DNA of 42,680 nucleotides from Eubacterium sp. (GTDB taxonomy: Bacteria > Bacillota > Clostridia > Lachnospirales > Lachnospiraceae). Location of the stretch: assembly GCA_017514785.1 (NCBI GenBank), contig JAFWIO010000068.1:1-42680 (forward strand), written 5' to 3'. Position 1 is the first letter of the stretch. Each line of letters begins with the position of its first letter. Both the position numbers and the translations under genes were made by a program. The notes beneath the pieces are model-generated. The model did not search any database. It was not told the DNA's origin and saw nothing but the letters and a program-made list of their open reading frames with translations. Of the stretch, positions 1 to 42,680 are shown one piece after another.

Positions 1-842
1 GCAATTGAAAAATGCTCCTGAAGGAATATTGCTCCTGCAAAAACAGAAACAACTGTAGCCCATCCGATAAAAGTTGCTGTTCTATTTACTCCTATTAAAT
101 TAATTGCATTAATAGATAGGAAGAATGCAATAACCGAACATCCAATTCCTTGGAATAAAACTGCTGCCATGAAATGTTTATCTTTAAATGGTAATGTCAC
201 TAACTCATTAAAATTGTTCGTTATAAATGCTTCTCCTACCGCGAGCAAGACAAAGACAACCATTCCTGCTGCCACCATAATGTATGTTATTTCCATTCCT
301 GTGTATCCTTTGGCTTTGTCGGCGAAGACTGCATATAACGCATATCCCAAAACTGCTAACACTAGGAAGCCATAGCCCACAATAGATAAACTATATTCTA
401 CTCCCACTGCCACAACAGTTACTGTAACACCAATCACCGTTACTATAATTCCTGCTATCTGTAGCTTGCTCGGTTTCTTTTTCAAAATCAATGTGGATGC
501 CACCAATGTTGCCACTGGAATGCAGGCTAGAAACACTCCACTTTCTGTAGCTGTGGTCGAACTTATTCCAAATGTCTCACCTATGAAATATAATACGGGA
601 CTAAAGAAAGACACTATAAGCGCCGGCATCAATTTCTTCCCTTTAAGGTTTATTTTAATAATGCCTACTAACGCCAATATGCTCATCACAACAAACGCAA
701 GCATAAATCTCCAGCCTAATAAGAACAATTCACTAGATGTGCTTGTTACTTTTTTAGTGAACACATAACTTAAGCCATAGATTGTCTCACAACCTATGGC
801 ACTTAAGCATCCTATTAAAACTGTCTTTTTCTTTTTGTTCAA
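1..842 (-). CDS. EamA/DMT-family membrane transporter, 3' end outside window
   Basis: The minus strand reads 280 uninterrupted codons from a TTG at 842, preceded six bases upstream by AGGGAG, and runs off the left edge. The product is very hydrophobic and looks like about ten membrane helices in two repeated EamA halves. It has the short basic N-terminus and KKKPSKLQ-type inter-repeat loop usual for drug/metabolite transporters. Family members are about 290-310 residues, so only the last 15-30 residues should be missing. It is the last visible gene of the tight operon that begins with the acetyltransferase at 2124; only 13 bases separate it from the PNPOx-like gene. The substrate cannot be told from sequence. 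The family call is good; the TTG start rests on the ribosome binding site and the lack of a nearby ATG. Confidence 0.82.
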   Translation of the reverse strand, partial: MNKKKKTVLIGCLSAIGCETIYGLSYVFTKKVTSTSSELFLLGWRFMLAFVVMSILALVGIIKINLKGKKLMPALIVSFFSPVLYFIGETFGISSTTATESGVFLACIPVATLVASTLILKKKPSKLQIAGIIVTVIGVTVTVVAVGVEYSLSIVGYGFLVLAVLGYALYAVFADKAKGYTGMEITYIMVAAGMVVFVLLAVGEAFITNNFNELVTLPFKDKHFMAAVLFQGIGCSVIAFFLSINAINLIGVNRTATFIGWATVVSVFAGAIFLQEHFSI

Positions 843-855
843 TGAAGTCTCCCTA

Positions 856-1254
856 TTATTCCATCAAGTCAACACCTTCGCCCATGACCTCAATATCATA
901 GGCAGTTGCGTCTTCTAGATGGAACATCATCATTTTGTTGCCTGTCTCATCATTATAGATTTGACGTAGATGTGGCGCACTTTCCAAAGCCATCTCTGCA
1001 TACTTGTCGTCTTCCTCGAAGACAGCTTTTCCCGTATATCTCATCCAATGTCCATCTTCTTTTGCTGCCACAATCTCACATTTTGGATTGGCAAGAAGTT
1101 GTTTGTAAACTTCCTTGAAATCTCCAATACCAAAAAGTACTTTGTCGTCCACTTCTAAATGTAATCCCAAAGGTCTTACCTTAGGCTGATCTCCGTCTAC
1201 TGTTGCTAAGAAAAATACTCCTACTTCATTTAAAAAATCACTAACTTTACTCAT
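856..1254 (-). CDS. PNPOx-like flavin-binding split-barrel protein
   Basis: This 132-residue protein has the typical start of small pyridoxamine-phosphate-oxidase-like proteins: an N-terminal helix, then FFLATVDGDQPKVRPLG, the strand that lines the flavin phosphate site in the family. Later segments (VLFGIGDFKEVYKQL, CEIVAAKEDGHWMRYTGKA) fit the split beta-barrel. Such proteins bind FMN, F420 or heme and usually reduce small molecules, but the substrate is not predictable here. The ATG follows GGAGGATATAAAG. It lies 12 bases downstream of the 73-aa gene and 13 bases upstream of the EamA exporter, so all four genes are probably one transcript. A detoxification or stress role is only an inference from that company. 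Confidence 0.85.
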   Translation of the reverse strand: MSKVSDFLNEVGVFFLATVDGDQPKVRPLGLHLEVDDKVLFGIGDFKEVYKQLLANPKCEIVAAKEDGHWMRYTGKAVFEEDDKYAEMALESAPHLRQIYNDETGNKMMMFHLEDATAYDIEVMGEGVDLME

Positions 1255-1266
1255 CTTTATATCCTC

Positions 1267-1488
1267 CTAATATATCTTCTTAATGTCTCCTTGAATTCCA
1301 TATTCTCTTTTGAAATCCTCAAGTTCATTATTATTTCTAATAAACTTAACCTCATGAAATTCGCCAGACTCTATATCTCTAAATCCAGCAACTTGTTCTC
1401 CATTACAAATGCTAGCCTTAATAATAGGCTCTTTCTTTTCCGTATCATACAATGGTTTTATTGTTTTTTCTTTCTTTTTACCAAACAT
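1267..1488 (-). CDS. small conserved-looking protein of unknown function (73 aa)
   Basis: The ORF encodes 73 residues with a lysine-rich start (MFGKKKEK), a middle segment IKASICNGEQVAGFRD, and an acidic/aromatic end. No transmembrane segment or catalytic motif is visible. An AGGAG ribosome binding site sits just ahead of the ATG, and the gene fits tightly between its neighbours (9 bases after the acetyltransferase stop, 12 bases before the next start), which supports it being a real gene. Similar small proteins are, from memory, common in Lachnospiraceae, where their automatic annotation is unreliable. I do not assign a function. Confidence 0.7.
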   Translation of the reverse strand: MFGKKKEKTIKPLYDTEKKEPIIKASICNGEQVAGFRDIESGEFHEVKFIRNNNELEDFKREYGIQGDIKKIY

Positions 1489-1497
1489 GTTTTTCTC

Positions 1498-2124
1498 CTA
1501 ATCAAACAACTGTCCTGGAAGTTTTAATTTTTGCTTTGGCGGAAACGCTTTATCAAACTCTTCCACCTCATCATCTTTCACATAATAAACTTCCGGCGTC
1601 TGATAAACACCCGTTACATCATCTAAATATCCTGGTTTTAATTCTTTACAGAGAAAGAAAGAAGAATCCGCATCCTCTGGCAAATCATGATACCTTATCC
1701 CGAATTTACTTGAGTAATCAAAACCACTTTTTCCGTAAAAATCGATATTACCTTCGAAGAGGACTGCTCCAAAGCCCATCTCTTTTGCTTTCTCCACAGT
1801 ATAATCCAGTAGCATCTTGCCATAACCCTGGCGCTTTAGTTCTGGAGTTATACAAATAGGTCCCATCGTCAAAACATCTATCACTCTTCCATCGTCTGCC
1901 TCAATAACTGTTTTAGCAAACACATTTTGGCCTATTATCTTGCCAGCTTTTTCCATTACAAAGTTCAACTCGTTCACACACGAATCATCATTTCTTAGAA
2001 CATGCATTAAATAGTGTTCTTTACATCCCGGACAATAAACATTCCAAAAAGCTTCTCTTATTAAATTCTCATTTTCTCTATAATCTTCTTCTCTTTCTAG
2101 TCTAATAATTATGTCTTTATCCAT
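1498..2124 (-). CDS. GNAT-family N-acetyltransferase
   Basis: This 208-residue protein has a GNAT core: an N-terminal IIIRLEREEDY segment, a central VLTMGPICITPELKRQGYGKML that carries the acetyl-CoA pyrophosphate-binding R-x-x-G-x-G motif A, and AVLFEGNIDFYGKSGF, the motif B region. Members with this layout transfer acetyl from acetyl-CoA to an amine on an unidentified small molecule or protein. A CPGCKE pair of cysteines near residue 35 is unusual for the core and could bind metal. GGGGAG precedes the ATG. It is the first gene of a four-gene minus-strand operon that continues into the 73-aa protein, the PNPOx-like protein and the exporter. Confidence 0.88.
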   Translation of the reverse strand: MDKDIIIRLEREEDYRENENLIREAFWNVYCPGCKEHYLMHVLRNDDSCVNELNFVMEKAGKIIGQNVFAKTVIEADDGRVIDVLTMGPICITPELKRQGYGKMLLDYTVEKAKEMGFGAVLFEGNIDFYGKSGFDYSSKFGIRYHDLPEDADSSFFLCKELKPGYLDDVTGVYQTPEVYYVKDDEVEEFDKAFPPKQKLKLPGQLFD

Positions 2125-2224
2125 TAGCTACTCCCCTAGTTTTTCAATCGCATTTTGCTTTGTTCATTCTTTTTTATTTTAATGTAATTTAGATCTTTAG
2201 TAAAATATTTTTTATATTTTGATG

Positions 2225-2252
2225 TTGACCTTTTATTATTATTAGTTATAAT
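2225..2252 (+). promoter_or_regulatory. sigma-A promoter driving hairpin RNA A
   Basis: TTGACC at 2225-2230 and TATAAT at 2247-2252 are separated by 16 bases. The predicted start at about 2259-2261 falls on the first base of the hairpin that follows. Nothing protein-coding lies downstream on this strand, so the promoter appears dedicated to the RNA. Confidence 0.75.
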
Positions 2253-2259
2253 TAAGTGC

Positions 2260-2325
2260 AGAAAGAAGTGGGTCTGTACCATCTGACCTTAGTGTCTCAA
2301 GGTGGGTTACTCGCTTCTTTCTTTA
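2260..2325 (+). ncRNA. hairpin small RNA A (new family, copy 1)
   Basis: A perfect 8-bp outer stem pairs GAAAGAAG (2261-2268) with CTTCTTTC (2314-2321). It can be extended by TGGG pairing with CTCG. An inner ACCTT/AAGGT hairpin lies between, and a U-rich tail follows. The 5' and 3' cores, TGGGTCTGTACC and GGGTTACTCG, recur in copies B and C. The predicted RNA is about 60-65 nt and runs convergently into the stop codon of the 175-aa gene at 2323, touching its last bases. The opposite strand reads IKKEASNPP, a relic of the C-terminal motif of that protein family. Function unknown; antisense or protein-binding RNA is inference. Confidence 0.6.
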
Positions 2326-2850
2326 TGCAAAGAAATCCACACTATCTTCTTTTTTTATATTAACCAAATCATACAAAAACAGTTTCCCACTTATACTTTT
2401 TCTAACTACTAGAGTTCCAATATAAATATTGTATCTCTCAATAATCATTTCATTACTCATAACCGGTAATGCAAAACGCGTCAAATATCTATGCCATCCT
2501 TTTCCTGCTTTCTTTCTGTTTTTCTCTTTATAATTGGCACTTTCACTTGTTTTTCTCGAAATTTTTATTAATTCCCTAATCCCCTGCGAAGCATTAGCCT
2601 TTGCTTTTCGATATGGTCCTCTTGTTCTGTAAGTATCTTGCGAACTTGTGTACTCATCTGGAAAGTCAGAAGCAATATGTATTGATTCCTTTGTTTCATC
2701 AACTTCTATTATTTCTCCTAAATATTTTTTTAAATACTTTTCTACTTTTTTCCATGGAACACTTCTTTTCCCATAAAAAATTATTTCATTAATTACTACA
2801 ACTTTTCTGCCTTTTTTATCTAATGCAAATCTAACTTTAGATTCTTTCAT
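2323..2850 (-). CDS. stand-alone phage/mobile-element nuclease-like (polyvalent-protein type) domain protein, 175 aa
   Basis: The 175 residues follow a layout I associate with nuclease-like domains at the ends of phage and mobile-element polyvalent proteins (LPD/PBECR type). There is an early VVI segment, a helical WKKVEKYLKKYLG, a basic central KAKANASQGIREL region, a W-x-R-Y-L-T-RF segment, and a C-terminal RY-x-I-Y-I-G strand followed by LYDLVNIKKEDS. It is basic and has no membrane segment or signal. The family call rests on recalled pattern, so the RNase idea is weak. It has a good GGAGGG ribosome binding site. Unusually, it is bracketed by two hairpin RNAs on the other strand and interrupts the usual neighbourhood downstream of comEC. 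The 37-aa ORF at 37017-37130 shares its last ~23 residues. Confidence 0.7.
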   Translation of the reverse strand: MKESKVRFALDKKGRKVVVINEIIFYGKRSVPWKKVEKYLKKYLGEIIEVDETKESIHIASDFPDEYTSSQDTYRTRGPYRKAKANASQGIRELIKISRKTSESANYKEKNRKKAGKGWHRYLTRFALPVMSNEMIIERYNIYIGTLVVRKSISGKLFLYDLVNIKKEDSVDFFA

Positions 2851-2866
2851 ACTTTTATCCCTCCTA

Positions 2867-2895
2867 TTGACTTACATCCTATCTGAAACTATAAT
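2867..2895 (+). promoter_or_regulatory. sigma-A promoter driving hairpin RNA B
   Basis: TTGACT at 2867-2872 and TATAAT at 2890-2895 are separated by 17 bases. The predicted start at about 2902 coincides with the base of hairpin B. The -35 box lies only 2 bases from the Shine-Dalgarno sequence of the divergent 175-aa gene, so polymerase binding here could also affect that gene. Confidence 0.78.
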
Positions 2896-2901
2896 CTTTT
2901 T

Positions 2902-2977
2902 GAAAGAAGGACGTTGGTTTTTTACCACCCGACATTCTAGTCACAGGGTGGGGTGCTCGCGTCCTTCTTTTATTGTT
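2902..2977 (+). ncRNA. hairpin small RNA B (new family, copy 2)
   Basis: An 11-bp perfect outer stem pairs 2903-2913 (AAAGAAGGACG) with 2960-2970. Inside it CCACCC (2925-2930) pairs with GGGTGG (2946-2951), capped by a GAC/GTC-containing loop. The tail TTTTATTGTTTTT resembles a terminator. The cores TTGGTTTTTTACC and GGTGCTCG match copies A and C, while the stem sequences differ but stay complementary. It runs toward the comEC stop at 2980 on the other strand. If the 175-aa gene is transcribed by read-through from comEC, RNA B is complementary to its 5' leader. Confidence 0.6.
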
Positions 2978-2979
2978 TT

Positions 2980-5448
2980 TCAACTAGAATCTTTAATATA
3001 GCTATCAATTATCAAATCTTTTTTATTGGTAATAATACTTATCCCACCACTTTCGTCTGTTCGGATAATCTTACAGCCAATACTATCCAATCGATGTATA
3101 ACCTCCGGCGTAGGATGGCCGTATCTATTTCCTTTTCCTGATGAAAGTATTCCTATCTTTGGCATTATTGCCCTTAGGAAATCTTCAGACGATGAATATT
3201 TAGATCCGTGATGTCCTACTTTTAAAACTGTGTACTGTTTCAAATCTTTAATATATGTTTCCTGCGTCGAAGTTAGATCTCCCGTCAGCAGCACTGAGTA
3301 TTTTCCATACTCAACACCCAAAACAATCGAATAATCATTCAAGTCATCCGAAGATGTATCCGACGTAGGATGTAGACATTTGAGCTTTGTGTCACCAAAC
3401 TCTAAAAAATCGCCTTTCTTAATAGAGTGAACTTCTATCCCTCTATCTATAGCAACCTCGCGAATCGACATTAAGTGTTCATCATATTCTTTCATATACG
3501 GAAGCACTATGTTCTTTATCTTTATTCCGCTCATATCGCTATTTAGAATTTCGATAACACCCGAGATGTGGTCTAAGTCCCCATGTGTTAGAAACCAATA
3601 ATCTATAGTTGAATTGCACTGAGACTTTAGGTATGAAATGATTCGATATTTTCCAACTTCTTTTACCGTTGTACTTCCACCATCCACCATTATGTTTGTC
3701 CCGTCACTGCACTTGATATGGATTCCATCTCCCTGCCCGACATCAAGAAAAATTGTCTCTAGTCCGGGCGAGAAAATGTTTAAATGAACTATTACTGGTT
3801 TTAAATACAACATACTTTCGAGAACGACAAAGAGCACGGCCACAACCATCCTGCGTCTTTTTGTCATTAAGAGTTCTGCTTTCTTTTCCTTTTTTATTTG
3901 CCTTAAATCTTTTCCACTCTTCTCGAATGTTTTTTTCGACAGTTCTCTAACCTTTTTTCTATGAGAAAAGAAAAACAAAACTCCAAAAAGCAATATATAG
4001 TACATAATAATTATGTAAACTGATGGTTTTCCTACTACTACACTCGAAAATGGAAGCATACTAATCAACTTTGGAAGACCAGTATACAAATCCAAAATCA
4101 AACATCCAGGAATAATCAATATAGATCCTAGCCACTTGGCAAACAGCCCACCTACTATTCCTAGCACTCCTGATACTATAACTATTCCCATAAGAGGAAC
4201 TACTATCAAGTTTAGAATGAACGAATAAGTCGGTAGCTGATAATAGTAATATGCAATGATTGGCGCCATAAACACACTGATATTTAAACTAAACAATACA
4301 GCATTAATAGTCTTATGTTTAATAATTATGTAAACTAGATGCCTTTTCTCATTTTCACTGGCATTCTTGTCTAATTCTCTAGCACTGAATTTATTTTTTA
4401 AACCTAGTAAATAAAAAACTTTTGGCCAGACAATTAGTATGCCAATGATTGCTGCAAATGACATTTGAAATCCAGAATTTAAAATGACAAACGGATTCCA
4501 TAAAAGCAAAAAGATTCCAGCTAAACTTATTGAAGTTACTTTATCGTTCCATCTGCCTAACATCTGTCCTAAGACCAAACATAAAAACATTACAACTGCA
4601 CGGATGGTCGATATTCCCATCCCAGACATTATGGCAAAAGCTACCACAGCAAAAAGAGAAACTGAACCAGACACTACATATCCAAACTTTCGTCTTAAAA
4701 GTTTGAAAAAGAACAATCCAATAAAACTGATATGCAATCCACTTATCGCAAGCAAATGTGCTATACCAGATACTGAATAAAGTTCCTTCGTGGTATCGTC
4801 CAATTCCGCCTTATCCCCGATCAATATGGCAGAATAAACCCCCGCCTTATCTTTTGAACAAATATCATTAAGGATCTCTTTTATCTGAACCCGTAGGTCA
4901 TACAAACCCTGCCGCAGCAAATCATACGAGTCATCTTTCACCTTGGCAGAATCGCCATAAATCATCCCATAGATTCCAAGTGACATATTGTGTTCTCTCA
5001 TATCAAAGTTTCCAGGATTCCTCGCCTGTTCAAAATGCTTAAACTCCCCTTCCACTTTCACCACATTTCCTACTTTTACATCTGGCTCGTCAAAGAAATA
5101 GACAATTACTTCACCCAAATAGTTGTCACCATTCCAAGTATCATCTAAGTAGAGAGAATACGAATTCTTTGTCGGGGAAATCTTTTCGACATTTCCATAT
5201 ACACTAATATCCCCTTCTTCATAATTCCAAGCCCTGTCCCTTACTTTTACTTCGTTTGAAGTAATCAAAAAGCCTATTAGGGCACCAAAAAAAATCATCG
5301 CTACAAACTTCCACTGTGTTTTAGCGATGATTTTTATAATTATGGACGCGGCAACAATGGGTAATAACACCCATGCTCCCCCGTAAATCATGGCAACTAT
5401 CTCTCCAAGTAACAAGGCCAAAAACAAATTTAAAATTGGCCGTTTGAT
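2980..5448 (-). CDS. comEC: ComEC/Rec2 DNA-uptake channel protein
   Basis: ComEC is the membrane channel that carries single-stranded DNA into the cytoplasm during transformation. The protein has N-terminal membrane helices and an OB-like region, a central Competence domain with about eight helices (LLAISGLHISFIGLFFF is its hallmark), and a C-terminal metallo-beta-lactamase-like domain with THGDLDHISG (the H-x-D-x-D-H motif) and VGHHGSKYS. Total length is about 820 residues, slightly long for the family. Start choice is difficult: the first ordinary codon in frame is TTG at 5427 with no ribosome binding site. AAAGAGGTG at 5454-5462 instead points to ATC at 5448 (giving M-K-R-P-I-L, the usual ComEC beginning) or ATT at 5451. 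I use 5448. It is the last gene of the comEA operon. Confidence 0.92.
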   Translation of the reverse strand: MKRPILNLFLALLLGEIVAMIYGGAWVLLPIVAASIIIKIIAKTQWKFVAMIFFGALIGFLITSNEVKVRDRAWNYEEGDISVYGNVEKISPTKNSYSLYLDDTWNGDNYLGEVIVYFFDEPDVKVGNVVKVEGEFKHFEQARNPGNFDMREHNMSLGIYGMIYGDSAKVKDDSYDLLRQGLYDLRVQIKEILNDICSKDKAGVYSAILIGDKAELDDTTKELYSVSGIAHLLAISGLHISFIGLFFFKLLRRKFGYVVSGSVSLFAVVAFAIMSGMGISTIRAVVMFLCLVLGQMLGRWNDKVTSISLAGIFLLLWNPFVILNSGFQMSFAAIIGILIVWPKVFYLLGLKNKFSARELDKNASENEKRHLVYIIIKHKTINAVLFSLNISVFMAPIIAYYYYQLPTYSFILNLIVVPLMGIVIVSGVLGIVGGLFAKWLGSILIIPGCLILDLYTGLPKLISMLPFSSVVVGKPSVYIIIMYYILLFGVLFFFSHRKKVRELSKKTFEKSGKDLRQIKKEKKAELLMTKRRRMVVAVLFVVLESMLYLKPVIVHLNIFSPGLETIFLDVGQGDGIHIKCSDGTNIMVDGGSTTVKEVGKYRIISYLKSQCNSTIDYWFLTHGDLDHISGVIEILNSDMSGIKIKNIVLPYMKEYDEHLMSIREVAIDRGIEVHSIKKGDFLEFGDTKLKCLHPTSDTSSDDLNDYSIVLGVEYGKYSVLLTGDLTSTQETYIKDLKQYTVLKVGHHGSKYSSSEDFLRAIMPKIGILSSGKGNRYGHPTPEVIHRLDSIGCKIIRTDESGGISIITNKKDLIIDSYIKDSS

Positions 5449-5464
5449 AATTGCACCTCTTTCT

Positions 5465-6388
5465 TTATTCTGTTTCTACTATATCCAAATTTCTGATTAG
5501 TGGTTCACTGAGCGAAATCTTCTTGTGGTACATAATGTCGGAATCTCTATTCACCGTAATCTGCACTTCGTGAATATCATTTAGTTCGCAAAGCGAGTTT
5601 ACAATTGAGTAAATACAAACTTCATCTAGTACACCACTTCGCTCTCTCAAGAATGAATCGTCAAAGTCCACATAACAAATATTATTTGACGTGGAAACAC
5701 TGCGCAATTTAACATTCTTATTTAGAGTAGCTGTGTATCCGTCTTTGTCTGGACCGCTAATCAATTTTCTTACGATAAACTCTTCTTTTGACTTATTTCC
5801 GTAGTTTGCATTTTTAAGCTCGTACTTCTTTAATTTGGCCCCCTCATCATTTCCAAAGTAAAGCAAGAAATCGGCTCTTGCAAACTGGTCGTCGCCACCG
5901 CGTAGCATTGATACAAAGCTGGACGCATCCATGATGCCCATTCTCGAACCTGCCACCTTCTCGTAAGGTTTATCTTCCACAGTAAATTCTATACCATCTA
6001 CCGCATTTATCTGTATTAATGTGAGAACAACTGCCGCTCTACACATTACTTCTCTCTGGTTTTCAAGTTGATTGTACTCACTGTTAAAATCAACTGTAAT
6101 TATTCCGTTTTCTAGTTTAAATCCATTGACAATTACGTTTTCTGGAACTGCCGCCTTATCACCTTTGTCGTCACCGTCTTTTGACAAAGCATCCAAAAGG
6201 TCTGTTATCTGGCTGTTGGCATTATCAGATTTAACCCTATACTCTTCTTTGTTAAGATTATCCCCAGCCTTGTTGATAAAATAGACAAACATACCAGACG
6301 TCTGCTCTTTTTCAGCTTCGCTGCAGCCGAAAAGAGAAATCGTCAAAGAAAGTATCATTATTAAACTTAAAATTCTTCTAATCTTCAT
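5465..6388 (-). CDS. GerMN-domain lipoprotein
   Basis: The 307-residue protein begins with a lipoprotein signal (LSLTISLFGC, lipidated Cys22) and then has two GerMN-like repeats, roughly residues 50-165 and 185-300. Each contains a G-I-I-T-V-D-F or N-x-C-Y-V-D-F strand and a helix with VVLTLIQI or CIYSIVNSL. GerM of Bacillus has the same two-repeat layout and acts at the cell wall. The family often sits next to two-component systems. Its start overlaps the end of the histidine kinase, with the GAAGAG of the kinase's last codons serving as ribosome binding site, so the two are translationally coupled. A role as extracytoplasmic partner of the kinase is an inference from position. Confidence 0.85.
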   Translation of the reverse strand: MKIRRILSLIMILSLTISLFGCSEAEKEQTSGMFVYFINKAGDNLNKEEYRVKSDNANSQITDLLDALSKDGDDKGDKAAVPENVIVNGFKLENGIITVDFNSEYNQLENQREVMCRAAVVLTLIQINAVDGIEFTVEDKPYEKVAGSRMGIMDASSFVSMLRGGDDQFARADFLLYFGNDEGAKLKKYELKNANYGNKSKEEFIVRKLISGPDKDGYTATLNKNVKLRSVSTSNNICYVDFDDSFLRERSGVLDEVCIYSIVNSLCELNDIHEVQITVNRDSDIMYHKKISLSEPLIRNLDIVETE

Positions 6389-6390
6389 AA

Positions 6391-7854
6391 TTACTCTTCA
6401 ATATATTTTAGAGGTATACGCACTGTAAATGTAGTGCCCTCTTCCTCTTTACTGTGAACACCTATAGAACCGTGGTGTCTCTTAACAATCTCCTTAGTAA
6501 TAGCAAGTCCAAGTCCGGAACCGCCAGTCTCTCTTGCTCTAGCCTTATCCACACGGAAGAAGCGTTCGAACACTCTGTCTTGATCTTCTTCTGGAATACC
6601 AATACCAGTATCTTGTACTTTGAAGTAGAAATACTGATGGTCGGCATTAAGGCTGACTGTAACTGTTCCATCTACCTGGTTATATTTGATAGCATTCTCA
6701 ACTAAATTTGTAACAACTCTGGCAAACTTAAGCTCGTCCACATCTGCAATGATAGGACGAAAACTCTCGTATACTACCTCGATATTTTTCTCCTCAGCAA
6801 TAGGCTTAACAGTCTTAAGCACTGACTCTAAAACATCGTTAATATTTACTTGAGAAATGTTAATCTCATTTTCTACATTTTCTGTATTCACAAGTTCGAG
6901 AAGGTCGTTAATAATCTGGCTCTCACGCTCAATCTCATTTGAGATATCAACCAAGAACTCTTGATACATTTCTTCAGGCGCACCCTCTGCACCTACCAAA
7001 GAATCCGCAAGCACCTTCATCGAAGTAATAGGCGTCTTTAATTCGTGAGACACGTTCGATACAAAGTCATCTCGTTTCTTCTGCTCTGCATAGAAGTTAT
7101 CTATCATTGTATTGAAATCACTAAGAATCTGTTTAACCTCAGTGTAATCCTTAATCTCATCCAAGTTTTCCACACCTCTTCTGTGCTTAACATCTTTGAT
7201 AATCTCGCCCACTCGCTTGATTGGTCTTGCAAAGAATTTGGCGCAGATGAATGCTACTACCAACGCAAAGATAGCGCCCAAGGCAAAGGCAATCCATACT
7301 ACTCGTCTAACATCGCTTCTATAGTTTGAAATATTTGCTGTGGAATAGTTAGTACAAAGAACACCTACAGTCTTCTTTATAGAGCCCTCATCCACTGTGG
7401 TAATAGTAGCAACTAGTGGAATTGAAAACTCGATATACTCTAGGTCTTTGTTTTCTTCCATCACATCTTCGCCCTTCAAAGCCTTGAAGACGTTTTTAGA
7501 AATACTAGTGTTTCCAATATCTTCACTCTTTGAGTCTTCACGAATAATACATGCCGTGTCAATTATCTGGATACGCGCATCAAACTCGTTCGACAAAAGG
7601 TTAATCTGTGCATTCACAGCCTCGGATTCCTTTTTATCCAAGTAGCCGCTGCTAATAATATTATTTTTAAGCATTACATTGTTAGACTTGTACTCCTCTA
7701 GGCGGTTGTTGTAATACTTAGAAGTTGACACATTAAGAAATATTGTGCCTATCACAAGAATAGGCACAATAATAACAATCAATGTAACAACGAATATCGA
7801 AAATTCGAAGCTCTTTATGTAATTTAAAATTAAATCAAGCTTTTTATTTTTCAT
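6391..7854 (-). CDS. sensor histidine kinase (HAMP, HisKA, HATPase_c)
   Basis: This 487-residue kinase has a first membrane helix near residues 18-42, an extracytoplasmic sensor domain to about 182, a second helix near 184-207, and HAMP to about 260. The dimerisation/phosphoacceptor helix carries SHELKTPITS with His270. The ATP-binding domain shows the N box (NLVENAIKY), the G1 box (DTGIGIPEEDQ), the F box (VFERFFRVD) and the G2 box (GGSGLGLAI). It phosphorylates the regulator encoded immediately upstream (stop at 7859, start at 7854). The layout resembles WalK/PhoR-type kinases but lacks a PAS domain. The signal is unknown. Confidence 0.95.
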   Translation of the reverse strand: MKNKKLDLILNYIKSFEFSIFVVTLIVIIVPILVIGTIFLNVSTSKYYNNRLEEYKSNNVMLKNNIISSGYLDKKESEAVNAQINLLSNEFDARIQIIDTACIIREDSKSEDIGNTSISKNVFKALKGEDVMEENKDLEYIEFSIPLVATITTVDEGSIKKTVGVLCTNYSTANISNYRSDVRRVVWIAFALGAIFALVVAFICAKFFARPIKRVGEIIKDVKHRRGVENLDEIKDYTEVKQILSDFNTMIDNFYAEQKKRDDFVSNVSHELKTPITSMKVLADSLVGAEGAPEEMYQEFLVDISNEIERESQIINDLLELVNTENVENEINISQVNINDVLESVLKTVKPIAEEKNIEVVYESFRPIIADVDELKFARVVTNLVENAIKYNQVDGTVTVSLNADHQYFYFKVQDTGIGIPEEDQDRVFERFFRVDKARARETGGSGLGLAITKEIVKRHHGSIGVHSKEEEGTTFTVRIPLKYIEE

Positions 7855-7858
7855 CTAA

Positions 7859-8542
7859 TTATCCTTGAAAATAATATCCCATTCCCCACTTAGTCTGAAT
7901 GTATGTAGGTTTGGCTGGATTCTCCTCAATCTTTTCTCTTAGTCTTCTAATGTTAACATCTACTGTTCTAGCATCACCTGGATAGTGTGAGCCCCAAATG
8001 ATATTTAAAAGATCTTCTCTTGAGTAAAGCTTTCCGGGATGCTCCGCTAGAAGTTTTAAGATATCAAACTCCTTAACTGTAAGTCTAATCTCTTCATCTT
8101 TTATATAAAGTCTCTTTGCTTCTACTTCTAATCTTAGATCGCCCGCTTCTATTACTTTGGCGGTCTCTTCCACTTGAACCTTCTTTTTGTTACGTCTAGT
8201 GATAGCCTTGATTCTAGCTTTAACCTCTAATATATTGAATGGCTTTGTGATGTAGTCATCTGCACCGTACTCTAGACCAAGGATTTTGTCCATGTCTTCG
8301 CCCTTTGCAGTAAGCATCACAATTGGCACATCTGAAAACTCTCGCACTTGCTGACAAACTTCGTAACCGTCAAAGACAGGCAGCATCAAATCAAGCAAAA
8401 TGATATCGTACTCATTTTCCTTTGCTAGGTCTACAGCTTCCTGGCCATCGTAAGCACAGTCCACTTCGTAACCTTCCTGCTCAAGATTAAACTTAAGTCC
8501 TTTCACGATTAATTTTTCATCATCAACTACTAAAGCTCTCAT
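7859..8542 (-). CDS. OmpR/PhoB-family response regulator
   Basis: The 227-residue regulator has a receiver domain (residues 1-120) with the acidic pair Asp7/Asp8, phosphoacceptor Asp51 in LLDLMLPVFDG, and the LTAKGED switch region. It ends in a winged-helix DNA-binding domain with LTVKEFDILKLLAEHPG and VDVNIRRLREKIE typical of OmpR members. AGGAG precedes the ATG. It is 9 bases downstream of comEA, with its kinase next. That suggests a feed-forward arrangement in which the system sits inside an operon for DNA-uptake proteins; whether it controls competence is not shown. Confidence 0.95.
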   Translation of the reverse strand: MRALVVDDEKLIVKGLKFNLEQEGYEVDCAYDGQEAVDLAKENEYDIILLDLMLPVFDGYEVCQQVREFSDVPIVMLTAKGEDMDKILGLEYGADDYITKPFNILEVKARIKAITRRNKKKVQVEETAKVIEAGDLRLEVEAKRLYIKDEEIRLTVKEFDILKLLAEHPGKLYSREDLLNIIWGSHYPGDARTVDVNIRRLREKIEENPAKPTYIQTKWGMGYYFQG

Positions 8543-8551
8543 ATTTTTCTC

Positions 8552-9145
8552 CTAATCTACGCAAATCTGTGATTTGATATTATTAAATGTGGCATCTCCT
8601 ATTCCGGAAACATTTTTGATATCTTCCGGTTTAGAAAAATTCCCATTTTGCGTGCGATATTCCACTATTGCTTTCGCTCTAACTTCGCCAATCCCCGACA
8701 AAGTCTGAAGTTCCTCAGCAGTGGCTGTATTTATATTTATTAAACCTGATTGGTTTGATCCATCTTGGTTTTCATTAGATGAACTGCCAGCTGATTTCTT
8801 TTTCTTAAGTTTCTTATATTCCTTTTTTGAAATCACCCTGATTTGCTGTCCGTCTTTTACGGTATCAGCTAGGTTTAAATAATCGGTCTGTGCATTTTTT
8901 GTCATGCCACCGGCTTTCTCAATGACATTGTAAAGCCTCGTACCTTCTGGAACTTTCACAATTCCTGGAGCGTTCACCTCGCCCACTACGTGTACAAAAA
9001 TATCTCCGCTACTTTTCGTCTCCTCCAAAGAAGATTTCGGCTTTGTATCGTCTAGAGATATCTTTTTAGACTTACTCCCACAGCCCATAAATACTAGGGA
9101 TATCGCAATCCCAATAATTAATAATAAAATATTCTTTTTTAACAT
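8552..9145 (-). CDS. comEA: ComEA-type DNA-binding lipoprotein (SLBB + helix-hairpin-helix)
   Basis: ComEA is the surface DNA receptor for transformation. This 197-residue version has a lipobox (SLVFMGC, Cys22) instead of the usual plain membrane anchor, an SLBB domain at about 48-106 (HVVGEVNAPGIVKVPEG), a lysine/serine linker, and two helix-hairpin-helix motifs at 135-197 (NINTATAEELQTLSGIGEVR; IKNVSGIGDATF). AAGGAG sits before the ATG. It is the promoter-proximal gene of the operon that ends with comEC. The lipoprotein anchor is a modest variation. No other competence genes are in the window. Confidence 0.92.
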   Translation of the reverse strand: MLKKNILLLIIGIAISLVFMGCGSKSKKISLDDTKPKSSLEETKSSGDIFVHVVGEVNAPGIVKVPEGTRLYNVIEKAGGMTKNAQTDYLNLADTVKDGQQIRVISKKEYKKLKKKKSAGSSSNENQDGSNQSGLININTATAEELQTLSGIGEVRAKAIVEYRTQNGNFSKPEDIKNVSGIGDATFNNIKSQICVD

Positions 9146-9183
9146 TCTTACTCCTTTCGGAGTTCCCTGCGAATGCTATTTTC

Positions 9184-9227
9184 ATTGTACTCTAAAAAAT
9201 ATTACTATTCAATAACAAAATTGACAA
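9184..9227 (-). promoter_or_regulatory. candidate sigma-A promoter(s) of the comEA operon
   Basis: Two overlapping matches read on the minus strand: TTGAAT (9207-9212) with 17 bases to TACAAT (9184-9189), and TTGTCA (9222-9227) with 17 bases to TAATAT (9199-9204). Either would start transcription shortly ahead of comEA. I cannot tell which is used. Confidence 0.5.
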
Positions 9228-9261
9228 TTTTCTAACAAATATTAATTATTGTTTTTTACAA

Positions 9262-9293
9262 CAAAAAAGAGCAGTTGCGCCTTGCAACTGCCC
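9262..9293 (-). terminator. intrinsic terminator after the Na+/Pi cotransporter
   Basis: On the minus strand an 8-bp GC-rich stem (GCAGTTGC/GCAACTGC, 9284-9291 with 9271-9278) and a five-base loop are followed by CTCTTTTTT. It lies 15 bases past the cotransporter stop and isolates it from the comEA promoter. Confidence 0.85.
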
Positions 9294-9307
9294 TTGTCAA
9301 TACTTAT

Positions 9308-10981
9308 TTATAGATCTTTCTTCTCAGGTAAGATTGAATATGCAATGTTCATTGAGTGATCTCCCACTCTCTCCAAACCTACTACTAGGTCAGTAAAGAT
9401 TAAGCCTGACTCAATACTACATTTTTCTTCTGCCATTCTCTTAACGTGATGTTCTTGATAATCGATTTCCATTTTGTCGATAGCTGCTTCTTTGTCTTCC
9501 AACTCTGCGAAACGTGTATTGTCCATTGTTAGGAATACTTCAATACAGTTATCGTATAACTCAAGAACGCTAGTATACATATGCTTGATTTCTTTTGTTC
9601 CTTCTTCTGAGAAAGTAATATTCTTTTTCTCTTCCTTCCAAGCATCGTTGATAAAGTTTACAGCATAATCACCAATACGCTCAATATCGATTACTACGTG
9701 GAACAATCCACCTAATCTATTTCTATCGGCGATAGGCAAGTCATATCTGTTGGCCTTTACCATATACTCAGTAATCTTGTGACTCAAGTAATCAATATAC
9801 TCTTCTCTCTCAAGAATTTCTTCTGATTTCTTTTTGTCGTTATTGAGAAGCGCTTCCATTGATCCGACAAAGTTCCTACGAACTTTCTTAGACATACGCT
9901 CAATCTCTGAGACAATCTCTACGATAGCTGTAGCTGGCACTGCTGTACCTGACTCATCGATGTACTTAAGTGTTCTCTCTTCTTCGTCTTCGTCGTCGGC
10001 GCTCTTTCTCTTATGAATAACCTTCTTCGACAAAGCAATAAGTGGATTTGCAACAAATAAACCAACCACACAAATGATAAGTTTAAATATAGTATCGGCA
10101 TTCGCCACGAAACGTTTGTGACCATGACTTATGCTTTCGATAAATCCAATGATTTCTTTTCCAAAGAACGCAAGTATTACTCCCAAAACCGCAAGTCCAA
10201 CTACGTTAAACATTAGATAAACAAACGCTGTTCTCTTTGCATTTCTGTTCGCATGAAGTGATGCGATAACAGCTGGAGTACACGCACCAACGTATGCACC
10301 AATGATAAAGAACAAGCATGTAGTATGTGTTAATAACTGATGTTCTTTTCCGTTAGTAACTACTGTAATATCAGCTAACAATACTAGTGTACTTACTGTG
10401 ACTGATGAACTTTGAACAAGTGATGTTATTACAAGTCCAATCAAAATAGCAAGAATTGGATTACTCATAACTGTAGCTGCGTTTTGAACTACCTCGTACT
10501 GTGCAAGAGTCTGCAAAGAATCTGTCATCAAACTGATTCCTAAGAATAATGCACCAAATCCAAACACGATAGCTGCTATTCTCTTAACTAAAGGTCTCTT
10601 TACAAATGTAATGATAGCCGCACCCACAAAGATAATAATAGGCGCAACTGCAGTAAGTTTTAATGAAACTAACTGCGATGTGATTGATGTACCAATATTG
10701 GCACCAAGTGTAAGTCCTACAGACTTTTCAAGCGTTAAAAGTCCAGAGTTTACAAATCCTACTTCCATTACTGTAGTAGCACCTGATGACTGTATAAACG
10801 CTGTGAAAACTGTACCTACTAAGATTCCAATGAATCTGTTCTTAGTACATTTGTCCAACACACTTCTTAGTTTTTGACCTGCAGCCTGTTGTAAGTTTTC
10901 ACTCATGTACTTCATTCCGAATAGGAATAATGCTAGACCGCTAAGCAAACTAAAAATGTAAGGTATCATATCTGCTTTCAT
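9308..10981 (-). CDS. Na+/phosphate cotransporter (NptA/PNaS family) with C-terminal PhoU domain
   Basis: This 557-residue protein has two inverted Na/Pi cotransporter repeats carrying the QSSGATT (about residue 64) and QSSSVTV (about 190) motifs, with about nine membrane helices up to residue 315. A cytoplasmic PhoU-like helical bundle fills residues ~345-557 (RRNFVGSMEALLNNDK; IERIGDYAVN; LERVGDHSMN). It should import phosphate with sodium, with the PhoU part sensing or gating. GAGGAG lies seven bases before the ATG. It is monocistronic by its promoter and terminator. Specificity is from family knowledge. Confidence 0.92.
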   Translation of the reverse strand: MKADMIPYIFSLLSGLALFLFGMKYMSENLQQAAGQKLRSVLDKCTKNRFIGILVGTVFTAFIQSSGATTVMEVGFVNSGLLTLEKSVGLTLGANIGTSITSQLVSLKLTAVAPIIIFVGAAIITFVKRPLVKRIAAIVFGFGALFLGISLMTDSLQTLAQYEVVQNAATVMSNPILAILIGLVITSLVQSSSVTVSTLVLLADITVVTNGKEHQLLTHTTCLFFIIGAYVGACTPAVIASLHANRNAKRTAFVYLMFNVVGLAVLGVILAFFGKEIIGFIESISHGHKRFVANADTIFKLIICVVGLFVANPLIALSKKVIHKRKSADDEDEEERTLKYIDESGTAVPATAIVEIVSEIERMSKKVRRNFVGSMEALLNNDKKKSEEILEREEYIDYLSHKITEYMVKANRYDLPIADRNRLGGLFHVVIDIERIGDYAVNFINDAWKEEKKNITFSEEGTKEIKHMYTSVLELYDNCIEVFLTMDNTRFAELEDKEAAIDKMEIDYQEHHVKRMAEEKCSIESGLIFTDLVVGLERVGDHSMNIAYSILPEKKDL

Positions 10982-11024
10982 TCGGTTTCTCCTCTATAAA
11001 TCTAATAAACGCGAAATCTATTAA

Positions 11025-11054
11025 ATTTTATCATATTGGCAATTATTTTTTCAA
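11025..11054 (-). promoter_or_regulatory. candidate promoter of the Na+/Pi cotransporter gene
   Basis: TTGAAA (11049-11054) and TAAAAT (11025-11030) on the minus strand are separated by 18 bases, about 40 bases before the start codon. I see no obvious Pho box. Confidence 0.5.
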
Positions 11055-11063
11055 TATTTTTTT

Positions 11064-11127
11064 ACAAAAACAAAAATAATGTTGAACTCACTAAAAATCG
11101 TTCGTTCAAACATTATTTTTGTTTTTT
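11064..11127. terminator. bidirectional terminator hairpin with conserved 19-nt loop (copy 1)
   Basis: A long A/T-rich stem (arms 11064-11085 and 11106-11127, one bulged base) holds the loop CTCACTAAAAATCGTTCGT at 11087-11105. Copies 2 and 3 have the loop CTCACTAACAATCGTTCGT with unrelated stems. A- and T-runs on both sides suit termination in both directions. On the minus strand it follows the small ORF that overlaps dinB. Confidence 0.7.
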
Positions 11128-11162
11128 ATTAATTATATGAAATAATATAATCAATATTAAAA

Positions 11163-11327
11163 TTACTGTTCTTCGTCCAAATTCTTCTTATTAGTTAGAG
11201 GGCCATCTTCATCACTGTCATCCTTCAAGGCTTTGAAGGACAAAAATATTTTTGCTCTTTGGTCCATAGGCATCTTTGCCCTTTTTCTCTTACTAGGCTT
11301 TCTTGTTTTATACTCTTTATCCATCAT
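11163..11327 (-). CDS. small YolD-like partner protein of the Y-family polymerase (54 aa)
   Basis: A 54-residue ORF begins at an ATG whose last two bases overlap the polymerase stop (ATGA at 11324-11327), a strong sign of translational coupling. It is basic at the N-terminus, then has MPMDQRAKIFLSFKAL, which resembles the R-A-x-x-F-x-x-F-x-A-L segment of the small YolD-like proteins encoded next to UvrX/UmuC-type polymerases in Firmicutes, and ends with an acidic tail. The YolD link is an inference from this motif and position. It is shorter than Bacillus YolD (~110 aa). Terminator copy 1 follows. Confidence 0.65.
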   Translation of the reverse strand: MMDKEYKTRKPSKRKRAKMPMDQRAKIFLSFKALKDDSDEDGPLTNKKNLDEEQ

Positions 11328-12691
11328 GCCTTGTGCCCTCCTATCTGCTCATTTCTATCTTTCATAGTAGCATTCTCCTGAAGGTCAGTTCCTCTTAAGA
11401 TAGCATTCTTTCCATATCTCTTCTTTATCTTTATAGCAGCCTCTTGAATCTTTCGTTCTCTATCAGACTCTTCTGGGTCTGTGAAAATATCGTACTGTCT
11501 AAACTGCTCTTTGGATACTTTGCCGAAGAATAGTCCAAGTCTTCTAACAGGAATCTTTGGATCAACCATATTTCGATAAACCGTCTCTATTTCCTTTGAC
11601 AGCATCAAATATGAATTGGACGGCTCCTGCAAAGTAAAGCTTTGACGAATCATTCTTGCATCATAAAGGTTAGAATAGCCAACTATTACTGTAATAGTTT
11701 TAGCCACTAAGCTTTGCTCTACTAATTCCAGACACAAAACATCCGCCATTTCCTTCATTACAATAAGCGCATCCTCGAAAGAATAATCCACCGGCAAAAT
11801 CTGTGTATGGGAAATACTATTAGCCTTTGGCTTATAATTTTTTATATCTTTTATCTGCACTGGCTCTTCGCCCCAGGCGTGGTCTATTAATATCTCTGCA
11901 TTCACGCCGAATATATTGTAAATCAAATCCTCATCTGCTTTGGCAATTTCTTCCATAGTAGTGATTCCATACTTGGCAAATCTCTTAGCTGTTCCAGGTC
12001 CTATTCCCCAAAAGTCAGTAAGAGGTTTGTGGCGCCAAAGGTTTTCTTTAAACATATCTTCACATAAAACTCCCACTCTATCTGGCGCATGCTTAGCTGT
12101 AACATCAAGCGCAATCTTTGCTAGATAAAGGTTTGTTCCAACACCGCATGTTGCCATAATACCAGTCTGCGCCAAAACTTCATCCATAAGCATCATTCCG
12201 ATTCGCTTTGCGCCGAGCAAGTTCTTAGCAATCTGCTTTTCATTTTCATCTAAGTCATCTCTATCATAAAATCTTCTGGTGATTTCATCAGCATCTTCTG
12301 TTAAAGCTTCTTCAGAATCCAAATGATAAAGTTTAGTGTAGTTTGTTACATCTATAAAAACCTCATCCACCGAATAAACGTGAATGTCTTCCTCTGAGAA
12401 ATACTTAAGATAAATATTGTATATTTCCATAGAGTAATCCATATAGAGTTTCATTCTAGGAGGAGCCATAATGTAGTCTACTCCTTTTGGAATCTCAAAT
12501 ACTCTACATCTATTCTTAATACCTAGGGCTTTCATGGCAGGAGTAATTGCCAGACAAATAGTTTTGTCTGTTCTAGTTGGATCCGCTACTACTAGATTGG
12601 TAGTCATCGGATCCATACCTCTTTCTACGCACTCCACTGAGGCATAGAAAGATTTCAAATCAATACAAACGTAGCTTCTATCCTCTTTCAT
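11324..12691 (-). CDS. Y-family DNA polymerase (UmuC/UvrX-like), SOS-type
   Basis: A 455-residue translesion polymerase. The palm has Asp11 in IDLKSFYASVEC and the catalytic pair Asp109-Glu110 in YSVDEVFIDV. An HhH thumb (FWGIGPGTAKRFAKYGI) and a little-finger domain follow, ending in a variable tail. The match to UvrX/YqjW (DLKSFYASVEC rather than the DMDAFFASVE of DinB) puts it in the UmuC-like branch. It copies past damaged bases at low fidelity. A LexA-type box overlaps its predicted transcription start, and a 54-aa ORF overlaps its stop. No imuB-like or dnaE2 partner is visible. Confidence 0.92.
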   Translation of the reverse strand: MKEDRSYVCIDLKSFYASVECVERGMDPMTTNLVVADPTRTDKTICLAITPAMKALGIKNRCRVFEIPKGVDYIMAPPRMKLYMDYSMEIYNIYLKYFSEEDIHVYSVDEVFIDVTNYTKLYHLDSEEALTEDADEITRRFYDRDDLDENEKQIAKNLLGAKRIGMMLMDEVLAQTGIMATCGVGTNLYLAKIALDVTAKHAPDRVGVLCEDMFKENLWRHKPLTDFWGIGPGTAKRFAKYGITTMEEIAKADEDLIYNIFGVNAEILIDHAWGEEPVQIKDIKNYKPKANSISHTQILPVDYSFEDALIVMKEMADVLCLELVEQSLVAKTITVIVGYSNLYDARMIRQSFTLQEPSNSYLMLSKEIETVYRNMVDPKIPVRRLGLFFGKVSKEQFRQYDIFTDPEESDRERKIQEAAIKIKKRYGKNAILRGTDLQENATMKDRNEQIGGHKA

Positions 12692-12701
12692 ATTTATCCC
12701 T

Positions 12702-12715
12702 CGAACATTTGTTCA
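12702..12715. promoter_or_regulatory. LexA/DinR SOS box
   Basis: CGAACATTTGTTCA matches the Gram-positive SOS operator form CGAAC-N4-GTTC. It lies between the -10 box and the polymerase start codon, where repressor would block transcription. Confidence 0.8.
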
Positions 12716-12720
12716 TTATT

Positions 12721-12749
12721 ATTATATGAAATTGGCAAACAAAAAACAA
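12721..12749 (-). promoter_or_regulatory. promoter of the SOS polymerase operon
   Basis: TTGTTT (12744-12749) and TATAAT (12721-12726) on the minus strand are separated by 17 bases. The -35 box lies inside the outer arm of terminator copy 2, and the LexA box covers the +1 region. Confidence 0.65.
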
Positions 12750-12796
12750 TAGGGTACGAACGATTGTTAGTGAGACCCTATTGTTTTTTGTTTGTC
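12734..12796. terminator. bidirectional terminator hairpin with conserved 19-nt loop (copy 2, inverted)
   Basis: A 22-bp stem (12734-12755 with 12775-12796, one G-T wobble) closes a 19-nt loop, ACGAACGATTGTTAGTGAG. This is the exact reverse complement of the loop in copy 3. It follows the DUF1846 stop on the minus strand. Confidence 0.75.
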
Positions 12797-12809
12797 ATAT
12801 ATTATTTAA

Positions 12810-14294
12810 TTAAAAGAACAAATCCTTCGATGGATAAATTGGTTCGCAGGTTACACGCAAGCCTAGTTGTCTAAGTACTGACTCGTCGCTTGAGTCGAGC
12901 ATTTGAGTTGAGTGGAATTCTAGGTCGCGTAACTTCTCTAGGCCTTCCATTGCCTTTATGGCTAGGGAGTTTGTGGCTCCTGATACTGAAAGGGCTGTAA
13001 GCACTGCGTCTAGGTTTAGGATAGTACTTCTACTTCCAAGGATTTCTGTCTTCATTGCTAGAATTGGTTCTAGAATGATTGGAGTTAGAAGTGTTAAGTC
13101 ATCATCTATACCCATAATCGCTTTAATTGCATTAAGTACAACTGATGAAGAAGCGCTCATAAGCTCGCTGGCTTTACCTGTTATAACTCTGCCATCTTCT
13201 AGCTCGATAGCTGCTGCTGGCACTCCAGTCTCTTCTTCTCTTGCTAGAGCGATATTAACCACCTTTCTATCATCAGGTGAAATGTTAAGCTCCTGCATAA
13301 TACGCTTGATCTTATCAACCGCGCTCTTCTTTTCTTTACCTTTTCTGTAATCGCATTTGGTTGCGAAAAATCTTCTTATTATTTCTTGCTCTGATGCATC
13401 TTTCACTACATCATCATCCACTATAGCGTAACCTGCCATGTTTACACCCATGTCTGTTGGACTCTTGTAGTCAAAGTTCTCATTAGAAATCTTCGCCAAA
13501 GTACTCTGAACAATTGGGAAAGCTTCTACGTCTCTGTTGTAGTTAACTGTAGTCTCTCCATATGCTTCTAAGTGGAATGGGTCAATCATGTTAACGTCAT
13601 CTAAGTCTGCTGTAGCTGCCTCATATGCTAGGTTAACTGGATGTTTTAGTGGTACATTCCAAATAGGGAATGTCTCGAATTTAGCGTAGCCTGTTGGAAT
13701 ACCACGAGTGTTCTCATGATAAACTTGAGACAAACAAGTAGCTAACTTTCCGCTACCTGGTCCTGGAGCAGTTACCACTACTAATGGTTTTGTAGTCTCT
13801 ACATAAGGGTTTGCTCCAAATCCCTCTTCACTACATATATAATCGATATCTACTGGATATCCTTTAATAGGCTTGTGGAAATAGTTTTTGATTCCGTGTT
13901 GATCAAGTTTTGCGCTGAACGCATCAGCTGCCACTTGGCCAGTGTACTTAGTGATTACTACACTGTTTACTTCGATACCAAGTTTAGTGATATTGTCAAT
14001 TAATCTAAGAACATCCATATCATAAGTGATACCAAGGTCTGCTCTCATCTTTGTCTTTTCAATATCGCCTGCAGATATTACAAATATAATTTCTGCTTGG
14101 TCTTTAAGTTCATGCAAAAGTTTAATTTTTGCATTTACATCAAATCCTGGTAGAACTCTTGATGCATGGTAATCGTCAAAGAGTTTGCCACCAAACTCAA
14201 GATATAACTTACCATTAGCATTCTCGATTCTCTCTAAGATATGCTGTTTTTGTTTCTTGATATACAGCTCATTATCAAAACCTATTTTCTTCAT
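12810..14294 (-). CDS. DUF1846 family protein
   Basis: This 494-residue protein has the recognisable features of DUF1846: an N-terminal GFDNELYIKKQ segment, LYLEFGGKLFDDYHASRVLPGFD, and VVVTAPGPGSGKLATCLSQ, which looks like a phosphate-binding loop, followed by AKFETFPIWNVPLKHPVNLAYEAATADL. Family members are about 495-500 residues, so it is full length. Structures exist for members but the biochemical role is, to my knowledge, unresolved. The GSGK motif suggests a nucleotide or phosphometabolite ligand. The ATG has AAGGAAG upstream. It is transcribed alone between its own promoter and terminator copy 2. Confidence 0.9.
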   Translation of the reverse strand: MKKIGFDNELYIKKQKQHILERIENANGKLYLEFGGKLFDDYHASRVLPGFDVNAKIKLLHELKDQAEIIFVISAGDIEKTKMRADLGITYDMDVLRLIDNITKLGIEVNSVVITKYTGQVAADAFSAKLDQHGIKNYFHKPIKGYPVDIDYICSEEGFGANPYVETTKPLVVVTAPGPGSGKLATCLSQVYHENTRGIPTGYAKFETFPIWNVPLKHPVNLAYEAATADLDDVNMIDPFHLEAYGETTVNYNRDVEAFPIVQSTLAKISNENFDYKSPTDMGVNMAGYAIVDDDVVKDASEQEIIRRFFATKCDYRKGKEKKSAVDKIKRIMQELNISPDDRKVVNIALAREEETGVPAAAIELEDGRVITGKASELMSASSSVVLNAIKAIMGIDDDLTLLTPIILEPILAMKTEILGSRSTILNLDAVLTALSVSGATNSLAIKAMEGLEKLRDLEFHSTQMLDSSDESVLRQLGLRVTCEPIYPSKDLFF

Positions 14295-14330
14295 CTAGCC
14301 CACTTCCTTTCGATTTTTCCCACGTGTAAT

Positions 14331-14359
14331 ATAATATCAATTTAGAGTTTTCATTTCAA
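14331..14359 (-). promoter_or_regulatory. promoter of the DUF1846 gene
   Basis: TTGAAA (14354-14359) and TATTAT (14331-14336) on the minus strand are separated by 17 bases, just after the preceding terminator. Confidence 0.6.
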
Positions 14360-14390
14360 TTAATAATATTAAGAATTGAGTTTATAAATT

Positions 14391-14420
14391 AAAAAAACCG
14401 GCACTTATGCCGATTTTTTT
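14391..14420 (-). terminator. terminator after the L,D-transpeptidase gene
   Basis: A CGGCA/TGCCG stem (14399-14403 with 14408-14412) is flanked by seven A and seven T, so it can act in both directions. It starts directly at the stop codon of the transpeptidase. Confidence 0.85.
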
Positions 14421-15696
14421 AGTGTATAAAAGTAGTCATTCCTGACTCTGTTTTATCGTATAGTTTTTTAGCGAATGCTGGCGGTAGGTTAATACAGCCG
14501 TGTGAACCACCGACCACATATCTGTTGCCACCGAATCTTGGCTGCCAAGGTGCATCATGGAAGCCTACTCCAGTTGGAGTAAGTCTCATCCAGTAATCAA
14601 CCCAAGTCTTATATCCTCTACCCTTCAAATACTTTCCAGGCTTTCTCTCTGATATATAGAATACACCAACTGGTGTCTGTCTTTTCTTCTTTGGATTAGG
14701 TAAGCCAGTTACTACGTCTGACTGCATAATAATCTTCTTGCCCTTGTACATCCACATATGCTGTTTAGGGATGCTAACCTCTATCTTAACTTTAGAATAA
14801 TGCTTTGGCGATTCTCTTAGAAGATAAGGTTTTCTGTTGTCGTGACTTTTCTTCTTTTTGTAAGCCTTTTCAATGTATGGCATCTCACGCTCATAATCTA
14901 CAGTAGAACCCCAAGTTCCACCTTTAACTTTTTGCTTCTTACCCTTGTGGTCTTTAAACTCCCACACGCCACCGATAGTGTCGTATGTTGCAAGTGCTTT
15001 GTAGATGATCTTTCTCATCTGTGTCTCATCCACTTTCACTTTACCTTTAACCAACTTTACAGTGTCAAAGTTATGTCTAATCTCTGCACCATTTTTATAT
15101 GCAATATGCCACTTCAAAGGTTTATTTAGCTTCTTCAAAGTAGGCTCCAAATCTTCATCCAAAATCTTTGGCTGCTCTAAAAAGTCATACACTGAAATAT
15201 TTTCTGCATGGTTTTTCAAGCTCTTTACAAGACCTTTAATATTTACTTTTGTACCAAGTTTAGCTGGTCTAATCTTGTAAAGTTTTTCGCCTTTAACTAT
15301 CTTTGCATTCTTAGGCTTTTTGTTTCTCTTATTGTCTTTCTTTAAAGTCTTCTTAATGCCCTTAACATCGACATCATAAGTGATCTTCACATTGTTATTT
15401 CTGCCAGTAACAGTGTCGATTGCTTTTGTAAAAATATTTCTATTTTCAATTGGTTTAATATTATATTTAAACTTTGTGAACTTGTTATATTTGTCCTCGA
15501 CAAAGACTGTATGAGTAGACATTATTTTGTTTTCGAAGTCTCTCTTTATATGTTTATTACTTAGATAAACTCCGTTTACTTTGACGCGGCCAAATACAGA
15601 CAACAAAATAAGCGCAGCGACAAATGCCACTACCACTGCACTTACTATTACAATAACTTTAATCTTCAGTTTTTTCTTTCTTTCCCCGCTTGTCAC
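14419..15696 (-). CDS. L,D-transpeptidase with PG_binding_4 and YkuD domains
   Basis: The 425-residue enzyme has a basic N-terminus and a single membrane anchor (about residues 10-32). A peptidoglycan-binding-4-like domain fills to about residue 300, and a C-terminal YkuD domain carries the motif VVGGSHGCINLP with catalytic Cys401 and the upstream VGFHDAP histidine. It should make 3-3 cross-links or attach proteins to peptidoglycan outside the membrane. The start is GTG at 15696, with GGAG about eleven bases upstream, somewhat far. Composition is unusually lysine-rich. It lies 44 bases after argD with no terminator between, so partial cotranscription with the arg operon is possible. Confidence 0.92.
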   Translation of the reverse strand: MTSGERKKKLKIKVIVIVSAVVVAFVAALILLSVFGRVKVNGVYLSNKHIKRDFENKIMSTHTVFVEDKYNKFTKFKYNIKPIENRNIFTKAIDTVTGRNNNVKITYDVDVKGIKKTLKKDNKRNKKPKNAKIVKGEKLYKIRPAKLGTKVNIKGLVKSLKNHAENISVYDFLEQPKILDEDLEPTLKKLNKPLKWHIAYKNGAEIRHNFDTVKLVKGKVKVDETQMRKIIYKALATYDTIGGVWEFKDHKGKKQKVKGGTWGSTVDYEREMPYIEKAYKKKKSHDNRKPYLLRESPKHYSKVKIEVSIPKQHMWMYKGKKIIMQSDVVTGLPNPKKKRQTPVGVFYISERKPGKYLKGRGYKTWVDYWMRLTPTGVGFHDAPWQPRFGGNRYVVGGSHGCINLPPAFAKKLYDKTESGMTTFIH

Positions 15697-15740
15697 TATT
15701 TATATATCTCCAAATTTTCATTAAATAATCAACTTATAAT

Positions 15741-16934
15741 TTATAAAATTTTACGCAAAATATCAAGCATTAAATCGATATTTTCTTTAGAAATTATAAG
15801 GGGTGGAAGCATACGCAAAACATTGCCTCCAGCGCTTATTACAACTAGTCCATTTTCTAGTGCTTCATTTACGATATCGCCCACTGGAACACGTAGTTCT
15901 AAGCCCTGCATCAAGCCCATTCCTTTTCGTTTCACAACTGAGTTGAACTCGAATGCAATCTTTTCTAACTCTTCTGTTAAGTAGTCGCCCATTACTTTGG
16001 CGTGCTCTACCACAAGGTCTTCTTCATATATGTCAAACACTTTGCTAACAACAGAAGTCACTAGCGGATTTCCACCGTACGTAGTTCCGTGATCTCCTGG
16101 CACTAAAGTGTCCATACACTTTTCACCGCAGACAAATGCACCAACAGGCACACCGCAACCTAGTGCTTTAGCACAAGTCACAACGTCTGGTTTTACTTCG
16201 TAGTGCTCATAGGCAAACATCTTTCCAGTTCTACCCATTCCGCACTGGATTTCATCGCAAATCATGATGATGTCTTTCTCATCGCAAAGCGCGCGGATTC
16301 CTTTTATGAAATCTTCATCGGCAGGTGTTACACCACCTTCGCCCTGTACGCACTCAACCACGATAGCGCAAGTCTTATCAGTCACTAGTTCTTTGACGCT
16401 GTCTAGGTTGTTAAACTCTGCAAACTTAACATCATCTATGTCTGGTCCAAAAGGCTTACGATAACTATCAGTTCCAGTTATCTCTAGCGCACCTTTTGTA
16501 CGACCGTGAAATGAATTGTTCATCGCAATCACTTCATAGCCTTCACTAAAATCGTCATTTTCCTTTGCCGCGCTCTTATCATATGCATATCGCTTTGCTA
16601 CCTTTAGCGCACCTTCCACAGCCTCTGCTCCACTGTTTGTAAAGAATGCTTTCTTAAGACCTGTAGCCTTCACTAGCTTTTCAGCCGCATCTGCCACTGG
16701 CTTATTATAGAAAAGATTTGATGTGTGAAGTAGCAAATCAGTCTGCTCTTTTATAGCATTGTTTATTTTTTCATTTCCATAACCAAGTGAACAAACACCG
16801 ATGCCCGATGCAAAGTCCAAGTACTCTTTTCCATTTTCATCGTACAAAAACACACCCTCGCCCTTTTCAAAGACAACAGGGAAACGGTTGTATGTGTGTA
16901 TTAAGTTTTGTTCCGACTTTTCTATATAACTCAT
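15741..16934 (-). CDS. argD: acetylornithine aminotransferase
   Basis: A 397-residue class III PLP aminotransferase of arginine synthesis, converting N-acetylglutamate semialdehyde to N-acetylornithine. Visible are FFTNSGAEAVEGALK, NNSFHGRTKGALEITG, ICDEIQCGMGRTG and the PLP lysine in VVTCAKALG (Lys256). Length is typical. The start codon follows the argB stop directly (TAAATGAG at 16930-16937), so the two are coupled. It is the last arg gene of the argC-J-B-D run. Confidence 0.95.
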   Translation of the reverse strand: MSYIEKSEQNLIHTYNRFPVVFEKGEGVFLYDENGKEYLDFASGIGVCSLGYGNEKINNAIKEQTDLLLHTSNLFYNKPVADAAEKLVKATGLKKAFFTNSGAEAVEGALKVAKRYAYDKSAAKENDDFSEGYEVIAMNNSFHGRTKGALEITGTDSYRKPFGPDIDDVKFAEFNNLDSVKELVTDKTCAIVVECVQGEGGVTPADEDFIKGIRALCDEKDIIMICDEIQCGMGRTGKMFAYEHYEVKPDVVTCAKALGCGVPVGAFVCGEKCMDTLVPGDHGTTYGGNPLVTSVVSKVFDIYEEDLVVEHAKVMGDYLTEELEKIAFEFNSVVKRKGMGLMQGLELRVPVGDIVNEALENGLVVISAGGNVLRMLPPLIISKENIDLMLDILRKIL

Positions 16935-17867
16935 TTATTTTTCCTTCATCTCTTGTTCTTTGTAGAACTTCTCATCCTCGTCGCGTAGCAACGCTGTACC
17001 GATACCCTTGTTTGTGAAAATCTCTAGTAAGATACAGTGTGGAATTCTTCCGTCCAATATATGGACACGAGATACTCCGTTTTCGATTGCCTCAATACAG
17101 TTCTTGATTTTTGGAATCATTCCGCCTGAGATTGTTCCATCTTTAATCAAGTCCTTTGCCTCGGAAATAGTCATTTCTGAAATAACAGAGTCGTGATCTT
17201 CTGCATCCATTAAAACACCTTCAGTATCTGTAAGGAATGCCAGCTTCTCAGCCTTTACCGCTTCTGCTATAGCTGATGCTGCATCGTCTGCATTTATATT
17301 ATATGCCTCGAACTCGTCATCTAGTCCTATTGGACAAACGATTGGCAAGAAGTCCTTCTCTATCAAATCAAGCAAGATCTCTGTAGAAACAGACTTTACA
17401 GTTCCCACATATCCAATGTCTTCGCCGTGGGAAAGTTTCTTCTCAACGCTTAGAAGGTTTCCGTCTTTACCACTGATACCAATGGCACGAACGCCCAACT
17501 TTTCAACCATCTGAACGAGCTGTTTGTTTACTTTATTAAGAACCATCTCTGCTGCTTCTAGTGTTTCTTCGTCGGTCACGCGAAGGCCGTTTACAAACTC
17601 AGTCTCCATGCCCATCTTATCGATGTGTTTGCTGATAGCCTTTCCACCACCGTGCACGATGATAGGTTTGAAACCAACTAGTTTAAGAAGTGTAACGTCC
17701 TGGATTACATTTGTCATGAAATCCTCGTCTAGCATTGCACTTCCACCGTATTTAACAACGATAATTTTTCTATTGAATCGCTGAATGTAAGGTAGCGCCT
17801 CAATAAGTACGTCTGCCTTTTCAATAAGCGAATCCATTTTTATATCTTTGTTGCCCTTCATTATCAT
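16935..17867 (-). CDS. argB: acetylglutamate kinase
   Basis: The 310-residue amino-acid kinase phosphorylates N-acetylglutamate. It has [12 protein letters not shown] at the N-terminus (phosphate-binding Lys-Tyr-Gly-Gly), [18 protein letters not shown] (substrate site), and a C-terminal [10 protein letters not shown] nucleotide site. An N-terminal helix of about 25 residues precedes the core, as in arginine-inhibited hexameric enzymes, so feedback inhibition is plausible. GGAGG lies nine bases before the first ATG; a second ATG two codons later is also possible. It lies 21 bases after argJ. Confidence 0.95.
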
Positions 17868-17888
17868 TTGTCTATTCCTCCAAAGGTT

Positions 17889-19112
17889 TTAACTTCTATA
17901 ATCGGCGTTGATGCTCACATACTCGTGCGTCAAATCACATCCCCAAGCTGTTGCTTTTGCATCGCCCATCTTCATATCGCATGTTACTGTCACAGCATCC
18001 TCTGATAAAATCTCTGTCGCTTTTTCTTCGCTGTAATCAGTAGCTATTCCGTTTTCAACTATAATTATCTGTCCAGCCTTGCTAGTAAATACTATGTCTA
18101 TTTTTTCTGGGTCAAAGTCCACACCGGCATAACCCAGTGCACACATAATTCTTCCCCAGTTAGCATCGTGTCCGCAAATAGCTGCCTTTGTAAGAGAAGA
18201 TGACACAACCGACTTTGCAAGTTTCACTGCATTTTCTTTTGTGTCTGCATGTCTTACCTTTACTTCAAATAGCGCTGTTGCACCTTCGCCATCTCCTGCA
18301 ATCATTTTGCTAAGTTCTTTATTTACTGCATGTAGCGCATTTACAAATTCTTCGTAGTCGGCATCTTTCTTTGTGATTTCTTTATTCTCTGCTAAACCGT
18401 TAGCAAGAATCAAAACTGTATCGTTAGTTGATGTATCACCATCTACCGAAATCATATTGTATGAATCTTTCACACTATCACTTAGCGCTTCGTATAAAAG
18501 TTCTTTTGAAATCTTAACATCAGTAGTTAGGAATGAAAGCATTGTGCACATATTTGGATGAATCATTCCTGATCCTTTGCACATGCCGCCAATCTTACAC
18601 TGTTTTCCAGCTACTCTAAACTCGTATGCCACTTCTTTTGGCTTAGTGTCAGTAGTCATGATAGCTTCTGCCGCCAAATGTCCACCGTCTTCTGATGAGT
18701 CCAATGTCAAACCAAGCATTTGAATTCCTGCTTCTATCTTATCCATTGGAAGTTGCTGGCCGATAACGCCAGTAGATGCAACTAAAACTTCGTTCTCATC
18801 TACCTGCAAGTTTTCTGCCACCATCTTTGCTGTCTGTTCACAGTAGTCCATTCCTTCTTTGCCGGTGCAAGCATTTGCAACACCACTGTTACAAACGATG
18901 ACCTGAGCAAAGTCGTTTTCATAAATCTGCTTTTGATCAAACAACACTGGCGCAGCCTTAACTACGTTTGTAGTAAATGTACCTGCAGCTACTGCTGGCA
19001 CATGACTCTTTATCATAGCCATATCTGTTTTTTCTTTTTTTATTCCAGCGTGCACTCCCATAGCCGCAAAGCCTAGCGGAGCTGTCACGCCACCTTCTGT
19101 TTTAAAATGCAT
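17889..19112 (-). CDS. argJ: bifunctional ornithine acetyltransferase / N-acetylglutamate synthase
   Basis: ArgJ recycles the acetyl group from N-acetylornithine to glutamate. The 407-residue precursor cleaves itself before a conserved threonine. Here KGSGMIHPNMCTML is visible with Thr190; the residue before it is Cys where Ala is usual. Other signatures are CNSGVANACTG and SVDGDTSTNDT near the substrate site. Because ArgJ supplies acetylglutamate, no argA is needed. It is 11 bases downstream of argC. The AAGGAA ribosome binding site supports the ATG. Confidence 0.95.
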   Translation of the reverse strand: MHFKTEGGVTAPLGFAAMGVHAGIKKEKTDMAMIKSHVPAVAAGTFTTNVVKAAPVLFDQKQIYENDFAQVIVCNSGVANACTGKEGMDYCEQTAKMVAENLQVDENEVLVASTGVIGQQLPMDKIEAGIQMLGLTLDSSEDGGHLAAEAIMTTDTKPKEVAYEFRVAGKQCKIGGMCKGSGMIHPNMCTMLSFLTTDVKISKELLYEALSDSVKDSYNMISVDGDTSTNDTVLILANGLAENKEITKKDADYEEFVNALHAVNKELSKMIAGDGEGATALFEVKVRHADTKENAVKLAKSVVSSSLTKAAICGHDANWGRIMCALGYAGVDFDPEKIDIVFTSKAGQIIIVENGIATDYSEEKATEILSEDAVTVTCDMKMGDAKATAWGCDLTHEYVSINADYRS

Positions 19113-19123
19113 ATCTTATTCCT

Positions 19124-20164
19124 TTACACACTGCTTGGGACTAAATCAATTCCTGTTTCTTCAGGTAGTCCAAACATTATATTCATATTCTGAACCGCTT
19201 GTCCTGCTGCTCCCTTTACCAAGTTATCGAGCGCGCCCATCATAACTATTCTTCCTGTTCGCTCATCAATCTTGAAGTTAATATCTGTGTAGTTACTGTT
19301 TGCTACAAAACGTGTCTCTGGGCAAAGGTCTTTGTCGAGGACTCGGATGAACTTCTCATCTTTGTAATATTTATCATAAACAGCTTTAACTTCATCGTAT
19401 GTCACATCTTTTGTTAGGTTCGCATAAGCAGTCACCAAAATTCCTCTTTGCATTGGAACTAAGTGTGGAGTGAAGTTTATAACAACATCCTCATCTGCTG
19501 CATAACTTAGCTGCTCTTCTATCTCTGGTGTGTGACGATGTGTTGTAACACCGTACGCTTTTATGTTTTCGTTTACTTCGCAGAACAAGTTCGCAACCTT
19601 CGCGCCACGTCCTGCTCCAGTAGTTCCTGACTTAGCATCCACGATAATAGATTTAGGATCTATAAGTCCCTCTTTTACCAACGGATAAATAGAAAGGATA
19701 CTGCAAGTTGTGTAACAACCAGGGTTTGCAATAAGGCGTGCATCCTTTGTCTTGTCACGGTTAATCTCGCAAAGTCCATAAACTGCCTCGTCAATAAACT
19801 CTGGACTTTCATGTTTAATGCCATACCACTTCTCGTAAACGTCCACATCTTTTATTCTAAAGTCAGCGCTAAGATCAATAACCTTAGTCTTACTCAAAAC
19901 ATCTTCATTTATAATCTTTGAGCAAAGCCCCTGAGGTGTAGCTGTAAAAATAACATCTACCTTACTGCTAAGCTCGTCTATATTATCACCTAGGCATTTC
20001 TCATCCACTAGCTCAAACATATTTCTATACACGCTAGCAAAAGGTTCACCCTCAAATGACTTTGAGCCAAACCATACTACTTCCGCTTCTGGATGATTCT
20101 GTATTAACTTTACAATCTCGGCTCCGGCGTAACCAGTTGAGCCAATAATACCTACTTTAATCAT
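19124..20164 (-). CDS. argC: N-acetyl-gamma-glutamyl-phosphate reductase
   Basis: A 346-residue NADPH-dependent reductase acting third in arginine synthesis. It has the Rossmann motif GIIGSTGYAGAE, the active cysteine in LIANPGCYTT (Cys150), and KSGTTGAGRGAK. Its length is that of the common long ArgC type. AGGAGG precedes the ATG. It is the first gene of the arg operon and divergent from argG across a 250-base operator region. Confidence 0.96.
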   Translation of the reverse strand: MIKVGIIGSTGYAGAEIVKLIQNHPEAEVVWFGSKSFEGEPFASVYRNMFELVDEKCLGDNIDELSSKVDVIFTATPQGLCSKIINEDVLSKTKVIDLSADFRIKDVDVYEKWYGIKHESPEFIDEAVYGLCEINRDKTKDARLIANPGCYTTCSILSIYPLVKEGLIDPKSIIVDAKSGTTGAGRGAKVANLFCEVNENIKAYGVTTHRHTPEIEEQLSYAADEDVVINFTPHLVPMQRGILVTAYANLTKDVTYDEVKAVYDKYYKDEKFIRVLDKDLCPETRFVANSNYTDINFKIDERTGRIVMMGALDNLVKGAAGQAVQNMNIMFGLPEETGIDLVPSSV

Positions 20165-20202
20165 AGTAACCTCCTATGTGTCCTCGTCAAAGAATAAACT
20201 AT

Positions 20203-20239
20203 TTTTCTTCTATATACAAGAAGAATTTTCTTCTATATA
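20203..20239. repeat. 14-bp direct repeat in the argC leader
   Basis: TTTTCTTCTATATA occurs at 20203-20216 and 20226-20239, one period of 23 bases. Between them, GAAGAATTTTCTTC forms a small inverted repeat. The stretch lies within the argC 5' untranslated region. It may be a regulator site or chance in A/T-rich DNA. Confidence 0.5.
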
Positions 20240-20256
20240 AGAACACAACTGCGAGA

Positions 20257-20285
20257 ATTATACACTATTTATGTATAATATGCAA
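20257..20285 (-). promoter_or_regulatory. argC operon promoter
   Basis: TTGCAT (20280-20285) and TATAAT (20257-20262) on the minus strand are separated by 17 bases. The -35 box forms part of an ArgR-like half-site. Confidence 0.75.
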
Positions 20286-20365
20286 GGTTTTTGCATAAAA
20301 TATGCATAATTTATGAATAATATACAAAAATATTCATTTTTTACTTGCATTTTATGCATAATTGT
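20270..20365. promoter_or_regulatory. probable ArgR operator cluster between argC and argG
   Basis: At least four imperfect palindromes made of TG-N-AT and AT-N-CA half-sites lie here, for example TGCATTTTATGCA near 20346-20358, TGAATAATATACA near 20314-20326, and TGCATAAAATATGCA near 20292-20306. They resemble ARG boxes bound by ArgR/AhrC, although the spacing between half-sites is a base shorter than the usual consensus in some. They overlap both -35 regions, so arginine-dependent repression of both directions is the natural reading. Confidence 0.65.
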
Positions 20366-20373
20366 TGTATATT
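20345..20373 (+). promoter_or_regulatory. argG promoter
   Basis: TTGCAT (20345-20350) and TATATT (20368-20373) are separated by 17 bases, and the box lies inside an ArgR-like palindrome. The -35 sequence is the same as that of the divergent argC promoter. Confidence 0.75.
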
Positions 20374-20414
20374 AATTCCCGTTGTAAGAAAAACATTTTA
20401 TGGAGGAAAGAAAA

Positions 20415-21638
20415 ATGGCTAAAGAAAAAGTTGTATTAGCTTATTCAGGAGGACTTGATACTACTGCTATCATCCCTTGGCTAAAGGAAAACTATGATTA
20501 CGAAGTTATATGCTGCTGCATAGACTGTGGACAGGAAGAGGAATTAGATGGTCTTGAAGAGAGAGCAAAATATTCTGGTGCTTCTAAACTTTATATAGAA
20601 GATATCACAGATGACTTTGCCGAGAACTATATAATGCCTTGTGTACAGGCTGGCTCAGTATATGAGAATAAATATTTACTAGGTACATCAATGGCTAGAC
20701 CTGGTATCGCTGCAAAGCTAGTTGAAGTTGCTAGAAAAGAAGGCGCTACTGCTATCTGCCACGGTGCTACTGGTAAAGGAAACGACCAGATTCGTTTCGA
20801 ACTAGGAATTAAGGCTTTGGCTCCAGACATTAAGATTATCGCTGCTTGGAGAGATGACAAGTGGGATATGGATTCTCGTGAGTCAGAGATTGAATATTGT
20901 AAGGCACATGGAATTGATCTTCCATTTAACGCAGACCAAAGTTACAGCCGTGACCGTAACCTATGGCACATCAGCCACGAAGGTTTGGAATTAGAAGATC
21001 CAGCAAACGAGCCAAACTACGATCACCTACTTGTTCTTGGTGTTTCTCCAGAGAAAGCTCCAGAAGAAGGTGAATACGTAACAATGACTTTTGAAAAGGG
21101 TGTTCCTACTTCTGTTAACGGCGAAAAGATGAAGGTTGCTGATATTATCAGAAAACTAAACGAGCTTGGCGGAAAACACGGAATCGGTATTATCGATATC
21201 GTCGAAAACCGTGTAGTTGGTATGAAGTCTCGTGGTGTTTACGAAACTCCAGGCGGAACTATCCTAATGGAAGCACACGACCAGTTAGAAGAGTTAGTAC
21301 TTGACCGTGCTACTATGAACTTCAAGAAAGCTGTTGCTGAGAAATTAGCTCAGGTTGTATATGAGGGAACATGGTTCACTCCACTTCGTGAAGCACTTCA
21401 AGCTTTCATTGAAAAGACTCAGGAAAATGTTACTGGTGAAGTTAAATTCAAACTTTACAAAGGAAACATTATTAAAGCTGGTACTACTTCTCCATATTCA
21501 CTATACAGCGAATCACTTGCATCATTTACTACTGGCGATTTGTACGACCACCACGATGCTGAAGGATTCATCCAATTGTTTGGACTACCACTACAGGTAA
21601 GAGCAATGAAAAAGGCTAAGTTAGAAGAAGATAAATAA
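20415..21638 (+). CDS. argG: argininosuccinate synthase
   Basis: ArgG joins citrulline and aspartate using ATP. The 407-residue protein shows the ATP-pyrophosphatase loop VLAYSGGLDTTA, GATGKGNDQIRFE, and SRDRNLWHISHEG. An upstream in-frame ATG at 20400 is not used as start here because the GGAGG at 20402-20406 is the ribosome binding site for ATG 20415 (eight bases). It is divergent from argCJBD. Neither argF/carAB nor argH is in this window, so the last steps must be encoded elsewhere. Confidence 0.96.
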   Translation: MAKEKVVLAYSGGLDTTAIIPWLKENYDYEVICCCIDCGQEEELDGLEERAKYSGASKLYIEDITDDFAENYIMPCVQAGSVYENKYLLGTSMARPGIAAKLVEVARKEGATAICHGATGKGNDQIRFELGIKALAPDIKIIAAWRDDKWDMDSRESEIEYCKAHGIDLPFNADQSYSRDRNLWHISHEGLELEDPANEPNYDHLLVLGVSPEKAPEEGEYVTMTFEKGVPTSVNGEKMKVADIIRKLNELGGKHGIGIIDIVENRVVGMKSRGVYETPGGTILMEAHDQLEELVLDRATMNFKKAVAEKLAQVVYEGTWFTPLREALQAFIEKTQENVTGEVKFKLYKGNIIKAGTTSPYSLYSESLASFTTGDLYDHHDAEGFIQLFGLPLQVRAMKKAKLEEDK

Positions 21639-21644
21639 TTATAT

Positions 21645-21707
21645 ACAAAAAGAAAAACACTAGGGACTCACTAACAATCGTTCGTTCCCTAGTGTTTTTC
21701 TTTTTGT
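21645..21707. terminator. bidirectional terminator hairpin with conserved 19-nt loop (copy 3)
   Basis: A perfect 22-bp stem (21645-21666 with 21686-21707) closes the loop CTCACTAACAATCGTTCGT (21667-21685). It lies between the convergent argG and the 364-aa gene and can terminate both. Confidence 0.8.
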
Positions 21708-21720
21708 TTAATATTATAAT

Positions 21721-22815
21721 TTAATCTACACTCAACTTCTTGTTATAAATAAACTTATCTCTTTTTTTGTTATATATAAATACTTTCTTAATTGGATATT
21801 CTTCTTCTACTCCCTCATCCTCTCTAACATTATACAATTGTTTTGTGCCTGTAAAAACGGCATCTTGATAACCATCTTTATTAACATCTTTGTACAAAGA
21901 ATCTAAATATTTTCTCTTGTAAATAAAGCATAAATCATATATTTTATCTACATATTTCTTTTTATTAAGCTTATATTTTTCTATATCTTCTTCAAATAAA
22001 TCTTCTTCCCCATCGTCAAAAGTATATTTAAACCTATAAGCGTCTTTCTCTTTTTCTATATTCCATAAGATAGTATCTCCTACACCATCATATCCGTCAC
22101 CATCTTCTGATTTTTTTGCAACATATGCTTCCACGTATTTAACACCATTTACTTTGACAAAATCGCTCTTCTCTACTTTACGATTTTTGTTTTCTATCTT
22201 TTCAATATATCTTCCCATTTCACTATCCGGTTTCCCTAGAGGCATAGTGCTATAGCAATTAGTATATCTATTTTTGTAGGTTAGATCTTCTTTTAGTTCT
22301 TCAATGTATTTATCAGAATGATATTCTTCTGGAAAATTGACTATTAGGTATTCCATAACACTCTTGTCATCATTACATATCGCAACTTCCGTATGCTCCC
22401 AATCATTAAAATACAACACATAAACAGGTTTGCCTAACCACTTATGGTCTAATCTAGTCGCAGTATATTCTGTTTCAATTTTACTTAGTCTTTCCTTTTC
22501 TTTTTTGTATTCACCTTTCTTATATTGATACTTAAGATATAAATACTCATAATCATCCAGTAATCCAGTTATTGGATGATACTTGTATTCAATAACTCTT
22601 TTTTCATCCACTTTTTTAGGAAACAAGTTTATGCCCATACCAAAATGGTCATCAACCTTCAAATAGTTCTTCGGATTTGTTTCAACTTTTTCAAAACCCG
22701 GTCTTGCCATATAACTACAGAACAAAAACCATATTATAAACACAATAGATGCTATGAAAATGGTCACTCCCAGACCAATACCTACTGCAGCTATTATTTT
22801 ACCTTTCTTACTCAT
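21721..22815 (-). CDS. membrane-anchored extracytoplasmic protein of unknown function (364 aa)
   Basis: I do not recognise a family. The protein begins MSKKGKII, has one hydrophobic segment (about residues 7-35), and then a large, charged, Lys/Glu/Tyr-rich outer domain of mixed helix and strand. Near the C-terminus DVNKDGYQDAVFTG has the D-x-N-x-D-G-x-x-D form of a calcium-binding FG-GAP/dockerin-like loop. The start at 22815 is chosen because AGGGAG lies seven bases upstream; the frame is open eight codons further. It overlaps the acyltransferase stop by eight bases, so the two are cotranscribed and probably work together at the envelope. That is inference. Confidence 0.72.
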   Translation of the reverse strand: MSKKGKIIAAVGIGLGVTIFIASIVFIIWFLFCSYMARPGFEKVETNPKNYLKVDDHFGMGINLFPKKVDEKRVIEYKYHPITGLLDDYEYLYLKYQYKKGEYKKEKERLSKIETEYTATRLDHKWLGKPVYVLYFNDWEHTEVAICNDDKSVMEYLIVNFPEEYHSDKYIEELKEDLTYKNRYTNCYSTMPLGKPDSEMGRYIEKIENKNRKVEKSDFVKVNGVKYVEAYVAKKSEDGDGYDGVGDTILWNIEKEKDAYRFKYTFDDGEEDLFEEDIEKYKLNKKKYVDKIYDLCFIYKRKYLDSLYKDVNKDGYQDAVFTGTKQLYNVREDEGVEEEYPIKKVFIYNKKRDKFIYNKKLSVD

Positions 22816-23899
22816 ACTTTTTCTCCCTGATTTTTCCAACTATCTTTGTTTTTATCACATCAGGTACTTTGTAGAAGACTACGCTCAAGAATAATGCCCA
22901 TACGATTGCGCCTAAGACGTATATCAATTTTCCGCTTCGTGAAGCAATAATGCTGCTCCATCCCATTGCATTTACAAAATATAGTCCCAAGTAATGGAAC
23001 ATAAAAATCAGAATTGTTTTACTTCCACACTTTGTGAAAAATGGAATGTTTTTGTCTGGAATTATTAGAGCCCAGCATATGATTGAAATTGCAGTTGCAA
23101 TATATGCTGCAAGCCTAATTATTGCTCCAAACTTCAATATAACTCCTGATGTTATTATTGTTGATCCCCATACATTACTTAACACTTCATATGAGTTTCT
23201 ACCCGAGAATAACGCTGTTAAATTTGTGATATTCTGAGGGTTGATTAGTAACAACGCAAAAGCTAAGACCAATACTACTCCTGCCACTATTCTTAAGGAA
23301 TTCTTCTGTCTTAATTTATCTGCCAAATCGCATTCTTTTGCAACTTTGCCGAAGACAAAGAATGGGAACATCACTAGAACTCTAAACCATGCGAAGTAAT
23401 CTCCAATAACATTTGCTCCGCCTATTCCACTTATATATCCAACTAAACAACCGATGACAATTGCTATTACTAACAATACCTTTGTGTTTACTTTGTCCAA
23501 GACGAACATTAACACTTCTGCTATTGCAAGAACGATCAAAAACCAAATCATGTCACCATATTTAATAAACGATAGATTGACTGGTTCGTACTTCACTTGT
23601 CTATTAAATATCTTGAATGCGATCATGTAAACTGCCCATTTACCAAAGAACATAACTAGTTTTGTGGCAATAGCATAAAGTACATATGTAAATGCATTCC
23701 ACAACGCACTCTTTTTCTTAAAAAAGTATCCCGAGATAAAAAAGAATGTTGGTATATGGAATAGATATATAAACGCAGCAAGACTTTTAAAAGACGCAGA
23801 GTCTATTCCAGAGTTATTCTCTAGAACAAAGTGACCCACAACTACTAATACTATCATCACATATTTTAAGTTGTCCCAATAAGCAATTCTTTGTTTCAT
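22808..23899 (-). CDS. acyltransferase-3 family membrane protein
   Basis: The 363-residue protein has about ten membrane helices and opens with RIAYWDNLKYVMIVLVVVGHFV, the typical N-terminal region of acyltransferase-3 proteins with the conserved His in VGH. A later helix pair carries YLFHIPTFFFISGYFF, another family hallmark. Members O-acylate sugars of the cell wall or exopolysaccharide. The target here is unknown. The overlap with the downstream 364-aa protein suggests an operon of two. A -10-like TATAAT lies upstream at 23910-23915 (minus strand). Confidence 0.88.
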   Translation of the reverse strand: MKQRIAYWDNLKYVMIVLVVVGHFVLENNSGIDSASFKSLAAFIYLFHIPTFFFISGYFFKKKSALWNAFTYVLYAIATKLVMFFGKWAVYMIAFKIFNRQVKYEPVNLSFIKYGDMIWFLIVLAIAEVLMFVLDKVNTKVLLVIAIVIGCLVGYISGIGGANVIGDYFAWFRVLVMFPFFVFGKVAKECDLADKLRQKNSLRIVAGVVLVLAFALLLINPQNITNLTALFSGRNSYEVLSNVWGSTIITSGVILKFGAIIRLAAYIATAISIICWALIIPDKNIPFFTKCGSKTILIFMFHYLGLYFVNAMGWSSIIASRSGKLIYVLGAIVWALFLSVVFYKVPDVIKTKIVGKIREKKYE

Positions 23900-23999
23900 A
23901 ATTATCTGTATTATACCATAAAGTACCTAGTATTTAAGGCAATTTTATAGTAAAATTATAGGGACTATGGGATTTAAGAATTCCCAATCGGAGGGTGAT
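23900..23999. promoter_or_regulatory. divergent promoter region between acyltransferase and glycosyltransferase genes
   Basis: On the minus strand TATAAT at 23910-23915 has only a weak -35. On the plus strand, A/T-rich sequence around 23945-23962 may hold a -10 (TAAAAT or TATAGG) with no convincing -35. A short TGGGA/TCCCA inverted repeat lies just before the glycosyltransferase ribosome binding site. Confidence 0.35.
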
Positions 24000-24935
24000 A
24001 TGAACACAGTTGATATTGTAGTGCCTTGTTATAACGAAGAGGCAGTACTAAATATGTTTTATGAAGAGTCAAGTAAGATTTTTGACTCTCTTTTGAATTA
24101 CCAATTTAGATACATCTTTGTAAATGACGGAAGTAAAGATGGCACTCTAAATGTACTTCGAGCACTTGCGCAGAAAGACCGCAGAGTTAAGTACATATCA
24201 TTTTCTAGAAACTTCGGCAAAGAATCTGCTATGTATGCAGGTTTGGTTAATACTACTGCCGATTTAGTAGTTATTATGGATGCAGATTTAGAGCATCCTC
24301 CAAAACTTATACCAGAAATGATTGAAAAGATAGAGGAAGGATATGATTCAGTGGCTGCTATGCGCAACAAGCGTAGACGTGGTATTAAATCATTCTTCTC
24401 CTCTCTTTTTTATAAGTTGAGTAATAGATTTACTGATGTTGAAATGAAACAAAACACTCAAGATTACAGAATGATGACAAGACAAATGGTCGATGCCATT
24501 TTAGAAATGACTGAGACACAGAGATTTACAAAAGGAATCTTTGCTTGGGTTGGTTTCGAGACTGCTTGGATAGAACACGAAGGTGCTGAGCGTCCAGCCG
24601 GAGAATCTAAGTGGGGCTTTGGATCACTATTTAAATATGCCATTAGAGGAATCACTAATTTCTCTATTTCACCACTTCGCTTCTTAACCGTATCAGGATT
24701 GTTTATTTCATTTTTAGCATTTGTTGCTATTATCGTGGCATTAGTAAGAAGATTTGCCTTTGGCATAACAGGAACTGATGGATTTACTATTATTCTTATC
24801 GCTATTTTATTCCTAGGTGGTATTGTTGAGATGTCGCTAGGAGTTTTAGGTGAATATATTGCAAACATTTACCTTGAGACAAAAGACAGACCTATATACA
24901 TCACAAAAGAATCTAATATAGAGGATGTAAAGTAA
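24000..24935 (+). CDS. GT2 polyprenyl-phosphate glycosyltransferase (GtrB/CsbB-like)
   Basis: This 311-residue protein has a GT-A domain with VVPCYNEEAVL, VNDGSKDGT (Asp43), the D-x-D motif MDADLEHPP (Asp94/Asp96) and QDYRMM, and two C-terminal membrane helices. Proteins of this type load a sugar from a nucleotide donor onto undecaprenyl phosphate on the cytoplasmic side. The start is ATG 24000, with GGAGGGTG just upstream; the frame is open eleven codons further up but without a better site. It is the first gene of a three-gene operon with GtrA and YfhO. Confidence 0.92.
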   Translation: MNTVDIVVPCYNEEAVLNMFYEESSKIFDSLLNYQFRYIFVNDGSKDGTLNVLRALAQKDRRVKYISFSRNFGKESAMYAGLVNTTADLVVIMDADLEHPPKLIPEMIEKIEEGYDSVAAMRNKRRRGIKSFFSSLFYKLSNRFTDVEMKQNTQDYRMMTRQMVDAILEMTETQRFTKGIFAWVGFETAWIEHEGAERPAGESKWGFGSLFKYAIRGITNFSISPLRFLTVSGLFISFLAFVAIIVALVRRFAFGITGTDGFTIILIAILFLGGIVEMSLGVLGEYIANIYLETKDRPIYITKESNIEDVK

Positions 24936-25472
24936 ATGAGATTTCAAGTCGACAAGCAAAAGCTTGCGGAGAATAACCTTTTCGTCAGAAACGTCGTAAG
25001 GTTTAGAACTTTTCTCCTAAAACATTTCAAAAATGAAAAGATTAGAACCCTTATCTGGGGTTTGATTAGTGCTGAAATGGTTTTGTATATGCTCTTTGGC
25101 GCAGGCACAGCTATTATCGATTTTTCTACTTTTGCTATTATGCAGGCATTACTTCATGTTGAGCCTATGATCGCTCATACCATTTCTACTATCCTCGCCA
25201 TTTTGTTTGCATATATTACAAACAGAGTGTTTGTATTCAAGAGTCCTAAGCTTGGTGTGAAGCAACTCTTACTTGAATTCTTAAAATTCTCAGAAGCAAG
25301 AATCGGCACTTACTTTATGACTCTTGTTATCCTATTCATCGACAAAATGACATTCAATCATCCAAAGACAGCTAAAATGATTGGTCTTATTTTGACCATT
25401 ATCTTAAATTATATATTTAGTAAATTATTTATATTTAGTAAGAAGGAGACTAAAACAGATGAAAAGAGCTAA
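24936..25472 (+). CDS. GtrA-family membrane protein (probable lipid-linked sugar flippase)
   Basis: A 178-residue protein with four membrane helices. It has the GtrA features FGAGTAIIDFSTFAIMQ and FAYITNRVFVFKS, and a repeat of the same element at the end (YIFSKLFIFSKK). GtrA proteins are thought to flip undecaprenyl-phosphate sugars. A cytoplasmic N-terminal extension of about 45 basic residues is longer than usual. Its ATG follows the glycosyltransferase stop with no gap, and its own end overlaps the YfhO gene by 14 bases. Confidence 0.9.
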   Translation: MRFQVDKQKLAENNLFVRNVVRFRTFLLKHFKNEKIRTLIWGLISAEMVLYMLFGAGTAIIDFSTFAIMQALLHVEPMIAHTISTILAILFAYITNRVFVFKSPKLGVKQLLLEFLKFSEARIGTYFMTLVILFIDKMTFNHPKTAKMIGLILTIILNYIFSKLFIFSKKETKTDEKS

Positions 25473-28152
25473 AAAGAAATTTTCAATGCAGGCGTGGATT
25501 AAAGCAAATAAATTCTATTTACTTGCTTTTATTTTGCCAGTCGTTTCAATGCTAGTTGTTTTCGCATTCAAAGGCGTTGCGCCATTTGGAAATTTAACTT
25601 ATTTGAGAAGTGACTGTTATCACCAGTACACTCCTTATCTTCAAATTTTGCAAGATAAGCTACGTAGTGGCGGCAGTCTATTCTACACTTGGGAGATTGG
25701 TGGTGGAATGAACTTCATCGCTATCATGGCTTATTACTTAGCTAGCCCAGCTAATATTTTAACATTGATCTGGCCAGGAAGTATGGCAGACATCACAGAC
25801 TTCTTTATCGTAGTCAAGATGGGGCTTGCAGGATTCTCAATGACATATTTCCTAACAAAGAGATTCGGCAAAGAAGGTGCTGTTCCTGTAGCATTCGGTA
25901 TGGCTTACGCATTGTCAGCATACTTTGCAGCATTCAGTTGGAATATTATGTGGCTTGACTGTATGTGGCTACTTCCATTTATTATTTTGGGATTAGAGAG
26001 ATTTGTAAGAGAAGGCAAAGTGTTAATGTACACTATCGCTCTAGGACTTGGAATCTTCTCAAACTACTATATCGGAATTATGCTTTGCCTATTTAGTGCA
26101 TGTTACTTCATTTACCTATTTATCGTGACAGACATCCCAGGCAAAGAAGATACAATAAAAAGCAAGGCAATTGCTAGACTTAAAGTGTTTGGAAGATATG
26201 TGCTCTACTCACTTATAAGTGGTGGATTGGCAATGATTGTTATTCTTCCAGAATACTTTAATTTGATGCTTACAAAATCAGCAGACACAACATTCCCTAC
26301 AGAGATTACAGAGTACTTCTCAATGGCTTACGCATTCTTTAGATCTCTTATAACTATTCCTGTAGCGGACCTTAACTTCTATCATGATCCAAACATCTAC
26401 GCTTCAGTAGCTGTATTTATCGTGGTTCCATTGTTCTGGTTATGTAAGAACATCAGCATCAAAGAGCGTGTGGGTAAAACAATCTTTATGTTCTTTATGC
26501 TACTTGGTTTCAACATAAACGTCCTTGATTATATTTGGCATGGATTCCATTTTCCTAACAGTCTTCCATGTAGACAGTCATTCTTATATATCTTCTTGAT
26601 TTTGACTATGGGTTATGAAGCTGTAATGCATATCAAGGAACTAAAATACAAACATATCATTGGCGCTACTGGTGGAGCTATCGCACTTCTACTTCTATTC
26701 GAGCAGATCTTCGATACAGAAAAGTTAGAGATTTTCACAAAACCAACCACTAGCATCACAATGGTTAGAGTAATATTCCTAAGTATTGCATTTATCGTTA
26801 TTTACGCGTTTATCATGTGTCTATATAAGCGTAAACCTCAAATGAAAGGTTTCTTCGCATACATAATGATACTTGTTCTATTCTGCGAGTTAACTCTAAA
26901 TATGCATGTTACTTCTATTCCATCAACATCTGATAGAACTGGATACTATGCCGACAAAGCACCAATAGCAAGGCTTAACGATATAGCCGAAGCTCAGGCA
27001 AAGAAAGAAGGTGTAGGATTCTACAGAAGCGAAATGAAGGAACATGATACTAGAAACAATGGTGCAAGATACAACTACAACAGTATTTCAACATTCTCAT
27101 CAGTATCTTCTGCTGCTATCCAAGATTACTACGCAAAGATTGGTATGCAGACATCATTCAACGCTTACTCATATTTAGGACACACTCCTCTTACTGCGGC
27201 TATGTTTGCAGTTAAATACGAGTTCGCCAAAGTTGAACCATCTATTCCTAATAATATGACAAGAATAGATACTAATGCTAAGCTTTCAGCACCTAGTGGT
27301 AACGGACAAGCTGCTGATGGCGGAATGGGATTATATGAATACAACAAAACACTTCCACTAGGATTTGTTATAGATTCTGGAACAATGTCTAGTTGGAACT
27401 TAGAAGCAGGCAATCCATTTACTGTACAGAACGACTTTGTGAAATTTGCCGTTGGTTCAGAAGATAAAATATTCCATCAATTGAAAACAAAACAGGGCAA
27501 TCCTGGAAACTTTACAGTTGATTATTCTCTAGAACAAGACGACACCTTCAAAGACAGTGGTGATGGTCCTCTAGATGTGTACTTCTTCTGTACAACAGAT
27601 GCCGAGAACTTAACTGCTACTGTTTCTGGAAAAACAGAGAAGACATGTTCATTCTCAGCTACTAACCAAAACTACATTTGTCATATAGGTGATGTAGAAA
27701 GAGGTTCAAGTGTTTCAATTACTGGTGGAGATAATAAAAATGTTTCAACATGCTATGCATATGCATTTGACCAGGATGCTTGGCAGCAAGCATTTGATCT
27801 ACTTAACTCACAACCACTTAAAGTTACAGAGTGGAAAGATACAAAGATTACAGGTACTGTCGATGTGGAAAATGCTGGTCTATTATATACTTCTATCCCA
27901 TATGAAGAAGGATGGAGCATTTACCTAGACGGAAATGAAGTGGAACCAGGAAAGATTTGTAAGGATTCTCTAATCGGTATCTCAGTTACTCCTGGTAAAC
28001 ATACGGTAGAGTTTAAGTACACACCAAAAGGATTTGTACCAGGACTACTAATCACTTTATTCTCAATAGTACTACTTGTATTCCTAGTTAAACGAGAAAG
28101 ACTACTGATTTGGTTTGACAACAACAAACGTAAAAAATCATTAAATAAATAA
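25459..28152 (+). CDS. YfhO-family membrane glycosyltransferase
   Basis: An 897-residue protein with about 13 membrane helices, starting with YLLAFILPVVSMLVVFAFKG, and then YLRSDCYHQYTPYLQILQDKLRSGGS, where the D-x-x-x-Q-Y segment lies in the expected first outer loop. A large C-terminal outer domain of about 350 residues follows, then a last helix and a basic tail. YfhO-type enzymes transfer the sugar carried by the flipped lipid carrier onto an outer target; in Bacillus, CsbB/YfhO add GlcNAc to lipoteichoic acid. The AAGGAG lies in the overlap with gtrA. The acceptor here is not known. Confidence 0.9.
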   Translation: MKRAKKKFSMQAWIKANKFYLLAFILPVVSMLVVFAFKGVAPFGNLTYLRSDCYHQYTPYLQILQDKLRSGGSLFYTWEIGGGMNFIAIMAYYLASPANILTLIWPGSMADITDFFIVVKMGLAGFSMTYFLTKRFGKEGAVPVAFGMAYALSAYFAAFSWNIMWLDCMWLLPFIILGLERFVREGKVLMYTIALGLGIFSNYYIGIMLCLFSACYFIYLFIVTDIPGKEDTIKSKAIARLKVFGRYVLYSLISGGLAMIVILPEYFNLMLTKSADTTFPTEITEYFSMAYAFFRSLITIPVADLNFYHDPNIYASVAVFIVVPLFWLCKNISIKERVGKTIFMFFMLLGFNINVLDYIWHGFHFPNSLPCRQSFLYIFLILTMGYEAVMHIKELKYKHIIGATGGAIALLLLFEQIFDTEKLEIFTKPTTSITMVRVIFLSIAFIVIYAFIMCLYKRKPQMKGFFAYIMILVLFCELTLNMHVTSIPSTSDRTGYYADKAPIARLNDIAEAQAKKEGVGFYRSEMKEHDTRNNGARYNYNSISTFSSVSSAAIQDYYAKIGMQTSFNAYSYLGHTPLTAAMFAVKYEFAKVEPSIPNNMTRIDTNAKLSAPSGNGQAADGGMGLYEYNKTLPLGFVIDSGTMSSWNLEAGNPFTVQNDFVKFAVGSEDKIFHQLKTKQGNPGNFTVDYSLEQDDTFKDSGDGPLDVYFFCTTDAENLTATVSGKTEKTCSFSATNQNYICHIGDVERGSSVSITGGDNKNVSTCYAYAFDQDAWQQAFDLLNSQPLKVTEWKDTKITGTVDVENAGLLYTSIPYEEGWSIYLDGNEVEPGKICKDSLIGISVTPGKHTVEFKYTPKGFVPGLLITLFSIVLLVFLVKRERLLIWFDNNKRKKSLNK

Positions 28153-28155
28153 AAC

Positions 28156-28190
28156 AAAAAAAGAACTAGCTTAATGCTAGTTCTTTTTTT
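28156..28190. terminator. bidirectional terminator between YfhO and PrsA-like genes
   Basis: A 15-bp perfect stem (28156-28170 with 28176-28190) contains GAACTAGC/GCTAGTTC, with A- and T-runs of seven on each side. It serves both convergent genes. Confidence 0.9.
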
Positions 28191-28200
28191 ATGTACTTTT

Positions 28201-29226
28201 TTACTTTCCTAAACAATCAAATACATCTATTAGGTTGTAGTGTACAAATTCATTTGATGTAGGAAGTGTTACATTTTCTATAGATGATGAATTGAAGTCT
28301 GTATCCACATCTTCTAAGTATTCTTTATACTCTTTATTGAAGTATTCCTTCTTGTTTTTGTCTATTAGCTTTTCTTTATTCTTTAGGCTCTCTTCTTTTA
28401 AGTAATTATCAATACATTTAATTATGTAATAATCTTTTCCATCTTGGATGATTTTGCTAAGTTCTCCGGATTCCATACTGAAAACATTCTTCTCATAATC
28501 CTTCTTAGCATTGTTTTTGTAAATGATCTTTTCATATGTATCATCATCACTAAACTGTGCTGCTTCTCTAGAAAATGGCTGATAATTATTCTTGATATTC
28601 ATTCTCGCATATTTCATCCATTTATCTATATATTCAGGCTTATGCTTATCGCCATCCATTCTTATGTAATATATTCTGGCCGCTCTAGTCTCTTCGTCAC
28701 TTACTGATACATCCTGGTCTTCAGTTACTTTGTCGTAGACTTTCTCAGCTAGTTTATAGTTTGTGTAAAGCTTAACTACATCTTTTTCTTTGGCGCCGGT
28801 GTATTTTCTCTCGGCATCTGTCAGACCATTGAAGTATTGTCTAGCAGCATCCTTTATGCACTCCTCTTCGCCGCTTGAAAGTGTAACCTGCTTTTCTTTA
28901 GCCATGGCCGACATTGTGTACTTAACACTAATATCTTCTTTCACTTTGTCCAAGATATATTGACTCAAAGTTTGTCCTTTTTTAACTTTGGCATTCCAAT
29001 CTACTGTTCCGCCAAAACCTGCTTTATACTTGTTAGCAGTGTCCATCAATTGAATCATATATTCCGGCTTTGTACAGATTAGTTTGTCCACTTCAAACAC
29101 CTGATTGTCTTCCAAACCAAAGAACGTTCCAAATATTGGAGTGTCCGAACTACATCCACAACCAAAAAGTATGGTGGAAGACATAGCCAAAGTTAGACCT
29201 AGGGCCACTATTCTTTTAAATTTCAT
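28201..29226 (-). CDS. PrsA-like lipoprotein foldase / peptidyl-prolyl isomerase-type protein
   Basis: The 341-residue protein has a lipobox (MSSTILFGC, Cys23), a SurA-like helical N-terminal region, and a segment EETRAARIYYIRMDGDKHK that matches the start of the rotamase domain of parvulin-like proteins. The middle (AAQFSDDDTYEKI and SMESGELSKIIQDGKDYYIIKCID) fits the end of that domain. It should help fold secreted proteins outside the membrane. Rotamase activity is uncertain because the core looks divergent. GGAGAG precedes the ATG. It lies 13 bases after the HAD gene, so they are likely one transcript. Confidence 0.8.
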   Translation of the reverse strand: MKFKRIVALGLTLAMSSTILFGCGCSSDTPIFGTFFGLEDNQVFEVDKLICTKPEYMIQLMDTANKYKAGFGGTVDWNAKVKKGQTLSQYILDKVKEDISVKYTMSAMAKEKQVTLSSGEEECIKDAARQYFNGLTDAERKYTGAKEKDVVKLYTNYKLAEKVYDKVTEDQDVSVSDEETRAARIYYIRMDGDKHKPEYIDKWMKYARMNIKNNYQPFSREAAQFSDDDTYEKIIYKNNAKKDYEKNVFSMESGELSKIIQDGKDYYIIKCIDNYLKEESLKNKEKLIDKNKKEYFNKEYKEYLEDVDTDFNSSSIENVTLPTSNEFVHYNLIDVFDCLGK

Positions 29227-29239
29227 ATTTTACTCTCCA

Positions 29240-30016
29240 CTACATTCTTAAAATGTCTTCTATTATCATATTCACACTCTCTGCAATATGCTGAGCAGAA
29301 TCTCTTACTTGAGAATTGCTGTCCATCATAGCATATGCAAAGTATGAATGATCAAACATATCAATATCACTGAAGCCCGCGCCAAAGACCACTGTATCCT
29401 CTTCTGAAATATCAAAAAGATGTTGTACAACGGCTAGAGCCATTCCCTTAGATACATATTGCCCTGTTACAAACAACTGTGTTTCGTCTGTGGCCGAAAT
29501 ATTCGCTCTATTTCCCCACTTTTCTATAAAGTTACTAAAGTCTGCTTCAGTAAAACCTTTATCCTTAAATATGGTGATTTTAGTGATATCTCCACTCATT
29601 TCCTGAGTGCTGCTTACAAACTCTGGAATAATACCATTCTTCTTTAAGCGTCTTTCAAATGTGGCATTCGATTTTAAAAGAACTGCATTTCTCTCGCCAG
29701 ATAGCATGAGTTTGTAACTTCTATCTTCTCCAAGTTCATCTGTCACACCTAGACAAACAAGCCTATCAATTGGAGTTTTACTAATTACTTTGCCTTGGTA
29801 GACTACCACTCCACCATCGTTACAAATGTAAATAATATCATTCGAAAGTCTTCCAAAAATATCCTTTACTGAATCATAATTTTGTGCTGTAGCTACTGCA
29901 AATTTAATGTCTTTTTCTTTTAGGCGCACAATAAGATCGAGGATATCCTCTCCTACTTGTCTTTTATCATCTAACTCTATTATATTTTCCAAACTACTTA
30001 CAACTAATCTGATCAT
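29240..30016 (-). CDS. degenerate Cof-type HAD-superfamily protein (probable pseudoenzyme)
   Basis: The 258-residue protein has the Cof-type HAD layout with a C2 cap, but key residues are changed. Motif I, normally D-L-D-G-T, reads VVSSLENII, so the nucleophile is Ser8 and the second Asp is Glu10. Motif II is ATAQ. Motif III keeps Lys190 in SKGMAL. Motif IV reads FGAGFSDIDM instead of G-D-G-x-N-D, losing one of the Mg-binding Asp (Ala213) and keeping Asp217. Phosphatase activity is thus unlikely. The start is ATG 30016 with GGGG six bases upstream, rather than the TTG at 30028. It sits ahead of the PrsA-like gene. Confidence 0.82.
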   Translation of the reverse strand: MIRLVVSSLENIIELDDKRQVGEDILDLIVRLKEKDIKFAVATAQNYDSVKDIFGRLSNDIIYICNDGGVVVYQGKVISKTPIDRLVCLGVTDELGEDRSYKLMLSGERNAVLLKSNATFERRLKKNGIIPEFVSSTQEMSGDITKITIFKDKGFTEADFSNFIEKWGNRANISATDETQLFVTGQYVSKGMALAVVQHLFDISEEDTVVFGAGFSDIDMFDHSYFAYAMMDSNSQVRDSAQHIAESVNMIIEDILRM

Positions 30017-30070
30017 CGTAATCCCCAAAAAATATACTCTATATGTTATATCTTATATCGAATAATAAGT

Positions 30071-32431
30071 CTATTTCTTTCTTGTAAAAGTTTTAACTTT
30101 TGAATATTTTCCGTAGTAATGTGTTCCTTTAACTGTAGTGAACACAATAATTTTGTAATAGTATTTCTTTCCTTTTTTTAGTTTCTTGTCATAGAATGTT
30201 AATTTCTTACCAGTTCTAATAGTTGCTACTCTTGCAAAGCCTTTGTTTTTGCTAACACTCCTTACTACATTGTAGCCTGTAGCTCCAGCCACTGCTTTTA
30301 GATTAAATGTTACGCCTTTGCCTTTGGCTTTCATTTTCAAAATCTTACTCTTGCCAGGAACTGGCTGTACCACTACTACATTTGAAGTAGGGCCTTTGTG
30401 GGCTTTGCCGCTGACAGTTCTAAACGCAACTACAGTGTATGTATACTTAACACCTGTCTCAAGGTTTGTATCTTTAAGTGATGTAACTGTGCCTGGCACA
30501 GCTTTCACTAATTTCAAAGGTCCAACCTGTGGTTTTCTATACACTCTGTACTGTGTAATGCCGTACTGACTAGTCCAAGAAACTGATGCTGCGTTATATC
30601 CTGTAGCCTTAGCGCTAAGTTTAGACTTGCCAGGGGTTGCATTTGTAACTTTAACTGTACACTTAGAACTAAATCCTGACTTAGGCTTACAAGTTATAAC
30701 AGCAGTTCCTTGAGCCTTAGCTGTTATAATACCCTTTTTAGAAACTGATGCTACCTTGCTATTGCTAGAAGTAAACTTCTTGACTGAATTCTTCTTTTTA
30801 GAAGGAAGCAACTTGGTTTTAAGTTTCTTTGTCTGACCAGTGTAAAGCGAAACATAATTAGGAGTAACTGAAACTCCACTCGTTACAACACTAATCTTAA
30901 GTCCGCTGATAGAGCCTGTGGCTGAGATAGCGTAAACTGTAGTGCTACCTTTCTTCTTTCCTGTCACATAGCCCTTTGAATCCACTGTACAAATAGCTGG
31001 ATTGTTCGATCTATAGTAGACAGTTCCAGATTTAGAAATCTTCACTGGAAGTTTGGTTTTTACTTTCTTTGTAATGTATTTTGCTGTAGTTATTGTGACG
31101 TAAGATGCCGTCAAATAACCTTTGTATAGTTTTCCTTTATATTTGGCGTGAGCATATAGCCAGTAAGGATTTCTTAATAGTCTTACTCCATAACCAGCAT
31201 TACTAATCTTTCCATGATATACAGTAACCTTTGTACCCTTAGGCAAAGTTACCAAGCCTTTGTATCCTGAGCCAGGACCTTTTCTAATCATAATAGAATC
31301 TGAAGTCTTGGCAGATTTTCCTACAGCACCTAAAGTTACGCTCTGGCTCTTTGCAGGCATACTTGTGTAAACAGGAATGATAAACTTTTTAGTAAGTCCG
31401 GCTATTCCCATTGAATTGTATGCGTTTGCAGTAAGGTCAGACTCTGCTGCTGCTCCGTATACATTTGTCATATATTGATGTGCATACAAACCATAGCTAG
31501 ATGATTTGTTTACATTGAATCTTTCAAAGTAAATTGTGTACTGTCCACAGTTGATATATTTATCGCCAATATATTTTGCTCCACCATTGATAGACTTCAT
31601 AGGTGTAGTCCATGGACGTGAATATGTATTTCCACTCTTCGCCCAACTTAATCCACTGGCAATTGGGTTTGCACCTGTAAATGCGCCGATATTATAGAAG
31701 TTGTAGATTCCTTTGTAGGAGCCGTATGAACCGGAAACACTTCCGCTTGCGCCCATACCAGCATACTTAGAATTCTTTGAACCACCGATTTCCTGTCTAA
31801 TCTTTGAAGCAATATAGTATGCATTTACATTAGCGGCCTTAGCTGCTGCTAAAATCTGCGCCGAGTACTTGGTGCTAGTCTTTGTATATTTTCCTTTGCT
31901 AGTCAAATAGCAAATGTTTGTCTTATACATAAATGTGCCCTTAAGCACTGCTTCCACTCCAGCTTGGGTTTGAGTGGATGAATCAAACGCTAGTGATTCA
32001 AACATATATATAGACGAAGTATTTAGGAAGTTTCTTGGATCCATAAAGTATGCTGTCGCATTCTTGTTTGCTGATACCCAAGTACCTCCATCTTTTGCTA
32101 CGTATCTCTTTGTCTGTGGGAAGTAATCTCCCTTGGCGTTTGATTTAAAGAATTTACTAAAGTAATTTTCAATCAAACTCATATTGTTTTTGCTCTCTTT
32201 TGAAACAGCTGTTGCAAACTTGATACCCGTCTTATATGGAACAAACTTCCAATTTGGGTATTTCTTGTGCAAAGCTCTTAGAGATGATTTATAACTATCA
32301 GGGAAACCCTTAATACTAGTTTCAAATGCGTCAGCCTTAACTTCTGTTTTTGGCACAAAGTTAACACTGGCTACCACTAGCGCCATAGCCAAAATCATAA
32401 CCAATATTCTTTTTACTGTTTTGTTTTGCAT
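30071..32431 (-). CDS. secreted multidomain cell-wall glucosaminidase
   Basis: A 786-residue secreted protein. It has a signal peptide (about residues 1-34), then a region of about 300 residues matching GH73-type beta-N-acetylglucosaminidases (FMDPRNFLNTSSIYMFESL; YIASKIRQEIGGS; YNFYNIGAF), an SH3-like segment (IMIRKGPGSGYKGLVTLPKG), two Ig-like BIG_2-type repeats (VDSKGYVTGKKKGSTTVYAI; SKKGIITAKAQGTAVITCKP), and two fibronectin-type-III-like repeats. It should cut peptidoglycan glycan strands, with the C-terminal part binding wall or surface. The start is ATG 32431, with GAGG eight bases upstream. It is very lysine-rich. It follows the topoisomerase A gene by 42 bases. Confidence 0.88.
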   Translation of the reverse strand: MQNKTVKRILVMILAMALVVASVNFVPKTEVKADAFETSIKGFPDSYKSSLRALHKKYPNWKFVPYKTGIKFATAVSKESKNNMSLIENYFSKFFKSNAKGDYFPQTKRYVAKDGGTWVSANKNATAYFMDPRNFLNTSSIYMFESLAFDSSTQTQAGVEAVLKGTFMYKTNICYLTSKGKYTKTSTKYSAQILAAAKAANVNAYYIASKIRQEIGGSKNSKYAGMGASGSVSGSYGSYKGIYNFYNIGAFTGANPIASGLSWAKSGNTYSRPWTTPMKSINGGAKYIGDKYINCGQYTIYFERFNVNKSSSYGLYAHQYMTNVYGAAAESDLTANAYNSMGIAGLTKKFIIPVYTSMPAKSQSVTLGAVGKSAKTSDSIMIRKGPGSGYKGLVTLPKGTKVTVYHGKISNAGYGVRLLRNPYWLYAHAKYKGKLYKGYLTASYVTITTAKYITKKVKTKLPVKISKSGTVYYRSNNPAICTVDSKGYVTGKKKGSTTVYAISATGSISGLKISVVTSGVSVTPNYVSLYTGQTKKLKTKLLPSKKKNSVKKFTSSNSKVASVSKKGIITAKAQGTAVITCKPKSGFSSKCTVKVTNATPGKSKLSAKATGYNAASVSWTSQYGITQYRVYRKPQVGPLKLVKAVPGTVTSLKDTNLETGVKYTYTVVAFRTVSGKAHKGPTSNVVVVQPVPGKSKILKMKAKGKGVTFNLKAVAGATGYNVVRSVSKNKGFARVATIRTGKKLTFYDKKLKKGKKYYYKIIVFTTVKGTHYYGKYSKVKTFTRKK

Positions 32432-32473
32432 AATCAAAACCTCTAAAATAGTTTTAGCAAAAACAACTAGTAT

Positions 32474-34861
32474 TTATTTCTTACGTACCTTTACGCCCTT
32501 TGTCGCACGCTTACCAATCTTAAGTTTGCGTAACTCAACATTTCTGCCATTTGCCTTAACAGTAATGTCATCGCCTGTATCTAATACATATACGTTAGAT
32601 ACCCAGTCACCATCGTTTAGACGGATACCGATAACTCCCTTTGTACCCTTCTTCTGCTCAGGAACCTGGCTGATAGGGAATCTTAAGAAGATGCCGCCGT
32701 CTGTCTGGATAACAAGAATCTCTCTAGTATACTGAAGTTCACCCTCTTGTGGCTTATCGCCTTCGATAGGTAGTTCAGTCTGCTCAAAGTCTAGAGATTC
32801 CATACCTTCTTCATCACCAGATCCACCAGTGATAGCAACTGACTCTTCGTCGTCGTAAACTTTCTCCGAAATTCTAGTCATGTTTACAGAAGCTAGTTCG
32901 TCGCCATCTGCCAACTTGGTCGCTGCCATAGTTTTTCTGTTAGTTTCAAACTCGCTTCCATCTACTAACTTTATAAGCCCTAATTTTGTTGTAAATAAGA
33001 GTTTTTTGTCTTTAATGTCATCATAAGTGAACAATGCCACAATATTTTCGCCAGCACTTGAGTAGTTTCCAAGGTTATCGATAGGTGTTCCTTTCTCACG
33101 AACCTTCTTCAAAGGAATACTCTGTACCTTCACCTGATGAACATTTCCAGTGTTTGTGAAAATCAATACACTGTCTGTATTCATACATCTGTAAATATAT
33201 TTGTACTCTTTATTTACAGATTCAATATTTCTATCATAAGCTGCAGGCTCTAGTAATTTGGCGTAGCCAAATTTGTCCTGTACAAAGACAACCTCTTGCT
33301 CTACAAATTCGTTTTCGTTAAATACAGCTTCCTTACCATCTTCTATAGATGTCTTTCTCTCTTCGCCGTACTCTTCTTTGATAGCCTTAAGGTCAGTCTT
33401 GATAGCCTTAGTCATTGAGCGCTTGTTCTCTAGGATATCTTCGTACTCAGCTATCTTTTCAGTTAGCTCTTCGTACTCCTTCTCCAAAGCCTTAATCTCA
33501 AGACCAATCAACTTAGCAAGTCTTAAATCAAGGATAGCTGTAGCCTGACGATCTGTGAAATTCAAGTTTCCTGCAAGAGCTGGTGATTCTTTCTTCTTAA
33601 ACTTGATTCCCTCAGTGATACCCTTAGTCAAGCAGTCCTTAACCTGCTTCTGGCTCTCACTACCTCTGATTATCTCGATAATCAAATCTATAATATTAGT
33701 AGCCTTAATAAGACCTTCTTTTATTTCCTTCTGCTCCAAAGCTTTCTCAAGCAATGTCTTGTACTTTCTAGTAGCTAGTTCGTACTGATATTCCACGTAG
33801 AACTTAAGAAGTTTCTTGATACCCATAACTTCTGGTCTACCATCAGCGATAGCTAGCATATTTACACCAAAAGTATCTTCTAGCTTTGTCTTCTTATAAA
33901 GCATGTTGATAATCTTTTCTACATCTGCGCCCTTCTTTAGTTCAAGAACGATACGCACACCATTTTTGTCGGATGCGTTTGAGATATCAACTATATCTGT
34001 AGTTACTTTGTTTTCAACTAAACTAACTACGTCTGATAGGAACTTTCCAATTCCTGCACCAATCATTGTATAAGGGATTTCAGTAATGACTAACTTGTCA
34101 TGTCCTCTGCTCTTTCCCTTTTCAAACTCGACTTTTCCACGAAGTTTAAGTTTACCAGTACCTGTTTCGTATATCTCTTTTAGTTCAGACTTATTTGCAA
34201 CAATACCGCCTGTTGGGAAGTCTGGACCAGGCATAATCTCTAGCAAATCTTCCACGCTGATACTGTTCTTTGACATATAAGCCATAACTGCATCTATTAC
34301 TTCGCCCAAGTTGTGAGTAGGGATAGATGTAGCCATACCAACAGCGATACCCTCGGCACCATTTACTAACAAGTTAGGTACACGCACAGGTAATACTTCT
34401 GGCTCTTTCTCGGTCTCGTCAAAGTTAGGTACAAAGTCTACTATGTCTTTGTCGAGGTCCGCCAAATAAACGTCCTCTGAAAACTTCTGAAGGCGAGCCT
34501 CTGTGTAACGCATAGCAGCTGCTCCGTCACCCTCTATAGATCCGAAGTTTCCATGGCCATCTACCAATGCTTTTCCCTTTTTAAACTCCTGCGCCAAAAC
34601 TACAAGAGTTTCATAAATTGAGCTATCACCGTGTGGGTGATATTTACCCATCGTATCACCAACTATACGAGCTGATTTACGGTGTGGCTTATCATGGTTT
34701 AGGTGAAGCTGGTCCATAGCGTAAAGCACACGCCTCTGAACCGGTTTCAAACCATCTCTAGCATCAGGCAATGCTCTAGCACAGATAACGCTCATCGCGT
34801 AATCTATGTAACTCTTTTGCATTACCTCCGAATATTCCGTTTTAATTATTTGTTCTGACAT
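32474..34861 (-). CDS. type II topoisomerase subunit A (ParC/GyrA family)
   Basis: The 795-residue subunit has the breakage-reunion domain with catalytic Tyr119 (GDGAAAMRYTEARL) and the quinolone region YHPHGDSSIYE, with Ser80 and Glu84 as in drug-susceptible ParC numbering. A helical coiled region follows, then a C-terminal beta-propeller. The GyrA-box Q-R-R-G-G-K-G is not seen; weaker repeats (REKGTP, KKGTKG, KRATKG) take its place, so it is more likely a topoisomerase IV or a second gyrase-type enzyme than the main gyrase. An acidic insert (about residues 655-710) interrupts the propeller. It is transcribed directly after its B subunit. Confidence 0.9.
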   Translation of the reverse strand: MSEQIIKTEYSEVMQKSYIDYAMSVICARALPDARDGLKPVQRRVLYAMDQLHLNHDKPHRKSARIVGDTMGKYHPHGDSSIYETLVVLAQEFKKGKALVDGHGNFGSIEGDGAAAMRYTEARLQKFSEDVYLADLDKDIVDFVPNFDETEKEPEVLPVRVPNLLVNGAEGIAVGMATSIPTHNLGEVIDAVMAYMSKNSISVEDLLEIMPGPDFPTGGIVANKSELKEIYETGTGKLKLRGKVEFEKGKSRGHDKLVITEIPYTMIGAGIGKFLSDVVSLVENKVTTDIVDISNASDKNGVRIVLELKKGADVEKIINMLYKKTKLEDTFGVNMLAIADGRPEVMGIKKLLKFYVEYQYELATRKYKTLLEKALEQKEIKEGLIKATNIIDLIIEIIRGSESQKQVKDCLTKGITEGIKFKKKESPALAGNLNFTDRQATAILDLRLAKLIGLEIKALEKEYEELTEKIAEYEDILENKRSMTKAIKTDLKAIKEEYGEERKTSIEDGKEAVFNENEFVEQEVVFVQDKFGYAKLLEPAAYDRNIESVNKEYKYIYRCMNTDSVLIFTNTGNVHQVKVQSIPLKKVREKGTPIDNLGNYSSAGENIVALFTYDDIKDKKLLFTTKLGLIKLVDGSEFETNRKTMAATKLADGDELASVNMTRISEKVYDDEESVAITGGSGDEEGMESLDFEQTELPIEGDKPQEGELQYTREILVIQTDGGIFLRFPISQVPEQKKGTKGVIGIRLNDGDWVSNVYVLDTGDDITVKANGRNVELRKLKIGKRATKGVKVRKK

Positions 34862-34887
34862 TTATATTCTCCTAATTCCTTAGTGTT

Positions 34888-36816
34888 TTATGCATCAATC
34901 TCTGCATCTCTAGCATTCTTATAAATGAAGTCACGTCTTGGCGCTACTTCTGTACCCATAAGCATGTTTGTAACACGCGATGCTAGTTTAGCGTCTTCTA
35001 TTTCTACTTGCTTTAAGATTCTAGTCTTTGGATCAAGCGTAGTTTCCCAAAGTTGCTCTGGGTCCATCTCTCCAAGACCTTTGTATCTTTGAAGTGTAAA
35101 TCCTTTATGATTCTTACGATACTTCTCAAGCGCTTTGTCATCATATAAGTATTCACCCTCACCCTTTTTAGGAACAACCTTGTATAGAGGAGGTGTTGCG
35201 ATATACACATGACCACCTGTAATTAAGTCCGGCATAAATCTGTAGAAGAATGTAAGTAGCAATGTATCGATATGCGCACCGTCCACATCGGCATCAGTCA
35301 TAAGAATAATCTTATCGAACTTGAGCTTATCAATATCAAAGTCGTTACCGTATCCTTCGGAGAAGCCGCATCCAAACGCATTAATCATTGTTTTAATTTC
35401 GGCATTTGCCAAAACCTTATCCATAGATGCTTTTTCAACGTTTAGGATTTTACCTCTGATAGGCATAATAGCCTGAGTCTTTCTATCTCTAGCAGTCTTA
35501 GCTGAACCTCCGGCAGAGTCACCCTCTACTATGAAGATTTCGCACTCTTCTGCTTTTCTGCTCTCGCAGTTTGCTAACTTACCATTGCTATCAATTGAGA
35601 ACTTGCTCTTTGTAAGCATGTTTGTCTTTGATCTAGCTTCTGCTTTTCTAATCTTTGCAGATTTTTCAGCACACTCGATTACCTTCTTCAAAGTCTCAAG
35701 GTTCTTGTCAAAGTAAAGAGTTAGCTGCTCGTTTGCAATAGTCTTTGTAGCCTTCTCTGCATCAGGGTTATCAAGCTTTGTCTTTGTCTGTCCTTCAAAT
35801 CTAGGATCTGGATGCTTGATAGCAACTATGGCTGTAAGACCATTACGAACATCGGCACCTGTAAAGTTTGCATCTTTGTCCTTAAGATTTCCTAACTCTC
35901 TTGCATACTGGTTAATAGTCTGTGTGAGAGTTGATTTGAAACCTGTAATATGTGCTCCACCTTCTTGTGTAAAGATATTGTTACAGAAACCTAGGATATT
36001 CTCTGTAAATTCGTTTACGTATTGGAAAGCAATCTCTAACTCGATACCTTCTATCTCGCGTTTGAAATAAACGATATCTGTCACTGCTTCTTTTTCGTTA
36101 TCTAGGTCTTTGATGAAGGCTTTAATGCCGTCTGGTTCGTGATACTCAACAGTCTCTTCCTCGCCAGCTCTCTTGTTTTCATAGTGAATAGTAAGACCTG
36201 GGTTTAGGTATGCTGTCTCGTGAAGTCTACTTCTAACTGCATCAGCCTTAAAGTATGTCTTTTCGAAAATCTCTGGATCAGGAAGGAATGTAACCTTTGT
36301 ACCTGTATCATTCTTTCTACATGTACCAACTTCCTTAACCTTTGATTTAACCTTGCCCTGTTTGTACTTCTGGTTCCACACAACGCCATCTCTCTTAACC
36401 CAAACTTCCATCCATTCAGAAAGCGCGTTAACAACAGATGAACCTACACCGTGTAGACCACCAGAAATCTTATAATTGCCATCGCCAAACTTACCACCGG
36501 CATGAAGTGTTGTAAAAACAACCTCAAGGGCGGACTTCTTAGCCTGCTTATTCATATCTACAGGAATTCCACGACCGTTATCTTCGATAGTAGCTGTTCC
36601 ATCTTTTTCTAGAGTTACCCAAATCTCGTCACAATATCCTGCCAAGTGCTCATCTACTGAGTTGTCCATAATCTCGTATATTAAGTGGTTAAGACCTTTA
36701 GTTCCAACACTACCAATATACATTCCAGGACGCTGACGAACTGGCTCTAGACCTTTCAAGACCGAAATACTATCGCCATCGTAAGATTTTCCTTTTCCGT
36801 CATATTTACTTGCCAT
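34888..36816 (-). CDS. type II topoisomerase subunit B (ParE/GyrB family)
   Basis: The 642-residue ATPase subunit has the GHKL domain (YEIMDNSVDEHLAGYCDEI; IEDNGRGIPVDMN; GGLHGVGSSVVNALS), the transducer lysine region, and the TOPRIM domain with EGDSAGGSAK and DADVDGAHI, ending with RYKGLGEMDPEQLWETT. The start is ATG 36816 with GGAG six bases upstream; an upstream ATG four codons earlier is part of that ribosome binding site. It is the first gene of a two-gene operon with the A subunit and has a consensus promoter. Whether it is ParE or a second GyrB cannot be decided without the rest of the genome. Confidence 0.9.
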   Translation of the reverse strand: MASKYDGKGKSYDGDSISVLKGLEPVRQRPGMYIGSVGTKGLNHLIYEIMDNSVDEHLAGYCDEIWVTLEKDGTATIEDNGRGIPVDMNKQAKKSALEVVFTTLHAGGKFGDGNYKISGGLHGVGSSVVNALSEWMEVWVKRDGVVWNQKYKQGKVKSKVKEVGTCRKNDTGTKVTFLPDPEIFEKTYFKADAVRSRLHETAYLNPGLTIHYENKRAGEEETVEYHEPDGIKAFIKDLDNEKEAVTDIVYFKREIEGIELEIAFQYVNEFTENILGFCNNIFTQEGGAHITGFKSTLTQTINQYARELGNLKDKDANFTGADVRNGLTAIVAIKHPDPRFEGQTKTKLDNPDAEKATKTIANEQLTLYFDKNLETLKKVIECAEKSAKIRKAEARSKTNMLTKSKFSIDSNGKLANCESRKAEECEIFIVEGDSAGGSAKTARDRKTQAIMPIRGKILNVEKASMDKVLANAEIKTMINAFGCGFSEGYGNDFDIDKLKFDKIILMTDADVDGAHIDTLLLTFFYRFMPDLITGGHVYIATPPLYKVVPKKGEGEYLYDDKALEKYRKNHKGFTLQRYKGLGEMDPEQLWETTLDPKTRILKQVEIEDAKLASRVTNMLMGTEVAPRRDFIYKNARDAEIDA

Positions 36817-36878
36817 TTTACTCTCCATTTCTATTGATTTTGGGAAAATATCCCATTTTTAGCCATTTTAACTACTAT

Positions 36879-36907
36879 ATTATACAATATGTTGTGTGTT
36901 ATGGCAA
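36879..36907 (-). promoter_or_regulatory. promoter of the topoisomerase operon
   Basis: TTGCCA (36902-36907) and TATAAT (36879-36884) on the minus strand are separated by 17 bases, about 60 bases before the subunit B start. Confidence 0.75.
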
Positions 36908-36909
36908 GG

Positions 36910-36933
36910 AAAACCCGTATATAATGGGGTTTT
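36910..36933. terminator. weak hairpin, possible terminator after the 37-aa ORF
   Basis: AAAACCC (36910-36916) pairs with GGGTTTT (36927-36933) around a ten-base loop. On either strand it ends in a short T-run. It would lie downstream of the 37-aa ORF and just ahead of the topoisomerase promoter. Confidence 0.4.
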
Positions 36934-36953
36934 TAAGGTTTTTTCACTATTTA

Positions 36954-36982
36954 TTGACAAAACTATTAGTAAGTAGTATATT
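36954..36982 (+). promoter_or_regulatory. sigma-A promoter driving hairpin RNA C
   Basis: TTGACA (36954-36959) and TATATT (36977-36982) are separated by 17 bases. The start predicted at about 36989 is the first base of the hairpin. Confidence 0.8.
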
Positions 36983-36988
36983 TTCATT

Positions 36989-37050
36989 AAAGAAATGGGT
37001 TTTTACTGGGTAAGGCTTATGCCTGACAAGACTTGCTCGTTTCTTTTTTT
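36989..37050 (+). ncRNA. hairpin small RNA C (new family, copy 3)
   Basis: AAAGAAA (36989-36995) pairs with TTTCTTT (37040-37046), extended by TGGG with CTCG. Inside is an AGGC/GCCT hairpin with a four-base loop, and a seven-T run ends it. The cores TGGGTTTTTACT and CTTGCTCG match copies A and B. It is convergent with, and antisense to, the last 34 bases of the 37-aa ORF, including the stop codon. With its own promoter and T-run, it is the clearest free-standing RNA of the three. Confidence 0.7.
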
Positions 37051-37130
37051 ATGTTCAAAACATCATATAAATACATTTTATTACCTTCTGCATCTTTAAT
37101 TACACTAATATTTCTTTTTTCTTTACTCAT
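37017..37130 (-). CDS. 37-aa ORF homologous to the C-terminus of the 175-aa nuclease-like protein
   Basis: The ORF starts at ATG 37130 behind GGAGGATAAATGA; another ATG at 37134 opens only three codons. It encodes 37 residues ending in KMYLYDVLNIKKETSKS. Its last 23 aligned residues share about 13 with the end of the 175-aa protein at 2323 (V-x-K, G-K, LYD, NIKKE, S). It is too short to be the whole domain, so it is either a remnant left by deletion or a genuine short peptide. RNA C overlaps its 3' end on the other strand. A promoter plus terminator-like hairpin lies upstream. Confidence 0.55.
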   Translation of the reverse strand: MSKEKRNISVIKDAEGNKMYLYDVLNIKKETSKSCQA

Positions 37131-37159
37131 TCATTTATCCTCCTTGTGTGTTTTTATGC

Positions 37160-37210
37160 AATAAAAAAAAGAGAGAAAGACAGATTCTTTTAAACCCCTT
37201 TTTCTCTCCT
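37160..37210 (-). ncRNA. short leader RNA / trpS terminator (GGAGAGAAA hairpin)
   Basis: On the minus strand GAGAGAAA (37201-37208) pairs with TTTCTCTC (37171-37178) and is followed by eight T. Since a promoter lies immediately upstream (37217-37244), the transcript would begin at the base of this hairpin and mostly stop at the T-run, just before the ribosome binding site of the 37-aa ORF. It also works as the trpS terminator. Whether it is a regulated attenuator, a separate small RNA or only a terminator is open. Confidence 0.5.
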
Positions 37211-37216
37211 TTATTT

Positions 37217-37244
37217 ATATTATCATTGTTTGTTAGATTGTCAA
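37217..37244 (-). promoter_or_regulatory. promoter of the leader RNA / 37-aa ORF
   Basis: TTGACA (37239-37244) and TAATAT (37217-37222) on the minus strand are separated by 16 bases, right after the trpS stop. The predicted start at about 37209-37210 coincides with the base of the leader hairpin. Confidence 0.65.
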
Positions 37245-37262
37245 CATAAACTTTATATGATT

Positions 37263-38267
37263 TTATCTAACAGGCTCTACTAATCCGACTTTCTTTTTAA
37301 CTTTTCTCAAAGTCTTGTTAGCAAAGTACGCTGCCTTTTCGTCGTTTTCCTTAACCACTTTATCGATATATGCTTTATCTTTTTGTAGTTCACAGAATCT
37401 ATCCTGAAGTGGTTTTAGCTTGTCTGCTACTGCTTCACCTACAGCTAGTTTGAAGTCGCCATAGCCTTTGCCGTCAAATTCCTTCTCCACTTCTTCTACA
37501 GTCTTTCCTGTAACGCTTGAATATATATCAATAAGGTTTTTGATTCCTGGTTTGTCATCTGAGTATCTGATTTCTGTGTCAGAGTCTGTCACTGCACGCT
37601 TGAACTTTCTAATGATTGTGTCTGGGTCATCCATTAGTAAGATGCTAGCGTTTGGATTCTCATCTGACTTAGACATCTTCTTAGTTGGGTCCTGAAGACT
37701 CATAATCTTGGCAGTTGATTCACCAATGTATGGTTCTGGCACTACAAATGTAGGTGAATATGCATTGTTAAATCTATTTGCAATATCTCTAGCAATCTCT
37801 AAGTGCTGCTTTTGGTCTGCGCCCACTGGCACTAGTTCTGACTGATAAAGCAAGATGTCTGCCGCCATCAAAACTGGATATGTGAAAAGTCCAGCGTTTA
37901 TGTTATCAGCATGCTTTGCTGATTTATCCTTGTACTGAGTCATACGATTAAGCTCGCCCATATATGTATAGCAATTTAGAATCCATGCAAGCTCTGCGTG
38001 AGCTGATACATGTGATTGATAGTAAATACAATTCTTCTCTGGATCCAATCCTGCTGCCACATACAAAGTATATAGATCCTTTGCAGCCTTACGTAGGTCT
38101 GCTGGATTTTGACGAACCGTTAGCGAGTGTAAATCTGCAATTGCATAGAATGTCTCAAATTCATCTGATAGTTTTACCCAGTTATTTAGCGCTCCTAGGT
38201 AGTTACCCAAAGTAAGGGTTCCTGTGGATTGCATAGCACTGTATAAAACCTTTTTGTCGTTAATCAT
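37263..38267 (-). CDS. trpS: tryptophanyl-tRNA synthetase
   Basis: A 334-residue class I enzyme that charges tRNA-Trp. It has the TxxGNYLGA form of the HIGH motif (TLTLGNYLGAL near the N-terminus), AHAELAWILNCYTYMGELNRMTQYKDK, and KMSKSDENPNAS, the KMSKS loop. It starts at ATG 38267 with GGAGG six bases upstream; an in-frame TTG further up lies inside the ribosome binding site. No T-box leader is possible in the 47-base gap to the preceding gene. A small promoter with an extended -10 is seen instead. Confidence 0.96.
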   Translation of the reverse strand: MINDKKVLYSAMQSTGTLTLGNYLGALNNWVKLSDEFETFYAIADLHSLTVRQNPADLRKAAKDLYTLYVAAGLDPEKNCIYYQSHVSAHAELAWILNCYTYMGELNRMTQYKDKSAKHADNINAGLFTYPVLMAADILLYQSELVPVGADQKQHLEIARDIANRFNNAYSPTFVVPEPYIGESTAKIMSLQDPTKKMSKSDENPNASILLMDDPDTIIRKFKRAVTDSDTEIRYSDDKPGIKNLIDIYSSVTGKTVEEVEKEFDGKGYGDFKLAVGEAVADKLKPLQDRFCELQKDKAYIDKVVKENDEKAAYFANKTLRKVKKKVGLVEPVR

Positions 38268-38296
38268 TATAGCCTCCAATATTTCAAACTTTATGC

Positions 38297-38305
38297 ATTA
38301 TAGCA
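38297..38305 (-). promoter_or_regulatory. extended -10 promoter of trpS
   Basis: TGCTATAAT reads on the minus strand, a TG-N-TATAAT extended -10. No good -35 is visible in the end of the preceding gene. Confidence 0.55.
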
Positions 38306-38314
38306 TAAAATGAC

Positions 38315-40144
38315 TTATTTTTCTTTTTTTGCATCGACCGCCACAAAGACTGTGGTAGTTCTAGCTGGTACTGTAGCATTTTTATCAATATTCTTTTCAG
38401 ACACTCCCTGCTTATCTGTAGAGAATGCTACATCCCACTTTTTATTTTTGCCTGCTGCTGGCATTCCAAATGTCATTGGAGTCCAGTACATATTGTAAGC
38501 AATGTAAATATCTGGACCAGCCTTTTTCTTATCTAGCTTTGCATATGCGCCGCAAAGCATAACACCAATATGTCTATTGAAGTGAGCAAAGTCTCCTGCC
38601 CAAGCACGAGTGCCATGATATGACAAATCAGGAAGTCCAAGAGATGCATGGTCAATCTGCTTTGTCTCCTCGCTCAAGTGTAGAACTTTATTGGCTTTTC
38701 TAAACTCTATTAAACTCTTTGTAAATTCAAATATTTCTTTGGCGATGGCTGTTGTGTCCCAGTTTGTCCATGAAATTTCGCTGTCCAAACAGTAAGGGTT
38801 GTTGTTACCCTTTTGTGAATTACACATTTCATCGCCCGCATAAATCATTGGAACACCCTGGCTTAGGAAAACTAGAGAAAGCATATTTTTAATCTGATGC
38901 TTACGAAGATCCATGACAGTTCTCTTTCTAGTATCGCCCTCTTCGCCGCAGTTCCAACTGTAGTTGTAAATGGCGCCGTCATTGTTATTCTCGCCATTTT
39001 CCATATTGTATTTTTTATCGTAGCTAACAGCATCGTACAAAGTAAATGTGTTGTGGTTTGCCACATAATTTACTACTGCTGTGCTGTTAGGATTTTTCTT
39101 AATTCTCTGAGCAATATCACCTAGCATATCCTCATCGCCCTTAACAAACTTACGAACTGCTACCATAAAGTCATCGTTAAAGTCCGCAAAGTTTCTGTTC
39201 TCAATCTGTCCATAAACAGAATCAGCCACAGGAATAACGTATGTGAAAACTTTTGTACCACTAAGAAGTGGGTCTCTTTCAACCATCTTCATAACTGTAT
39301 CTTCACAGTTTACATGGATACCATCAATATGATATTCCATAACCCAATAGTGAAGCACATCCAAAATGTACTGTGGGCTAGTTCCGTATGTGAAATAGAA
39401 TTCCATAGAAACTTCAATTCCATTTTTATGAAGTTCTTTAACTAGGCTCTTAAACTCATTTACTTCCGCTCCCACTTCCTTGCCTGCGGCAAATGAAGCC
39501 TTTGGCGCGAACGCATATCCATCAGTGTATCCCCAATAGTTAAGTGTTGGGTTAGTGATGGACTTGCTTGTAACCATAGATGTAGAAGCTTTGATTTCTT
39601 TTTCGTTGAAGTCATAAGCCGGCATAAGTTCAACCAAGTTGATTCCAAGATCCTTCAAATGAGGAATCTTTTCAATAATTCCAAGGTACGTACCTTTATT
39701 CTTAACTTTTGAAGTCTTTGACTTGGTAAAACCACGAACATGCATGCGATACATGATAGTCTCATCAAATGGAATGTTTAGCTTCTTATCACCCTTCCAG
39801 TCGAAATCGTCTGCCACAAAGGCACCTTTAACAAGCTTTGGAGCAGCGCCCCACTCTTTCTTGCCAACAGTAGCCTTTGCGTAAGGGTCAGTTACTACCT
39901 TGCCATCTACGCTGAAGTTATAGTCATATTCATTTATATCAATGCCTTTAACATTCATGCAAAAGACATTTCCCATTTTCTCTTCAAAAGGAATGCGCTT
40001 TGAAACTCTATTGCCGCCTTTTTTATAGAGCAATAGTTCTACTTCTTTGCCGCCGTCTGGCGCAAACGCAAAATTAACAGTGCCACAGCACACTGTAGCA
40101 CCAAGTGTTAACGGGTTTCCCTTTGACACTTCAAATTTACTCAT
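38315..40144 (-). CDS. isoamylase/GlgX-like GH13 protein with all catalytic residues substituted (probable pseudoenzyme)
   Basis: The 609-residue protein has an N-terminal CBM48-like domain, a GH13 barrel and a C-terminal sheet domain. It follows isoamylase/GlgX/TreX closely in many stretches (HYWVMEYHIDG; VNYVANHNTFTLYDAVSYD; YNYSWNCGEEGD; SQGVPMIYAGDEM). But the nucleophile Asp in region II is Asn279 (GIHVNCE for GFRFDLA), the acid/base Glu in region III is Tyr302, the third Asp in region IV is Asn365, and region I lacks DVVxNH, with a loop of about 40 residues missing after it. It should not hydrolyse alpha-1,6 bonds but could still bind glucans. The ATG has AAGGAA upstream. Confidence 0.88.
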   Translation of the reverse strand: MSKFEVSKGNPLTLGATVCCGTVNFAFAPDGGKEVELLLYKKGGNRVSKRIPFEEKMGNVFCMNVKGIDINEYDYNFSVDGKVVTDPYAKATVGKKEWGAAPKLVKGAFVADDFDWKGDKKLNIPFDETIMYRMHVRGFTKSKTSKVKNKGTYLGIIEKIPHLKDLGINLVELMPAYDFNEKEIKASTSMVTSKSITNPTLNYWGYTDGYAFAPKASFAAGKEVGAEVNEFKSLVKELHKNGIEVSMEFYFTYGTSPQYILDVLHYWVMEYHIDGIHVNCEDTVMKMVERDPLLSGTKVFTYVIPVADSVYGQIENRNFADFNDDFMVAVRKFVKGDEDMLGDIAQRIKKNPNSTAVVNYVANHNTFTLYDAVSYDKKYNMENGENNNDGAIYNYSWNCGEEGDTRKRTVMDLRKHQIKNMLSLVFLSQGVPMIYAGDEMCNSQKGNNNPYCLDSEISWTNWDTTAIAKEIFEFTKSLIEFRKANKVLHLSEETKQIDHASLGLPDLSYHGTRAWAGDFAHFNRHIGVMLCGAYAKLDKKKAGPDIYIAYNMYWTPMTFGMPAAGKNKKWDVAFSTDKQGVSEKNIDKNATVPARTTTVFVAVDAKKEK

Positions 40145-40212
40145 AGTCGTTCCTTTCGTTATACACTACATAAAACGCCACTTATTATTATAACATTATA
40201 AAGAACTTTTTA

Positions 40213-40860
40213 TTAGTATTTAAAACATTTTTTGATTTTTTTGATTGAGCCAAGAACCACTAGTAAATCGCCCTCTTCAAATACTGTATCAGGACCAATT
40301 TTCATATTCATTTCATCACCCTTCTTGACTGCCAAAACATTGATATCGTATTTTTTACGGATATGGATTTCATCCATTCTCTTACCAATCCACTCGTCTC
40401 TAATTTCTACTTCTAGAATAGAATGCTCATCATCTAACTCCATAAAGTTACCAATATTTTCTGATATATATCTGACAGCAGTCCACTTAGCCACTTGCTT
40501 TTCAGGGTAAATAACTCTATCTGCACCATTCTTTAGTAAGAACTTTTCATGGGTATCACTCTCTGCTCTAGATACTACTATCTTTGCACCTAGTTCTTTT
40601 AGCTGATATGTAGCCTCCAAAGAGTTTTGGAAATCTGTATGCATTGTGACAAAGCATGCATCAAAATTCTTTACACCCAAGCCTTCCAAAAAATCTGGAT
40701 CTATGGCATTTCCAATCTGTGCACTAGTAACAAAAGGCATAACTTTGTTGACTCTATCTTCATTTCTGTCAACAACCATTACCTCATGTCCTGTTTCACT
40801 TAATTCCTTCGCTAACTTTGAACCAAGTCGGCCCAAACCTAATAATAAAAATGTTTTCAT
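40213..40860 (-). CDS. ktrA: KtrA/TrkA-type K+ uptake regulatory subunit
   Basis: The 215-residue protein has a single RCK_N domain with the Rossmann motif LGLGRLGSKLAKEL, ligand-binding MVVDRNEDRV, and an RCK_C domain at about 140-215. One RCK unit is typical of KtrA rather than the double TrkA. It forms a ring that gates the membrane partner in response to ATP/ADP or cyclic-di-AMP. AAGGAG precedes the ATG. It follows ktrB by nine bases. Confidence 0.9.
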   Translation of the reverse strand: MKTFLLLGLGRLGSKLAKELSETGHEVMVVDRNEDRVNKVMPFVTSAQIGNAIDPDFLEGLGVKNFDACFVTMHTDFQNSLEATYQLKELGAKIVVSRAESDTHEKFLLKNGADRVIYPEKQVAKWTAVRYISENIGNFMELDDEHSILEVEIRDEWIGKRMDEIHIRKKYDINVLAVKKGDEMNMKIGPDTVFEEGDLLVVLGSIKKIKKCFKY

Positions 40861-40869
40861 TTCTTCTCC

Positions 40870-42195
40870 TTATCCTACAATTACATCTTCTTTAGGCAAC
40901 TTTGAATTAACACCTGATTTTGATATGGCGGCAAAGATTATGGTTAATCCTCCCACTCTTCCTAAGAACATCAACATCATTAGTATTGCACGAGATGCCA
41001 CACTTAAACTTGGTGTAATACCCAAAGTTAATCCTACAGTTCCCAACGCAGATGCTGTCTCAAACATACACTGTGTTATTGGGAGTTTTTCTATTGCACT
41101 TATAATAGCACTACATACAGCAAACATACCTATATAGTAGAAAAATAAAGCTGATGCGGTTCTTAAAGCATAACCCTCTATTCTTCTCTTAAAAATTTCT
41201 GCCTCACCACGTCTTTGTATTACGCAATATGTATTAACTAACAAAATAGCGATAGTGACAGTTTTCATACCACCCGCTGTAGATCCTGGAGATCCACCAA
41301 CCAACATTAGCATAGTTGTAGTAACTTTACTTCCGTCAGTAAGTTTTGTCATATCCATAGTGTTAAAACCAGCCGTTCTAGGTGTGATTGATTGGAAAAA
41401 CGATGCCAAAACTCTCTTTGTCATTGGCAAATCATTATACTGTCTAAGGAATAGTATAATGGCTGGAACTAGTATTAGAATGGCTGTAGTAACTAACACT
41501 ATCTTTGTGTGCAATGAATATTTACTGAAATGTAATTTATTATCTTTAATATCGTGTAGTACCAAGAATCCGATACCACCTACCACGATAAGAACCATTA
41601 CCGTGATATTTATAACTGGGTTTGCCGCATACTGTGTAAGAGAAACGAACTGAGCTTTCTCGCTACCCATAATGTCAAATCCTGCATTACAAAAAGCAGA
41701 AATTGAATGGAAGAAAGACATCCAGACACCTCTTACTCCAAAGTCCTTACAGAACGTTGGCATCATTACAAGTGCACCTACCGTCTCTAAACAAATAGTA
41801 AGTATTACGATAAATTTGGTAATTCTTACTATTCCGCCAACCTTTGGCGCGGATATCGCATCTTGCATCAAACTTCTAGTTTTAAGGTTAATATTCTTTC
41901 CAGTTAGCATCGCAAAAATAGCTGCAACACTGACTACTCCTAATCCACCTATCTGTATTAGTATAAGAATGATAGCTTGTCCGAATTCAGACCAATATGT
42001 GGCAGTATCTTTTACTACCAGTCCTGTAACACAAACTGCGGAGACCGCTGTAAAGGAAGCATCCTTAAAGTGTGTTACCTGGCCTGTTCTAGAAGAAATT
42101 GGCAACATTAATAACAGGGATCCTACTAGCACTACTGCTATAAATCCCATCAAAATAATCTGAAATGAATTGATTTTTTTATTAAAACCCGCCAA
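40870..42195 (-). CDS. ktrB: KtrB/TrkH-type K+ transporter
   Basis: The 441-residue membrane protein has four P-loop repeats, each with its selectivity-filter glycine: AVCVTGLVV, AFCNAGFDI, PRTAGFNTM, and ALGTVGLTL. It also has the GGSPGSTAGGMKTVT segment typical of the third repeat. It imports K+, with Na+ in some members, controlled by KtrA. The start is TTG 42195 with AGGGAG seven bases upstream; further upstream in-frame TTG codons lack a site. A TATAAT at 42222-42227 with a weak -35 is the likely promoter. Confidence 0.92.
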   Translation of the reverse strand: MAGFNKKINSFQIILMGFIAVVLVGSLLLMLPISSRTGQVTHFKDASFTAVSAVCVTGLVVKDTATYWSEFGQAIILILIQIGGLGVVSVAAIFAMLTGKNINLKTRSLMQDAISAPKVGGIVRITKFIVILTICLETVGALVMMPTFCKDFGVRGVWMSFFHSISAFCNAGFDIMGSEKAQFVSLTQYAANPVINITVMVLIVVGGIGFLVLHDIKDNKLHFSKYSLHTKIVLVTTAILILVPAIILFLRQYNDLPMTKRVLASFFQSITPRTAGFNTMDMTKLTDGSKVTTTMLMLVGGSPGSTAGGMKTVTIAILLVNTYCVIQRRGEAEIFKRRIEGYALRTASALFFYYIGMFAVCSAIISAIEKLPITQCMFETASALGTVGLTLGITPSLSVASRAILMMLMFLGRVGGLTIIFAAISKSGVNSKLPKEDVIVG

Positions 42196-42221
42196 TGTTC
42201 TTCTCCCTAGTCTCAACAAAG

Positions 42222-42227
42222 ATTATA
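42222..42227 (-). promoter_or_regulatory. -10 element of the ktrBA promoter
   Basis: TATAAT on the minus strand, 27 bases before the TTG start. The -35 region is only TGTTTT. No c-di-AMP riboswitch can fit in the short leader. Confidence 0.45.
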
Positions 42228-42288
42228 ATACTTTTGGACCTAAAAAAACACACTTTTTCACTAATTTTTATTTACTCACGCAATTCTT

Positions 42289-42317
42289 TTGCCTATTCTT
42301 CTTAAAACTGATATAAT
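42289..42317 (+). promoter_or_regulatory. promoter of the alpha/beta hydrolase gene
   Basis: TTGCCT (42289-42294) and TATAAT (42312-42317) are separated by 17 bases, 25 bases before the start codon. Confidence 0.7.
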
Positions 42318-42342
42318 TTCTATTGAAAATAAGGAGACTATT

Positions 42343-42680
42343 ATGAAAGGTAGTATGATTACATACCCACCAGAAGGTACAGAGCCTATTGGTGTTATAG
42401 AGATAATCCACGGAATGTGCGAGCACAAAGGGCGCTACGAAGACACTATGAAAGAGTTCAGTAAGCGCGGTTTTATCTGTGCTATCACAGACCTTAGAGG
42501 CCACGGTGAAAACGTCTTGACTGAAGATGACTACGGTTTCTTTGGCGAGGACGGATATAAAGGGCTAACTGATGATGTGGAAAACTTCACTATGTATTTA
42601 AGACGTGAATTTCCAAAGTTACCTTTGATTTTACTCGGACACAGCATGGGTTCGCTAATCGCTTTGTCGTTTATAAAGAA
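42343..42680 (+). CDS. alpha/beta hydrolase (serine aminopeptidase S33 / monoacylglycerol-lipase-like), cut by window end
   Basis: The first 112 codons are present. The start ATG 42343 follows AAGGAG. The visible part has the early strand IGVIEIIHGMCEHKGRY (HG oxyanion motif), AITDLRGHGEN, and the nucleophile elbow LLGHSMGS with Ser. This arrangement is that of lysophospholipase/monoacylglycerol lipases. The Asp and His of the triad lie beyond the edge, so activity cannot be judged. It is divergent from ktrBA. Confidence 0.88.
   Translation, partial: MKGSMITYPPEGTEPIGVIEIIHGMCEHKGRYEDTMKEFSKRGFICAITDLRGHGENVLTEDDYGFFGEDGYKGLTDDVENFTMYLRREFPKLPLILLGHSMGSLIALSFIK

Follow-up and report, generated by a model that had tools for sequence, protein, structure and literature searches.

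A gene and a hairpin RNA in convergent arrangement

The window (the whole 42,680-nt stretch of DNA analysed here) carries three plus-strand hairpins, each preceded by a promoter-like site, and a minus-strand gene for a protein, P0001, between the first two (Table 1). The hairpins, described in an earlier note, lie where it placed them, and on the plus strand each out-folds 200 of 200 dinucleotide shuffles (z = -3.9, -6.0 and -3.5 for hairpins 1, 2 and 3); the promoter boxes and spacers are also as it gave them. Its view of a hairpin RNA family holds, but hairpins 1 and 3 are not isolated elements: each reaches into the 3' end of a convergent gene, both genes belonging to one protein family, and for hairpin 3 that gene is reduced to a deletion remnant of 37 aa. 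That note did not include the partner gene, the convergence of gene and RNA, the mobility of the unit or the RNA-only relics, on which the functional reading below is based.

Table 1. Positions of the hairpin RNAs, their promoters and the associated genes in the window
Feature	Position	Strand	Remarks
Inserted unit (approximate)	2213..2977		between 208-aa ORF 1498-2124 and comEC; borders set by eye
Promoter of hairpin RNA 1	2225..2252	+	TTGACC-16-TATAAT, 11/12 consensus matches
Hairpin RNA 1	2260..2326	+	model match 2262-2320; converges on gene 2323-2850
P0001, predicted toxin-like partner	2323..2850	-	175 aa; stop codon inside 3' end of hairpin RNA 1
Promoter of hairpin RNA 2	2867..2895	+	TTGACT-17-TATAAT, 11/12 consensus matches
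Hairpin RNA 2	2902..2973	+	model match 2907-2966; upstream of gene 2323-2850, without a gene of its own
Promoter of hairpin RNA 3	36954..36982	+	TTGACA-17-TATATT, 11/12 consensus matches
Hairpin RNA 3	36989..37050	+	model match 36989-37046; between gyrB-like and trpS genes
37-aa ORF, P0001-family remnant	37017..37130	-	first and last parts, middle missing (by eye); C-terminal match E 3e-7

Because hairpins 1 and 2 were members of the training set of RNA model R1, their matches to it hold by construction; hairpin 3, left out of training, was recovered by R1 at E 3.2e-6. A fourth copy occurs in the same genome on a different contig.

A structured RNA family in Lachnospiraceae

Further copies in related genomes, covariation and a comparison with Rfam were the checks proposed for the hairpins. 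Of 299 genomes of the same bacterial family (Lachnospiraceae), 76 carry the RNA, the window's own genome included, and 112 RNAs were collected from them independently of the protein. Covariation is strong, with two-sided changes at 14 of 19 base pairs and 93.9% of cells paired (48-57% in slid controls), in alignments (A7 and A8) that are model-based, with a bias towards the model structure; they supersede a MAFFT alignment (A5) in which the outer stem was misregistered and the RNAalifold consensus retained 3 pairs only. In the window nothing reaches the Rfam gathering score, and eight loci searched permissively give six sub-threshold matches to unrelated families; RF03085 (the abiF motif RNA) is unmatched both in the window and in those eight loci. 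By these measures, this is a structured RNA family with strong covariation and no match in the Rfam searches run.

The predicted RNA is 60-75 nt long, with a stem in three parts, two internal loops and a U-tail. It folds better on the RNA strand than on the gene strand in 105 of 112 cases, and the U-tail is present on the RNA strand in 105 of 111 copies, compared with 6 of 111 on the gene strand. Three promoter-to-hairpin matches had been judged unlikely by chance in the earlier note. Promoter-like sites in two stretches of the window are close to chance in number (5 against 4.2 +/- 1.9 in shuffles, and 5 against 2.0 +/- 1.4), so the three window copies by themselves are no proof of promoters; across the family, however, 10-12 of 12 consensus positions match directly upstream of 83 of 111 copies, against 1 of 111 shuffled segments, and the promoters are therefore supported. 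An ordinary bidirectional terminator, or an interspersed repeat with no specific function, might also produce a hairpin ending in a U-tract, as intrinsic terminators do. Such a tract is nevertheless rare after the hairpin on the gene strand, and the family conserves not only the inner sequence but also promoter and gene partner; we regard this explanation as extremely improbable.

An ATG stands at the P1 site in 61 of 112 RNAs, and the frame is open through the hairpin in 49 of those; a small peptide may be encoded in these 49, but it is unconserved.

Pairing of gene and RNA, and one-sided losses

In a protein-led search of the 299 genomes, every one of the 55 intact gene copies (those matching from residue 15 or earlier to residue 168 or later, without a stop) has an RNA match on the complementary strand at its 3' end, as does each of the 8 copies with a single stop. 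In a second protein-led set of 117 3' ends (110 distinct), a script found the hairpin at 115, as against 11 of 117 when shuffled, and the remaining two were located by eye.

Seen from the RNA side, 61 of the 112 adjoin a full-length gene, 23 adjoin a C-terminal fragment (two of these reassigned by hand from the script's "none"), and 28 are without a gene, some of them at contig ends. The gene-less RNAs keep their pairing (92.6% of cells, compared with 93.8% beside full genes), a figure inflated because the RNA search recovers only RNAs with retained structure; 18 have a promoter with at least 10 of 12 matches, 10 have fewer than 10, and 22 have the U-tail. Among 20 regions fetched in search of gene copies without the RNA there are seven: one runs off a contig end, in another (G286) the C-terminal end is replaced, a third (G121) has an internal deletion, and the remaining four are fragments without the C-terminus. 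In the genomes searched, then, the RNA often outlives the gene, and an intact gene without the RNA is not seen. Part of this asymmetry is expected, as the gene offers mutation a larger target than the RNA does; a rough estimate, which assumes that the RNA makes up 100 of 625 bp, puts at 0.004 the chance of zero RNA-first losses among 31 one-sided losses. RNA and protein similarity are correlated over 78 loci (Mantel r 0.58, with 0 of 2000 permutations as high), which joint inheritance alone could produce.

This inheritance pattern points to an RNA that neutralises a harmful protein. One RNA constantly paired with one protein, itself homologous to domains of phage-type proteins (below), could also be expected if the RNA were the cofactor, guide or sensor of a ribonucleoprotein effector, as in phage defence, and not an inhibitor. 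A cofactor role leaves the direction of loss unexplained, RNA-only loci being 28 of 112 and RNA-less intact proteins 0 of 55, and we think it very doubtful.

A different means of inhibition would be that of a type I toxin-antitoxin system, where a cis-antisense RNA, by pairing with the convergent mRNA at its 3' end, causes decay or a block of translation, without binding the protein. Gram-positive type I systems are described as having, as a rule, transcripts whose 3' ends overlap (PMC4147584), and here the gene's stop codon lies inside or beside the RNA, an overlap seen in the genomic arrangement. Antisense action, however, does not depend on a compact, conserved fold, whereas here pairs often change on both sides; the RNAs without a gene retain the fold, and nine genomes with a well-formed RNA give no protein match at E 1e-5 (compared by hand). 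For an antisense action on the ribosome site, pairing of the RNA with the gene's 5' region (start region only) shows no cognate signal (-28.5 cognate against -28.2 non-cognate); at the 3' end, complementarity is automatic. Nor does the protein resemble the toxin of Gram-positive type I systems, which is a small hydrophobic peptide; P0001 has 175 aa and is hydrophilic (GRAVY -0.64). Taken together, an antisense mechanism of this kind seems unlikely.

The cassette as a mobile unit

In four congeners the site is empty where the window has its inserted unit, and gene and RNA move jointly, as a cassette of about 660 bp. A single hairpin is usual. Direct copies flank the gene on both sides in the window and in one other locus (L046), tandem hairpins occur in a few loci (e.g. 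L090), and orphan hairpins are also found. Such mobility and such flanking, tandem and orphan copies might point to a DNA site of recombination or transposition, its promoter incidental, like the attC hairpins of integrons or the subterminal hairpins of IS200/IS605 elements. Integron attC cassettes, though, have R and L boxes and carry diverse cargo genes, and the only cargo seen beside this hairpin is a single gene family. A transcript is indicated by the conservation of wobble pairs on one strand, by a nearly constant distance to the promoter and by the U-tail, and inspection by eye of the cassette borders shows no obvious terminal repeats. We therefore rate a DNA site as highly improbable.

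The neighbourhood of the cassettes is not conserved in the 123 neighbour ORFs compared (from 143 nearest neighbours, 4 were dropped for length and 16 omitted by hand): Pfam matches 133 families, none in more than 6 ORFs, and PADLOC matches 110 families, the commonest in 5, as counted by eye with no background. No enrichment of defence genes beside the cassettes was seen, again relative to no computed background, and a plasmid search gave no match. A first pattern scan of viral contigs for solitary phage-borne RNAs returned six contigs, and these were rejected: two were already known with the gene, and the other four, with neither gene nor model match, look like chance. A second pattern scan returned zero contigs.

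The partner protein

The P0001 family corresponds to no named protein family above noise in the searches run. Pfam and PHROGs give only scattered weak matches for its 57 members; Pfam gives for P0001 and four relatives nothing but a helix-turn-helix in one (L005), and noise; NCBIfam and PADLOC, run with two relatives, give no match; and a profile search of the PDB has a best E of 0.09. No named nuclease domain is found in the family, and ToxN, CptN and TenpN are unmatched (Pfam with 57 members, NCBIfam with two, PDB by profile).

The family is homologous to a domain within large polyvalent-type proteins of the phage type (hhalign 97.8%, E 1e-12). Among four polyvalent homologues, one has PBECR3 and one has LPD23 with a DUF6782 metallopeptidase (above cut-off); ART and DUF6782 match more weakly in others, and L228 has no match. 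A PDB search with one of them has a best value of 0.7. Phages and mobile elements carry polyvalent proteins (PMC5512222) in which the shared domain is embedded, whereas here it forms a stand-alone protein with an RNA partner; a search of the four polyvalent-protein loci gave no hairpin.

BECR-fold RNases are described as having a helix with a histidine, then 4-5 strands, plus a C-terminal serine or threonine (PMC5512222). By sequence, position 111 is His in 55 of 57 family members, and inspection by eye of the polyvalent homologues does not show the serine/threonine that PBECR active sites typically have. P0001 has Asn in place of this near-invariant His, so the window's copy may be divergent or inactive; the genes of L006 and L014 retain the His. 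W33, E66, K84, N86 and D161 are invariant. LPD3 (PF18798) matches marginally in 6 of 57 members (E up to 1, best 0.0045), below its curated cut-off, and membership was rejected on profile comparison (hhalign 0.3-0.5%); the LPD3-like proteins of the window's own genome are separate genes.

A probable toxin-antitoxin-like cassette

The cassette is probably toxin-antitoxin-like, with the gene arrangement of a Gram-positive type I system and an antitoxin RNA built like those of type III. One strand would code for a soluble, roughly 175-aa protein whose free form is presumably toxic, and a strong promoter on the opposite strand would drive a 60-75-nt RNA directed at the gene's 3' end. This RNA would bind and neutralise the protein in the manner of the antitoxin RNAs in type III and AbiF systems. 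The structure and strand of the RNA, its promoter, its constant pairing with the gene, the mobility of the unit and the persistence of the RNA by itself are visible in the genomes; transcription, toxicity, neutralisation, and direct binding over antisense are what we infer.

One type III system, CptIN, has been found in Eubacterium rectale, which is a related gut host (PMC4627078). Type III systems (ToxIN, CptIN, TenpIN) combine a structured RNA antitoxin with a protein toxin, roles that are putative here. Their antitoxin is described as a tandem-repeat RNA that precedes the toxin within a single operon, a terminator separating the two (PMC5086642). Here there is usually one hairpin, which lies opposite the gene at its 3' end and has a promoter of its own, and the protein is unrelated to ToxN, CptN or TenpN by the sequence searches run. 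In Clostridioides difficile, RCd22 is reported to neutralise the toxic AbiF protein by direct binding (PMC12373285). RCd22 (RF03085) is, as here, a short RNA with a promoter and a terminator, neutralisation by binding being RCd22's; it lies upstream in the same direction, as against convergent here, and both the RNA motif and the protein family (Abi_2) differ from ours. In the Gram-positive type I pairs txpA/RatA and bsrG/SR4, the toxin gene converges with the RNA and overlaps it at the 3' end, and several such systems sit on mobile elements (PMC4147584). The present cassette shares the convergent 3' overlap, known here from genomic arrangement, and differs in its hydrophilic protein of about 175 aa and its compact covarying RNA that persists without the gene.

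Neither RNA nor protein is named in the collections searched, although the RNA is so widespread in a major gut family, and searches of open-access literature turned up no description of the pair; supplementary candidate lists (e.g. PMC8040213) may hold the motif. If confirmed, the cassette would add a toxin-antitoxin architecture (convergent, with its own promoter and a single covarying hairpin) and a new toxin family tied to phage effector domains. A bolder reading, which we think unlikely, is of a new class of RNA-neutralised toxins whose protein came from, or was the source of, a phage polyvalent effector domain, with solitary RNAs retained after loss of the gene acting as heritable immunity against incoming cassettes or phage-borne homologues. 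Were this true, solitary RNAs would be the RNA counterpart of orphan immunity genes. The RNA-only loci would, on confirmation of the cassette's role, be a natural set for studying how antitoxin memory persists.

The hairpin RNAs and the converging gene

As the earlier note had claimed, three plus-strand hairpins, each preceded by a promoter, are present in the window (see table). Every one beats 200 of 200 shuffles in folding and has a promoter with an 11/12 match, and the comparison with Rfam that the note proposed finds nothing in the window that reaches the gathering score. Minus-strand folding is poorer (z -2.0, -4.1 and -1.6 for hairpins 1, 2 and 3), and the count of promoter-like sites in these stretches is close to chance. 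The gene for P0001, a predicted toxin-like protein, converges on hairpin RNA 1. Another contig of the same genome carries a second P0001 homologue (51% identity), whose 3' end likewise faces a converging promoter, hairpin and U-run. A script finds a hairpin abutting a U-run at 115 of 117 protein-anchored 3' ends (110 distinct) versus 11 of 117 shuffled segments; at the two misses, which include the window's own gene, the hairpin is present by eye.

Features of the window (positions in nucleotides)
Feature	Position	Strand	Remark
Insertion	~2213-2977		holds hairpin 1, gene, hairpin 2; borders by eye
Hairpin RNA 1	2260..2326	+
P0001 gene	2323-2850	-	175 aa; stop codon within hairpin RNA 1
Hairpin RNA 2	2902..2973	+
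Hairpin RNA 3	36989..37050	+
37-aa ORF	37017-37130		at hairpin 3; resembles start and end of P0001 family, middle absent

RNA structure and distribution

The outer stem of the RNA has about 11 pairs, including conserved G-U pairs. A U-rich internal loop separates it from a stem of 4 pairs, and beyond this an asymmetric loop leads to an apical stem that is variable. The earlier note had made the family depend on covariation and on further copies in related genomes, and both are found. In A8, a model-based alignment with 100 distinct rows, the share of paired cells is 93.9% versus 48-57% for slid controls, with two-sided changes in 14 of 19 pairs; in A7 (84 distinct rows, mostly from protein-anchored loci) the figures are 92.2%, 51-59% and 13 of 19, both alignments being fitted to the covariance model R1 (built from 15 copies), so that the model is favoured. 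The surroundings of R1 matches without an existing locus were fetched and rescanned, and 112 RNA places were examined after hand removal of overlapping duplicates and weaker opposite-strand calls. The RNA strand is clear from folding energy (mean -19.0 versus -11.2 kcal/mol for the other strand, and better in 105 of 112), from the U-tail (105 of 111, versus 6 of 111 on the opposite strand) and from the promoter (score of at least 10/12 at 83 of 111 RNAs versus 1 of 111 shuffled). Short variants in four loci (L017, L113, L174, L298) have no apical stem but, by eye, retain the outer stem together with a short inner one; they may mark a minimal core.

An R1 search of 299 genomes of the bacterial family gives at least one RNA match in 76, and a protein profile search of the same genomes is positive in 74. 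A search across the class (291 genomes) finds the RNA in five genomes from this family, counting that of the window, with one weak match outside it, and stand-alone full-length genes in this family only (two genomes). P0001 relatives are present in 21 of 100 same-family genomes, own genome counted, in six viral contigs and in one phage record; a plasmid search found none. Of 525 candidate stretches from the GTDB contig collection, 515 encode a relative; 80 were kept, with titles mostly of Lachnospiraceae and related Clostridia. One locus titled uncultured Lachnospira sp. (L032) matches the second cassette, flanks included, at 95-98%.

Direction of loss

A full-length gene adjoins 61 of the 112 RNAs, a C-terminal fragment 23 and no gene 28, some of these last lying close to contig ends (e.g. 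L123, L144, L150); the script's split was 61/21/30, and two RNAs whose fragments start one base beyond its limit were moved by hand. Counted by genome, with the lists compared by hand, 14 of the 76 that are RNA-positive lack any protein match at E 1e-5. Setting aside sub-threshold fragments (G052, G124), a contig-end cut (G106) and poor RNA promoters (G282, G206) leaves nine.

In the protein-led list for the 299 genomes, an opposite-strand RNA match adjoins 55 of 55 intact copies and 8 of 8 copies with a single stop. A separate script on fetched loci, most of them originally fetched by their RNA, places an RNA at 59 distinct intact genes; with the window's own gene, where it was seen by eye, this makes 60 of 60. 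Twenty further regions were fetched for gene matches where the strict genome search had missed the RNA or a check was wanted, and the model finds it in 13. The other seven comprise a contig-end cut (G184), a replaced C-terminal end (G286), a lost middle (G121) and four fragments lacking the C-terminus (G171, G224, G030, G288). Since all seven of these RNA-less gene copies are cut, altered or fragmentary, RNA loss in the data examined occurs only alongside gene damage. Loss in this direction is what would be expected of a toxin-antidote pair. Because the gene is a larger target than the RNA, we give a rough estimate: under simple neutrality, 31 one-sided losses have a chance of 0.004.

The orphan RNAs, with no gene beside them, are mostly not decaying. 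Among the 98 of 112 RNAs mapped, the share of paired cells is 92.6% in orphans, 93.8% where a full gene adjoins and 95.8% where a fragment does, structure-based detection favouring intact orphans. Promoters of at least 10/12 precede 18 of 28 orphans, 15 of 22 fragment-adjoining and 50 of 61 full-gene-adjoining RNAs; U-tails follow 22 of 28, 22 of 22 and 61 of 61.

The protein family

Invariant or near-invariant positions among 57 aligned members include W33, E66, S70, G78, AKAN (83-86), K110-H111, GW (118-119), Y122, P129, YD (160-161) and KKE (166-168); position 111 is Asn in P0001 and one other member. P0001 is hydrophilic (GRAVY -0.64). By motif, 9 of 92 distinct full-length proteins (12 of 100 before duplicate removal) carry an Xre-like N-terminal extension, that of L005 being confirmed by Pfam as HTH_3. 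Helix-turn-helix-like extensions fused to the cassette protein are seen in L005, L012, L023 and L025.

The class-wide search of 291 genomes also places the same domain in four other genomes, within open frames 1080-2805 aa long, and profile comparison (97.8%, E 1e-12) confirms the homology. Above cut-off, L230 has PBECR3 and L231 has both LPD23 and a DUF6782 metallopeptidase; in L229 the matches, to ART and DUF6782, are weaker, and L228 has no significant domain match. These large proteins resemble the polyvalent proteins described in PMC5512222, and a hairpin search at the four loci found none. Membership of the cassette protein in LPD3 was considered and rejected, the similarity being marginal and membership unsupported by searches and profile comparison. 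Two more proteins of the window's own genome (L244:1246-1998 and L248:1089-1718) have weak LPD3 matches and are alike by eye; neither significantly matches the cassette protein profile.

Possible mechanism

We infer toxicity of the protein from the loss pattern and from the domains that accompany the homologous one. An antisense RNA would fit the architecture, convergent genes overlapping at their 3' ends, which is also that of Gram-positive type I systems (PMC4147584). The cassette RNA, however, covaries, is compact and persists where its gene is gone; in this it resembles protein-binding antitoxins such as RCd22, an RNA that binds the AbiF protein (PMC12373285). We favour direct RNA-protein binding, which seems roughly twice as probable as antisense.

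Mobility and surroundings

Hairpins 1 and 2, noted earlier as flanking one gene, lie with it inside a single insertion. In a DNA search of 23 congeners, one genome (G583) has the two flanks of the window's cassette side by side and the cassette absent, and in three (G586, G598, G594) the comEC flank carries the same short leader. Elsewhere, cassette pairs share 91-96% identity over ~660 bp, ending at both borders (e.g. L031/L043, L041/L072 and L045/L072), with longer units where the protein has a longer N-terminus. By eye, no terminal repeats are obvious at the borders, and cassette neighbours are diverse. L046, too, has direct hairpins on either side of the gene. At L090:4487-4653 and L182:4913-5282 extra hairpin RNAs of the same orientation, tandem or neighbouring, lie beside one gene, as though cassettes had disappeared from either side of them. 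In 65 of 72 loci (L030-L108) the nearest upstream ORF and the cassette gene are co-directional, so that insertion or survival is orientation-biased.
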